Positions 1 to 64,000 of a stretch of 64,000 bases of DNA are shown here, piece after piece. This DNA is from Ashinkailepas kermadecensis. Lineage: Eukaryota; Arthropoda; Thecostraca; Neolepadidae. Under the pieces are notes generated by a model. It had not been told where the DNA came from and made no database searches. It saw only the letters and a program-made list of their open reading frames with translations. How positions within the stretch are numbered: position 1 is the first letter of the stretch; each line of letters opens with the position of its first letter. Position numbers and translations under genes: made by a program. The DNA lies in NCBI GenBank assembly GCA_034440615.1, contig JAOTOM010004684.1, positions 327,501 through 391,500 of the forward strand. The letters run 5' to 3'.

Positions 1-1060
1 GTTTAGGTGGTTGAGTTGAATTTTTGTCCTCAAAATTATGATTTTTTAAAATAAAAAATTAAATTGTGTTTTACTTCAAGAGCAGCTTATGTCAGATTAG
101 GTTAGGTTGGGTCAGGTTATTTATTTTGAATTTTTAAGTACATAAATTGCTTAGCATTTATTTTTTCTCTGAAGAGGTCAGGTTAGGTTAGGTTAGTTTA
201 TGTTGCATTTTTATTTTATTTTAAAACACATTTCTGTTTATGCTATGCTACCTAAGCTAAGGCCCTTTTTTGGTGTTATTTTGTCCACAACCTGAAAAGT
301 GAGCACTTGCACAGAAAATGAGTGGTCCCATCATCTTAGTCACATTAATAAGCATTGCATTGGAATGATACATTCCATGAAATCATAAGATTCCTTCAAG
401 CAAAAATTTTCTGATTTTTTCATCCTAGATTTGATGGGTAGGATTTTTGGGAATTTTGGGTCACATGGAATGTTTATTTCTGTTTTTGACATCAACCAGG
501 TGAGGAACAACTTTTCATCAGGTGTGAGATGTGGAAGCAAATACAGTAAGATGTCAAAAAAAAGTTCATGGAGGCATGCCAATTAAAATGTTGTTTCAGT
601 TCTCAAAACTCCATATTCAGCCAATGGTGCACTCTACATACCACCTACCTACCTAGGGAAAGAGGGTGTGTATCTGAACACTAAAGACATCATGCAACAA
701 ATAGCTCCTCTGCTGCTTCTTTATGTCAATCCAATAATTATACTGTGTTTACCACATGCAAAAATTAGCAAGCTATCCATATTCGAACAGTTCCTTTTGA
801 TGAAAATTTGCTAACCACTGCAAAGAGCAACTTTAAAACAAACAATTATTTCATAGTGGTGTGTCAAATTGTGAACACTAAAATGTGGTTGAGTTGGATT
901 GCTAACACCAGGTGTGTTGTTTTCTGAACACTTTAATGAATTGAATATATATTCTACAGAAATGTTTTATTTCACCATGAAAGCTCATTTTTAGGTTTGT
1001 GGGGAATTTTCTGACCATAATCCTTCACACATTTATTAGTGAATGACTCTATATGAGCTG
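1..1060 (-). repeat. AT-rich dispersed repeat with TTAGG motifs
   Basis: AT-rich DNA with short TTAGGTTAGG-type runs near 94-130 and 178-200. Positions about 280-345 are the reverse complement of about 20686-20755, so this is an inverted partial copy of the family at 20.6-22.1 kb. No convincing coding sequence is seen. TTAGG is the usual arthropod telomere motif, but the runs here are too short and scattered to be a telomere. Confidence 0.6.
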
Positions 1061-1833
1061 GGCAGGGGTGGATATATAAAGTGCATTAGATGACCAATAG
1101 TGCTTTTTTTTCTTTTTTTTTATTGAAGAAGGTGTGCCTGATCTGGCTGAGTAGTCCAGATGATGGCTTAATATGTACTTGTAACTCAGACAATACTTGG
1201 AACGCCCCCCCCCCCCCCCAGTGGAAGCTTCTTAGTATGGGCATGGGTGGATGCAGTAATATCATAGTGGCATTCATCTGGAGGAGCACTATTTTCTCCA
1301 TGGCACACCACTGCAAATGTCCTTGAAGTGGTGTCCTTGGGGAAAAACTGTACATCAATCCCTGATTGGAGGAAGACAACAGCCACTGGCATTTCCTCCA
1401 TATTACCAGGGTGGGAGTTTGGTTGACCCTATGCTGACCCTGTTTGCCCAGCATCGCCAATGGATCTAGCTGTCCCATCATAATTTACCTGCAGAGCATT
1501 GGCACAAATGAGTGTCTTAAATGCTAGCCATTGAAATAAGCATCTAAGTCGAACATTGTACATTTCAGGGGTGGATCAAGGATTTATCATGTGGAGGGCA
1601 CATTTCCTCAGAGGAGCACCCTCGGCTGATAAATTCGTTGACCGGGGTAGGTGGGTGTACTACTTTTTAGCCTTTCTTATCTTGAAAGGGCACATTTTTC
1701 TATAAAAGGAGGGATTTTTGCTGAAAATCCGTTCAGCGGAGGGGGGGGGGGGGTGTTGCACAGTGACGTGCACACAAGCATTCAAGGATAGGCCTATCCC
1801 AGCTGAATTGGCGCCATCTTTCCATGGGAGGGG
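1061..1833. other. Non-coding stretch with homopolymer runs
   Basis: No gene is recognised. The stretch holds a poly-C run near 1205-1219 and a poly-G run near 1739-1753. The text around 1570-1760 (G-run, 'aggagggatttttgc' style) weakly resembles 63660-63950 and may be a degenerate mobile element. Confidence 0.4.
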
Positions 1834-1893
1834 TTGATTGATTGATTAGTTGGGTTCAGGGGCGCGCCGACTACAGGGTCGTTTGGCGCCTAG
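1834..1893 (-). mobile_element. Solo ~57-bp LINE 3'-end hairpin retroposon
   Basis: A 60-bp insertion lies between perfect 13-bp target duplications TCCATGGGAGGGG at 1821-1833 and 1894-1906. In minus orientation it carries the GGCGC...GCGCCCC hairpin and a short (AATCA)n-like tail, as found at the 3' end of the LINE copies at 7-8.5 kb. Confidence 0.8.
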
Positions 1894-1906
1894 TCCATGG
1901 GAGGGG

Positions 1907-2289
1907 CACACGCCTTCAGTGCCCCCTTCTGTATCCGTCCCTGTCGTATTCGCGAGTAACGCCCGAAAAGCCACTGGGGAGGGCTCAACTGCCCGTCTCC
2001 ACGCGAGAACACGGCGGCGATGATCGGCGAAGGCGGCACCGTCTGCAGGGAATGATGGGTGCTGCCGTTTCGACACGCCCCAACCCCCCCCAAAAAAAAA
2101 ACAGATGAAAACAAACAAAAAAGAAAAACACTAAAAAATTCACAAACAAGTGTGTTCTGCTTTTTCCTCTTCCCCCCCCCCCCCCCCAAGGGGGGAATTT
2201 AACTTCGGGAAATTAAAAAAAAATAAAATTGTGGGGGGGGTTTTGGTTTAAAAACAAAACCACCAAAAAAAAAAAAAAAATAAAAAAAG
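1907..2289. other. Homopolymer-rich non-coding DNA
   Basis: GC-rich text up to about 2080 is followed by poly-A, poly-C, poly-G and poly-A blocks (2092-2290). The open frames on both strands come from base composition. No gene is recognised. Confidence 0.4.
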
Positions 2290-3005
2290 ATTTGATCGAC
2301 ATGCTCTCAGAAGTATTGGGGATGGTGATACACAAACATTTCGCAATGCAATTTCACGCAAAGGGATTATTCATAATGCGATATGGCATGCAGTGCCATT
2401 GTATAGCATAGGTATTTGTTTCTTGCTATCCCGAATATATCTCTTCCTAAATTATAATATCAAAACAACTTATGAAGGTACAGTCATAAGTGCACCATTG
2501 GCTGAAATTTGAGTCTGAAAGACATCAAAAGTATTTGAAATGACACTAATTCCATGGCAAATTTTTACATCCCACCGTGCTCGTTCCGACATCTTACACC
2601 TAACGAAAAACCATTGTTATACACTGTGCCGATAGCGGCCCGCTGTCAGCTTGGGGGATGGGGGGGGGGCGGTGGAATGTCCGCTAATGCTGAGATGCAG
2701 CTGACACCCAGCCGAAATGCAACCGACTTGGGGCCGACGTCGGGAAGATGTCGGGCTGCTGTTTGGACGATAGCGGCTCGCTGTCGGCTGGCTGGGGAGT
2801 GAAGTGTCGGACAACGGCTCGACGTGTTGGCTGGCCGCTATTGATATGCCCAACTCAACCCAGCATATGTTGATATTCCAGGTCGGTTTGCTGATGTCGG
2901 GCCGAGAGCGGCCGGATATCGGCATGCCGCTTACAAGATGCCGAACCCGCCCCGACACATGCTGGCGGCTGACATCGGCATGTTTACTGGGTGTCCACAC
3001 CCGTG
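2290..3005. repeat. Foldback-element fragment and GC-rich self-similar block
   Basis: 2290-2640 resembles arms of the elements at 3.1-3.5 kb and 9.6-9.8 kb, with shared phrases such as 'gacatcttacacctaacg'. 2640-3000 is GC-rich and repeats variants of 'atagcggctcgctgtcggc'. The open frames through it are low-complexity and are not called as genes. Confidence 0.45.
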
Positions 3006-3009
3006 CAAC

Positions 3010-4066
3010 GATAAATTATTCGTGAAATATGGTGGAATATACCACTTATTGAACACTCAATTGACATCCTTTCCAAAGAAGTATTGACCATCGTGCTTCT
3101 TGACGTGTGCTTATGAGGTCTTCAACTATAATTTCTAGCAGTATCTTGTTAATAAGTATCATGATTATGCTCACCATTACGGACCGTGATACATGAACAT
3201 CTCGAAACGCATTTCCAGGTGAAGAACAACCTATGATGTGGTGTGTGTTTTACAATACTAGTTTATAGCATGCATCTTTTTATCGTTATCGCTAGTGTAA
3301 GAATCCCTCAATTAGGTATGTGTCAAAACAAGCAAAGAAGGCTCACTTGTAAGTGCGCCATGGGGCTCAAAATTGAGCTTAAAGTACAAATGTATTTTGA
3401 ACGACACCATTTTCATGGCGAATTTCGACATCCTCTTGTACTCGCTTTGACATCTCGCACCTAACGGAAAAAAACATTATTTTAACACCGCCCCCGTGTC
3501 GTGTTCTTGGCGCCAGATGGCTGAGCATTTGACACAGACCCAGTCTGCATCTTTCGCGAGTGCTGTGCGCGCCGATGTGCGCCGGGAAGTGGGCGGGAAC
3601 GGTGCTGCACCAGCACTCAGCAGCCGTCTGACGCTCGGCCGACTGGGCCGCCGGGGACACCGCTGCTACACGACCACGCCTTCGGGGCAGCTGGCGGCCG
3701 CGACCTCGCTGGTGTGCCTCCTGCCCCCTCTGTTGCTCATGATAATGGCACTAGCCGGGAGCCGAGATACAGGCTGGGAAGTGTTCTGTTCTCTCCTTCC
3801 CATTCGGCGTACACTGTTTTGCTGGCATGTGCAAGCGCTAGGCAATGGCCTCCACCGTTTTTTCCCCACTTTGAACCGTGCAGGATGCTGAGGACAGCGA
3901 AAGTGAGTATCAGCAGGACACTTACCAACACGATGCTGTTAGAAATTAGATATGAAGACTTCACAACGACGTATCACGAAGCACGATGTCGATACTCTGT
4001 TGTGAGGTTTGTCAATTCAGTGTTCAGAAAGTGGAATATTCCACCATATTTCACGAATAATTTATC
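3010..4066. mobile_element. Foldback/MITE-like element with ~56-bp terminal inverted repeats
   Basis: The left end 3010-3066 is nearly the reverse complement of 4010-4066: both read GATAAATTATTCGTGAAATA followed by a GGTGGAATAT block from the outside in. Arms of about 400 and 160 bp flank a GC-rich centre at about 3495-3890 that looks unrelated and may be cargo or a later insertion. There is no transposase, so it is non-autonomous. A second copy lies at 9500-10225. Confidence 0.65.
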
Positions 4067-4125
4067 ACTGCCATTAGCCGTGATCATGCATAAAGTGCGT
4101 TGAGAACCACCCAATAAACAATATG
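4067..4125 (+). mobile_element. SINE-B 3' fragment
   Basis: About 55 bp match the 3' part of the tRNA-derived SINE at 11423-11590 and 49298-49465, sharing 'gccattagccgtg' and 'aaccacccaataaac'. The tRNA-like head is absent, so this is a truncated copy. Confidence 0.65.
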
Positions 4126-5905
4126 CTTGTTGATCAGTGATGATCTTGAGGCATCGCCCTAGAAGAAATTGATGCCACTTGCAAATAGCTTTGACGATTG
4201 CTTGTGCCTTTCGCTCGACATCGGGGTGATGTATCTTGGAACTGGTCAGGATCCTGGAGAAGATGCCACGGGCCGATCGCACTGCGAGAACATAGCCGCG
4301 AGGGTTGCAACTGAGTTGCCGGTTTTGACCTCAAACGAGAGAGTCGCACCGATGGCACACGGTGGTCCGGCCTATGTCGTCCTTTTGCGTCGTGGGGCTC
4401 TTCATCACATCATCTCCAAGAGGAAGAATTTGGTATTGATCCGGGGAAGCTCTCTATTTGAAAAGTCAGCGAACCACTTTGAGTAGTACCAGAGAAGACC
4501 CAGTGCACATGTCAGTGGTGCCGTGACTGTCAGCATTGGTAGACCCTTCAGCAGTTGAAGGTGCTCGGGATTCGAAAGGAGTGACCTATTCGCCATCACA
4601 TAGCCGAGATATTAGATCTCACTCAGATTACTCACATTTGCTTTCATTGAGGGTTTGGTTAGGTGGTACTTCTGCTCCTGTTTTCAATTGCTGAAGTTTT
4701 GCATCATATTCTTGCTGTTGGTTCATTCCATAGACGATAACATCTATCGAAGCGCTGTGTAGGACCAACTTGCTAAATACCTTCTACTTGGCCATATCTT
4801 GGACTATGTCGTTGAAGCGAAAGAGGAGATATGCATATAGCTTTGCCACTTTGTTGCTGGTTTTCCAGTAATCTACCACCATGTGACTTTTGCACTTCCC
4901 GTCGGATGGCACAACAATTCAGCTCGCCACTGTGATTTGCTCTTTTCGATTATTCCTTCCTTCAGGAGTGTCTGAACCTCATGCTTCGCGAAAGCCTAAT
5001 TCATCTGAAAATGACGTCTTGAAGATGTCACTGGCTCGCAGTCTGGGGAAACGTTCGTGAAAAGCGAAGGTTTGGTAATGTCTATAGCTGTGACGCCACA
5101 GACGATCAGCTGCAAGAAGAACTTTGTAGATAAAGCTCCACAGACTTGTGGAATTTCATATGGTCTTGCCCAAGAATGATTTCTGCACGCAGGCAGCACC
5201 AGCACTGGTTTCCATGATCCGAGGTCAGGATAGGAGTAATCTTGTATCTTTAGCAGTACCACACAGCAGCTCTCAGTGGTAACCATGAGTGGAGATACCA
5301 TAGCGATCGTCTCGCATGAAGATTGCTCGACAGTTATCAGTGTCTGGGCTACATCTGGACTTATGCAACTAGTTGTACTGCTGCTATCCACCAGAGCACT
5401 GACATCGAAACCATTGACCCGCACAGGCACAGTTGAACATCCCAATGTGCCGGCAGAGGCAGCTGGCATGGAAGCCGAAGGGTGCTGATGCTGGCATGCC
5501 TGTATATCACGGCTTCTGCAGACTGAGACGAAGTTCCTTTCTTAGAACGCTTATGGCATAAGGCATTACTTGCTGAACAGATATGCCTAGGATGATTAGG
5601 GCGGCCACAGGATGGACCAGGAGCTCGTGAAGCAGCTGCAGCACTGCGTTGAGGAACTGCTGAGGCAGGGTCAGACGAACCCATGGCAGACACTGTGTCA
5701 CTTCCAGCAGGCGAAGCATACATTTCCGCATTGTTTTGAGCGCGATCCAAGCTGCACGATCCCTGCGCCACAGCTTCAACGAGAGTGAGGTCGTATTCTC
5801 AAGCAGCCTTCGGCAAATCAGAGATATGGCCAGGCCAGAAAACTTCCGGTTTGGGGCACTGTGTAGTTGCCGCCCGTTATGCAGCATCCATGGTGTAGCG
5901 ATCAC
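4126..5905 (-). pseudogene. Broken Ty3/gypsy-type LTR retrotransposon (gag zinc knuckle, protease, RT, RNase H)
   Basis: Read on the minus strand, gag-like text at 5905-5507 leads to a CCHC-type knuckle (CGRPNHPRHIC, near 5610-5560). A retropepsin-like segment follows (FDVSALVDSSSTTSCISPD, near 5420-5340) in which the usual D-T/S-G triad reads D-S-S. Near 4750-4720 the RT active-site region is degraded to a single Asp. An RT thumb segment follows (4599-4405), then RNase H (KWHQFLLGR and ITDQQA, 4282-4130). The frames are broken by several stops and shifts. No LTR or integrase was found, and the 3' side stops at a SINE fragment. The gag end lies about 40 bp upstream of the TTC29 start codon. 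Confidence 0.8.
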
Positions 5906-5942
5906 CGGCTGGTCTCTGTTTCAGGCCGGACCTGCAGCGACC

Positions 5943-6311
5943 ATGAGCCGCACGCCATCCCTGACGGGGCGGGACGGCGACGCGCCGGCCGTTCAGCCGC
6001 CCGTCAGCACGCCCAGCCTGGACGTCGACGTCGACGCCGACGACGTGAAGCGGAGGGCCGACATCGGCTCCGACGCGTCGACCACGTCGGCTGGAGCCGG
6101 CGGCGGGCGGCCGACGACGCCCGGTGACGGCCGGCAGACCGTGAAGCTCAGGGTCAGCATCAAAACGCCGTCCATGATGCAGGCCGCCGCTGCTGGCGCC
6201 GATGCTGGCGCCGATGCTGACGCCGATGCTGACGCCGATGCTGATGCAGGTGGTGATGCAGAGGAGGGTGCTGATGCAGACGAAAAAGCCGACGAAGTTG
6301 ACCCGTACGAG
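5943..6311 (+). CDS. TTC29: TTC29 exon 1 (start codon)
   Basis: Residues 1-123, starting MSRTPSLTGRDGD. ATG at 5943; donor GAG|GTAAGT at 6312, phase 0. The end of the exon encodes an Ala-Asp repeat from a 'gccgatgctgac' simple repeat, then an acidic stretch ending DEVDPYE. The ORF stays open upstream in this frame, but no earlier conserved sequence was seen. Confidence 0.6.
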
Positions 6312-9300
6312 GTAAGTCATGCTGTTTGTCTCCAGGGTATCGGTTTCGCCTGGTTTGTGTATCTTGGGAGGTTGATTTCGACTGAAGATAAATTAGGTGG
6401 TATTTCTCAAGGTACTCATCCTTTTGTACACCCTATGCGTGATGAAAGATCATCAAACCAAATCAGTTTGTTGACATAGTTACGCAGAGTAGTATGCATT
6501 TGTTCGCCGTAACAGATGATGTTTCTATGCAAGTTAGATATTTGACACATGCATCCGACTTATTGGCTGATGCTGTATATGTGCAGTGTCCACCATGTCC
6601 CCAAACACTAATGTGGTGCTGTAGCCGGGTTTTACAGTTGGAGAGTGTGTGGAGCGTCAAAGGCGCTCGTATTTTCCTATGTTCCAATGTGTAGATATAA
6701 AGATAACATGAATATATATTGCTAGTTTTGCTACTTGTTTGCTATTATTGTTGTTATTGTTATATTTAAGGCTACATTGTTATTGTTTTTCTCATTATTG
6801 TTCTTATTATTATTATTGACCTTATTTTCTAACATAGAAAGACAATTGTTGCGAGAGCAGGGGAGGGGTCCACTGATAACTCTGCCAACTCATTGGTACA
6901 CTTATGAAACGATGACCCGAAGGCATAGTTGTGTAAGACAACTGGGTGCATGTTTGTGGAGGAGGCGTGGCAGCTACAATATCTTTTACTTTACCACCAC
7001 ACGCGTCTGTGTACACTGCTGAATTGGTTGCGATTATTATGGCACTATGTTTTATTGCGGTTGGAGATGGAACCCTACATCTTATTTTAACAGACTCGTT
7101 GAGTAGCCTTCGGGCCCTTCAGTCTTTTCAACCATCAAACCATTTTGCTCAAGAAATCCTAGCACGTTGTGACAGTATGGGGTAAAGCGGGTCAGAGGAT
7201 TATCCTTTGTTGGGTACCAAGCCACACCGTTGTCACGGGAAATGAGCTGGCAGACGCTGCTGCCAAGCTTGCCGCGCAGTCACGTAGGACTCGAGCTCTG
7301 CCCCTCCCAGCCAGAGGTTACTACGCAAATGTAAATGCTTTCCTCCATGGAAAGTGTCAAGAAAGCTGGAACTCCCAAATTGTATACAAACTCCGGTCCA
7401 TCAAACCAGTTCTGGCACCATGGACATCATCACTAAGAAAACGTAGGAGAGATGAGGTAATTTTGGCACGCTTGTGAATAGGGCACACGTATGCAACGCA
7501 CGGTTGCTTTTTTAGAAAGGATGCGAAGCCACGCTGTTCCCGATGTGGCTCACCGATGGCAGTTCGACACATACTGTTTTCTTGCCCCAACTTCACGGTA
7601 GAACGTAGACGTCACTTCGGTTCTAATGTCCACGAAGTGTTGTTCTGTGATGTTGTAGGTGACAATTCGGAGATCATCCAGACGGGTCAAATATATCGAT
7701 ATATATCGACTGCTCAGTTCGACGCAATCTATCCCTTCCAAAAATAGACTCATGCCACCTAGTGTAATGTGGAAAAAAACGAGTTATGGGCGCTTCATAA
7801 CCAGTAGCAGTTGATGCCCCCTAAGCCCAACAGCCATGTGGGCATTACCGGCAACGACTTGGCTGATGCGGCGGCAAAAAGAGCAGCCGGTAAGCCTTCT
7901 ACCCATGCACTTGCCCTTCCTGCTGCAAATCTCAACCAGACCATCAACGCATTCTTTGAGCTCAAATGGCAGAAAGAATGGGACTCCACGGAAAATCACA
8001 AACTGAAAACATTGAAAAACCGTCTAGTGTTCTGGGAGTCATCGGTGAGAAAATCGCGGTGGGAAGAAATAGTGCTTGCTAGGCTGAGGATAGGGCACAT
8101 ATACTCCACCCATCGTTACTTGCTTATGAACGAGTCGAGGCCGATTTGTGACCATTGTGATGCACCTCTGACAGTGCGTCATGCTCTGTTGTCATGTCCT
8201 CGATTTCGAGTGCATCGAAGACGGCATTTTGGGCTACGAGTGGACTCGCTTACGCTTACTGACATTTTAGGTGACGATTCGCGTTTTATCCAGACGGGCA
8301 AATTATTTGAATATATCTCCAACATCAAGCTCAAAGTCATCTGTCCCTCACTGTAGCATCTGTTGTTTTCTCGTGCACGTGAGCTAAAGGATGTGACTTG
8401 ATGGTGTGTACCGGTGTATATATAGTACTTCAGGCGAAGGCCTGATTGTATTAAGCCGGTAGGACACTATTAGTTATGGGCGCTAAATGACCGAACCGAG
8501 TCGATGCGCCCTAAAACTCAAATAACCAACCAACCAACCCTGAGCCCAAATAATCAATCAATCAATCAAGGGTGTGTACAATTTGCTGTTGCTATAACAT
8601 TTGACCTCGGATATTATCGGATATGCTTGAAGTGTGATGGGATCATTGCATGATTCGTATTTGCCCACAAGATGACCTACAACTCTGTTGGGAAACCATT
8701 CACTCCGAAGTCGACAAGGTGTTGTGCCATTGTCTGACGCGATTCGCGTGCGTGCGTCACCAGCTGGCCGACGAGCGGCACCGGCAGCTGCGCGAGCGGC
8801 TTCTGTACCTGACCCAGCCGCGCGCCTCCATCCTGAGCGAGCGCACCGACCTGCGGCTGGGCACCAGCGACCAGCGCAGCCTCATCAGCCAGTACCTGCG
8901 CCAGCGCGACACGCGCCTCTTCGTCAGCGGCCAGCGGCGCGCCGCCAGGTCATTCTTGCCGCCCGTCTTCCGCAACCGCTTCTCGCACCCGTCGCCGTCG
9001 CAGCGCTCGAGCGGGTGAGGGCGGCGATGTGGCGTTGGCCGTTTGCGACGGCGACGGCGACGGTCAGCCGCTGCTGCCTGCCTCAGCAGCTTCCTTCACT
9101 TCACTCATCTGTCCTGTTCGTCAAAGCTGAACCCGCATATGCGATATTCTGCGGAAGTGCTGCGCTCCCTCTCCGTCTCTCTCGCACATGTGGGCGCTAA
9201 ATGACCAAACCTGGTCGATGCGCCCTGAAGCAACAACCAACCAACTCTCTCACACACGCTTCTCTTTCCCAGCACCAGCTGCCTTCCCACGCATGCATTG

Positions 9301-12300
9301 TTGAACCTGACAGCAGACTGAGCAGCTAATTATTGTTGATCGTAACAGTTCGTTTCCCATATGCCAGCAGCTATTTTATTTTCCTAATACCAGCTGCTCT
9401 TCCCAACAGCTTTTCCCTGCAGCAGCAACTAATCTCCAGCCTCCTACCCCCATCGCTAACACCCCACATCTATCCAAACTCCCACTCGCTGCTCCCAGTT
9501 ATAAATTATTTGTAAAATAGGGTGGAATATAGTTCATGAAGTCTCAACGGCTCGTGTTGAACAGTATCTCGTGTATAAGTAGCATGCTAGCATGCTCACC
9601 ATTGCAGATTGTGCTACACAAACATTTTGCAGCACAATTCTAGGTAATGAGACTGCCTATGATGTGGTCCGTTATACCATTTTATTTGTTCATAATATGC
9701 TATTGTTACCGTTTTCCTTAATATATGCACCCCTACGTTAGGTGCAGTGTTAAAATAATATTTTCTCGTGAGGTGTGCGATGTCGAAACGAGTGCAGCGG
9801 GATGTCGAAATCGCTATGGAAATAATGCTGTTTTTAAATATTTAGATCCTTAAAACTAAGTTTTGGGACAATTGCGTAGTACCGTATATCTATCCATTTT
9901 GCGTGTTTTGAGAGGTACCTAATTTGGATATACCGATATCAATGATAACCTTGCAAATACCTATGCTATAAACTGGTATTGTATAACATAACACACCATA
10001 GACACTCCCTTTATCTAGAACTGCACTACGAGATATTCGTTATCACGATCCAGGATCCGTTATGAGCGTACGCATTATAAATATAAACGGGAAACTGTTA
10101 GAAACGAGGCATGAAGACTTCACAAGCACGCACCAAGAAACATGATGTCGATATTCCTTTGGGAAGGATGTCGACTCAGTGTTCAGTAAGTGGTATATTC
10201 CACCCTATTGTTCTAATAATTTATCACTGGTTAGGTGTCTCGCAAAATAAGCCACAAGCATTCACTTGACGCTTTTGGCTCAAGATTGAGCTTGAAGGAC
10301 TGGATTTTGAGCCCCGGTAGCTCAGTTGGTTAGAGCGCTGGCCTGCACTCGTCTCCCCCGTTCTGGCAAGACAGTGTCCGAGTCGCTTCGCGCGCTCGCA
10401 TTTAGCCCCCGGCTAGAACTGGAATTCATGGATCGGGTGGTGGGGCCGGGGTTCGCGCAACAAGGTCTGCTTAGCAATAGGACCCTGGTTCATAAAGCCA
10501 CTCCCAGCAAGAACTCAGATTAAATTTATTTATTAAAAAAGAGAGAAAAGGACTTCAACAATATTATCGGTGAAATCGTTTCCATTGCGAATTCCGATAT
10601 CCCGCTGCAATCGTTTCGACATCTTACACCAAACGAAAAACCATTATTTTACACTGGCTGCCACTCACCCGCGAGTAACACCTTCTGCTTCAACTGCTGC
10701 TGTTACCTGCGACACCTGTCCTCCTCCCTAACAGCGGCTCTGTGGTCCAGCTCGCAGCGGCGGGAGCCGGCTGCGATGTCGGAGAAACAGCGCGAGATGG
10801 AGCGCACCTACTCCTCCAAGAAGTACCGCATGAAAGTGGAGGATGAGCTGGAGGACAGGATCCTGCGCGAGCGCTGTCAACTGCCCATGCTGGGCCGAGC
10901 CAGCGCTCACTGGTGAGTTGGGCGTCCCGATCAGGGCAGCACCGCTGGTCGCTGATAGTTCGTGCCGTTCGCAGTGAGGACTGGTGCCTCAGCGAGAGCC
11001 GTGCAATGGCCGCTCCGGCTGGCATGATTACCAGCCAGCCTCAGACTAGAGCGACGTGTCCTCACTTACCGGAGCAAGATCCACGTGGGCGTTCCGGCCG
11101 GCGGACCGGCCATTTTTTTTTAGCGTTCTGGTGTCTCGTCGCACAGGCAACAGCTGTCGTACGCAGTCGCAGCTGGGCCACCTCTGCGGCATAGTCGGCT
11201 AATGCGTCCGTTTACATTGGGAAGTCCTCGGTTGAAGTCTGACCACGGGATTCTTTGCCGGCTGGCTTGCTAAGTGACCAATGCAGTCGATGCGTCCTGA
11301 AGCCCAAATAACTAACTGACTCCGGCTGGCTTCCACCCAGGAGATGGCAGTATATGGGGAGTATTCGCCGAGCCACGGGGGTAACGCTGACCGACGAGCG
11401 CCGGCGGCATCGGGTTCGTGGGACGGGGTGGCCGAGTGGTTCAGGTGTTGAGCTCTGGATGCCAAGGTCCCGGCTGCAACACTCGCACCACTCGAGACAC
11501 TTCCCAATCCCGCGGCCCACCGGCGAAACAGTGTGGGTGGTGCCATTAGCCGTGATCGTGCATCAAGTGCGTCGCAAACCACCCAATAAACGGCATCGGG
11601 TTCATGGGTTGGATGGCCGAGTGGTTAAGGTGTGTGTCTGTCTGTCTGTCTCTGTCTGTCTGTCTGTCTCTGTCAGTGTATCTGCGATTATGTGCAATGT
11701 AAAAATCCCAAATAGGTGACCCTTGTCTTTCTCTCTCTCCCTTTTACCTTCACCACATCTCGCCCTCTCATCGTCACGTCTCCCACCTCGTCCCTGTCAC
11801 CTCCATTCGTATTCACCCTCCCAACTGCCTGATCCTGCCCGACCTCCGACAGCCAGCGCAGTGAGATGAAGCACAACTTCTGTATCGACATGCTGGAGCG
11901 CGGGTGTCACCAGGCCCACGCCGACATGTACGACATTCTGCGGCGCGACGCGGCACGGAAGAGCGAGCTCAAGGCGCCGCCCCCGCTCATCCAGTGCACG
12001 CCCACCAAACTGCAGAAGCTCAAGCAGTGCCTGATCGACATGGAGGAGGCGGTCCGCAAACGTGCGCGCTTGGCAGGGGGGATGCCACTCACATCGCCTA
12101 TTTTGTTTCATATGTTCGAAATGCCTGTATGTCGGCCGAAATTGAACACAATACGGTTATGCCCTGCAAACTGCTAGGAGAACCCGGTTGCGGCCGCTTT
12201 ACAGACTTTCTGCGTATAATCTCCTACCCTGCACCTGCAGCCCCGGACCTGCACTGCACTTCACGCTCTCGCTCGTCCACGCAATGCCGCCTGAAGCTGG

Positions 12301-15300
12301 TGCTTTGTAGCCAACTTTGCTAACAGATAGCATCATAAGCGGTGGTCGTGGCGTTCAGACTGGTCGGGCAGGCCGGTGTGTGTAGCGGCCAGATGTAGTC
12401 GTGTGTTCCTGTAGTCAAGCTGACCACATCGATGTTCTTCCGCCCGCAGATGATTACATGGTGGGCTACGGCTCGGCGAACGACTTGGCTTTCTTCTTCT
12501 TGAAAGACCCCGACGACCTATGGCTGTCCAACCATTTCTTCGAGAAGTGCCTCGAGTTTGGCAAGAAGATAGAAGATGATGGCAAAATGCGTGAAAGCGA
12601 GGCGCACTGCAACGTCGGCATTATGAGATTCTTTGAAGGTGAGAACTGTTTGTTTAACGGAGATCACTGTTTCTGTTGGTGACTGTTGGTGACATTGGTA
12701 CAAGCATGCAGTCAAATTGGATATTAAGCTGTACCCACCTAAATATCCAATTTGTACTCTTCTCTTTCAGGCTGCATTAGGGTGCTACCGGTTATTGATA
12801 TTGCGCCACCACACAGGTCTATATAAAACCAGGTGTGCAGCTTTTTTTCAAGGACCGCGGCCAACGTTGACGGGTCGTGTGTGCCGCCGCAGCCAACGTT
12901 GACGGGTCATGTGTGCCGCCGCAACCAACGTTGACGGGTCGTGTGTGCCGCCGCAGCCAACGTTGACGGGTCGTGTGTGCCGCCGCAGCCAACGTTGACG
13001 GGTCGTGTGTGCCACCGCAGCCAACGTTGACGGGTCGTGTGTGCCACCGCAGCCAACGTTGACGGGTCGTGTGTACCGCCGCAGCCGACGTTGACGCGGC
13101 GCTGGGGAACCTGGAGAAGTTCCGCCGACTCTCCTACAAGCAAGTGTGGGAGACCACTGACGGCTACTCCTACTACCACTACTCGTGTCTGCTGCTGCAG
13201 GACGTCTACCTCACCCAGGCTGTGGCCGCCGAGAAGGACGACCTCGAGCAGGCCTTCAAACTCTACCTGCGCGCCTCGGTCATGGCCAACCAGGGTTAGT
13301 CGGTGGTGACCGGAGCGGGTGTGCATCTTCACCAAAACCTTTGGAAGGACGATCAAGCAGTTCAGCTCTGGCCCAGAACTTCATTTGATATGCAGCACGC
13401 CCATAGACCCAATGATCAATGGAAAGAATGGTGTCCCCCAAGGAAGTCCCACACCTGGCTGGAGTGGAACTGTGGAAGGCGGGCTCACTTCGATAAACTG
13501 GAGATGGTTGTGCGTTGTCATGATGCACCTAGGTGGTGGACCCAGGCTCATAAACCTGGATTAAGTCAGAAAATAGTGTGGCGTGCTGAGTGGGCGTTGC
13601 CATCACCATGCCTTCCCACCAGCATGTGTGATGGGAGGGCAGAACTAATGGTTTGCTATAATTGTGTTGGTTTCGGTCTGAGGTAGCAAGTGGCCTGTGG
13701 CGTCCCCATAAGTGATACAGTGATACATTTGCGGCGTCGGATAAGGCGCAATTTATTTTGAATTCTTCGGACGTTTCTAAGCTCAATGTTGCCCAATTTG
13801 ATACACTTAAAACTTAAAATTCGAAGTCAAGGTGAAATCAGGGCACCATGTTCACACATAAAATATCGAATTGCCACATTTTGGCCCAAGTATCAATTTT
13901 ATTTTTGATGGGAAATGGACGCTGGGTCTGAATTCAGAGGCAACAATCCTATTATAAACACTTCTTCCATAGACGGGTCAGCTAAGGTCACATGAGGTCT
14001 TGTAAGAGTGCTCACAATGGTCCCCGTGAGCACTCGTGCCCGATATGCGTGTGACGTGAACACATTTTCCCAATGACATCGGCCGCAGTAAAGCAAGTCA
14101 AAGCATGCCAGCGCACTCCTCACATGCCAATGTTTTCATCGAACATTTTCAAATATGTCGATCTGAGCAAATGCACAGCCAGTATATGTTCTGCATCGGC
14201 CATTTTAAAAACCAAACCAGAAAAAGCAGTTGATTGCCTCTAGCTCCACGCTCACAAATCGAAACTCGGTCTGCGTCCTGGCGTCTGCTGCGCGGAGATT
14301 GTGTTGGAAGATGACAGGACTGTCTCGTTTCTTGGGAGCCGAAACAGCTAATGCGGTCTCGTACAAGCTGCTCGCTCTTGCCAGCCTCTAGTCCTGTTCC
14401 TCAGGTAGATGTTCCCGTCCCCCGAGCGACGTTATATCATCTCCACTCAACCCCCCACCACCACCCCCACAGCCCAGAACATGCAGGCGGAGGCGTTGGC
14501 CCAGTACAACCTGGGCGAGATCCAAGAGAAGATGGGCAACTGGCAGAATGCGCTTCATCGGTATGAGGCTTACCTCCGACTCTCCGACAAACTACTCAAC
14601 TTCAAAGGTGTCTGCATTGGCTGCTTCAACATCGCCAAATGCCATGAAGCGTGAGTGACTGCCGGTTCGCAGGCTGGTATCGTAGGCTGGTATCGCAGGC
14701 CGGTATCGCGGGTTGTTCGGGGGGGGGTTGGTATCGCTCAGCTGTCTGATAGGCTCCTTAATCTCATTTTTCTCATTAATATAAACTGTTGGTTGGTTAT
14801 TGGTTTTCCGACACGTCGACCGTTGAGTCATATAGAGTCGCCAATCTCTCACGCCGATTGGTCGCGGGCGAAGAGTAGCGACAGGTGAGATTCGAACCCA
14901 CAATCTTTCGATTGCGAGACGAGCATCTTGCCCCTAGACCACTCGTCCCCTTATATGAACTTTTTGTGGGTGTTCAGACTCAAGAGGCTATGCATGCTTT
15001 GACTGATTTGGTGGGTGTCCGTCCGTTGAAGGTACAATTCAGTGTATGCAGTCGTATTTGTCCTTGCGAGAGTTTGTCCACTCAGACCCATCTCTCTGCT
15101 ATATATATTGCTTTCGTGCATTTAGCGGTGAGAAGCTGAACACTTGCTGTGGACAATTCCCATTGCACCAGCGTTGAAAACGTCAAGCCATTCTGGATTT
15201 GAGTCCCGGAGAAGATGAGTGGACAGTGAACACATAAGCTCTTCTTGCACCTTGCGGCCTAGTCAGCCGAGTGACCTTGACCGGATGCCAAACGGCTCCC

Positions 15301-17024
15301 TGGTCGTGCGGGTCGTCAGACCAGTCATGTGATGGGGTGTCGGAACGCACTATCCGGCTACTCTGTTGCCCGGGAAGCGCATCAAGTGCTGCTCGGCGCT
15401 GCCGATCCCGCCTTGCATCATTGCTGCTTTGCCACGTCGAAGCGCAGATTGCGATCATGTTGGATCAGCGTTGTCGATTTCTGTATAATTGCTTCGGACG
15501 CTGGCTGGTTCGACCTGGTCTGCATGGTCCGGTACGTATCGTGGCACCGCGTGCATACATACGTGTCTCCACATTCTTCTACATATTGGTCTCAGGCGAC
15601 GAGTGGTCTAGGGGTAAGATGCTCTTCTCACAATCGAAAGGTTGTGGGTTCGAGTCTCACCTGTCGCTACTCTTCGCCCGCGACCAATCGGCGTGAGAGA
15701 TTGGCGATGCTACATGACTCAACGGTCGACGTGTCGTAAAACCAATAACCAACCAACATATTGGTCTCCTGCCTTGTCCTGCACGTGTCGTGTCACCGTG
15801 TGTATACGTACGTGTCTCTACATTCCCTACATATTGCCGCAGAATGGGGAAGCTGCCCCTGGCAGTGGATCATTTGAAGAGGAGCGAACACATTGCCAGG
15901 GGCCAGCACTTGGACGACGAGATCGTCCGGGCCAGCTCTGAGCTGGGCCATATATACCTCTCCATGGTAAGCGGAGTCATCTGTGCCGCTTCGTGGTGAG
16001 CTGAACCACTTCGATATTTGAGTGAGCAAATCTACATATCTAACTCCATGGTGAGTTAGATCGCATAAATATCTTCAGTCGGCTACATGTAGCTATCCGT
16101 ATTCATTTTGTTCACGCATGCCTATCCATGGTAAGATTGATGACATATTCCTTGTGGTAAGCAAGGTCAGATTGATCACATTCATGGTGAGTTTGGTCGC
16201 ATGCACATCTTCATGGTGGTGAGTTTGGTCGCATGCACATCTTCATGGTGGTGAGTTTGGTCGCATGCACATCTTCATGGTGGTGAGTTTGGTCGCATGC
16301 ACATCTTCATGGTGAGCTCGGCAACATGTGTTGCCCAGCTGCGCTCCTCGGGGACAGGGGAGCGTCCCCCGGGATCCTAAATCCCAAATCCTAAACAGTC
16401 ATCTAGGATTTTGTCGTCATCCAGAAAATCATACTCCGGAAAATTATCTCCTCCCCTTGAAGACTGGGTGCTACCGCTTGACAATGAACTGTGCAAGGGT
16501 GAAAACCTTCGTAAAACTCTCGGCTTACCGTTAAGCTTGCTGAGAATATGGACATTTTCCCCTGAGGTCCGGCTATTATCATTGAAGTATTGATTTGCTG
16601 CAGGAGAGCCCCGGTGTCCCACTGTCACAACCCGGTGGCACACTGTCCCAACCCCACGCTCACTACACCGTGTCAACACAGTTGGGCTTGAGGCCCCATG
16701 GGTGGTGTGACGTCACCGTTACGCCAGAGTGACGTCACGGGGGCGCTGACGGGGCCGTCGTGCCGCCGCCAGGGCAAGAACGACCTGGCGTTCCGTCAGT
16801 TCATGCAGTCGTACCACTACGTGGAGCTGTCCGAGTCGGCCGTCAACGACCACAGCTACGTGGCCAGCGCCATGGTGGGCATCTCCAGCGCCAGCCGCCT
16901 GCTGGCCGATTTCACCGATCTGGTGTTCGTGTCGCAGCGCGAGCAGATGCAGCGCGTGCTCGAGTGGAAGACGGCGCGACAGGGCATGCAGGTCCGAGAG
17001 CCGGCCGGACCCAAGTGGTACTAG
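5943..17024 (+). CDS. TTC29: Tetratricopeptide repeat protein 29 (axonemal), 9 coding exons
   Basis: Joining the nine exons listed separately gives 1878 nt, or 625 residues plus TAG, with every intron phase in agreement. Known biology: TTC29 is a TPR protein of the ciliary and sperm axoneme linked to dynein arms and flagellar transport; loss causes sperm-tail defects in mammals. Seen here: residues about 239-262 (CIDMLERGCHQAHADMY) and 330-372 (LWLSNHFFEKCLEF, EAHCNVGIMRFFE) match the conserved TTC29 amino-terminal part. Exons 6-9 encode TPR helix pairs such as ALAQYNLGEIQEKMGNWQNA and ELGHIYLSMGKNDLAFRQF. The protein is longer than the vertebrate one (about 475 residues) because exons 1-3 add an acidic, low-complexity amino end with an Ala-Asp run. 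Exons 1-3 are less certain than 4-9. An alternative start is ATG 10776 in exon 3. Confidence 0.88.
6312..6929. other. TTC29 intron 1, 5' part
   Basis: No gene or recognised repeat. AT-rich with a TTATTGTT-type simple stretch near 6737-6830. Confidence 0.5.
6930..7830 (+). mobile_element. LINE copy A, 3' end: RNase H, zinc finger and hairpin tail (broken)
   Basis: Reading frames at 6946-7185 and 7169-7477, then 7480-7745, give an RNase H domain (VYTAELVAIIMAL, LILTDSLSSLRAL, CWVPSHTVVTGNELADAAAK). A carboxy-terminal zinc-finger motif follows (CSRCGSPMAVRHILFSC). This layout is that of I-group-like non-LTR retrotransposons carrying RNase H. A frameshift near 7185 and a TGA near 7476 break the frame. 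The 3' UTR ends in the hairpin tail starting GGGCGC at 7788. Confidence 0.85.
7831..8568 (+). mobile_element. LINE copy B, 5'-truncated 3' end (RNase H tail, zinc finger, hairpin)
   Basis: Frame 7811-8356 starts inside the RNase H domain (GITGNDLADAAAKRAAG). It continues without a break through the zinc finger (CDHCDAPLTVRHALLSC) to a stop at 8354-8356. The 3' UTR ends with the GGGCGC...GCGCCC hairpin (8478-8513), an (AACC)n tail, and a second truncated tail with (AATC)n up to 8568. It lies head-to-tail directly after copy A and is diverged from it, so the two are separate insertions. Confidence 0.85.
8764..8948 (+). CDS. TTC29: TTC29 exon 2
   Basis: Residues 124-185, LADERHRQLRERLLYL and on. 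Acceptor CACCAG|C at 8763, donor GCCAG|GTCATT at 8949; enters in phase 0 and leaves in phase 2, matching exons 1 and 3. Highly charged, helix-prone. No family hallmark, so this rests on phase and coding bias. Confidence 0.55.
9192..9244 (+). mobile_element. Solo LINE 3'-end hairpin retroposon
   Basis: GGGCGC at 9192, paired GACC/GGTC inner stem, GCGCCC, then a CAACCAACCAA tail. Imperfect flanking repeat (CTCTC[G/A]CACA). No LINE coding part is attached. Confidence 0.7.
9245..9499. other. TTC29 intron 2, unassigned
   Basis: Pyrimidine-rich, with repeated 'ccagcagc/ccagctgc' words. No gene seen. Confidence 0.4.
9500..10225. mobile_element. Foldback/MITE-like element, second copy
   Basis: The ends (ATAAATTATTTGTAAAATAGG at left without its last base; TTCTAATAATTTATC at right) are inverted versions of each other and match the family at 3010-4066. 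The arms share internal phrases with it. No coding sequence. Confidence 0.6.
10226..10310. repeat. Fragment of the foldback family, left of SINE-D
   Basis: Matches element arms near 3330-3400 ('caagattgagcttgaagg'). The continuation lies at about 10550-10660, so SINE-D appears to have been inserted into it. Confidence 0.5.
10311..10550 (+). mobile_element. SINE-D (tRNA-like head, A-tail)
   Basis: Starts GGTAGCTCAGTTGGTTAGAG-like (A box), continues through a unique body and ends in an A-rich tail (10530-10550). A minus-strand relative lies at 22405-22712. Not a functional tRNA: the acceptor and anticodon arms do not fold as a complete tRNA. Confidence 0.7.
10751..10912 (+). CDS. TTC29: TTC29 exon 3
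   Basis: Residues 185-239, with MSEKQREMERTYSSKKYRMK. Acceptor GGTCCAG at 10750, donor TG|GTGAGT at 10913, phase 2 at both sides. The nearby acceptor ending at 10734 has the better pyrimidine tract but the wrong phase. ATG 10776 is a possible alternative start. Confidence 0.65.
11269..11321 (+). mobile_element. Solo LINE 3'-end hairpin retroposon
   Basis: A 53-bp insert between perfect 11-bp duplications CCGGCTGGCTT (11258-11268 and 11322-11332). It carries the GTCGATGCG half of the hairpin and an AATAACTAACT tail; the 5' arm is shortened. Confidence 0.75.
11423..11590 (+). mobile_element. SINE-B (tRNA-Leu/Ser-like head)
   Basis: The head GGTGGCCGAGTGGTTCAGGT (A box) is followed by a B-box-like GGCTGCAACACT. 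The body ends AACCACCCAATAAA. Flanked by an 18-bp duplication differing at one base (11405-11422 and 11591-11608, CGGCATCGGGTTC[G/A]TGGG), so it was inserted by retroposition. Confidence 0.8.
11609..11684 (+). repeat. Truncated SINE-B head followed by (TGTC)n microsatellite
   Basis: About 25 bp of a second SINE-B head (GGATGGCCGAGTGGTTAAGG) run straight into TG and TGTC repeats at 11630-11680. It begins exactly where the target duplication of the previous SINE-B ends. Confidence 0.65.
11853..12061 (+). CDS. TTC29: TTC29 exon 4
   Basis: Residues 239-309, with NFCIDMLERGCHQAHADMY, the first clearly TTC29-like block. Acceptor CTCCGACAG at 11852, phase 2. Donor AAAC|GTGCGC at 12062, phase 1, is weak but is the in-phase choice; the same GTGCGC donor is used by AGL exon 20. 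Confidence 0.8.
12450..12638 (+). CDS. TTC29: TTC29 exon 5
   Basis: Residues 309-372, with LWLSNHFFEKCLEFGKKI and EAHCNVGIMRFFE, strongly matching the family. Acceptor CCGCCCGCAG at 12449, donor GAAG|GTGAGA at 12639, phase 1 at both ends. Confidence 0.9.
12856..13084 (+). repeat. 32-bp minisatellite carrying the TTC29 exon 6 acceptor
   Basis: Seven intronic 32-bp units run directly into exon 6. The shared CGTTGACG word recurs at 12865, 12897, 12929, 12961, 12993, 13025 and 13057, then at 13089 inside the exon. Most units read CCGCAG|CCAACGTTGACG, the same as the true acceptor and first exon bases. The unit at 12929 has AG changed to AA. Confidence 0.92.
13085..13294 (+). CDS. TTC29: TTC29 exon 6
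   Basis: Residues 372-442, with LEKFRRLSYKQVW and LEQAFKLYLRASVMANQ (TPR-type helices). Acceptor GCCGCAG at 13084, donor CAGG|GTTAGT at 13295, phase 1 at both ends. Its first bases are the last copy of the minisatellite. Confidence 0.9.
13295..14472. other. TTC29 intron 6
   Basis: About 1.2 kb without a recognised gene or element. Moderately AT-rich. The several open frames here are not supported by any family signal. Confidence 0.5.
14473..14650 (+). CDS. TTC29: TTC29 exon 7
   Basis: Residues 442-501, containing a full TPR unit (ALAQYNLGEIQEKMGNWQNA). Acceptor CCCCCACAG at 14472 (phase 1), donor AAGC|GTGAGT at 14651 (phase 2). Confidence 0.92.
14789..14950 (-). mobile_element. SINE-A, minus orientation
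   Basis: Reverse complement of the family consensus: starts at the 3' tail (TTGGTTGGTTATTGG) and ends at the GGGGACGAG head. The internal core around 'agagattggcgac' is present. Imperfect flanking duplication. Confidence 0.85.
15594..15755 (+). mobile_element. SINE-A, plus orientation
   Basis: tRNA-like head (GACGAGTGGTCTAGGGGTAA, B box GGGTTCGAGTC), then a core with CGACCAATCGGCGTGAGAG and an AACCAACCAA tail. Perfect 13-bp target duplication ACATATTGGTCTC at 15581-15593 and 15756-15768. Confidence 0.92.
15843..15966 (+). CDS. TTC29: TTC29 exon 8
   Basis: Residues 501-542, MGKLPLAVDHLKRSEHIARG and ELGHIYLSM (TPR). Acceptor TTGCCGCAG at 15842 (phase 2), donor TCCATG|GTAAGC at 15967 (phase 0). 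The donor text recurs in the intron downstream. Confidence 0.92.
16045..16316 (+). repeat. Donor-like minisatellite in TTC29 intron 8
   Basis: Degenerate units containing CATGGTGAGT or CATGGTAAG, at about 16049, 16126 and 16182, then four nearly identical units of about 32 bp (TTCATGGTGGTGAGTTTGG...). Each resembles the exon 8 donor TCCATG|GTAAGC. Confidence 0.8.
16317..16772. other. TTC29 intron 8, 3' part
   Basis: No gene. Short duplicated phrases occur ('ggatcctaaatcccaaatcctaa', 'cccactgtcacaacccgg'). Confidence 0.4.
16773..17024 (+). CDS. TTC29: TTC29 exon 9 (stop codon)
   Basis: Residues 543-625, GKNDLAFRQFMQSYHYVELS to the end (GPKWY, TAG at 17022). Acceptor GCCGCCAG at 16772, phase 0. 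The last TPR helices are followed by a helical, basic tail. Confidence 0.93.
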   Translation, partial: GKNDLAFRQFMQSYHYVELSESAVNDHSYVASAMVGISSASRLLADFTDLVFVSQREQMQRVLEWKTARQGMQVREPAGPKWY

Positions 17025-17947
17025 CGAGCTGGCCGCCGCGTCGGCGAGACGTGCGCCGGCGGCCGCCAGCCCCCGCGCGCGACACAAGCGACGCTGAGGC
17101 TGATGTGGGAGCCCGGCGATGCCGGTGTGACCGCCAGAGCGGGTAGAGCGGTCCGGCGGCCTGCTGGCTTGTCATCGCTGGCGTTGCGTGACCGGGCACT
17201 TGTTGCCGAGTCCCGCTACGTTTGGTCGACAGAATGGCGTCCGAAAAGATACGACGACTGGCGCCGTTGTCAGTAGTCTTCGTTGCGGTGTTGCATGTTA
17301 TTTTTCCGGTATTCTCAACAATGAGTGTGTGCTTCCGTGCTTTTTAAATTTGCAGTTTTCTACTCATCGAATACCCGTGAGATTCGAGAGTGGACTACAT
17401 CGTTGTCGTATATTTCATCCCTCGATCTGTGCTATAATTAAAAATGCGTAGGGTGATGTTTCTGATATAGTGTATCACTCGTAGTCTTTGTTCTCGCCAG
17501 CATCGGAATCAATGAAATATAATATACGTTGGCATTATGGCGTTGGCATAAGTGTATGCATGTGGCAACTGTGGGGAATAGGTGCCGTTTTAGGCAGGGT
17601 ATTCATAATTGCACTTTGATGTAAATCGACTATTTATACACTGAAGGATATGAGATACAGATAAGTGAATTAACTGCATGTGTATGTGCACAGCTCTTTT
17701 GCTGAACGCACCGAAAAATGAATCCCCTCTGCGCCCGTCACGAGTCCAACCCTGAAGAAACACGCACCGTGGTCTGCACCTTACTCTCCCTGCTGCTGTT
17801 TGGTGATCTGTCACGAATCTAGATGGGTTCCCAAGGCAGACATCGCTCTGGTTGTGTCAGTGTGCAACACTACTGGTCATCAGCTAGGTTTTGTCAGTCC
17901 ACTGACGGACTGTGGCTTACTGTGTCCTTTGACGAAGGTAGTAGCTG
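17025..17947 (+). other. TTC29 3' flank / probable 3' UTR
   Basis: No canonical AATAAA close to the stop. ATTAAA at 17437-17442 is the only evident poly(A) signal candidate. The rest is unassigned DNA up to the SINE-A at 17948. Confidence 0.4.
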
Positions 17948-18107
17948 GGGACGAGTGGTCTAGGGGTAAGATGCTCGTCTCACAATCGAAAGGTTGTAGG
18001 TTCGAGTCTCACCTGTCGCTACTCTTCGCCCGCGACCAATCGGCGTGGGAGATTGGCGACGCTACATGACAACGGTCGACGTGTCGTAAAATCGATAACC
18101 AACCAAC
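17948..18107 (+). mobile_element. SINE-A, plus orientation
   Basis: Complete head, core and AACCAACC tail, between perfect 15-bp duplications CGAAGGTAGTAGCTG (17933-17947 and 18108-18122). The word 'actcaacgg' is shortened by two bases compared with other copies. Confidence 0.92.
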
Positions 18108-18122
18108 CGAAGGTAGTAGCTG

Positions 18123-18808
18123 TTGTACTAGTCCCAATGATGCATTTGTCATGGGAATGGGTGCCGGGTGGATAATACCACTTACCAAATATTGAATCAG
18201 CATACTTCCACAAAGCAACTTTTCACATCGAACTACGGGATATACGATTAGGCAGTCTTCATGGCAGGCATTCCGTAACTCTAGCATTAATTGATACCGA
18301 GGTTGGCATCCCCACCCACCCCCAAACTGTTTGGGCCCGATTGGTGGGCCAAATGTAATGGCTCCTACACCAATACGTGCGCAATGCGCATTGACCCTGA
18401 AAGTAAGCACAACGCGGGAGGCAACGGTCATACCTATGTTGGTAGTACGCGATAGTGTTCTAAGCGGGATCGCTCGCGGCTGCTGTCCCTATCTTTTGCC
18501 AATGCATGGTCGGCGGAACTTTGTCTGACCCACACCCGAGTTCACCGGATAGTGAGCCCATGTTATATCGCGGTGAGCCTGCGGTAATATTTATCGTGTA
18601 CTATACCGACATGTAGTTCGATTTTCGAGCATGGAATCAAGTACTCGTCCAGATGATGATGGTTTCCTGGGGAGGCGCCACCAATCGATGAAACGTTTAG
18701 TGGGGTGAAGCGCTTGGACGTCCTCAGGAGTGCTTATTCCTGTCAGAAAGGTGCCCTGCACCTAAAATTTCGGTGGTGGGGTACACTTCAGCCCTCCGGA
18801 GGTACGCC
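18123..18808. other. Intergenic, nothing recognised
   Basis: Mixed-composition DNA, including a few degenerate words of the neighbouring DNA elements. No coding evidence. Confidence 0.4.
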
Positions 18809-19304
18809 TTCACACGCGCACCGGAGGTGAAGGGGCGGAATCAGCCCACTCCTGTTTTCTTCGGGAATTTGTCAAACGGTCGGAGGCATTGCAATACAAT
18901 CTTGTGACTTTACTATAAAAAAAAGGGCAAGCATATCCTATGCAAAAGCCAAACAAATCGAAATCCGTTCGTAAATTTAGGAACTGCTTGGATGCAAAGC
19001 TGTCTGACCAGCCGCCGAGCGTTCAAGGTCACAAAGTTTTCGTCGGTGCGGCGGCGTAGCGGCGGGGTGTGGCGGCCAATCTCGACCTCCTTTGACCTTG
19101 AAGGCATTATCCTGTGGTCATGAAATTTATACTGAAAAGAGTTCACTGCAGCCGTAATCTACTCTCCAGATTTTGTGCTTCCAGTTTCTTGTGAAGTTGT
19201 TATTCCAGCTTATCTGGGTTATGTGAGAGATCTTCGCGAGATCATCTCGCATACACCCCCCTGGCGCGCGTTGTGTGAGGGCCCCCGGCGCGTGTGTTAA
19301 GCTG
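18809..19304. mobile_element. Non-autonomous DNA element, GC-rich inverted ends (copy 1)
   Basis: The left end TTCACACGCGCACCGGAGG and the right end CCCCGGCGCGTGTGTTAA are inverted relatives. The interior (about 19080-19150) matches 36180-36245 of the larger copy ('catgaaattt', 'agttcact'). No transposase. Confidence 0.55.
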
Positions 19305-20640
19305 AAAAACTATAGGGGGATGAAATTGGGCTTTCCAGATGGGCACTGTTCACGGATCGGACGGGAGTGGTGCGTTGTTCGATCGAGAGACATGGTGGGG
19401 ACTCGAATGGCAGATTAGCTGGAGGGGAAATCCCGCACAGTGATAAGATAATTTATTAGTTTGCAAGATAAATATGGCTTAGGCAAACAAAATACTTAAT
19501 TTCCATACATATTTCTGCAGCAACTTCAGCTACTCCAGTGCAAATTTTTTTATACGGTCCCTCGGAAATACCCCCATTCCCCGGCATCCTCCGGATCCGA
19601 CAGCGTGTATAGAGCTGGCATTCTTACTTTTCCATGCGTGCACTGCTGAATCGCATTTATTCCGCACACGAAAATATCCCTGCTGATATTTTTAATCGCT
19701 TTTATTGGCAAAATTACGACACACTACCAGTGAACTGAAATAACCACCTTGGGCGTACAGCGCCACCTGTAAACATTTAGTTACATTTATCGTCAAGAGG
19801 TGCCTCTGCCACGACTTCCCGTGACCTTGTGAATATCAGAAAGCATCCGAAGCCGCTGCTTTCGGCTGTCTCCGCTCTTTTTGTTCTGGTGCAAAATTTA
19901 CAGTTTAAATGGGGGTATAAACAATTCATATATTACCCAGTCGAAAGGTAAGCATCGCATTCGTTGTTAACGATACATTTTTATTTGGAAGTCGTTAATC
20001 GTTAATCGTTAATCGTTAATCGTTAATGGTTAATCGGAGAAAGTTGTGGGTTGCCCATGGAGCCTGGTGAGACATGGTGCAGTTGTGTTTGGGCAGTTGG
20101 AACACATAAATAATGCAATTTCTGAGCATGTTTCTGATTGTACCCTGTGAAAAATAAGCTGAAGGTGATAAATGGTTTAGTAGATGAGTATGTTGAACAG
20201 GGTTTGAATATGTTCATCCATGCATTTTTAGTTTGTTACCAGGTTTGTTGTGAACATTGGAGGGCATTGCTTAAACAGAGCTAATTTGAACTGGCTTCAA
20301 TTGAAGTTTCTACTAGATACTGTTGTTTGGGTGTGTCTGTTGATTTAGTCTTGCAATGATGCCTACTGAATAAAATTATGCACCATAGCTACCATAATCA
20401 GCATTGTGGCTAGCATTGCATTGTGATCTTCTATTTCATTTCCTGGTTTTGGAAGGTGATCCTACACTACCTAGGTAACTAGAGCCAGCAAATTTGGGCA
20501 AGTTTACAGTATGTGAAGTTTTCTTTCCAATATGGCCACCAGGTATGTAGGTGCCTGAGTACCTACCTACCTATGACCAGTGGCTAGTTTTCAAGGACTG
20601 GAAAGAAAGATGGGTAAATTTGTGTTTTAAGGTGTTTTAT
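19305..20640. repeat. Intergenic, with (GTTAATC)n microsatellite
   Basis: No gene. A GTTAATC repeat runs from about 19993 to 20036. From about 20040 the text becomes AT-rich and grades into the telomere-motif repeat. Confidence 0.45.
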
Positions 20641-22140
20641 TAGTTCTTGAAATTTATCACTTGAATGCAATGTTTACAAATGTGACTAAGGTGATGGGAC
20701 CACTCATTGTCTTTGTAAATGCTTACTTTTCAGGTTGTGAGCAAAATAATGCAAAGAAAGGCTTTGTGTTAGGTAGCATAGCATAAAAAGAAATGTTCAA
20801 AAAAAATAAAGTAAAAATGCAACATAACCTAGCCTAACCTCTCTCTAGAGACTTTTTAACTATGCAATTTTTCAGCAATTTTTTTCCTGAAAATGTTAGA
20901 AATTAACAAAAAATTAATCCAACCTAACCTAACTTAATATCAGCTGCTTTTGAAGAAAAACAATTTCCCAATACAAAATTGGCACTGTATAACCAATGCT
21001 CCCTAAAACCCAAATAACAACCAACCCAATAAAAAAAAAAATTGTTTGGAAAAAAATTGAACAATTTTCCAACAAAAAACCTAAACTAACCTAACCTAAC
21101 CTAACCAAATCTAACCCATTTTTTGCTTTATGGGGCAAATGTGTGTAAAAACTTGTCTTGTTACCAACTTAAAAAGCATAATAATACTAAAATATGATGG
21201 ATGTTTGTGGTAGAACATACTGGTAAATTTGTCCTTGATGGCAATTTTTGAATTCCTGGCATTTCCTTTCCAAATGCAATATTCATGAATGTAGTTAACA
21301 TGAGTGATTTCCTCTCTAAATGTTTACTTTTACTTAGTTGAAAGCCAAAATATCACTGAAAATGTGGCTTGTCTTGGGGCAAATCTGCAGTTGAAGGTAA
21401 TTTTAACTCCTGGAATTTCTTTTTACAGTGTAATTTTTATGAATGTGCTTAAGATGATGCAGCCACTCATTTCCTTGGCAAATGCATACTTTCCAGTTGG
21501 AAGTCAAAATATCACCCAGAAAGGGGCTTGGAGTTGGGTAAAATAGCATGACAATTAATGTTCAATACAAATAAAAATATGTTTACTTAGTTGAAAGCCA
21601 AAATATCACTGAAAATGTGGCTTGTCTTGGGGCAAATCTGCAGTTGAAGGTAATTTTAACTCCTGGAATTTCTTTTTACAGTGTAATTTTTTTGAATGTG
21701 CTTAAGATGATGCAGCCACTCATTTCCTTGGCAAATGCATACTTTCCAGTTGGAAGTCAAAATATCACCCAGAAAGGGGCTTGGAGTTGGGTAAAATAGC
21801 ATGACAATTAATGTTCAATACAAATAAAAATATGGCACAACCTAACCTAAGATAGCCTAATCTTCCATGCAAAACACAAATTCGTCTTTTTATGGAAAAT
21901 TTTCAAGTTATAAACCTAACATAGCCTAGCCTGGTATGTTTTTGACGAAAAATAAGTGTAATTAGACAAGTTTCCCTTCCCCCCCCCACAAAAAAAAATG
22001 TTTCCAACCTAAAACAAAAGTCTAACCTAACCAAGTCAAACCATAGCACAAAAAGTAAAGCAAGCAAAACCAAAGCATAAAAAGTAACATTGGAGAAATG
22101 TGACATAACATAACCTAACCTAACATAGCCTAACCACCCA
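20641..22140 (+). repeat. Degenerate AT-rich tandem repeat with CCTAA motifs
   Basis: Related units share 'ccactcattgtctttgtaaatgc'-type text and a CCTAACCTAA-rich end (20825, 20928, 21083, 21839, 22110). Two units, about 21330-21580 and 21583-21835, are almost identical and form a tandem duplication of about 253 bp. An inverted relative is at 1-345. Confidence 0.7.
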
Positions 22141-22404
22141 TGTGAGAAAAAAGCATCTGTTTTTAGAGGACAAGAAGTGATTTTTAAAAGGATTGCCTAC
22201 TTACCTAGTAAGCAATCCTTTACCTAGTGCCTACTTACATGTATTATGTATATGTAGGTATGGTTCATATCCTAAACTTCACTTTTCATGCTGTGATACT
22301 CATGGTTTGATCTGGGAAATTTTGCATGTTTCCTTGCTAAGCTTGTAGATGCCTGTTTTTCTTTGTCTATCCAGATGAAAAACAGCATTTCTGAAACTGA
22401 AATA

Positions 22405-22712
22405 GTTCGAATTCTTGCTGGGGTGGTTTTGTGAACCATGGTCATATTGCTAAGCAGAGCTTGTTTCATGAACCCTGGCTTCACCACCCGATCCATGAAT
22501 TCCAGTTCGACGGCAGAATTTTGGCCGAGAGTTTAACGTGCCATAAATGCACCAACACGGCCACCCCGGTAGCTCGTCTCCGGCCTTATCGGGCTAGTTG
22601 CCAACTGATCCTCCCTAAATGCGAGCGCGTGGAGCAAGTCTAACCTTGTCTTGCCAGGACAGAGGAGACCAGTGCAGGCCGGCGCTTTAACCAACTGAGC
22701 TCCCGGGGTGGT
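22405..22712 (-). mobile_element. SINE-D relative, minus orientation
   Basis: Ends at the complement of the tRNA-like head (CCAACTGAGCTCCCGGGGTGG near 22690-22710, less its last base). The body shares 'gatccatgaattccag' and 'gtgaaccatggtc' with the plus copy at 10311 in complement. It is somewhat longer, so it may hold a variant body. Confidence 0.65.
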
Positions 22713-23070
22713 AAACTTGCACAGCCATTATCAGTGTGTTTGGAATTTGTTTGTGGCAGAGCATACCAAAAGATATTAAATGGAGCCCATTGTTGTCCAA
22801 ATTTCGGTGGCTAACTTCAGAAATGCAGAAATTCAGGAAAAAAATTGGTAACATGATACAGGGAACGTTCCAGGTAGCCTGAGATCGCATATATAATAAT
22901 TACAACATTGTTTTTGAAGACTGAGTTTGAATCCACATTGGGGTGAGGTCGGACATGGTGTAAGAATTGTTACCCTTTCGTTTCCTTCTGCAATGCTAAT
23001 GCAATGGTGATGATCTAAAGAACAATTTGTTGAAACATTAATCCAGCACATGTGAGACTCATGTATTTTT
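22713..23070. other. Intergenic, nothing recognised
   Basis: No gene or clear repeat in this stretch. Confidence 0.4.
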
Positions 23071-23235
23071 GGGGACGAGTAGTCTAGGGCTAAGTTGCCC
23101 ATTTTGCCCACAATCGAAAGATTGTGGGTTCGAGTCTCACCTGTCGCTACTCTTCGCCCGCGACCAATCGGCGTGAGAGATTGGAGACGCTACATGACTC
23201 AACGGTCGACGTGTCGTAAAACCAATAACTACCAC
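23071..23235 (+). mobile_element. SINE-A, plus orientation
   Basis: Head, core and shortened tail, flanked by ACTCATGT (about 23057 and 23237). The head has several substitutions, so it is an older copy. Confidence 0.85.
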
Positions 23236-23379
23236 CACTCATGTGTTTTGCTCGCCACCAGGATCCGGCTCTCGAGGTCACGTGCATTGGCCATGCACAA
23301 ACGTGTCACCTTTTCATGTACTCGCTTACGCTTTGTGCATTTAAATCTAACAGGATAATCATTTAAATGGTACCAGTGT

Positions 23380-23546
<167 letters not shown>

Positions 23547-26140
23547 ATGCATATGTATATGCGCTGCATCGTGAACCTGTGCAAAGACGTGCCTTTTCGC
23601 CTCCCTTTGTTCTCTGAGATAAACCGTCCAGGTGGGTGAAGCGTTGTGTACAAAATGTAGTTGACACTTAACTGCCATGCAGAATGCTATTTGTATCGAC
23701 CGGTTGTATGATAACTGATGCTAATGCTTTATTTTCAGCTTTCATCACATGTCGGGAGCGTCAAAATTATTGGTAAAACATAAACTTCGTTTCTCTGCTT
23801 AAGGTAAGACTCCACAGCAGTGTCATGAAGATGACGTTTTGTTGAGTGCAATTTACCAAGCAAGGACGTTAAAACCCTCGGTAGCGTCAAAAAGCTCGTC
23901 AATTTGAAAGATATACAATCATGTTGAAATACAAAGGTGAAACCGGTGATTGTTATTCCACTTACTGTCGCATTTTTATGGAAACTAATTCAAGAAGGCA
24001 CTGTTCCCAGGTGATCAAAACAAGTTCTAATCAGGTGCTGGTTTCCATTGACGAAAAGTCGTGATGCTTCCCACATTAAAGAATGCATGCTTTGAAAATT
24101 ACTGGCACTGTACCAGTCTAAGTAGGAATACTGATTTTATTCGACTATTTGCATATTTAGATTGTGATGGACACATTTTTGTTAAGATTCAGAATTTCTA
24201 GTTTCCATTTGTGGAAAACTCCCCATGGCCAGTCCATGCCTCCACATTCATATCATGAAATCAAGTGCATGGGTAAATGTATAGGATATCCTAGTCCATT
24301 GTTTGGTTAAAAAAATGTTTTTCAGTGCCTTCTGATGGAATTTGAATGAATTTGATCGTTTTTTTATGTGGGGGGGGGTGACGGTGACAACTTATCAAGA
24401 TATATTCAATTCCAGTTGAAGTACTTATATCTCAACTAAGTATCATTTCGCCAGGAAAAGAACATCATATGTATTCAAATAACATTCAAAAACACCAGGA
24501 AACATTTTTTTTCACAGTGCAGATATATGTTATTCCCTTTCTCCCCGACGAAATATACATAGGAGAAGTGTGGGGAAGAGGGTGTTTGGGTGGAATAATA
24601 TACAACGAAAGACAATGCAAACTTACAACAAAAATAACCTAACCTAACCTTAACATACTGATGTTTGATCCCCTAAAACACACCATCGGTTGGATGTTCC
24701 GGCCATCGGTTGGATGACCGAAAACCTACGGATATTGGATCGCCTAGAACCTACGGATGTTTGGTCACGTAAAATATGCGGATGCTGGACCATCTAAAAT
24801 CTACTGATGCCAGATAGCCTAACACCTTCGTATCTAAGATTTCGGTAGTTGTTAATGTGCCACTGAACACATTTATCACAACGCAGCGTTGAATCGGCAT
24901 TTCTGCAGATGACCGTGAATCGGCTTTTCTGTTGTATCAACAGAAGTTTGTTGTACAGAAGTTCTGTTGTATCAACAGAATTCTGTAAGTGGCGTTATTT
25001 TAAATTGTGAATAGCACGCTTGTATGAGATTTCCCACATAAATATTGCAGGAATAATTTGCTTGGTAAGCTTCCGCAAGTCCAGTCCATCCATTTTCTTC
25101 CCGATTTGTCCTCAGGGCCTTTTATATTAATACCACTGCATTGAATGCTCTGATTTATACCTTTAATTTAGATCCTAATTAATGAAAGATGCATTTGCGT
25201 AGGACTTGTGGAGCATCGTGCTAGTAAAGTTCATTTTGCTCCTCGCCGTATGTAGGCTCTTCCCTTCACGAACTCTATGCTCACAGCATTCGATACGTGT
25301 ATATTATGTTGGACCGTTTGTTTATCGATGGTGACTGCCATGGCAAGTGGCGCCCAAAGTGGTCGACATGCGGCGGCGAAAATAGAAAACGACCATCTGA
25401 GGGTGGGGGTGGACGAGAAGGCAAAGAAAGTATACACAGCTGGCCAGGTTATGCCGGATTTTCCATTTTCGTCGCGGACACAATACAGATTTTGTACGCC
25501 AAGAGAGGGATTTCCGAACTCCACGCCCCTTCCGTCCAAATGATCATTGGTTATTACTATGCATTTCATGCTTTTTGGCGCATTTTTAAAAAAGAATAAC
25601 TCGGCACAAGCAACTCGCATGAGTTGTGTTTTGGCAATGGACATTTCAGGTATAGCCGGAACTTGGTTATTAAGGTTTATCGATGTTGCTCGAACAATTA
25701 AATTACCTGTCTTTGGCACGTAATGTTAAAGAGGCGCCTCCGCGTCGTTTGTGTGGCACAGTTACGTAAGAGCGAAGCCCCGCCCAGGCTTCTCGGGTGG
25801 CCGAATGCCGCCGGCAATGCCAGTGACTCGAGCTGTGTCAATGGTGCCGAGTGTCCAAGGCTGGCCGTACGCGCGTTAATGGGCGTGGCTTTCAGACTGC
25901 TGGCTGGTAACCTCAACACAGGACCCAGAGACGTTTAACATGGAGGGACAATGGTAGGTTCATTTATTTTGCATTCTGCAGCAAAACACTGTAAGAACAA
26001 AAGTACCGGCTGTGTTCGAAATGCCCATTGCCAAGATATCATTGATTTAATATGTAATTGTCCAAAGTTATTTGTTTTTTTATAAACAGGGCGTCAAGCG
26101 GCCTGAAGTGCATACAGGCTAATTAGTACTAAAATAGTAT
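23547..26140. repeat. Intergenic; degenerate ~35-bp repeat at 24655-24835
   Basis: No gene supported. 24655-24835 repeats variants of 'cctaaaacctacggatgttgga'. 24930-24985 repeats 'gttgtatcaacagaa' in both senses. Open frames near 25231-25719 and 25723-25938 show no family signal. Confidence 0.45.
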
Positions 26141-26670
26141 ACAGGCTAATTCATGCGTGGCGAATATTCATCTGCGGCCGTCACTGCCATCGTCAGCCGG
26201 AACGAGCAGCCGGTGTAGCCGGGTGCAGCCGGAACGACAGTCGCCTTTTTATCCCATACAACCGTATCCGAACGTCGCCAGATGTTGGCCGGCGGCGTGA
26301 CGCGTGCGGCGTCAGATTTCACGACAAAAGGCGTGCCGTGCCGTTTCGCCACCGACGTCTGGGTAGGCAGCGCAACCAGACGGGCCGCCGTCGTGCGTGC
26401 CCAATACACGCCACGCCACCCGAGAGCCGGATCTGGGCGGCGCTCGGAAATGGCTGGCGGCGGCGTCCGCCCGGACGGGAAGGAGCCTGTTGTTTTTCCG
26501 GCGAGCAGGCGCCTGCGGCGGCGTTATTATAGGGGGGGGGCATAGCTGGCCGGCCGGCGTGACGGCGTCGTCGGACGGCAGTGCGGTTGTTATCTGCAAC
26601 GTGTACGTCCTGGACAGGACCGGGTCGGTGGTGCGGCGCTTCACTGTCGGAGTCTCAGTCGGGTCGACAG
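26141..26670. other. GC- and CpG-rich block
   Basis: Strongly GC-rich with frequent CG, open in several frames on both strands. It could be a CpG island or an exon of an unrecognised gene, but no protein family is recognised. Listed as an observation only. Confidence 0.35.
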
Positions 26671-26945
26671 GCCGCAGCAGAGGTAAGGTGTTCACTGAAG
26701 GACGGTTCCTCGTGTGTGGGTGTGTGTGGGGGGGGAGGGGTAGATAAGCCTCAGCAGAGGTAAAATGTTAATTGAGGGACGGTGCCTCGTGTGTGGGAGG
26801 GGAGGGGTAGATAGCCGCAGCAGTGTTCCAGTTGGGGTGCCGCGACTCAGTCGAGGAGGAGGGTTATGCCGCAACATCGGTAAATGCTGCAGGTGAGGGA
26901 CCGTGAGTCGGTCGAGAGGTAGGTCGCAGCAGAAGTGAAGTGTTT
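26671..26945 (+). repeat. Degenerate tandem repeat containing donor-like CAGAG|GTAAG
   Basis: About five units begin G(C)CGCAGCAG (26673, 26750, 26814, 26869, 26924). The first two carry AGAGGTAAGG or AGAGGTAAAA, like a 5' splice site, followed by 'gacggt[t/g]cctcgtgtgtggg'. Confidence 0.6.
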
Positions 26946-27324
26946 GTCTAAAAGTGTGCATCCTAACTGGGAGAAGCCTGTCTCGTATAGGGGGATCGTG
27001 TCTCGTCTCGCAGACCTTTCATCGACCGGCAGGATGTGTCGAGGTTCAGAGGTGTGTGTCCTTTGAAGGGGAAGGTTTAAGGGGACACTTCCTGATCCAT
27101 GTTGGGAGTAAATTTGAGCTGTGCTCCAAACAAGCCATGTTGGATCAAAAGTTTTAAAGTGAGTTAAAAACTAAGAAAACCATGTTTTCTCAATGCGTGT
27201 TGATCTGAACACGTTTCACTTCACAGGCATAAGATATCCTTACTCCGCGAACTTCCGATAATTTTGGGAAACTGGAAAATTATCTGGAGCTATTTGTTCC
27301 TCTCTGAGGGATTTGACCCTATGT

Positions 27325-27775
27325 AAATCAGGCGGTTCGATCCACCTGTGCAGAGAGGCGCGTCTTAGCCGAGATCTGGTGTCTCAACTGCTGGATCCAC
27401 CTATGTATCAGGACGTGACTTAGCCGAGATCCGGTGTTTCATGGCGGCTGGATCTACCTCTGTATAGGGACTGTCTTACCTGAGATCCGGTGTCTCATGG
27501 TAAATGGATTCACCTCTGTAAGTGGGCGTGTCTTATCCGAGATCCCGTCTCACGGCGGCTGGATCCACCTGTGTATACCCGGTACCTTGTCTTAGCCGAG
27601 ATCCTGTCTCACGGCGGCTGGATCCACCTCTGTGAGTGGGTGTGTCTTAGCCGAGCTCCTGTCTCACGGCGGCTGGATCCACCTGTGTATAGGGGCGTGT
27701 CTTAGCCGAGATCCGGTGTCTCGCGGCGGCGGCTGGATCCACCTGTGTATACGGGCCTAGATCTGGTGTTCGTCT
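27325..27775 (+). repeat. ~60-bp tandem repeat
   Basis: About eight degenerate units of the type CTTAGCCGAGATCC...CGGCGGCTGGATCCACCTGT. No coding frame persists across the units. Confidence 0.8.
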
Positions 27776-27789
27776 GAGGGGCCGTGCGT

Positions 27790-28704
27790 GAGCTGAAGCC
27801 GTGTGTGTTTGGGCTCGGGGACGGTGTTTCAGTGTGGTGGGGCGAGTCTCAGCGGCGGGTGTGTTTCAGGCGTGTCGGGCCATGAAGAACCAGTCGGCCG
27901 CAGCCATGAAGCCGTGTGTGTTTGGGCTCGGGGACGGTGTTTCAGTGTGGTGGGGCGAGTCTCAGCGGCGGGTGTGTTTCAGGCGTGTCGGGCCATGAAG
28001 AACCAGTCGGCCGCAGCCATGGAGCCGTGTGTGTTTGGGCTCGGGGACGGTGTTTCAGTGTGGTGGGGCGAGTCTCAGCGGCGGGTGTGTTTCAGGCGTG
28101 TCGGGCCATGAAGAACCAGTCGGCCGCAGCCATGGAGCCGTGTGTGTTTGGGCTCGGGGACGGTGTTTCAGTGTGGTGGGGCGAGTCTCAGCGGCGGGTG
28201 TGTTTCAGGCGTGTCGGGCCATGAAGAACCAGTCGGCCGCAGCCATGAAGCCGTGTGTGTTTGGGCTCGGGGACGGTGTTTCAGTGTGGTGGGGCGAGTC
28301 TCAGCGGCGGGTGTGTTTCAGGCGTGTCGGGCCATGAAGAACCAGTCGGCCGCAGCCATGAAGCCGTGTGTGTTTGGGCTCGGGGACGGTGTTTCAGTGT
28401 GGTGGGGCGAGTCTCAGCGGCGGGTGTGTTTCAGGCGTGTCGGGCCATGAAGAACCAGTCGGCCGCAGCCATGGAGCCGTGTGTGTTTGGGCTCGGGGAC
28501 GGTGTTTCAGTGTGGTGGGGCGAGTCTCAGCGGCGGGTGTGTTTCAGGCGTGTCGGGCCATGAAGAACCAGTCGGCCGCAGCCATGAAGCCGTGTGTGTT
28601 TGGGCTCGGGGACGGTGTTTCAGTGTGGTGGGGCGAGTCTCAGCGGCGGGTGTGTTTCAGGCGTGTCGGGCCATGAAGAACCAGTCGGCCGCAGTCATGG
28701 AGCC
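27790..28704 (+). repeat. 113-bp tandem array, eight near-identical copies
   Basis: Equivalent points recur every 113 bp (27803, 27916, 28029, 28142, 28255, 28368, 28481, 28594). Copies differ mainly at one A/G position (ATG[A/G]AGCC). Each unit holds an acceptor-like TGTTTCAG, a 44-nt exon-like segment and a GT. The period is not a multiple of three, so the 102-residue frames are overlapping artefacts. Confidence 0.95.
28661..28704 (+). other. Candidate small exon at the end of the 113-bp array
   Basis: In the last copy, TGTGTTTCAG|GCGTGTCGGG opens and GGAGCC|GTGAGT closes a 44-nt segment with ATG at 28673 (MKNQSAAVME). The donor is strong only in this copy; the other copies read GTGTGT. 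It ends in phase 2, which would fit AGL exon 2 as an alternative first exon. This is speculative. Confidence 0.25.
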
Positions 28705-30085
28705 GTGAGTGCCACCTGTGGCCGAACAATGGCCCGGGGCATGGCCGAGCCGGCTTTCTGCCGGCTTTCTGCCAGCTTCTAACGCCGATATCGCTTCTAA
28801 CAGTGTTGTGCATTGCATGCGCCGATTATGGGGTTGCGTGGTGCGATGCGATGCAGTGAGGCGCTTTGCTCTGGTGCTACTAATGACGAATGGAAGCTGT
28901 TGATAAGCTTGTTGAGTGCTCAGTATGGTCCTCTACGTTGCTTTCGGCGATTAGGAGGGCAGTGGTGTATTCTGTCTCCGGTGGCCTTGGGTGCGAAATG
29001 TGCAGAGGGAACTGAATGTGCGGGACGCATTTGGCAACACCTCCCAGTCCGAGGAGATGCAACCTAATGGGTGTCGCTTTTGATCCTCCTAGCGATGGCT
29101 CTTCCTGGTCATAAAATGCTTCCTCTACGTTATCACACACTAGTCTGCTTGATCCAAATAGTAAGTATCATGTCTCATACCCTCCTGCAATGCAATAGGG
29201 TGTAAGCGACGCATATTTACGATTTCCAATATACTTAACAATATCTTAAGTAAACCTAATACGTCTATGAACTTAGTTAGGATGTTCCTAGATGAATGTA
29301 CCGTTCATGAAAAAAATGAACATGTTTTTGTCCGGTTGACTGGTGGCGTGTTTTTAAAGTTTTGGTATATAATTTACGTGTGTTGCTTGTATGGCGTTTC
29401 AAGTGTATGACGCTTGTATAATGCTGGTTCGGAAGGTTTTAATGCTTCGGTCTTGTGTGTGTAATGAGGTGAAGCGAGTGTTCGGAAGGTGTCCTCTTTC
29501 CCAAGATGGCCTTTGTCATCTAGAGAATTAGTGAATGTTCGAGTACTAAGTATAATTCTTGTCGAGCAGGACTATCTTAGTGGGAATATTTTTATTGTTT
29601 TTCTTTGCTGATTTCAAGAAAGCATTTAAAAGGTAAGTATTTGTACAAAGAAGAACCTTTCATTTACACAGGCGTACCTTTCTTGTTGCCAGTTGGAGCT
29701 GGAATCCATCTTCGTTATGACACTGCAGCGTTCAGCGTATTCTTGTATAACAGAAGTGTACCCACCCACAAGCAGAGATCACGCCGTCACTGGCGATCGC
29801 CCCCGGCGGAAACCGGCACCGGCGCGTGGGGTCATCCAATCCAATTATTGACTCGAACGCGTGCATGCGTGCGTTTCAAAGTTTCACCCGTTCCCAGTGT
29901 ACGCCATACAGCAACGGTTGTGACCGTGCTGACTAGGCTTCGGTCACTCCATGGAGAGTGGTGCAACACTGGAATCGCATCAGGGTGTACCCGCATCCAT
30001 TGCATACCTTGGAGTCCAATTAAATACGATTTAAGTCGTTCCTTCCACACAACTATGCAGGGCTAATGCTAAGATCATCTTAAGC
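28705..30085. other. Intergenic, nothing recognised
   Basis: No gene or repeat supported. AT-rich after 29100. Confidence 0.4.
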
Positions 30086-30223
30086 TATACACAGCATACA
30101 CTCTCAAAATGAGCGTCCTTTCAATGATGCAGAAGTTTGATAAACTTATTTAACTTTGATTAACTTTGATTCACTTCTGCATCATTGTAAAGTCGGTCAT
30201 TTTAAAAGTACATTCTGTGTATA
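30086..30223. mobile_element. 138-bp MITE-like foldback element
   Basis: The ends TATACACAG...CAATGATGCAGAAG (30086-30135) and their inverted relative (30173-30223) form imperfect arms of about 50 bp around a short AT-rich centre. Confidence 0.75.
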
Positions 30224-31693
30224 ATCAGAATGCCTTGCATCCAACAAGCACTAAACGATCTAAGGATCATCTTCAGCCGGGGCCATTGGAAGGACGATAC
30301 GTTCTCCGAGGCCGGAGATCTCGTATGTAGTTTTTTTTCTGGCACAACACCCAGAATTGACAGGATATATTCCAAAACGAGACAGTTTCCTCATCTCCGG
30401 TTCCGTGTCCTGTGGTGTTGAGCTGCGTTTCTGTCGAGGGCTCCGTCTGGCCGGTGGCCCGTCACTTGCCCAGACCACACTTGTTGATGGTGACTGGCTG
30501 TCCGTCCGGCTGTTGGTTGTCGACTCCAACACACGATGCCATGTCGGCTGTCGGCTGGTGTTGGCCAGCCGCCGACGTACGCTCACCACACCAGCAGGTG
30601 TCGACTGTCGATGTCGAATGTTTGTGCCGTGGATCACCCACCCGTGTCGGTAAGATTGTCGTAGTGGGGCCAAGTCCAGTGTAAACCGCGATACCTTTTG
30701 TTTGGCGTCGCAGACGGCCGAGCGTTTCGGTCGGCTGATGCCGCGATATTGGTGACGAATCGGCTGAGGAGGCGCTCACGTGACCGTCCCTCCAGAGCGG
30801 CGGGCACCACCGGTCGGGAGCGGCTGCCGTGCTCCGTTGTCAGACGCGCGCGGTGTCCTCCCGCGTGAGCCACGCTGCAGCTTGCTCCGGCCGTAACCTC
30901 CGGACAGCGTGCTGGCACGATCAGCTGCATGACCACGCGGCGCAGGCCGGGTCCGCTGTGCGAACAGCACTAGCACTGATATCAGATGTGAGAGAAGCTT
31001 TTTCCCCGTTGTATTTCCGTCACGATAGCCCAGATCCCCTGCTTCGTGTTGCTGCTGTACTTGATGGGTGACTGTCGCTCTTACTGCTTGTCGCGAATGT
31101 GATCCAGTCGATAGATTCATTTATGTTTTCTCCGGCGACTCAGCATGAAAACAAAAACGCTCAACTTTTCCTCAAGAAAGAGATGAGCGCCCAACCACGC
31201 CGAATCCGAGCCCGCTTACGTCCAGAATAGAACCGCTCATGTTCAGAGTTATCGGTGACGTCATCTCAATCACGATCGGTGTCAATTGCAAGCATGCCAT
31301 TGCTGCACACGGGACGAACGGCCGGTGGGATGCTGGTACGTGGCCACAAACAAGAAGCCAGTTGCATTTGGTATCGGCCGTGACGATTTTGGTCTGTATG
31401 TTAAGTGCCACCTGGCGCCTGATGCTCTGCAGTCCGTGCGTACGATATCCTTCGCATGTTCTCGGCACGGCTGTCGTCCTTGCCGAAAGAAGGATACAGC
31501 GCGGACGGACAGTGAGGGAGAAAAACGGAAGCTGAACGAGCGGAACGGGAGGGAGAAAAAGAAAGAAAGTGCTCTCGCTCTCGTTCTCGGCTGATGCAGA
31601 GGCAGACAGAAGTGTGAACGGTGGGAATATGAGGAGAGCTGGAAGACACCTCTGCGAGTCGGTGCCGGTCAGGGACGTTCGACCGTAACCACC
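30224..31693. other. Intergenic, GC-rich, no gene recognised
   Basis: 30440-30760 shows self-similar 'gtcggctgtcggctggtgttgg' type words, weakly like 2640-3000. 31540-31600 is a purine/CT-rich stretch. Open frames lack family signals. Confidence 0.4.
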
Positions 31694-32320
31694 TTACTTG
31701 TTTGTTTGTTTATTGGTGTTTGGGGGCGCGTCGACAGCAGTGGTCATGCAGCGCCCATAACATAGTCATCAATAATTATCTCAGCGAAAACTAGTCGAGA
31801 CGGTTTAATATACAATTCATTATCGAGCCCGTCACGGTCAAGACGTATGGTAGAACCATAATTATTTTACCACATACCAGACAAGGTATTAGTGAGATGC
31901 ATATATTACAGAAAATGTGATATCTGGAAGGAAGCAGAATCGCTGTCCTGATTGGATAAAGGGTGACTAGTCCGCCAGTAATTCCCGGAACGAGACTGAA
32001 GTGCATCCAAAATGACGTCTTCGCTCATGGGCAAGTCGGGGACACGCAACCAATATGTGTTTAGCTGATAGTGAAGCGTGCCACCTTTGGCACAGTGGCT
32101 TTTGGTCGCCACTGAGGAGGTATCTATGAGTGCTGTATGTGTGACCGATACGAAGGCGGCATAATACCACCTCATTGCGTATAATGCTATGTGATGTCCA
32201 CATAGTCTAATGCTATGTGATGTCCACTCATCAAGACGGTGTTTGATTCTCCTCAACTTGTCAGTCATGGACTCCCAGCCCGCAATGGCGCGAGCCTCGG
32301 CTGGTGACGTGCTTGGCAAG
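31694..32320 (-). mobile_element. LINE fragment, minus strand (zinc finger and 3' hairpin tail)
   Basis: On the minus strand the zinc-finger region LRIGHTYSTHRYLL...CPRLAHERRRHFG matches copies A and B at 7-8.4 kb, with frame breaks. Its 3' end is the hairpin tail at 31694-31762 with a (AAAC)n-like end. Confidence 0.8.
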
Positions 32321-32650
32321 CACGCGGACCCTGGCTGTGCACCCTTTCTCTCGCCATCCCACTGTCCCGCTCCTCACCCGCAAAGGCACCAGCTTTAGTC
32401 GGCGCGCCCTTAAACCCAAATAATCAATCAATCAATCACCAGCTTCGTCTGGAGACGTGCTTGGCGAGCACGCGGTCCCCAGCTCCGCAAGGGTGCCGGC
32501 TTTAGTTGGCGCGCCCTTAAACCCAAATAATCAATCAATCAATCAATCGCCAGCTTCGTCTGGAGACGTGCTTGGCGAGCACGCGGTCCCCAGCTCCGCA
32601 AAGGTGCCGGCTTCGGCTGGTGATGTGCTTGGCAAGCACGCGCCACCTCG
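32290..32650 (+). repeat. Tandem duplication with truncated hairpin retroposons
   Basis: Three units share 'ggtgacgtgcttggcaagcacgcgg'-type text (about 32300, 32450 and 32560, plus a variant at 32620). Two of them contain a truncated LINE 3' tail (GCGCGCCCTTAAACCCAAAT then (AATC)n) at 32396-32436 and 32503-32549, so an insertion was copied along with the unit. Confidence 0.7.
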
Positions 32651-32945
32651 GCACATCCCCCGGGGTTGACGGAGTCCTGGAGGTTGAGATCCCCCGTCGC
32701 ACGGTGCTAGTTGTGACGTGGGACCAACACGCCTCTTTGGTCCCGAAATCCCGGAGGGGCGGGCGGGTAGGGCCCCATACGGGTCAAGTGGCTGGTCGCC
32801 CTGGTCCACTGGGCAATAAACCGTGGTCGCAATAAACACTGGACAGTAAACTCTGGTCGGGGACCTGTGTTTATTCCCAGTGCCCACCGGCCCGGCCGGC
32901 CGGGGTCAAGGGGTGGGCGCCGCTGTTAGTGTAGTTGGGGTGGTG

Positions 32946-32981
<36 letters not shown>

Positions 32982-33126
32982 CCGGCCGTACGAAGGCGCC
33001 GCCCGCCCCGTATAGCTCCTCGGGCACCTGGCGTCTTCCCGTTTACGGGACACAGGCGTCCCTCCCCCCCCCCCAGTAGGGCCCCTTTGTGGTGGGGTGT
33101 CACGGGAGCCGAAACCAAGACAACAC
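32651..33126 (+). other. Probable LINE 5' region; (CT)n microsatellite
   Basis: GC-rich text upstream of the ORF1-like ATG. It includes repeated 'aataaac[c/a]' words and a (TC)n tract at about 32947-32978. Possibly the LINE 5' UTR, but there is no full-length copy in the window to prove it. Confidence 0.4.
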
Positions 33127-34000
33127 ATGGCATCCACAGCAAATGAAACCACACCTGGTCCCTCTCGTGGAGACCAGACAAATAGCTTCTCTGCCCCACG
33201 TATACTTATCTGGCGAGGAAAATGTCTTGCCTCGTTATCACACTTTCAAAGGCGAGATAGGTGTGATGGATATGGTAAAATTTTACGCGGCGAGAAATTA
33301 AACGATGGTGCTTGGAGGTGGAATTTGCACGAGCAGGAGAGGCGGAGACCGCATTGAAATTATCGGAGCTTAGATTCAGTGTTCGGAAAAATCAGGGTCG
33401 AGTCGAAGAGAGCATTTAAATCACGATAGAACCCCACAAGACACAAAAAAAAATACTACAAGAGGCCTTATCAACTGTTTTGATCTGAGGGAAGTGCCGG
33501 AGGAAGAGATGGTAGACGGATTGTCGGAGTTTGGGGTGACTGAGGCAAGGAAGATGAAGATGAGAAGAGGCACGGAACTTATTACAACAAACAACGTGAT
33601 ATTAGCATTCAACACCACTGATTTCCCCCCACCCCCACCCCGAAATACATGTAGGTTATGTTGGTGTAAAAGTCCGTGCTTTTCTCTCCAATCTTTATGA
33701 GATGTTTTAAGTGCCAAAAGTTCGGACAGACCAACAAATTCTGCCGGAATCGCCCTGCATGTGCCAACTGCGCCTCTCACGAACATGCTAGCGAAAACTG
33801 CATATCGGAGACCCACCTCTTTTTGTGCGAACTGTGGCGCAGGGCAGGATCCGCACACTTCTTTCGACCGAACTTGCCCGACTTGCACCAGAGAGACATG
33901 GGCGCTAAATGATCACGCTTTGGTCGAAGCGCCCTTAAACCCAAATAACAAACAACACCAGAGAGACAGCTGGAACAGTCGGAATAGACGGGACAGACGG
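33127..34000 (+). pseudogene. LINE ORF1-like gag fragment with zinc knuckles (broken)
   Basis: From ATG 33127 a frame (MASTANETTPGPSRG) breaks repeatedly. At 33697-33880 it becomes CFKCQKFGQTNKFC...CANCASHEHASENC and CANCGAGQDPHTSF, which are CCHC-type knuckles of a gag-like ORF1. It is interrupted by the 57-bp retroposon at 33899-33955 and resumes at about 33969 (RDSWNSRNRRDRRGS). It ends shortly upstream of AGL exon 1. Confidence 0.7.
33899..33955 (+). mobile_element. Solo 57-bp LINE 3'-end hairpin retroposon
   Basis: A 57-bp insert with GGGCGC...GCGCCC stem and AATAACAAACAA tail, between perfect 13-bp duplications CACCAGAGAGACA (33886-33898 and 33956-33968). It sits inside the gag-like fragment. 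Confidence 0.92.
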
Positions 34001-34359
34001 GGGAGCTGCCTGGCATCGCTGTCGGCCCCATTTGCCGACCCGTACCGCTGCTGTTGGCCGTGCGTTACCGGAGGCCGGCGGCGCCGCCTCACGGGTCCGC
34101 CCAGCTGCGACTGCAGGAGGAGGTTGGCTGGCTCACGGTCGCGGCCCGTCCGGCCGGTGATAGACGTACGCGCCGCGTTGAGAGGCGTCCGTCGTGTGAA
34201 CGTTGGCGCCCTGGCCGCGGCTGCCGTCCGTCGTCCCGGTCAGCCGCCAGCCGCCAGCCGCCAGCCGCCCGCCAGCCGCCCGCCAGCCAGTTGCAGTGCA
34301 GTGGAGGGCGAGCGGCGGGCGGAAGCGGGCCACGCTCGCGGGCCCTGCGCGCTGCCGAG

Positions 34360-34448
34360 ATGGGCACCGTCGTGGAGCGCGTCGACGAGGTGTTTGAGGT
34401 GTTGCTGCTGCCGCCGCACAAGAGGCCCAAGCACAGGGATCGGTTCAA
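34360..34448 (+). CDS. AGL: AGL exon 1 (start codon)
   Basis: Residues 1-30, [23 protein letters not shown] 34360 lies in a GC-rich block; donor TTCAA|GTGAGT at 34449, phase 2, matching exon 2. The amino end is not conserved, so the start is an inference. ATG 40637 in exon 2 is an alternative. Confidence 0.6.
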
Positions 34449-37400
34449 GTGAGTGGTAGAGGCTGGAGGCGCGTTGTGGCGCTTGACGTTCGTCACGGGA
34501 TTCACTTGTTTTCCGTTGACCAGCTTTGCGAGATTTGCTTCTATGCAAATGAGATAAATTCTTCGGACGAATCTGCCAGTGACGATGATTCCCATTATTT
34601 TGATGACTCATTCAGCTGCGATGTTTGTTTTTAACTGATCTACACCGTAGCGTCATTTCAGTCCGTTGTTGGCAGCGTTGCCAGTGTGACTGACGCTGTA
34701 ATGTGATACACATGCTGTGGATCCACCACGCATTCGAACAGCGCCTGTTCGCTATGCCGATTTGGACGAGACGCAGCCAATGGCACGACGGGCACAGTCG
34801 CTGTCTGTCCATCTTCACACCCATTGCGGTCAGTTGTCAGATGCCCGTAGCCGAAGGATCACCCCCGGGGCTGGGAATTCCGTCCATGATCCGCCGGCGT
34901 CGGAGGGCGAATACCTAGACGGCTACTGGAGCACCGGGCTAGCTTTGGGGTGGCTATCCGGGTTGCGACTGCTTATCTGATTGGGCAGATGATGGCGTCA
35001 TAGGGTCCTCTGGGACAGGCGTTTGGGTGGTTGATCTCGTTTGCCTCCCCTCCACTAACAACAGGTCACAAATGTATCTCAAATGATAATTTTGTCAGAT
35101 TACACACTTTTAAATAGTGGACTCAAGAGGAGGAGGGGAGGATGGGGTGAAGGAAGAACAATTTATTGTTGCACCTGTGTAGTTGCGCTGAGAAAACCCA
35201 GGCGCTATGAGTGATAAGCAACCGTGTAATAAATAATGTTCCTAAGACTATCTCCAATGCATGAAAATATGTATTTGTGTAATTTATAGGTCATGTGCTC
35301 TGTGAGGTTAAAACAAATGTCCACGAACGGTTTTGGTCTTGTATGCTCGATCCGCCTTCCTGTCACGAATCATCGATAAGTCCTCCACATGTGGTGTGTC
35401 CGTGTGAATGTATTTGATGTTCTGTTTCTGGTAATTATTATATTAACACGCGCACTGGAGGGGGGGGGGGCGAAATCCGCCCACCCCTCCGGTTTTTCGT
35501 AAATAACTGCAGATTTTACCGGTCGATATACGCGATTTTCTGCGTACCTGCATAGAAATGACCGGCGCGTCGTTTAAAGCAAGAAAAATGGAGATCGGCC
35601 GAAAATTTTGAAGTTAGGGGCCGCTAAAGTCAAAAAAATTATAGCGCCAGACCACAAAAATCGACGCTGATGTGCTTCCCGTATATTCGCAAAAGGGAAA
35701 TGTTCTTGGCAACACTAGCGACTTGTTTGATGTATATTGATATGCTATATAGTTTCAAGATCATGTTAGGTCACCGAGGTCAAGTCAGGTCAAGTTCATG
35801 ATAGGTTAATGGAACCAAACTTGATCAACTGGAATGTTGTCATAAATGCACTACTGTTTGTCATTTGTACTGTTTGTCATTGCGTTTCCATACTTTATTC
35901 ATGTACTTCACTCCTTTCTTCACGAAGCCGATTGCTCCGAGCTGCCCAACGGAGCAGTCGGGCGGGCGGCCCGGTTTCGGTAACTGGAACAGGTAACTGA
36001 CCTGATAAAGTGGTGCTATGTAGGTGACCTGAGGTCAACTGTTGGGTCCAGCATCTGCATTGCATCATTAGTAATGTCCAAAACATCATCGATGCCCATT
36101 TTGGAGCATTAAATACAATCACAGCGATCCATAACGATGACAAGCCAAGCCACGCAATACCATAAAATTTTGCACATTTGACCTCATTTGAACTTGAAGA
36201 TATTGACCTAAGGCCATGAAATTTGTACACAATAGAGTTCACTACCGTACCCATCCACCCTGCGAATTTCGTTCCTCTAGCTTCACTAGGAGCCGAGATC
36301 TTAGGGGGGGGATCTTAATCCGCCCCCCCTCCAGTGCGCGTAATTTTCAGAGGCCCTCCAGGGCGCGTGTTAAGTCTACATTATATACTTGCGACGTAGC
36401 GACGTCTATGGATATATAGCCATCATCTGCCACCTTGTGCGTCATTTCCCACATACCGCATTGTGAGCGCGTTATACATCACGTGCACGCTACCCGATCT
36501 AATGCGCCTCACTGACGTATGGCGAAGCAAGTGCGGTTTTCGGCGTGCTCGCCTGGTTACTAACATGTGTTCCAGCCGGAGCGCGGCGTCAGTCTGCTGG
36601 CAGCGATACTGTTTGCCACTGACTGTACACCTGGGCGGACGTGATAAACCGCACAATCGCCGATAGTTAGTCATCCACAGTAGTGATGCACTGAGGCCAG
36701 GAGCTAGGACGCTGGCAGCCAAAGTTAAAACACCATTGATGGAGCGCTTCCGAATCGTTTCCTTCCGTGCTTCAGAAGAAGTCGTCAGGTTTCTATAAGT
36801 GTTCTGCATCGTTGCCGTTCGTGGTTCAGCAGAAGTCGTCAGGTTTCTATAGGAGTTCTCAATATCTGCCGTCCGTGGTTGAGCAGAAGTCGTCTGGTTT
36901 CGATAGGGGTTATGAATCGCTGCTGTCCGTGATTCAGAAGAAGTCGTCAGGTTTCAGCGGGAGTTGTGCACCGCTGCCATCCGTGATTCAGAAGAAGTCT
37001 TCCGGTTTCGGCGGGAGTTGTGCACCGTTGTCTCGCTTTCTGTCTGTATGTTGATCACATTGAGTTCCTTGGCAGTCTTGTTTAGTTCAAGCTTGGAGAG
37101 TGTAGAGTTGTTAGTTCCAAAAGGGGTCGCCGTAGCTCAGTCGATATGGTGATGGAATCTTGATCGCGAGATCGTGGGTTCGTGGGTTCGTATCCCACAA
37201 CCGGTGAAATTACCAAGTCAATCCGCGACCAATCAGCATGAGAGATTGGCGACATTATGTTACCTAGCTCAGTTGAATGCATCGTAGAAGAACCCAAGGT
37301 TCTTCTTTAGTCTGAAACGCTGCATTCTGTCGACCCTCTCCCCATTACAATGACTCCAGGAAGCACCACGAACGCGTTGTGGGTTGCACAATGCATTCCG

Positions 37401-40400
37401 GGTGCTACTGTACCGCGTATGCCGGCGCTGCTCTGGCATACTCTGCAAGTGGAGATGTCGGGGCGGTGTCAGCAACCCGCCCAGTACCTCCGCTAGTCAC
37501 CGTCCTACTGGCGGAGCACAATCACAGTCGACACCAACATCGTGTGCAGATGGCACAGTCAGCTGTCGCCTTGTTGCTGAATCAACCTGACGTAGTGGCT
37601 GGTCTGGTGACCGGCCACCCGCGCCGCTGTGGACGGTGGATCGGCCTACCCAGTTGGCAAGTGACACGATCGGCGGATGCGATTGTTCCGTCGCAGGCAT
37701 TGGTACCCGGGTCATGTGGCACTGGGAGGGGGGCATCAAAAGCAAAGCATGAAGCCTGCAGATGACATGTAACCGCAGTTATGGGGGTAGTGTAATCCCG
37801 TCTTACGATGCCAAGTTGACGTAGTTATATCGTGTTAATTTTAACAGTGAATGCGTTGCAATGCTCGAGTCGGGGCTTTGCATCACCGAAGTGCACCGTC
37901 AATGTGCGCTGCCAGTCATGGAGCCAGATCGCCATTGCGAGCGGGGTTGGAAACTAGTTTTGCTGGGTTACACGAATTATGCGATCTGATATGCAGCATT
38001 GCGCGCATAAAAGCGAATTGCATACTACAAAGTTGTACGCGCTGCGAAAGCTGAGGTAATGCTCTTCGTATCGTGTTTCGTATCGTGCTGAGACTAGTTA
38101 CTTTCAAAATGAAACTGAACGCGATGCAAGATGCAGGATACCACGGAGTTCTGAAGCTCCCTTTGTATTTTGTAACCTGACAGACGCTGTGAGGAAGAGA
38201 CATTGTAGCCATTCACAAGGTAGCTTCGCTTCAAGTAAGATCACTAAATATAGACTAAACAATTTCCAAGCGTGATGGTAGGGCGCGGCGATCATACGCA
38301 GGAGGTATCGTTTATATGCTCGGCATCAGTTGGCACATATCGAATGGTAGTGAAATCAATTCATCAAATCGATGAATGAGTCAAATGAAACATCGGGTGA
38401 ATATCCGGCGACGTGCAACGGGACCGATACCTGCACCGATTGCATTGCAAGACATTGCCAGGGACGGAGACGCTTCTGCCTGCACCGCGCACGCTCGTCT
38501 CGGATGCCACGGTCTTGGAATGCAGAACTGAAGTGGGCTGCTTATCATTTGCAAGTGCTACAGAACCGGTTTGCGGGAGCTGTGCAGTGTCCTCGTCACG
38601 ACTGCAAAGCTTAATGTTTACGAAATCCGCATCATCATGCAGTTTGGCCGGGGCACGGCTGTTGGCTGCCGGATGGTCTCCGACAGCGGTGTCGACCGAT
38701 GTCGGTGCTCTCCTTACCCAGCTGTCAGTGTTCTCAAGCGCTTCCTGATACTGGGCATCTAGCAGCATATATTGAGACATGTATTTTGATCTTTTTCGTT
38801 TCAGTCTTCTTTATCTGCCTCATATCTTGTGCCTGGACATGACTGAACTCTCGTGATAAAAATATATTTGATTTGTTTTTCAACTTCTGCAAATAATATT
38901 ACGGCATAGAGTAATTGTATTTCTAGGAGCGCATTTAGGAAGGAGACAACTTGTATTCATTATGTGGGGCCAGTGCTGCATCACATTTTCAAATCAAGAT
39001 ATGCGCATTACCAGTGTCTCTGTTTAGTGAAAGACATATTTGCAACTCTGAGCACCAGGGTTGAATTTATGCGTTGGTTTGTTGGTTATTTGGGCTTAGG
39101 GGCGCATCGACTGCGTTGGTCACACGGCGCCCAAATTTATGCGTTTGAATCCTGGATTTGGAGACGACAATTTAAGGTCATTCCAATCCATAGATGGCTT
39201 CTCATTTCTGATATGAAAGTTCCTTTTTGTACTTTCAAGCAAGTTTTCGGCATGTGTATCACGTTGCAATTAGTTCGCAGTCATTTTGAAATAACTCCAT
39301 TAAAAAAAAATTCGAACAGGAATATATAATAATTTTCGAGGAGGATAATGTTCTGGAGGACAGGCATTCAGTACAAGGTTGTGATCCCATCCCTGCACCA
39401 GTCTCACTATGACTAAGACTGGCCTAAAGTCAGCTCTATCGTGTGCTTTCCATTGTATTGCGTGACACTGAGATTAACTGATCCCGTTATGGAAGGACTA
39501 AATGGTGTTTGGCGTTAAGCTTTCGGGTTCTTCAGCACAAAGCTTGGTCTGTGTCGGCCTGTGTATCAGCTGGCTTCTCAATTACAGCATGTGTCGTTCG
39601 TGCATTGTGGAGCGTTGACATTTCACAAGAGTTGGTGCGTGTGTTAAGATAATCCGCCACCGATAACTATTGCGTCTAATACACATGTGACAGGTAAATT
39701 CATTCTGACAGATTTGTGTATGCAACTCAGTGGCGCTGTGTTCGACATGGTTTATCGTAAAAGGAACTGAAAAGTGTTTTGTGACTCGTTAAGACTGCAG
39801 TCGATGCGCCCCTAAACCCCAATAAACAAACAAACTCGTCAAGATGTGTCCCTCGCGTCTTTTACCTTGCATTACTTGCGCTTTAGTGTTGCGTTATTCC
39901 TGTTAACTCGCTGGACGCACATGGCCTCCAAGCGTTCTGCAATGGCTAACACGTGGCGTGTGGAAGACAGGCGCTTTTCGTTCATTCTTTCCATGCACTA
40001 TCCATCCCATTAACATAATGCTAAATGTCGCTTGTTGCGGTGGGCATGCCCACCCGCAGCCCCCTGTGGCAGAACCCATAATGGCGGCGCTACTTGGTAC
40101 CAGCAGGCCAACCTCTCCCATTAACTCATCACACCACGCATCTGTTTCTACCGTCTCTGATGTGGTTCACATCTTCACATCACCCACTCATCTGGCTGCA
40201 CAGTGGCAGTGCTTTCTCGTGTGATAGGGCTGAAGTGTGTTCGAACATGCCGCCTCCGGCATGTCCACCAGTGTGCACAGGTGTGCACACCGTCAGTCGG
40301 CGGAGTGTTGACTCGGTGGCGGCGCACCGTGCCGTCGGCGGCTGACCGCGCCGCACGTGACGGTGTCACGTTACGGGGCCAGTGCTGCAGACGGTGACGG

Positions 40401-43400
40401 TGTCACGCGCTCGCGCCCAGCGTGCGGCGGCCAGCGCAAATATGGGCCCGTGTGTCGAGTACCGGCGGGCGGCGAGTGTGCGCGGGTCTGCGTCACATCG
40501 AGTCGCGCCGCTGGCCGTTCTTGGCCAGGCTCGCCGGCCTTGCCTGCACAGTGTACACTGACGCAACGCTGCTCCGCGTTCCAGACCTTTGGACCGTTTC
40601 AAATTCGCGTGCAGTTACCCACCACTGTATCCCGGAATGACGCCCGCTGCCGCCGACGACCCCGAAGTGCGAGTGATTCGACTGCACGACAACGACCACA
40701 AGGAATCGACGCTCTATCGGCTGCAGAAAGGTCCGGTCGGCAGCGTGACGGTCGCGTATGAATGGGCGAGATGTGTATGGGAGGAATACCGTTGACTTGT
40801 TTACATTGGGAATGCGTGTCTTGCACGCTGTCGCTGCGACATTTATCGTTGTCGTCGCTTCTGCACAGTCATGTTGAGAAATATGTAGGTGTATTATTTG
40901 TGTGTATGCACACAATACATGCAATATTGGTCTGTATTGTGTGTATTAGTACTAATTTCAATACCGGCAGTGAGTAATATGGACCTACGTACAATGCAAT
41001 GCAGCGCGGCAAGTTCCACTTCCCCTTTTCTTGCTTTAACCATGTCAGCCGAACATCCGATTACTCATAATATATGTATCATTATGCCATTCAATTCCAT
41101 TTCATATGAATCCTATTGATATCGATGGATCGTATATGGTAGAGTCGTATGATCCTATTATTCTATCGGTAAATCACAGATAAGATCAACTGTCACAAAT
41201 CAGATCTGTGATGGGAAATTTTGTATCGTTATGCAAGTTGCGAATGTTAATGTTATTTTTCGGTCCTTATAGTGTAATCTTGGCTGTTGGCGATTAACCT
41301 TTTTTTTCATCGCTAATGGTTTGCATGAGCCGGCACTGTCCTGCATTTTTGTCGTCGTACAAGGTCATGAGTTCTTTTCTACTTGCAATCCAGAATTGTG
41401 GACTCAAATGCATCTACAACCATTAATTTTTCATACACAATTTTGGGGGGGGAGAAAAAATATAGTTTGTAAAAAAAGCTGGATTTTTGCCGGGCTCATG
41501 TTCTAAGCGAGGTTTAAGAATCCAATCAGAGTATAATGTTTACCACATATGTACAGCTAGCGTCACGCTGGCGTAATGCCACCCACGCGCCGCTGGGGCT
41601 ATGCCAGCCTGACATGCCGCAAAGTGTAACGTGCATCCCCCTCCCTGTCGGCAGGCTGTGTGCTCCACTTCCGTCTGGGACCGTCCCTGTTCGGTCGAAT
41701 TGTCTCCGTGTTCAGCAACCACCCTCTGTCGGCCGACGAGGATTTCTGCCGCGATAAGTACCACAAGCTGCCCTGGAAGTCTGACAGCAAGATCGTCGAC
41801 GACACGAGTATCTACGTCGATGTGCCGATCGTGCGCGCTGGCTCCTTCCGCTACTACTTCACGCACACGGAAGGGTAGGTGTTTTGCTGCGCACTGTTTT
41901 TCTGCACGGTGTTTGTTTGGGTGTGTGCGACTGGCTGTGTGTCGTTGTGTGATGGCGTCTCTGGCGGGCTGGCTTCCGCGGGGAGTGGCGACCGGTGCGC
42001 GTGTGTGCACAGATCGGACCCGAACCCGCGCGGCTCCGGCTACTTCGTGGTGGATCCGTGCCTGTCGCGAGGCACCAACAATGAGATGCTCGGCATGGAC
42101 TGCATCGTCAGTCAGACGATGCTCTCCAAGTGTTTGGGCCCTCTCGACCAGTGGGAGGGCAGGCTGGAAACCGCACGACAGACCGGCTACAACATGATCC
42201 ATTTCACGCCTGTACAGGTGAGATGACGCTGGTGCGCCGTGTTCTTTGTCCGTGTTGATCTTGATGTTACTTACTGGTGGGCGGTGGCAGCCATGTAACT
42301 AAGATGCAATGTCAACTGGATAAGTAGTGTAATGCAATGCAATGTGTCGTAGAGATTGCTTCCGGTTGATTTTTTTATAGGACGGTCATTGCTGCCCAAT
42401 GATGCAACTTGACCTTGACCTGTGCTGCGAAACAAGGATTTCTAATGTAGCCCAACTACATGAATCACTCTTGTTTCAACGGACACAACTAGGTGAAGTG
42501 ACCGAATCAAGTGGAGTCCATGGATGGTTGCTACCTCGCGCGCTGATAATGTGCTTATGCAGAAAGCCTGTGTGCGAGCGCCGTATCTCCTGGCTGATTG
42601 AGCTTTCGAACGGGCCGACTCGAATGAGTCCGTGAAGCGCTGACTGCGTGTGCGCAGGAGCTGGGCAACTCCGGCTCGGCGTACTCGCTCGCCAACCAGC
42701 TGCGACTGAACCCGGCCTTCCAGAACTCGGACGGCTCGCCGGCCAGCATCGAGGACCTGGCCAAGCTCGTGAAGAAAATGCGTGACGAGTGGCAGGTGAG
42801 CCTGTTGACGGACTGATGAGTGCTGCCCTGGTGGCGCCTACCGAGGGTGGTGCTATTTTTGGTTTGGTTTTGGGACTGCTTTGAAACAGATCTATGTTTA
42901 AGAGAATGCCCATGTCTTTATGTTGCCTCAGCACCATTTGATTGATGTTAACCCTCGTCGGTTCATTTCCAACTGGTCTCCCGGTTGAAAATTAGATTGT
43001 TCCAGTTGGGGGTGACACAGTTGGTGGTGCTTCCATCACTCATTAATTTGTAAACTGTGTGGAACGAAATAAACTAGTGAGTCGTATCGTTCCAGTTTTT
43101 GCAGAGTAGGCTCCGCTACCAGACATCATTGCACTGTGGTGCTGAAATACTGGTTGTCATTGAGGTGTACTATGTCGAAAAGAGAACAGGGTATCGAAAT
43201 TTGTCATGAAAATGGTGTCATGTCAAATGTCTGCCCTGCGCAGACTCCAACAGCCGGTTACATGGACAGTGGCCGACGGCGCCCGTCCTTCCCGGCAGGT
43301 GCTGAGCGTATGCGACATCGTCATGGTTACATGGACAGTGGCCGACGGCGCCCGTCCTTCCCGGCAGGTGCTGAGCGTATGCGACATCGTCATGGTTACA

Positions 43401-46400
43401 TGGACAGTGGCCGACGGCGCCCGTCCTCGCCGGCAGGTGCTGAGCGTATGCGACATCGTCATGGTTACATGGACAGTGGCCGACGGCGCCCGTCCTTCCC
43501 GGCAGGTGCTGAGCGTATGCGACATCGTCATGTTATGGAGACTGCCTCCCGGCAGGTGCTGAGTATGTTTGTTACATGGACAGTGGCCGACGGTGCCCGT
43601 CCTTCCCGGCAGGTGCTGAGCGTATGCCACATCGTCATGGTTACATGGACAGTGGCCGACGGCGCCCGTCCTTGCCGGCAGGTGCTGAGCGTATGCGACA
43701 TTGTCATGAACCACTCGTCCAACGATTCGCTCTGGCTGCGGGAGCACCCCGAGTGCGGCTACAACTTGATCAACTCGGGCCACCTGCGGCCGGCCTACCT
43801 GCTCGACCGCGTCATAGAGCGGCTCTCCAAGGACATGCTGCTCGGACGGTGGCGCGACCGCAACCTGCCCGAGGACGTCACTGAGGAGACTCACCTGGCG
43901 GTTAGTGTGACGGTGGCCTTTCGGGCGACATCGGAGATTACCTGGTGGTTGGTGTACTGGTGGCCTTTCCAACGGCACTGGAGATATAACTGGAGATATA
44001 CCTGACGGTTGGTGTAGTGGCGATTTTTGCAACGACACGGGGCATTTATCTGGCGGCTGATTTGGTGATGGCCTTTCCAATGACACTGGGAGATTTACCT
44101 GGCAGTTGGTGTGGTGGCCACTGCCACCACAAATTCGCGTGTGGTGGCACAATGTCCAAATTCGCGTTTTAAGTGCCGAGGCCAGGATGCAAAAACAATT
44201 TCAAATTCATATAGTATCCAAGTCCTGATGAATATTAGTCATCAAAATCGAAAGTTGGGCCTATTTCGTGGTCAGCAATTGGTTGAATGTCTTTCCACTT
44301 ACATTGCCTATCACAAACTCTCCAGGGATACATTATTTTATTTACATCACGACGCCTAACTGAGCGAACTTGGACACCATGTGTGGTGGTGACCTTCCCA
44401 ACTGCACTGTAGATGTACCTGATGGCTGGTGTGGTGGTGACCTTTCCAACTACACTGGAGGACCTCCAGTGTAGTTGGAAAGGTACACCTCCAGTGGAGG
44501 TGTACCTGACGGCTGGTGTAGTGGTAACCTTCCCACCTACACTGGAGATGTACCAGACGGCTGGTGTGGTGGTGACCTTTCCAACTACACTGGAGATCTG
44601 GTGTTGTGGCGACTTTTCCAACGTCACTAGAAGCGTATCTAATCTGACACAGACTGCAGCGCAACGCGCGGAAGCCGTCCTTGCATAATATCTGTGACAG
44701 GGGCTGTTTAATTCAAGTGCATTGCGATATGCGATCGTGGTTCTGGAAGGGATGATATAATGATTCTCTTTTGGACGTTACGCTAAAGCTCATGCCGTCC
44801 AGGAGCTGTACGCCCCAGTTTGGAAAGGTGAATCTCTTACTGCTGAGTCGGCTGTGTGCTTGGCGGATGGCGTGCATTTTACGGAGCAGTGCATGTAGTA
44901 AATGTTATCAGAAGGTGAAAATACATATGCCCTGCCCTGAGGTTTCCTGGTCTGCTGATCCATGCGCGAATGGTGGCACATTAACGTTTGTCGGTCCTGT
45001 CGTGATCTGTGTCTTCTGCTGGACCTCTCGGGCGTCACCAATGCTGAGGTCGACAGACCCGTTTGCCCAATGTGACTGGAACGGTCCGTCAACACTCCCC
45101 TTCAAATCGTATGCTCCGCTATGTACCATTTTGCTAAGTGATCAGCACCTTCCCCGTGGATTCGTAGTTCCCAGTAGTAGGGTAGTTGTAGACGCCAAAA
45201 AAAGCTACCTGACTAACTGATCTGTGGTTTCTGACCGGTCTCCTCCCGGGGAGCATTCTGCTCTGTATGACATGCCTCCTGCCCCCAGGTGATCCGGGAA
45301 CTGCTGCACAACGAGTACCTGCCGGCCGTGCGCCTGCACGAGTTCTACCAGTGCAGCCCGGCCACGCTGGCGGACGCGCTGGGTGCGCTTTGCGCGTCCG
45401 ACGACGGCGGCGGCGGCGGCGGCTGCGGAGCCGAATGGGCCGAGCAGCGCGCGGATCCGTCTCAGCTGCGGCTGCTGCCAGATCCGTACGGCGTGCGGTT
45501 CGGCCGCCGGATCGACCTGCACCTGGCCAAACGCATCTTCTGCCCCGGCAGGTCGGTGCCGGCCCGCCCACACCGGCCACCCGGGATGGCCGGGCCAGGC
45601 GGGACCGTTGGCGAAGGGGACGCCTGACCAGATGTGTGACACAGAGTTGGGCTCCGTGCTGTAGTCGTGGTTCCCGATGCTCGTGGCCCTGACCGGTGAG
45701 CGATTGATGAGTATATGTGCCGTATGGCTCGGTTTGGGGACGCTTGAGCCCCAGTGGTCAATCGATGCCTCGTCGGGGATTGGTGCTGTGGTGCAAAGGA
45801 AAAACAGTCGCACGTGATTATTTCCGGCGAACGACGTTTTTTTATGCATTCGACAGGTCTTTCACATTTTTTAGACGTGTATGTTGGTGAAAGGTATACT
45901 CAGATTTGGCATATAAGAAACACGATGTTTTATTTGGAGGAAAACGTTTTTTTTCTTTCTTTTTAAAAATGTTCATCAGAAGGCAATGGTAGAAAGACAT
46001 ATGTTACAAATCGGCCCGGCTGGATTGACGTACGTCGAAAGATTGTTCCCCGGGGACGAGCAGTCTAGCGGTAGCTCAGTTGGTAGAGCGTCGGACTCTT
46101 GATCGCAAGATTGTGGGTTCGAATCTCACAATCGACGGCATTTACCGAGTCCACCCTCGACCAATCGGCGCGAGAGGCTGGCGACGCTATATGACCTAGC
46201 GGTTGAACGCGTCGTAAAATAACCCAAGGTTCTTCTTCTTTCTTGAGTAAAGGCTGGTAGGATTGTTGCGAAGTGGGAAGTGTCTTCACTTGTACAACGA
46301 AGCATTTTCGACAAGACCCGGCCGTGTTCAACTCTGCACGGGATCAGACTTCGCGATACGACTGGGGATGGTGTGTTGCTGTTACTCATTCTGCTCTGAT

Positions 46401-49400
46401 AATACTATTTTTCCACCAGCCGTAACATGGAGAGCGCCAAGGACGGCCTGCGCGGGCGGCTGCTGGAACTGAACGAACATGCGGTGGCCGTGGTGCAGGG
46501 ACATCTGTCGGCCGCCGTGGAAAACATAATCTCTGGCATCCGCTACGAAAGGCTGGCCGACCACGGACCGAAAATGCGAGGCATCACCTACCGCACCCCG
46601 CTTGTCGCCCCGTAAGGCCCGCGTCGGTTGTTCGTCAGTCTTGATGACGTGTTTTCTAAGTCATAGACAAACAATCGCATCCGGCCGGTCATGCAAGATC
46701 GCGGTAGCATCACTGCCAAGTAATACGAAGCCGTGTGAGACGAGTTGACGGGAAAATGTCGACTGGCTGCCGTTGCGCCTTGAAGTGGGACTGTGCCGCC
46801 GTAGCCTGTTCAGCCTGTGCCGCACATCCGCCGGGACCGGCCAACTGACCATGAGCGCATGTCGACAGCTACTTCACTACACTGGACGGCGCCGCCAGTC
46901 TGGACAGCGACCGCAGCATGGAGCAGGAGGAGGCCGTCATGTTCGGCCCCGACGCGCGCCACCTGATGGCGCACAACGGCTGGGTGATGGGCGACGACCC
47001 GCTGCGCGACTTCGCCCGGCCCGGCTCGGATGTCTACCTGCGCCGCGAGCTGGTCGCCTGGGGCGACTGCATCAAACTGCGGTACGCGCTGACACCCGCT
47101 CACGCTGCCCGGAGATGGACGGCTTTTCGCACCACTGTGGCGCCGGTGGCTGGATTCTGTCCCACGTGTGATTGCCGTCGTGTTGCGGTGGTAATGTTCG
47201 GTTATGTGGACTTGCGGTTATCATGGCGTTCGTTTGTGTCGTTCCTGGCTCCCGGCGATGATAGTGTATGGCTGTTCCACATGTTTGTGACTACTGGACA
47301 AGTGGCATGATGTGGCAGGTGAAGTGAGTGCGAGGTGGGTAGTCTGGTTGCTCCAACTTGGCAATGGTGGTGGGTTTGAGCGAGAGTTAAATGTTGTCGG
47401 GTAGTGGTTGGTTGGTTATTGGTTTTACGACACGTCGACCGTTGAGTCATATAGCGTCGCCAATCTCTCGCCGATTGGTCGCGGGCGAAGAGTAGCGACA
47501 GGTGAGATTCGAACCCACAATCTTTCGATTGTGAGACGAGCATCTAACCCTAGACCACTGTCCCTTTGTCGGGTGGTGGGACTTCCTCCGTGACCAATTT
47601 GACATGTCCTCGTATGGGCGACATATTGTGCGTGGAGACCCAACTGGGTATGTTGTGCGGCGTGATGCTGAGCCATTACGGAACTTGAACCGTGTTTGCT
47701 ATGTATGAAGAGGTAATGATGCTGTGTCCCGTTGTGTGTGCACATCATGTCACCTGTCCAGTTATGTTACCTGTGGTAGGTACGGTGGCCGCCCGGCCTG
47801 TTTTCGTAGCACGTGACAAGCCATGGCGCGTGAAATAGGGCCCGTGAATCGGACCTGTGTCGAGACAGGTACGGTGACCGGCCGGACGACTGCCCGTACC
47901 TGTGGCCCATGACCGTGACCTGTGTCGAGACAGGTACGGTGACCGGCCGGACGACTGCCCGTACCTGTGGCCCTTGACCGTGACCTGTGTCGAGACAGGT
48001 ACGGTGACCGGCCGGACGACTGCCCGTACCTGTGGCCCTTGACCGTGACCTGTGTCGAGACAGGTACGGTGACCGGCCGGACGACTGCCCGTACCTGTGG
48101 CCCATGACCGTGACCTGTGTCGAGACAGGTACGGTGACCGGCCGGACGACTGCCCGTACCTGTGGCCCTTGACCGTGACCTGTGTCGAGACAGGTACGGT
48201 GACCGGCCGGACGACTGCCCGTACCTGTGGCCCTTGACCGTGACCTGTGTCGAGACAGGTACGGTGACCGGCCGGACGACTGCCCGTACCTGTGGCAACA
48301 CATGCGGCGCTACGCCGAGCAGATGGCGCGCGTGTTCCACGGAATTCGTCTGGATAACTGCCACTCCACACCTATCAACGTAGCCGAGGTTCGTGACGGT
48401 AAAGACGGATAGGCAGGCACAGATCTGGTGTGGTGTCCCCTCCTCACGAGGAAGAGGCACATATGATAACTACTCTGAATTTGAGTGTCCTTACATTACT
48501 GTGGGAATTGAAAACGCACGATTCCCTTCATCATCTGTGTTGTTCTTTCATATTTGCAGCATAAGCCGTGTACTTCACATCGGCTATATTCTATGAACTG
48601 CAATTGGAGACAATAAATGAATGCATTAAGCATGGTCCGCTTATGTATAGTTCAGAATAGTTTGATATGTATTTTGGAGACATGCTTGAGTGAAGGAGTA
48701 GGGGTGAACTGTAAGACTATCCAACACTGAGCGGTTGCTCATCGGCAGTACATGCTGGACGCGGCGCGTAAAATTCGACCTGACCTTTACGTCATCGCCG
48801 AACTGTTCACCAACAACGAAAAGATGGACAACATCTTCGTCAACCGGCTGGGAATCAACTCCTTGATCAGAGGTGGGAGACAGTCGTGGTATGGAAGGAG
48901 CCTTCATTCTCTGACCTGAGGGATCTGGCTGGCTGCAGTTCCGTGGCGTTTGCTTTTATTGTGAGTGAGTCAGTACTGGGCATTTATTTTTCGTCTTTGC
49001 TTCATGTTAGCACTTCATCAGTTTGTCAGTGCGCGTGCAATGCAAAATCAGCTAATGGTCATGCAAGGTCTCTGGGACGGATGTGAAGCTCCTTGCAATG
49101 TGAACCTCCAACCCGGTCGGTATTCCTGCCAGACCCCATAATGTTACATGATGTGGCGTGGCCGACCTTTTCAACAACCGGCGCTCAGCTATCTCCGTGC
49201 TGCCCGGCCTCCCTCTAGCTCTGTGGCCAGCTTCCTCTCAGACGTCTCTGGCCTGGATGCCTCTCAACACTGTGCTGCCCCTCCCCTCTGACGGGGCTGG
49301 GATGGCCGAGCGGTTAAGGTCTGGGTACCAACGGTCCCGGGTTCAACACTCGAACCACTCGGGACATTTCCCAATCTCGCGGCGCACCGGTGAAACAGTG

Positions 49401-52400
49401 TGGGCGGCGCCATTAGCCGTGCTCGTGCAATCAATAAAGTGCGTCGAGAACCACCCAATAAACAAATCCCCCCGTGACGCTCGGTGGCCGGCCGCAGAGG
49501 CGATGTCGGCGCAGAACTCGTACGAGCTGGGCCGGCTGGTGTACCTGTTCGGCGGGGAGCCGGTCGGCTCGTTCCTCAAGCCGCACATCCGGCCGCTGGC
49601 GCCGGCCCGCACGCACGCCATCTTCATGGACGTGACGCACGACAACCCGTGTCCGGTGACGGCGCGCAGCCCGTTCGACTTGCTGCCGTCGTCGGCGCTG
49701 GTCTACATGGCCTGCTGCGCGGCTGGCAGCAACCGCGGCTACGACGAGCTCGTCCCGCACCACGTCAGTGACGCTGTGCCCGCTCTGGTCTGTCACCCCG
49801 CCTCCGATGCTGCTGGATCCGGCCGGTGAAGGTCGGCGTAGGCAGACTCGCATCACGAGCATGGTTTGAAGGCAGTAGCGGTGGGTCGTACTACTGGTGA
49901 AGAGAACGCGATAGTGTCATTGGACCGACTGTTTAATGCCGTTCTTGATGATGTTTTCACAACGAATGGCTGGCTCCCAGGTGTTCATTTCCGATGTATT
50001 AAGCATGTTATTATGATTCATGTGTGTGAGCATGTGTGTTGACACAGTTGTATGCAGGATTGTGAGTGACCGATGCGTTTATTCGTGGTGATGTGAGCCA
50101 GCGTACTCTGCATTTACGCGCTGCCCCCAGCTATGTGACCAAACAGTCGGATGCGTCATAAAAGAGCACTGCGCCCAGTCCCGAAATAAGCTATCGCTGT
50201 GCTGTGGCCACGCGACTTTCCAGCAACAGCATGCCGACGGCGGCCGGAGCAGCGCGCCGCCGACAGAGGCCTTTCGATGGCGTGCTGGCGATCACATTGG
50301 TGGTATCTTGTGGGCGGCAGATTAACGTGGTGACCGAGACCCGGCTCTACAACTCATGGGGCGACGGCAGCCAGCCGGGCCAGGTGGACATCAACTCTGG
50401 CATCATCCGCGGCAAGCAGGCGCTCAGCAGGCTGCACTACCAGATGGGTCACATGGGCTTCACCCAGGTGAGCGGTGGCGCCTCTTCCGACGGCACCTGT
50501 GTGGCCGAGCGTTGGCCGCTGGTGTGGAAGATGTGGGGCTTCGACAACGCGGAATCCGTCCAACCTGGCTGGTTATTCCTTTGGACACCATGGCGCACCG
50601 ATTTGAATTGCTGAAGCTCTGTAATACAAGTTTCATGGAAAGTCGATTATCGCGTATCTGTATGGAGCTAATTATTATGTCTATTAAGCTGGGCAAACTG
50701 AGCGGTTTTATGGAGTGGATTTTTTCCACGCTGGTTCACTCATTGGACATACCTGATGCACATATTCTGAATGTTTGTTTTCCTTTATGAAAAGCGTAAT
50801 ATGTGCCCTTGTGGAGTTCTGCTTGGGATGTATCTGCTGTATCTCGGTGTTCCGGCTCTGCTCCGAGTGATGAAGTTCTTTCTTGCGCGATGGTATGTCG
50901 TGACATCCTTTGTGCCTCCGTGTGTCCTTTGTCGTGGTGGCCGCTACGTCAGTCGGGTGGCGGTGTCCCGTCTGCTCTGTGTCTTGTGTCGTGGTGTCCG
51001 CTACATCAGTCGTGTGGCCGTGCTCCACCGTTCCGTACGCGTCGTGTGGCGGTGTCCCGTCTGCTCTGTGTCTTGTGTCGTGGTGTCCGCTACATCAGTC
51101 GTGTGGCCGTGCTCCACCGTTCCGTACGCGTCGTGTGGCGGTGCCCCGTCTGCTCTGTGTCTTGTGTCGTGGTGTCCGCTACATCAGTCGTGTGGCCGTG
51201 CTCCACCGTTCCGTACGCGTCGTGTGGCGGTGTCCTTTGTCGCGGCTTGTCGGCCGCTGACTGACGGTCGGCCGCCACGTGGTCGCCAGGTGTACGTGGA
51301 CCAGGTGACGGATGACATCGTCACAATCACGCGCCACAACCCCGTCAACCACCAGTCGTACGTGCTGTGCGCACACACGGCGTTCCACCAGCCCGACAAC
51401 CTGTACACGCCGGCCGGCATCAAGCATCTGCGGATACAGGGCACCGTGGCGGAGGTGGTGTTCGAGGCTCGGCTCCGGCCCAGAGACGGACAGTGAGTGA
51501 TGCGCCGTCTGGAAGCCTCACAACACAGCAGCCAGTGGAAATTGGGCATACGTTTCCGTTTGCGTTTACGTTTGGGCTTATGTCCGATACATATGCCCTA
51601 TGTCAGTGCCTGATTCCTAACAACAGCCATCATGAAGCTTAAGCAAGCCATCACGAAATGCTTTGTCAAATTACTTGCCAATTAAAAACTCAGTCGCTCA
51701 AGATGTATGCTTTTTACTTGTAGTTCTTATTGCATGTATAGCCATTAGCATTCCTCTTGGTGTTGTAATATTTGGCTTAGTAATTAGATAGGATATTAAG
51801 GTGTTATATTTTCATCTTGGTCTTAATACAATAAAGAAAGCAATGGTTGGGTGAGGTTACCGGCAGGCCGACACCGGATCGGTTATTTTATAACTACTCC
51901 TTTAATTGCAGACAAGTTTTTGTTCCGATTGTCGCTGTTAACTATAGTGGACTTTGCTGGTTATTTGCATTGCACACAACACCCTTGAAACCACTCATTC
52001 TTGAACTAATGCAAGTTGCATTGCCTGTTATCCCGCCTTTATCGTTCTCAGCTCTTCCTTTCCTGCTCCCTTTTGGATCATGCAGACGCTCCCTTTCATT
52101 TACGTTCGGCAGACCTCCGGGAAGCGTGCCAACCGGATGTAACCAATGCCACGTACCACGCATGCAATCTGGGCACCATTGAACAGTGGTGTCACCCGCG
52201 TTCCAGGCCCATGCATCTGCAGGACATCACCCAGTCGAACACCTACATCGCCGGAGTCGATCAGTACGAGGTGGATCTGCGCGAGAACTTTGAAATCGAG
52301 AAGTCCAGCATGCTCACCCACCGGCTGGAAGATGACTGCACGATCATGGAGTACACCGATTTTCCGCCGGGAGCCGTCTTCGCTCTCAGGTGAGTGGTCC

Positions 52401-55400
52401 CGGTGCAGCCCCCAATGAGGTCCCTGGTGATTCGGTTTCGTTGTTGGGTAACAGCTCACAGATAATATGACATAAATCGCAGTACCAATGCGTCCTCTAC
52501 GAAAACAGCTTGAGGGATCGGCGGTGAAATGTGTGATGGGTTGGCAGTACGTCATACCTGCCGTCCAAGGATTGTACGTGCTTGCTAATGGTGCCGCTAG
52601 ACCGATGCCTCTGCGCGGCACCATGCTGTTTCCACTGACACTGAGCGCCTCTGCGCGGCACCATGTTGTTTCCCTTGACACTTATTAAGTCTAAACGCTT
52701 TGTAACTTTATATAGGGCGTACCTAGCAGTGGATTCAGCACCTTCCTTCGGGTTGTGATACTGATGAGATTGTCTATGGTAGCACAATGGGTATGATGGG
52801 AGGAGTTTGTAATTGTTGAGTGTGTTATGCAATAGGAAGTGAGTCTCTTATTACGTCTAAACGCTTTATAACTTTATATAGGGTGTACCTAGCAGTGGAT
52901 TCAGCACCTTCTGGATGTGATACTGATGAGATTGTCTTTGGTAGCACAATGGGAGTGTGTTATGCAATTGCAAATGAATTGGTGCTAGATAGGCTGCGAT
53001 ATATAGCTTCCTAGGAACTTGAGGTAAGGGATTGATTGGGGTGAGAGTATGTACATTTCTAGTACCTTTTCCAGATGGGCTTAACCCAGATGGGCCCCTG
53101 TGCCTCTTATTAAGCCTTAACACTTTATGACTTTATGACACTGAACGCCTCTGCGCAGCACCACGCTGTTTCCTCTGACACTGAACGCATCTGCGCAACA
53201 CCACGCTATCGCCTCTGACACTGACCGCCTCCGCGCAGGATCGCGCCGTGCCCGCTCGCCGTGGGCGCGGTGCAGAAGCTGCGCGAGATCGTGACGGACC
53301 TGACGCAGTTCAAAGCCAGCACGGACGTGGAGCACATCATTAGCCGGCTGTCGTTGGCCGACATGAACCGCGTCATCTACCGGTGCGACCAGGAGGAGCG
53401 CGACGAGGGCCGCGGATGGGCCGCCTACGACCTGCCCAACTTCGGCCCGCTCGTCTACGCCGGCTTCCAGAGTGAGTTGACAAAATGGTTTGCATTGTAG
53501 CGAGCCATTTTGCCCATTGCGAACACCCGATTCAGACACTTTGCACTGACACTGAAGTAATATTGTGAAGAGTTCCGTGCGTATTTTTTTGGTTCAAGGA
53601 ATATTTTGGGTCAAGTAGGGCAGCAAAAGCTTCCCACATGGTTTCGGTGCAACCGTATCTCAGAACAACCCTAACCTCTGGCAGTGTGTTGTATTCGCTT
53701 GGGTTGCGCTCTCACCGTTAGTAGTTCTTCTCATCATGTGAGCGCACCGCTTACGTGGCGTGGCGTCGAGTAACCGATGACAGCGCGTCATACGTATGCT
53801 CCCAACCCACACAGTCACGCCTCGACATGTGTCAGCATGCCGGCCATGTGCCCACCAGGCATCATGTCTCTCATGGCCGACATCCGGGTGAAGAACGACT
53901 TGGGCCACCCGCTGTGTGAGAACCTGCGCCAGGGCGACTGGCTGATGGACTACGTGGCCGGCCGGCTCAAGCTGGAGCCGACCACACAGGAGCTGGCCGC
54001 CTGGCTGCAGGTATGGGTTGTCGGCCTGTACGTCTGGCTGTTTGACTGGTAACGCAACCGGTTGTATGTCTTCCTAGCTGTCTGGCTGTTGAATGTCACC
54101 TGTCAGGCACACACAGTCAGGTTGTGATCCATTTGCATTGACTGCATACGTTTCACTTGCTTGGTTTGTATTTCCACTTGTGATTGTACCCTGACTCCAG
54201 GTGTGTGGCCTGTCGACGTCCCTATGATGTATCTCCGTGGTGTAAGTTTGATGGTGGCTGTGTGAGACACCACGCATATCATCCGGCGAGGATTCAGTGG
54301 GGGGGGGGTGCCGTGTGACTTCGGACAAGTACACATTCTGCCAGTATGGGTTTGAAGCTTCACATATGAAGGTTTGTTGTGGTTAGCAGTAGTAACTGGG
54401 CATAGTTCGCCTGCATTGAACATATTTAGTGGATTATTCCGATGTTTGTGCTATGTATTTTATTCTACGATCAGATTTGCGATAAGTCATGAGCATGAGC
54501 CTAAAGCGACCACAGCATGTATTTTATAAGAAGGTCGTTATTAGAGCGAGAGGTGACAGCTGATGTTCTTGTCTCAATCATGCTTCGCCCCGTTTGCAGG
54601 AGACGTTTGACCACGTCAGGAAGGTGCCTCGGTACCTGGTGCCGGCCTACTTTGACGCCGTCTTGCTCGGCGTCTATGTGCACCTGCTGAATGCCACCTG
54701 GCGGCAGATGGCCAGGTAACAACGGTTATTGTTTTTACGACACGTCGACCGTTGAGTCATGTAGCGTCGCCAATCTCACGCCGATTGGTCGCTGGCGAAG
54801 AGTAGCGACAGGTGAGACTCGAATCCACAATATTTCGATTGTGAGGCGCCCGCCTCACAATCGAACTTACCCCTAGACTACTCGTCCCCACCAGGTAACA
54901 ACGGATGCCCGCCAATGTCGCAGCCACGTCCGCCGCCGGAATGCTTGTAATAAGCTTAAGCGTATGTTAGACATTTCTCTACTGCACTGTGGATTCAGCT
55001 CGCCTCGTGTGCGGTGCAATGTGGCAGGTTATTGTTTGCATAGAGGGCGCTATGTGAGCTCTGTAGTCGAAGCGCCCCTAAACCCCAATAACTATCTAAC
55101 TTGTTTGCATAGCGATGAGAGAGAGAGAGGTTCATCTGGAATGTTCATACTACAGAGCCAAAACTTGTGTGTTGTTTTTAAATTGCGTTTGCGGTGTCTA
55201 AAACGGGACTTCTCCAACATGCTGGCGGTGATGCGTGCACAGTTTATGTGTACCAGAATGGGTCGGAAGCTGCAGGTTAACTGTTCTGCCTGCGGTGCCC
55301 AACTCTCGGTCTTGCGACCAGATGGGCGCGGGGTGGGGCCCAGATGAGGTGCCGTACTCGCCGCCGTGTCAGACTGTCGGTGCCGCGGTCAGGTTCGTGC

Positions 55401-58400
55401 GCGAGGGCTCCGAGTTCACCAAGGAGCTGTCGATGGGCTCGATCCAGATGGGTGGCCTGGTGCACTCGTCGCCGCTACCGGAGATCTCGTCCAACCTGTC
55501 GCCGCCGCGGCCGGCCGTCTGGTTGCGACCCGACGGCGAGCAGGGACAGGTGAGCCCCTCACACTGTGCTCTTAGTACGTGCGCTGCTCAGGAAAGCATT
55601 CGGTAACAGATGTGTTAATGCTGGCTCTACTACGGGTGATTATGTGCCTGCCTTACGTTCGAGAGTGCTTGCAGCGTGGTCGATCGTTGACTCCACGTTG
55701 TGTCCACGTGCGTCGCATTATGCCTTCTGGTTGAAACGCCATCGAGCCCACCCAAATCGCTCACCAGGCGTGTTGGGTTGGCAGGCGTGCCCGAGTCTGT
55801 GCGCCGGCCTGCCCCACTTCTCCACCGGCTACATGCGCAACTGGGGGCGCGACACGTTCATCGCGCTGCGCGGCCTCTTCACCATCACGGGCCGACACGC
55901 CGAGGCGCGCTACATCATCCTGGCGTTCGCCGGCTGTCTGCGCCACGGTCTCATCCCCAACCTGCTCGACGGCGGCAAGAACGCCCGCTTCAACTGCCGC
56001 GACGCCGTCTGGTGGTGGCTCTACTGCATCCAGGTGCGCCGCGCGGTGTCGCTGCGCGGATGGATCGGTGCAGGCAGCGATAGTCGGTCGGTGACTGCGG
56101 CCGTGATCGGGGTTTGATGTGCTGAGATCGGCGCAGAGGAACGAGTAGCCTATAGAGGCGAGCGATGAACGGGGGCATTGCGAGTTGGGTTTGCAGCCAA
56201 GCTGGAGGCATTTGCCCAGCTCACTAGCTAGTTATTTTCATGGTATGTGTGTACGTTGTGGCGGAGTCGTGTGGAGCCATGTCAAGGACGCCTGTTTACG
56301 GACGCGGCTGGCTCCAACCTCATCGCGCTCGTCTGTTGCACGCCTTTGTCTGACTAGCTACGTGTCTGCAGGAGTACGTCCGCCTGGTGCCGGGAGGAAT
56401 CAGCATTATTCAGGACAAGGTGTCACGTCTGTTCCCCACCGACGACTCGCCGCCCCTGGAGACAGGCGAAGTGGTGAGGACACGCGTAGCACCGCGTCCC
56501 GTCGCAGACGCGAAACCCACAATTGTCACTACTCACTTGCTCCCACCTGTTAGCATATGCAGCGATTAGCTTGGCGTTTATTTTTGTTCATGTGTGGCTC
56601 CACCAGTGTTCACTTCCGCCTCATTACCCATCTTCTGGCACGCTACATTGGCTGAGCACTTAACACGCAGTACTGGTCCTATCTGTGCTGCTTGTGTCTT
56701 GTATGCACATGCTGATATCTTTAAGGCATTCCCATATTTCTTTCCTTAAAAATAACTGCATGTGAAACAATGCCTTACTTATCCAATAACTTACTGACAT
56801 TGCAGGAAAACCCACTACATGACGTAATACAAGAGGCGTTACAGCGCCACTTCGAAGGTCTCAGCTTCCGCGAGTGGAACGCCGGTCCGCAGATCGACAG
56901 GGACATGTCTGACCAGGGCTTCAACATCCAGTTCGGCGTCAACATGGACACAGGTGCGGTCTGTGCCCTTGTGAAAGGAAACAGCTTGACAGCATGCCAG
57001 CATAGCCCATCCTGGTGCTTCCGACCCACGTTGTCGTGTTGACTGGCTGGCTGGCGGATGGTTCACATACGTTCATGGTGGTAACTGTTTTTTCCACACC
57101 AGCTCATCCGAAATATTGAAATTTCTCTTGCGTTAAAATTTGTGTGGCGACCTGTGAAATAAATTAGGCTGCTGTGCAGGATTGGTAAACTAACATTTTC
57201 GAGGATTTTTTGTTACCCAGAACATTATCCTCTCCGAGATATTTCCTCTACGTGCTTCTCGCTGCAAGCTTGAATGATTTTTTTAAACTTCACAGTGAAA
57301 TTGTGTAAACTTCTTGCTTTTTATAAAAATGCCCAACTCAGTTCTGAAGTCTCAACTACTGTCTCAGAAGTGTGAGTTCTGTAATCTGTATAGTTATTGA
57401 AGAAAATGTAGGGTTGTATCTCAATTTTATCGATTTAGTTTGGTTCAATTTATTCATAATCCCCTTTTCAAAATCATTTATCAAATTGAATGGAACCAAT
57501 GACCGGAATTACGAAAAGTGGGCTTCTTAAACGTCGAATAAGAACAAAAATTATCCTGAATTTCGCGGTCCGAAACTATCTTCTAAATCTTGGATTCAAA
57601 AATATAAATCCATCCCTGTCGCTGTGCGTACACTGTATCTGCTAATCTAGCCTCACACCGCTGATTTATGGTGGTTTTAAGCAGCGTTATGGAAATATCG
57701 GCTGGTGGTCGGCACGGCACTGGTAGTTACTGCATCAGCGGCCGAGGGCCTACCGTGACGTTGCTGGGGCATGGTTTTGCCGCCACCAGCCAGCTCGGAA
57801 CCTGCCTGGGCTGTTCAATCCACTTGCTGAGTTGCCTTTTATTCTTGCAAGTCCCCGTTGTCACGCATTTATCCGTCTATCCGCGTTGCAGTTGCACTTT
57901 GTCGTTCAAAGCCACCGCCAGAGTTGCATGCAATGGCGTATGATGTCTGCGTCCTGAATCCAGTTTACCACGCTGTCGTGCCGGCACTCTTGTGTTGGGT
58001 GAATGGTCATGGCGATATAACATAGCAGGATCTGGTTGTGACGATATTACTTTAATAAAAAGTTGTGTTTTGTGAGTCGTCAGCTTAGGATCGTTCTCCT
58101 CGCCTGAATAACGTATCAGAACAACCTCCACTTCAGTGCGAGCAATCTGCAAACGGTGATTTACGCGTCAGTTAACCATCTGGTACAGATCTGCACAGTC
58201 TGCCCACTGCCAAGTGTAGCATACACTAATCTGCAGGCTTTGTGTTTGGCGGCAACGGGTACAACTCGGGCACCTGGATGGACAAGATGGGCTCGAGCGA
58301 GCACGCCGGCACCAAGGGCAAGCCGGCGACGCCGCGCAACGGCAGCGCCGTCGAGCTGGTCGGCCTGTCTCGCTCCACCGTCGGCTGGCTGGCACGCCTG

Positions 58401-61400
58401 CACAGGGACGGCAAGTACCCGTACGAGGGTGTCCAGAAGACTGACGAGAACGGTGAGCGCCACGGACGTGGTGCGCAGTGTTGCCTTGAGAGCTGGGCTC
58501 GTGTCACGGCTGAGTTAAGACAGTCGTCCGCCTGGGATTGGGAGGGTGGGTGGCGACGGGCGATTGTGGTAGCAGTCGCAGTTGTCGTTGGCGTTGTGTG
58601 GTGTCAATTGGCAGCGGCAACACATTCAGGTTTCGTGAGAGAGGTCTGGTGTTGCAGCTGTTTGTCGTAGCGCTGATTTGACGTTCGGCAGGACTGGGAT
58701 ATTCGAGAGCTGTGGTGACTGGTGAGGGCATCGTTTTGCAGTGTCTAATGTTTTCCCTGTTTTCCGACGCTGTCATTGAGAGTCAACCACGTTGATGGCT
58801 AGATACTATGCATTCGCACCGACGCCGACCGAGGTAGATGATACATACATCTCAGCAATTGTTATGTGTGAGTGAACGTGAGCAGTTCGTATCAAAATAC
58901 TGAGCCCAGATTGTTCTTCATTGCTGAACCACTTTAACCTCACTGGCTCGCCATCTTTGTTGACCATGTGCGGCCAGGCACATACGTCAGCTGGACCTGG
59001 AACGAGTGGTCCAGCAAGATCGACGCCAACTTCGAGGAGCTGTTCTACATCCACCACGTGCCCCAACCCGAGCACGAGCCGGTGCCGGAGTTGATCAACG
59101 TCCGCGGCATGTACAAGGACTCGCACGAGGCGTCACAGTTCTGGGCCGACTACCAGCTGCGCTGCAACTTCCCAATCGCCATGGTGGTGGTGAGTGGACC
59201 GGCCGACCCATCATGAACGGCGCGCCGGTTAGCCTGTGGTGTAGTACCGACATCCGTCTGACGGCGTACTCAGACTCGTGGTGCAGATGGAGTGGGAGCT
59301 GATACATGACGTTAAGACTAGGATAGGATGCAGGTATTGATGGATATTTAACGCGCAGAATCATCACTGGCATGTTTGCGAAATGTGATGGCATGCGTGT
59401 AGAAAATTCCGTAGCAAGTCCACACTGTGCTTGAAGAACCACACCAGGATAAGATTGGTAAGTGTTGAATAGGGTGGTCATGAGAGAAGTGGGACAAGAT
59501 ACACTTATTGTACCTGTATACCATGTATTGCCTTAGGTAAGACAAGTACTAACCTGCTCGCTTTGCTGAAGGAATGCTTTAATGGAAACTCGAGTATAGT
59601 GTAAAGAGTGGAACAGATGACACGCTGAAAGTTACTTACTTCCAGATCGATCAAATTTATGATGTATGCGTATATTTGATGCGAGTCACAAGCTTTCACA
59701 GAGAGCCTACCAAACAGCTGTTGACGCCCGCGCTCTGCCGGGACTGACAGGGGCGGAGCTGTGCAAATGTTATTTGAAAAGCTGAGCAATTCAAAGTGCA
59801 TTGAAGCGACCGGCTGATAGGGTTCATGTAATTACTGGAGGGGTTTGTTCGAACACTGGCGGACTCGATACAATGCAAGGGGATGGAACACTTCGTCCAT
59901 GGAAGCTAACTGGGTAGCATGAAGATGATTTAGGCAACCATATTCTGTGGTTTGACGATATCCCACTAAGATACAACACAAGCGGTCTTCCTATGCACAT
60001 GTCCTGTCGCATTACCTGGAGAAATGTTGGCGTCTCCCGACTGCAGCACGCTCGACATGCGACCGTTTACACTCGGGCGGCCTTCATGCGATTGGCAGGC
60101 GCCCCAGATGTTCAACCCGAACCACGCGTGGACGGCGCTGGAGACGGCCGACCGACTGCTGGTCGGCCCGATGGGCATGAAAACGCTGGTCGAGTGCGAC
60201 TGGGCCTACCTGGACGAGTACAACGTCGAAGACGACAGCTCCGATCCGAAGCGGGCGCACGGCTTCAGCTATCACAACGGCCCGGTACGTGGCCGTGTGG
60301 GGCGGCCGCCGCCGCGCCGCGTCGTGCTTCGATCCTGCTGCGGGTGTCGCAGCACGGTGGTTGTGGCGACTGGTGCCACGGGAGCTGTACGTTTCGCTGT
60401 GCGAGACCGTTACCAGGCGCGCCTGTCATTCAGATGGTTTGTCCCGATTCCACGTTGGGCCGTGGATAAATCTAGGATTGTTTATTTGGGGAATTCGTCG
60501 TCAAAGCGATGTTTCTCAGGGCCCTAGTGGTGTGTGGTATGTGTTTAATTCCGGGAGCTAGTTCCAGAGACGCTGAAATGACTGCTATGTTGTCGGTGGG
60601 TCTGAAATGACTGCTATGTTATCGCTCCCACTAGAGTGCAGACTCGGCTATTTTAACATAACTAGACCTCATCTATAACAGTAAGCAAATGGCGATGCTG
60701 TATCGATTCTGACCGGTGGACCTTCCGAGTAGACCTGACTCCAATGCTATCCACCGACAGGAATGGGTGTGGCCGATGGGCTTTTACCTGCGCGCCCGGC
60801 TGTACTTCGCACCTTTGATTGGAGGACCCGCCCTTCTGCAGTCGACGATCATGAAAGTGAAGCAGATTATCTCGCGCCACTACGTCCAGGTAAGCTGTGT
60901 GCTTCTTAAATTGTGTACCTATAAAATATTGTCCTGACCGAGGTTACCAGCCGACAAAAGTAGAAATGCTTCTGACAGAGGACAGAAATGTTGTCATGGT
61001 GATTGCTTTCCAAACGAATTGCTGTGGAGAAATTTAGGAGACTTATTTATTGGGGAAATTAATAGTCAAAGCGATGTTTCTCAGGGCTCTCGTGGTATGT
61101 GGTATGTACTTAATTCCGGGAGCTAGTTCCAGATACGGGTGGATTCGAAATCACTGCCGTGTAATTTGGGTCGCTCGTATGTGCGACCCAGAATAATTTT
61201 ACAGCGATCAGCAATTGCCCACCTTAACACTCCAATTGTGAGCTCTGGTGGCGCTTTTGTATTGTATTTGTAATTGTGGCAAGCCAATTCCACATACTGG
61301 GTTAACATGTGGCTTGAGTCAGATTTCAGTCGAGCAGATTACACTGCACACAAATATGCATGTAGGAGCGCAGTAAAAGAGCAGTATAAAACAACGGATA

Positions 61401-61825
61401 AAAGATAAAGGAGATGCGGGGACGAGAAGTCTAGGGGTAAGTGGCCCGTCTCACAATCGAAAGATGGTGGGTTCGATCTTACCTGTCGCTACTCTTCGCC
61501 CGCGGACAATCGGCGTGAGAGATTGGCGACGCTACATGACTCAACGGTCGATGTATCGTAAAACCAATAGCCAACCGATAAATGCGATGCTGCGGTGACT
61601 GGTGCGGGAGGTGACAGGTAGCTCGTCTGCCACCAGTTGTCCGAGTCGGTGTGGCGCAGTCTGCCAGAGCTGACCAACGCCAACGGCCGGTATTGCAAGT
61701 TCAGCTGTCAGGCGCAGGCCTGGAGCATGAGTTGCATCCTGGAAGTGCTGCACGACATCAAGTCGCTCGAGGAGAAGTACAAGGGCCAGGTGCAGGTGCT
61801 GCCGCCGACCGTCCTTTCGCAATGA
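34360..61825 (+). CDS. AGL: Glycogen debranching enzyme, 27 coding exons
   Basis: Joining the 27 exons gives 4797 nt, or 1598 residues plus TGA, with all phases consistent (the vertebrate enzyme is about 1530). It is a cytosolic bifunctional enzyme: 4-alpha-glucanotransferase (GH13-like, amino half) moves a short maltosyl/maltotriosyl stub, and amylo-alpha-1,6-glucosidase (GH133, carboxy half) removes the remaining branch glucose, so that glycogen phosphorylase can continue. Visible transferase residues: Asp584 in [11 protein letters not shown], Glu613 in YVIAELF, Asp685 in FMDVTHDN. Visible glucosidase residues: Asp1195 in NCRDAVWWW and Glu1547 in [10 protein letters not shown]. Roles are assigned by family knowledge; the residues are read here. 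A Gly-rich insert in exon 7 and a divergent amino end (exons 1-2) are peculiar to this copy. Several introns hold minisatellites built from splice junctions. Confidence 0.96.
34449..35451. other. AGL intron 1, 5' part
   Basis: No gene or known element recognised. Confidence 0.4.
35452..36375. mobile_element. Non-autonomous DNA element, inverted GC-rich ends (copy 2)
   Basis: Left end TTAACACGCGCACTGGAGGG; right end CCCTCCAGGGCGCGTGTTAA, its inverted form with one mismatch. Internal G- and C-runs next to both ends. No transposase; the interior is related to 18809-19304. Confidence 0.7.
36376..36760. other. AGL intron 1, unassigned
   Basis: No gene or known element recognised. Confidence 0.35.
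36761..37035 (+). repeat. 54-bp in-frame tandem repeat in AGL intron 1
   Basis: Five 54-bp units encode, in one open frame, variants of [18 protein letters not shown] (18 residues). No flanking exon signals were found, so this is called as a minisatellite, not a gene. Confidence 0.75.
37122..37308 (+). mobile_element. SINE-C (tRNA-Lys-like head)
   Basis: Head GTCGCCGTAGCTCAGTCGAT; a doubled B-box region (GTGGGTTCGTGGGTTCGTAT); a core GACCAATCAGCATGAGAGAT shared with SINE-A; tail AACCCAAGGTTCTTCTTTA. Confidence 0.8.
37309..39060. other. AGL intron 1, unassigned
   Basis: About 1.7 kb with several open frames but no recognisable protein family and no clear repeat. Confidence 0.4.
39076..39133 (-). 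mobile_element. Solo 58-bp LINE 3'-end hairpin retroposon
   Basis: Minus orientation, between perfect 12-bp duplications AATTTATGCGTT (39064-39075 and 39134-39145). Complete hairpin GGGCGCC...GATGCGCCCC and AATAACCAACAAACC tail. Confidence 0.9.
39795..39832 (+). mobile_element. Truncated LINE 3'-end retroposon
   Basis: Only the 3' half of the hairpin (CAGTCGATGCGCCCCTAAAC) and AATAAACAAACAA tail remain. Flanked by ACTCGT[T/C]AAGA. Confidence 0.7.
39833..40614. other. AGL intron 1, 3' part
   Basis: GC-rich from about 40220. No separate gene seen. Confidence 0.4.
40615..40730 (+). CDS. AGL: AGL exon 2
   Basis: Residues 30-69, with [20 protein letters not shown] preceding RLQK, like the insect AGL amino end. 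Acceptor GCGTGCAG at 40614 (phase 2), donor AAAG|GTCCGG at 40731 (phase 1). Confidence 0.8.
40731..41654. other. AGL intron 2
   Basis: AT-rich; no gene or repeat recognised. Confidence 0.45.
41655..41874 (+). CDS. AGL: AGL exon 3
   Basis: Residues 69-142, [20 protein letters not shown] to YYFTHTEG. Acceptor TCGGCAG at 41654 (phase 1), donor AAGG|GTAGGT at 41875 (phase 2). Confidence 0.95.
42013..42217 (+). CDS. AGL: AGL exon 4
   Basis: Residues 142-210, [14 protein letters not shown] and [13 protein letters not shown] (barrel strand 1 region). Acceptor GTGCACAG, donor CAG|GTGAGA, phase 0 exit. Confidence 0.95.
42218..42657. other. AGL intron 4
   Basis: No gene or recognised repeat. Confidence 0.45.
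42658..42795 (+). CDS. AGL: AGL exon 5
   Basis: Residues 211-256, [20 protein letters not shown]. Acceptor TGTGCGCAG, donor CAG|GTGAGC, phase 0 at both ends. Confidence 0.95.
42796..43255. other. AGL intron 5, 5' part
   Basis: No gene. 43150-43235 has words of the foldback family ('tgtcgaaa', 'gtcatgaaaatggtgtca'). Confidence 0.4.
43256..43681 (+). repeat. 69-bp minisatellite carrying the AGL exon 6 acceptor
   Basis: Six intronic copies precede the real acceptor. GGCAG|GTGCTGAG-type junctions have AG at 43297, 43366, 43435, 43504, 43554 and 43611; the true one is at 43680. Most units are 69 bp, two are shortened (50 and 57 bp). Full units contain up to about 29 nt of exon 6 start (GTGCTGAGCGTATGCGACAT). 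Confidence 0.95.
43682..43900 (+). CDS. AGL: AGL exon 6
   Basis: Residues 257-329, [19 protein letters not shown] and [20 protein letters not shown]. Acceptor CCGGCAG at 43681 and donor GGCG|GTTAGT at 43901, phase 0 both. VMNHSS is the GH13 conserved region I (family D-x-V-x-N-H). Confidence 0.95.
43901..44640 (+). repeat. Donor-derived minisatellite in AGL intron 6
   Basis: Degenerate units of roughly 60-66 bp repeat ACCTGG[C/T][G/A]GTT[A/G]GTGT...GTGGCCTTTCCAA-C-ACTGGAGAT, starting at the exon 6 donor (43886-43910). They occupy 43886-44125 and 44375-44620. Confidence 0.8.
44441..44483. repeat. Perfect 43-bp palindrome
   Basis: 21-bp arms CCTTTCCAACTACACTGGAG(G) around a single A. It lies inside the intron 6 minisatellite and arises from an inverted unit. 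Confidence 0.95.
44641..45288. other. AGL intron 6, 3' part
   Basis: No gene or repeat recognised. Confidence 0.4.
45289..45551 (+). CDS. AGL: AGL exon 7
   Basis: Residues 330-417, [20 protein letters not shown]. It contains a Gly run (GGCGGC repeat at about 45407-45423) not expected in the family. Acceptor TGCCCCCAG, donor GGCAG|GTCGGT, phase 0 in and 2 out. Confidence 0.92.
45552..46049. other. AGL intron 7, 5' part
   Basis: No gene or repeat recognised before the SINE. Confidence 0.4.
46050..46241 (+). mobile_element. SINE-C with chimeric SINE-A head
   Basis: The first about 18 bp (CGGGGACGAGCAGTCTAGCG) look like the SINE-A start. It then continues as GTAGCTCAGTTGGTAGAGCG (tRNA-Lys-like), with the shared core and the AACCCAAGGTTCTTCTT tail of SINE-C. 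Confidence 0.75.
46420..46611 (+). CDS. AGL: AGL exon 8
   Basis: Residues 417-481, [20 protein letters not shown]. Acceptor TTCCACCAG, donor CCCC|GTAAGG, phase 2 at both ends. Confidence 0.93.
46869..47081 (+). CDS. AGL: AGL exon 9
   Basis: Residues 481-552, [20 protein letters not shown] and [17 protein letters not shown]. Acceptor TCGACAG, donor TGCG|GTACGC, phase 2 at both ends. Confidence 0.95.
47408..47565 (-). mobile_element. SINE-A, minus orientation
   Basis: Complete copy, minus strand, in AGL intron 9. Flanked by 14-bp duplications TTGTCGGGT[A/G]GTGG (47394-47407 and 47566-47579). Confidence 0.9.
47580..47854. other. AGL intron 9, between SINE and array
   Basis: No gene or repeat recognised. 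Confidence 0.4.
47855..48258 (+). repeat. 65-bp minisatellite carrying the AGL exon 10 acceptor
   Basis: CGAGACAG|GTACGGTGACC occurs at 47861, 47926, 47991, 48056, 48121, 48186 and 48251, exactly 65 bp apart. The last is the real exon 10 acceptor. Each unit holds about 36 nt of the exon (through CCGTACCTGTGGC), then CC[T/A]TGACCGTGACCTGTGT leading to the next acceptor. Confidence 0.97.
48259..48388 (+). CDS. AGL: AGL exon 10 (transferase nucleophile)
   Basis: Residues 552-595, [18 protein letters not shown] and [16 protein letters not shown]. Asp584 is the expected glucanotransferase nucleophile. Acceptor GAGACAG at 48258 (phase 2), donor GAG|GTTCGT (phase 0). Confidence 0.95.
48389..48748. 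other. AGL intron 10
   Basis: No gene or repeat recognised. Confidence 0.45.
48749..48872 (+). CDS. AGL: AGL exon 11
   Basis: Residues 596-637, [18 protein letters not shown]; Glu613 is the expected general acid/base. Acceptor ATCGGCAG, donor CAGAG|GTGGGA, phase 0 in and 1 out. Confidence 0.95.
49298..49465 (+). mobile_element. SINE-B just upstream of the AGL exon 12 acceptor
   Basis: tRNA-like head GGATGGCCGAGCGGTTAAGG, then B box GGGTTCAACAC; ends AACCACCCAATAAAC. Its tail lies only about 33 bp from the exon 12 acceptor, so intron 11's 3' end is largely SINE-derived. Confidence 0.85.
49498..49763 (+). CDS. AGL: AGL exon 12
   Basis: Residues 637-725, [20 protein letters not shown] and [14 protein letters not shown]; Asp685 is the expected third transferase carboxylate. 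Acceptor GGCCGCAG (phase 1), donor CAC|GTCAGT (phase 0). Confidence 0.95.
49764..50320. other. AGL intron 12
   Basis: No gene. 50130-50165 weakly resembles the LINE 3' hairpin unit ('tatgtgaccaaacagtcggatgcg'-like). Confidence 0.4.
50321..50467 (+). CDS. AGL: AGL exon 13
   Basis: Residues 726-774, [20 protein letters not shown]. Acceptor GGGCGGCAG, donor CAG|GTGAGC, phase 0 at both ends. Confidence 0.95.
50468..50925. other. AGL intron 13, 5' part
   Basis: No gene or repeat recognised. Confidence 0.4.
50926..51240 (+). repeat. 89-bp minisatellite in AGL intron 13
   Basis: GTACGCGTCGTGTGGCGGTG recurs at 51035, 51124 and 51213. Each unit contains 'gtcttgtgtcgtggtgtccgc' and 'tccaccgttcc'. 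It ends about 50 bp before the exon 14 acceptor and does not clearly contain it. Confidence 0.9.
51290..51492 (+). CDS. AGL: AGL exon 14
   Basis: Residues 775-842, [20 protein letters not shown] and [14 protein letters not shown]. Acceptor GTCGCCAG, donor GACA|GTGAGT, phase 0 in and 2 out. Confidence 0.95.
51493..52206. other. AGL intron 14
   Basis: No gene or repeat recognised. Two stronger-looking AGs (52085, 52112) are in the wrong phase for exon 15. Confidence 0.45.
52207..52389 (+). CDS. AGL: AGL exon 15
   Basis: Residues 842-903, [20 protein letters not shown] and [12 protein letters not shown]. Acceptor GCGTTCCAG at 52206 chosen by phase 2; donor TCAG|GTGAGT, phase 2. Confidence 0.85.
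52600..53238 (+). repeat. Acceptor-like minisatellite and ~168-bp duplication, AGL intron 15
   Basis: Units CTGACACTGA[G/A]CGCCTCTGCGC[G/A]G-CACCA[T/C]G occur at 52605-52680 and 53140-53238. The last one provides the real acceptor (CTCCGCGCAG at 53238). Between them, 52687-52790 and 52855-52960 are diverged tandem copies ('tacctagcagtggattcagc'). Confidence 0.85.
53239..53471 (+). CDS. AGL: AGL exon 16
   Basis: Residues 903-981, [20 protein letters not shown] and [15 protein letters not shown]. Acceptor CCGCGCAG (phase 2), donor CCAGA|GTGAGT (phase 1). Confidence 0.95.
53472..53858. other. AGL intron 16
   Basis: No gene or repeat recognised. Confidence 0.45.
53859..54010 (+). CDS. AGL: AGL exon 17
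   Basis: Residues 981-1031, [20 protein letters not shown]. Acceptor CCCACCAG (phase 1), donor CAG|GTATGG (phase 0). Confidence 0.95.
54011..54599. other. AGL intron 17
   Basis: No gene or repeat recognised; a G9 run near 54300. Confidence 0.45.
54600..54715 (+). CDS. AGL: AGL exon 18
   Basis: Residues 1032-1070, [20 protein letters not shown]. Acceptor GTTTGCAG (phase 0), donor GCCAG|GTAACA at 54716 (phase 2). The last four bases and the donor belong to a SINE target duplication repeated at 54891. Confidence 0.95.
54726..54890 (-). mobile_element. SINE-A inserted at the AGL exon 18 donor
   Basis: Minus orientation, complete, between perfect 14-bp duplications CCAGGTAACAACGG (54712-54725 and 54891-54904). 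The duplication spans the exon-intron junction, so a second identical donor exists at 54895. Confidence 0.95.
54905..55392. other. AGL intron 18, 3' part
   Basis: Contains the 57-bp retroposon at 55044-55100. Otherwise nothing is recognised. Confidence 0.4.
55044..55100 (+). mobile_element. Solo 57-bp LINE 3'-end hairpin retroposon
   Basis: GAGGGCGC...GAAGCGCCCC hairpin and AATAACTATCTAAC tail between perfect 12-bp duplications TTGTTTGCATAG (55032-55043 and 55101-55112). Confidence 0.92.
55393..55549 (+). CDS. AGL: AGL exon 19
   Basis: Residues 1070-1122, [20 protein letters not shown]. Acceptor GCGGTCAG (phase 2), donor CAG|GTGAGC (phase 0). Confidence 0.92.
55785..56033 (+). CDS. AGL: AGL exon 20 (glucosidase domain)
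   Basis: Residues 1123-1205, [20 protein letters not shown] and [15 protein letters not shown]; Asp1195 is the expected glucosidase acid. Acceptor GTTGGCAG, donor CAG|GTGCGC, phase 0 at both ends. Confidence 0.96.
56034..56371. other. AGL intron 20
   Basis: No gene or repeat recognised. Confidence 0.45.
56372..56473 (+). CDS. AGL: AGL exon 21
   Basis: Residues 1206-1239, [20 protein letters not shown] and [10 protein letters not shown]. Acceptor TGTCTGCAG, donor GTG|GTGAGG, phase 0 at both ends. Confidence 0.95.
56474..56805. other. AGL intron 21
   Basis: No gene or repeat recognised. Confidence 0.45.
56806..56953 (+). CDS. AGL: AGL exon 22
   Basis: Residues 1240-1289, [20 protein letters not shown]. 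Acceptor CATTGCAG (phase 0), donor ACAG|GTGCGG (phase 1). Confidence 0.95.
56954..58236. other. AGL intron 22
   Basis: 1.28 kb, AT-rich to about 57650; no gene or repeat recognised. Confidence 0.45.
58237..58452 (+). CDS. AGL: AGL exon 23
   Basis: Residues 1289-1361, [20 protein letters not shown] and [18 protein letters not shown]. Acceptor AATCTGCAG, donor AACG|GTGAGC, phase 1 at both ends. Confidence 0.96.
58453..58977. other. AGL intron 23
   Basis: No gene or repeat recognised. Confidence 0.45.
58978..59189 (+). CDS. AGL: AGL exon 24
   Basis: Residues 1361-1431, [20 protein letters not shown] and [13 protein letters not shown]. Acceptor GCGGCCAG (phase 1), donor GTG|GTGAGT (phase 0). 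Confidence 0.95.
59190..60098. other. AGL intron 24
   Basis: No gene or repeat recognised. Confidence 0.45.
60099..60284 (+). CDS. AGL: AGL exon 25
   Basis: Residues 1432-1493, [20 protein letters not shown] and [10 protein letters not shown]. Acceptor TTGGCAG, donor CCG|GTACGT, phase 0 at both ends. Confidence 0.95.
60285..60760. other. AGL intron 25
   Basis: 60480-60560 ('gatgtttctcagggc', 'aattccgggagctagttccag') recurs at about 61050-61135 in intron 26, so a short repeat is shared by the two introns. Confidence 0.6.
60761..60889 (+). CDS. AGL: AGL exon 26
   Basis: Residues 1494-1536, [20 protein letters not shown]. Acceptor CACCGACAG, donor CAG|GTAAGC, phase 0 at both ends. Confidence 0.96.
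60890..61416. other. AGL intron 26, 5' part
   Basis: Contains the second copy (61050-61135) of the short repeat seen in intron 25. Otherwise nothing recognised. Confidence 0.5.
61417..61577 (+). mobile_element. SINE-A, plus orientation
   Basis: Head, core and a diverged tail in AGL intron 26. Flanked by GATAAAGGAGATGC / GATAAATGCGATGC (imperfect duplication). Confidence 0.88.
61637..61825 (+). CDS. AGL: AGL exon 27 (stop codon)
   Basis: Residues 1537-1598, [20 protein letters not shown] and [14 protein letters not shown]. Glu1547 is the expected glucosidase base. Acceptor GCCACCAG at 61636, phase 0; TGA at 61823. Confidence 0.96.
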   Translation: MSESVWRSLPELTNANGRYCKFSCQAQAWSMSCILEVLHDIKSLEEKYKGQVQVLPPTVLSQ

Positions 61826-63540
61826 GGTCTCGCCCCACGTCGCGGACCGCCGCCGCCGCCTCCGCCACCAGGCTGTGGCAGCCAAGTTCGCTGCGCTGCC
61901 GGTGCCACTGCTGCCCGCTCTGCTCGTCTGCTTCGTCACCCTGCTCTGAGCGCCGTGGCGTCTTGAGGCGAGTGAACCGTGACGACGTCGAGATTGGCCC
62001 GATCGCCGTCAGTGAGGACTGAGCGTGTCACGAGCTCCTCGGGCGTGGATTGTCACAGCGGACGAGGTGCGCCCGGTCGCGCCGTCGTGAGATTCAGCGG
62101 GATGGATGGCTGCTGGATCCCAGTGATGGACCGTCGTGAGGTCCGCTGGTCCGGACCGTGTCACGGTCTGTCACGGGGTCCGTCGGATGGTCACAGGACT
62201 TGCTACACCCGAGTGCGGACTTCGTGGTAGTGGTGCCACGGGTGCACCGAGTAGTCGGCTTCAGAATGCCAGTACTGCCCGCCCGTTTTCGGCTACGTGT
62301 GTCGTAGGTCGGCCCAGCCGGCTCAGTTTTTTTCTCCATCGTCTTGCCTTCAGATTGCGATTGCTGGTGGGATGTGGGCAAGATGGCCTCGGAGGGTGAT
62401 TCACGGCCCTTGGCCTGCATAAATGTGCGCATAGCGGTGCGCCGGCAGGGTGGGGGGCGCTGTAACGGGGAAGTTTTAGTTGGATGGAGCGAACAGTGTT
62501 GTGACTGAAGCCCGGAAAGCTTCGCCGTCGCTAGATAGGCAGGACAGGCGCCGGCAGATAGTCTGCACAAAGCCGATCGAGCCTTGTTTCCTGCTTTACC
62601 TCAGGTAAAGCTATATTTGCTAGCTGCCAAAGTCTAGTCCTTATTTCTATCTAGATAGTGCAATATTGTTATCCTATTGATGCTTGTTACATTTACTCTA
62701 CACCAAAATTTACCGATTGTATATCATTGACTTGTTGACGTAAGGTGAATTTTGATAGAAATAATGAAAGTTTGTAGTGAATAAGTGACGGAAAGTTCTT
62801 TTATGATCAGTAATAAATATGTGGTTGTTACATGTTTCCCATGCCATGGAGGTAAGAGGACATGCAGCAACGAGTTGAATCATGCCGGCAATGGTTCTCC
62901 AGCATGTGCAATGCACGGCGGGTGGAATAAATGAGGAACGGTGCACGGACGGGCGATTCATGCTCGCACAAACATGCAAGGATGGTCAAGCATAGAAGTA
63001 ATTGGGCAGAAGTGGCTCTGGTTCTCCCAGATAAAAGAAAGCCGCATCCTTGGGTTCAATCCCAATTCATTGGACGCATCGAAAGCTATATTTGAGGTCG
63101 GTATGAGGTAAGTATGAGAACCGTCTCGAAGTTCAAGGGAAGTAATTCTGGAGTTGTCTTCCAATGCAACACCCGTAGTTAGTATTGCCGGCGCAAGGTG
63201 CCGTGTAACGGCCCATGGGGAAGGATAAGCTGGGATCCCTGCTGAAAGCAATTTCGGTAGACGCTGGAATCCCACGAAATCTGACAAGCAGCGGTGCTGA
63301 CAAATAATACACTGCAAACGCAAACGCCTGTCGGGATTTGGTAGCACGTCGAGGTTTTCCGGAAGCTGACCGGCTGTCCGTCCGTTCCCCTCCCTTTCGA
63401 AAGTCGGCTAGATCCGCCAGTGCGTGTGTGTAATGTGGGGTTCGCAGTGCGTGTGCAATTTTTGCGACCTAGCTTTGGTGCCCGCAATTTACATTGGGGG
63501 AGGGGCGTGTACGTTATCCAGGGAACGGGAAGACTAGTCG
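61826..63540 (+). other. AGL 3' flank, probable 3' UTR then intergenic
   Basis: AATAAA at 62812-62817 and 62936-62941 are poly(A) signal candidates. No other gene is recognised. Confidence 0.4.
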
Positions 63541-63593
63541 AAGTTGGAGCGCCAAATGACCCTGTAGTCGGCGCGCCCTTAAACCAAAAAAAA
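63541..63593 (+). mobile_element. Solo LINE 3'-end hairpin retroposon
   Basis: GAGCGCCAAATGACC...GTCGGCGCGCCC hairpin with an A-rich tail, flanked by ACTAGTCG (63533-63540 and 63594-63601). Confidence 0.8.
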
Positions 63594-63601
63594 ACTAGTC
63601 G

Positions 63602-64000
63602 CCCGCCTTTCGAGACTGGAGAGAGGCTCTCCTCTGACTGAAAAAGACGTCCTTACAGGATGTTAGAGTGAAAGGTGCAAATCCATGGACAGGCGGATCC
63701 AGGAATGTCCATGGGAGAACATTTCCTCGGGGGGGGGCGGAAATCGACCTTCCGAGGACAGATCCATTGGGAGGGGTAGGGTGCACTCGGGCGTACTAAA
63801 GGGTGTCCTTTTCCTACTTGATCCTTCCTCAGGCCTTTCTCAATCATAGAGGCACCACCTTTCTGTGGGGGGGGGGGGGGCGTGCCTCTCCCCTTGCAAC
63901 TGTCCTGCTTAAGGACACTCGAGTGCATCTCACCCTAATTTCTTTCTCAGTCGGTGGTGTCCTCCAGAATATCGTCCCTCAACTTTTCCTGTCGCTTCAC
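63602..64000. other. G-run-rich degenerate repeat at the window end
   Basis: Poly-G tracts near 63729 and 63867 with text weakly like 1570-1760. No gene seen. Confidence 0.4.

Follow-up and report, generated by a model that had tools for sequence, protein, structure and literature searches.

Junction arrays in TTC29 and AGL

The window (by which we mean the whole 64-kb stretch analysed, on contig C4187) carries the genes for TTC29 and AGL, which were modelled from the barnacle proteins, by tblastn and with a script for spliced alignment. The models comprise 26 aligned AGL exons and 8 TTC29 exons, with 32 introns and 64 junctions, and all features given below are on the forward (+) strand. Tandem arrays were called with TRF and then overlapped with the modelled junctions; they make up 9.0% of the intron bases of the two genes in the window. 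The original prediction was that six of these arrays have units including a real splice site. Our exon numbers are one below those of that prediction, so that its AGL exon 6 is our exon 5.

In TTC29 a 32-bp x 7.6 array (12855..13096) lies over the acceptor of exon 5 (13085..13294; exon 6 of the prediction), with the acceptor at 13085 and 12 exonic bases inside the array, as had been claimed. The other TTC29 claim, of a donor array at the prediction's exon 8, fails because the 32-bp x 4.1 array concerned (16185..16314) begins 219 bp downstream of the real donor at 15966; it does not span the junction and holds a donor-like motif only.

AGL exon 5 (43682..43900) has arrays at both ends, and both of the predicted overlaps were found. 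On the acceptor side a 69-bp unit is present in two parts, 4.0 copies on the intron side (43256..43532) and 2.0 copies (43571..43708) that cover the acceptor at 43682 and take in 27 exonic bases. Inspection of the sequence shows the two parts to be separated by 38 bp (43533..43570) that look by eye like a unit shortened by internal deletion. The donor at 43900 is inside an array of diverged 47-48-bp copies (43885..44116, combined from two TRF rows, 43885-43993 and 43992-44116) with 16 exonic bases, and an array of a related unit (48 bp x 4.7, 44381..44597) lies deeper in the same intron. AGL exon 9 (48259..48388; exon 10 of the prediction) has the expected 65-bp array over its acceptor (47852..48296, 6.8 copies with 99% match), which includes the acceptor at 48259, 38 exonic bases and 7 identical acceptor copies.

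The last of the predicted cases, at the acceptor of AGL exon 15 (53239; exon 16 of the prediction), was borne out in part. A 40-bp x 2.6 array (53136..53238) adjoins the acceptor and its copies share the acceptor end, but it stops at the last intron base, and spanning is not clear as the exon match beyond the acceptor is about 60% by eye. An array at 52607-52682 is related to it. There are thus four spanning arrays (three acceptors and one donor) and one abutting array in place of the six proposed.

In the four spanning cases 12-38 exonic bases are inside the array and the remaining copies are on the intron side; no intron of the 32 in the window has its donor and acceptor in one array. The translations match the barnacle proteins position by position across all four array-bearing junctions, which marks the copy next to the exon as the ancestral boundary, and in all four this copy is predicted to be the splice site used.

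A second assembled copy of AGL, on contig C4368, also has both acceptor arrays, in unchanged phase and with lower copy numbers: 2.0 units at exon 5 as against 4.0 + 2.0 in the window, and 5 acceptor copies at exon 9 as against 7. It may be either an allele or a recent duplicate of the C4187 copy; a search for a second copy of TTC29 found the gene on C4187 alone. Assembly is difficult in tandem arrays and some loci are present in two or more near-identical copies, so that one might ask if the arrays, or their overlap with junctions, are assembly mistakes. We regard this as extremely improbable given the AGL arrays shared by C4368, with other copy numbers, and the presence of hand-picked strict junction arrays on 10 of 37 gene contigs in the sample described below.

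With regard to other loci with several copies, C3297 and one C1063 locus have a 2-copy 73-bp duplication over an apparent acceptor, no such array was called at the other C1063 locus, where a partial copy is present in diverged form, and C3760 is without the duplication; these loci may be either alleles or paralogues. C4646 and C1409 were considered as a case of presence and absence of a 41-copy donor array, and this was rejected as the exons of the two code for different members of the TCP-1 family.

Frequency of junction arrays relative to chance

For wider coverage we used the best-scoring loci of three gene families (myosin, kinesin and TCP-1), pooled with the window to give 250 junctions. 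Splice sites in the sample are called and not annotated, and some calls are doubtful. The family matches used were 163 of 255 rows (78/78 for myosin, 42/125 for kinesin and 43/52 for TCP-1); rows beyond the fetched loci were dropped by eye, and 122 of the 163 are inside the fetched loci. Exons of SNF2 were located and left out, and exons with no family match were counted as intron, which may shift the enrichment either way. Deduplicated counts leave out C325, C3901, C1063 and C3297 as likely second copies. An automatic filter gave a strict sample set of 12 arrays and a hand-picked list 13, the latter being used for the comparison of array properties and for the exon-interior and contig counts. 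Overlaps that are doubtful, due to a weak site or to extra copies lacking AG or GT, are those on C4679, C4646, C3901 and C4287, together with one C4527 donor, one C3687 acceptor and one C3588 acceptor.

In sample and window together 22 (strict 16) of 120 arrays span a junction, and in the sample donors (10/101) and acceptors (11/102) are covered alike. It could be said that introns here are so rich in minisatellites that some arrays must cover junctions by ordinary chance, and base coverage would seem to agree: arrays occupy 17.4% of non-exonic positions near the sampled exons but cover only 21 of 203 sampled junctions (10.3%), a ratio of 0.59 (interval 0.34-0.88) that amounts to depletion, although it loses significance for sites scoring at least 8 (0.82 for all, 0.75 deduplicated). 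The window has 4 spanned junctions among its 64, where base coverage predicts 5.6. However base coverage counts an array once for each copy although all N copies trace back to a single ancestral unit, and for this reason we judged it to be the wrong null. We therefore dropped the depletion as a refutation of the excess, while reporting both results.

When each array is collapsed to one unit and then placed at random, 22 junction arrays are observed in sample and window against 5.1 expected (4.3x, interval 2.9-6.2). GC content, which predicts arrays strongly, accounts for part of this: sequence below 35% GC has a single array in 18.7 kb and that at 60-66% has 19 in 17.8 kb, and 163 of the 250 junctions are in the two top GC classes. 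With GC weighting the expectation is 8.7 (2.5x, interval 1.7-3.6), and the strict set gives 1.8x (interval 1.1-2.6); in this test the top GC class was given the highest rate of any class, a choice in favour of the null. A cruder GC binning gives 5.9 expected (3.8x). The excess after GC is thus 1.8x-3.8x, and ordinary chance is a very unlikely explanation. The window alone is not convincing, with 4 observed against 5.6 by base coverage, 1.3 for units at random and 2.2 with GC weighting. The excess is real but modest, on top of a heavy minisatellite load, and its size depends on the null chosen, since the sign reverses under base coverage. That base-coverage and per-event nulls give opposite signs for tandem arrays is a trap for genome-wide enrichment tests of arrays, including the one that accompanied the original prediction.

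Origin and persistence of junction arrays

Duplication of a splice site would normally be expected to disrupt the gene. The alternatives put forward for the arrays were a process tied to junctions or strong tolerance there, and it is tolerance that is supported: in addition to the spanning arrays themselves, AG or GT is retained in 119 of the 169 extra copies that are recognisable (25 arrays), and exon interiors are nearly free of arrays, with only 3 mainly within an exon in 34.9 kb. We think it fairly probable that junction arrays began as ordinary GC-rich duplications at exon edges, and that they persist because splicing is predicted to use the exon-proximal copy only. A tandem duplication that includes a junction may be near-neutral, as exon definition would match the closest acceptor and donor on either side of the exon and treat the other copies as intron, and unequal exchange or slippage could later alter the copy number. 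From GC one expects 21.0 arrays near exons (15-150 bp) that do not cover a junction, and 31 were counted, so that most of the exon-proximal gradient is accounted for by GC. A hump in coverage on the acceptor side at -300 to -100 is not significant (ratio 1.31, interval 0.87-1.97).

Tolerance accounts for most of the junction-array excess. What is left after GC stays unexplained and counts against the tolerance account; it is likely to be a mix of a mild preference for CAG-type motifs and shielding of exon-flanking arrays from deletion, with a higher birth rate at exon ends as a further possible part. With regard to motifs, the 87 non-junction units, with strands pooled and compared to GC-matched controls, have ACAG in 48 (29.0 in controls), CACAG in 23 (10.9) and CAGGTG in 12 (4.8), with no enrichment of GGTGAG (4 and 3.3); the signal is weak as the k-mers were picked in hindsight out of a large number.

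Tandem duplication could also be more frequent at exon ends or junctions than elsewhere through a mutational process linked to them, such as R-loops formed in transcription or breakage where exon gives way to intron. The unit-level excess fits such a process, as does an effective rate of about 2.9 arrays per kb at junctions compared with 0.27-0.60 per kb beyond 200 bp. Junction arrays also resemble others in copies (6.8 and 6.0) and identity (88 and 89%), so it is not obvious that they survive longer. However GC removes much of the excess, particularly in the strict set, and the distance profile is noisy, with only one array centred at 0-20 bp that does not overlap a junction and a rate that climbs back to 0.60 per kb at 1000-1500 bp. 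We consider such a process unlikely, and it is not needed to explain the arrays. A related suggestion, tentative and rather unlikely, is that exon ends in this lineage are birth hotspots for tandem duplications, where a junction-linked process seeds minisatellites two to four times as often as GC predicts and introns grow outward from the edges of exons.

Selection for repeated splice sites, to give more robust splicing or useful in-frame variants, might be read from the 69-bp unit at AGL exon 5, which is in frame with the reading frame open through part of the array, and from units of a multiple of three in 7 of 13 strict junction arrays as against 37 of 99 others. That difference is small and not clear, units of 32 bp and 65 bp would not keep the frame, decoy sites vary from intact to decayed, and copy number differs between assembled copies, all of which make selection a highly improbable cause.

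Relationship to amphioxus mirages, and significance

The closest known system is that of the "mirages" of amphioxus, minisatellites at exon-intron boundaries, under which PGBD5 and TnC are also named; Adh3 units of 10-72 bp are cited in PMC3087553. Splicing is reported there, and in PMC3902484, to be undisturbed, and somatic instability is reported at Adh (PMC3087553). The arrays in window and sample share several of their properties, with units that span the junction and part of the exon, on both donor and acceptor sides, and with many copies keeping AG or GT, as in the amphioxus accounts. Unit lengths overlap (32-69 bp in the window), and copy number varies between amphioxus haplotypes in those accounts; here it differs between the two assembled AGL copies, which may be alleles or recent duplicates. 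The differences are that we are dealing with another phylum (the proteins match barnacle), that normal splicing in amphioxus is reported from RNA evidence whereas our boundaries come from protein homology, and that 250 junctions were counted here and compared with chance, GC included. The literature searches made found no report of mirages outside amphioxus.

Two other comparisons are relevant. In the creation of introns by internal tandem duplication (Rogers; Gao and Lynch 2009, both as cited in PMC3087553) the duplicated sequence likewise includes splice signals, but the window arrays lengthen introns and do not split exons. Ordinary intronic minisatellites share the copies, identity and GC-rich setting of junction arrays, which differ in holding a real splice site and coding bases and in their longer units (median 57 bp against 31 bp).

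The presence of mirages in a crustacean suggests that their cause may be a high minisatellite load and not cephalochordate biology. Recurrent junction arrays in conserved genes offer a natural experiment on the choice that the spliceosome makes among identical sites distinguished by position only. If exon ends are birth hotspots, about 1 junction in 11 to 16 would be among up to about 26 near-identical decoys, with position as the only cue by which the spliceosome would have to pass them over, and a birth process linked to junctions, if true, would be a route for intron lengthening.

Junction arrays in the AGL and TTC29 genes

The AGL (glycogen debranching enzyme) and TTC29 genes were modelled by tblastn with barnacle proteins and a spliced-alignment script, giving 26 aligned exons for AGL (40589-61822) and 8 for TTC29 (about 8764-17018), with 32 introns and 64 junctions in all. 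The best protein matches are those of Pollicipes pollicipes and Amphibalanus amphitrite, at 64% and 63% for AGL (over the best local alignment, which spans roughly half the query) and 78% and 77% for TTC29; this protein similarity suggests that the DNA is a barnacle's. The joined translation matches the Amphibalanus protein position by position across the junctions discussed, which indicates that, where a splice site is repeated, the copy next to the exon marks the ancestral boundary.

The original prediction was that six intronic tandem arrays in these genes contain real splice sites. With Tandem Repeats Finder arrays overlaid on the modelled junctions four of these stand, at TTC29 acceptor 13085, AGL acceptors 43682 and 48259 and AGL donor 43900. 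A fifth array (53136-53238) stops one base before AGL acceptor 53239, and is classed as abutting the junction, and the one assigned to the donor of TTC29 exon 8 starts 219 bp past the true donor at 15966 and is rejected. The unit at AGL exon 5 (43256-43708) is 69 bp, a multiple of three, and one frame is open through the array and into the exon (ORF 43073-44002), so that use of an upstream acceptor could insert 23-residue repeats in frame. AGL intron 4 also carries a short dispersed repeat (about 43139-43229), with at least about 40 other places at 76-79% identity among the matches listed.

There are other repeats in the window. Between TTC29 and AGL is an array of 113 bp x 8.1 with 99% match (27794-28711), for which no coding link was found by eye, and at 21329-21834 a tandem duplication of 253 bp (2.0 copies, 99% match). 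Open frames at 7163-8353 and 33374-34456 resemble, by eye, retroelement RNase H and zinc-knuckle pieces.

Frequency of arrays at splice junctions

Exons for myosin head, kinesin and TCP-1 were located by Pfam searches of the assembly (907.7 Mb, 4689 contigs), and merging the 90 loci, most taken with 1.5 kb of flank at either end, gave 69 segments totalling 267 kb. The 32 introns of the window served to train the matrices used for splice-site calling, and minisatellites were taken as arrays of period at least 10 and score at least 80. Junction arrays, those spanning a splice junction, are real and spread more widely than the original prediction could know: 21 of 203 called junctions (10.3%) are within an array (11/102 acceptors and 10/101 donors), and on a hand-picked strict list 10 of the 37 sampled gene contigs have at least one. 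The myosin-head loci at C4393:524473-529328 and C4673:1282476-1287020 each have three successive copies of one exon (profile positions about 376-436), resembling the sets of mutually exclusive exons found in muscle myosin.

Minisatellites occupy 17.4% of non-exonic positions in the sample and 9.0% of intron bases in the window's two genes. By base coverage sample junctions are depleted (0.59x, bootstrap interval 0.34-0.88), with a similar result once likely second copies are dropped and when sites score at least 6, but no significance at score at least 8; the window has 4 of 64 junctions in arrays against 5.6 expected. However, base coverage gives a 30-copy array 30 times the weight of one unit, yet the junction is a single ancestral site, and we therefore collapsed every array to one unit and re-placed units at random, which reversed the verdict from depletion to excess. 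The sample has 20 unit overlaps with junctions against 4.1 expected, or 12 against 2.7 when deduplicated and at site score at least 6, and the window 4 against 1.3 (permutation P 0.03). The effective rate at junctions is about 2.9 units per kb. For units that do not overlap a junction, the density of centres per kb is 0.21 in the first 20 bp (one array), 1.60 between 20 and 50 bp, 0.49 between 50 and 100 bp, 0.73 between 100 and 200 bp, 0.27-0.40 from 200 to 1000 bp and 0.60 between 1000 and 1500 bp. Three arrays are mainly exonic in 34.9 kb of exon.

Away from exons there are 0.05 arrays per kb where GC is below 35%, increasing to 1.06 at 60-66% GC, and 0.53 above 66%; the two top GC classes hold 163 of 250 junctions. 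With a simple binning by GC, 5.9 junction arrays are expected and 22 seen (3.8x); for arrays near exons but off the junctions (15-150 bp), 21.0 are expected and 31 seen (1.5x). In a GC-weighted re-placement, with the rate of the top GC class raised to the highest rate and the longer units of junction arrays (median 57 bp against 31 bp in other arrays) allowed for by per-array placement, the prediction is 8.7 (2.5x, interval 1.7-3.6), and at site score at least 6 there are 16 against 7.0 (2.3x, 1.5-3.3). Requiring a neighbouring copy to keep AG or GT leaves 16 against the unfiltered 8.7 (1.8x, 1.1-2.6). The window alone is not significant (4 against 2.2). In the sample junction arrays do not differ from others in copies or identity. 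A heavy load of GC-loving minisatellites, together with tolerance, explains most of the phenomenon; the two- to four-fold excess at junctions may reflect a junction-linked process.

Decoy splice sites

Extra splice-site copies (decoys) were scored in 25 junction arrays, 4 from the window and 21 from the sample, the latter including two pairs that probably stem from second copies and several uncertain cases. AG or GT is preserved in 119 of the 169 recognisable extra copies, and 81 equal or exceed the used site in score. In the clearest arrays nearly every decoy matches the real site, as in the donor arrays on contigs C4659 (39 bp x 27.6, GT kept in 25/26) and C3687 (68 bp x 19, 18/18) and at AGL exon 9 (6/6), and sequence strength can thus hardly be what picks the used site. 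The rule is likely to be position relative to the exon. Exon definition would provide a basis for such a choice.

Change in array length and comparison with amphioxus

A second assembled AGL copy (C4368:49010-54110, loci L092 and L093) has a reported 100% identity over window 55760-56040. Its exon 5 array has 2.0 units, against 4.0, a shortened unit and 2.0 in the window, and at exon 9 the acceptor is present 5 times at intervals of 65 bp, with alterations in all but the two copies closest to the exon, which are identical, against 7 identical copies in the window. The copies differ at 10 of 219 bases in exon 5, with 7 amino-acid changes, and at 1 of 130 in exon 9, and the assembly search found TTC29 only on C4187, the contig on which the window occupies 327501-391500; the second copy may thus be a structurally different allele or else a recent duplicate, in the latter case under weaker constraint. 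For either, arrays change length and occur on more than one contig. Other sets of similar loci in the assembly (C4390/C325, C4646/C3901 and C3297/C1063/C3760, with about 86-98% identity across their main aligned segments) are perhaps retained haplotypes or recent duplicates, and will be of use for comparing array length.

Passages of PMC3087553 describe minisatellite-like duplications of intron/exon boundaries, named mirages, in amphioxus globins and Adh3, which vary between haplotypes, seemingly leave splicing undisturbed and are proposed as an origin of new introns; the relevant part of PMC3902484 adds PGBD5 and cites TnC. In the literature covered, mainly outside subscription journals, titles and abstract openings report no boundary-spanning minisatellites beyond amphioxus, and the examined passages of a barnacle genome paper (PMC8416341) do not mention such arrays; a paper on internal tandem repeats modifying human gene structure (PMC2812944) may be related. 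In the features that could be tested the AGL, TTC29 and sample arrays fit the amphioxus mirages, and they would work in the same way, in another lineage.
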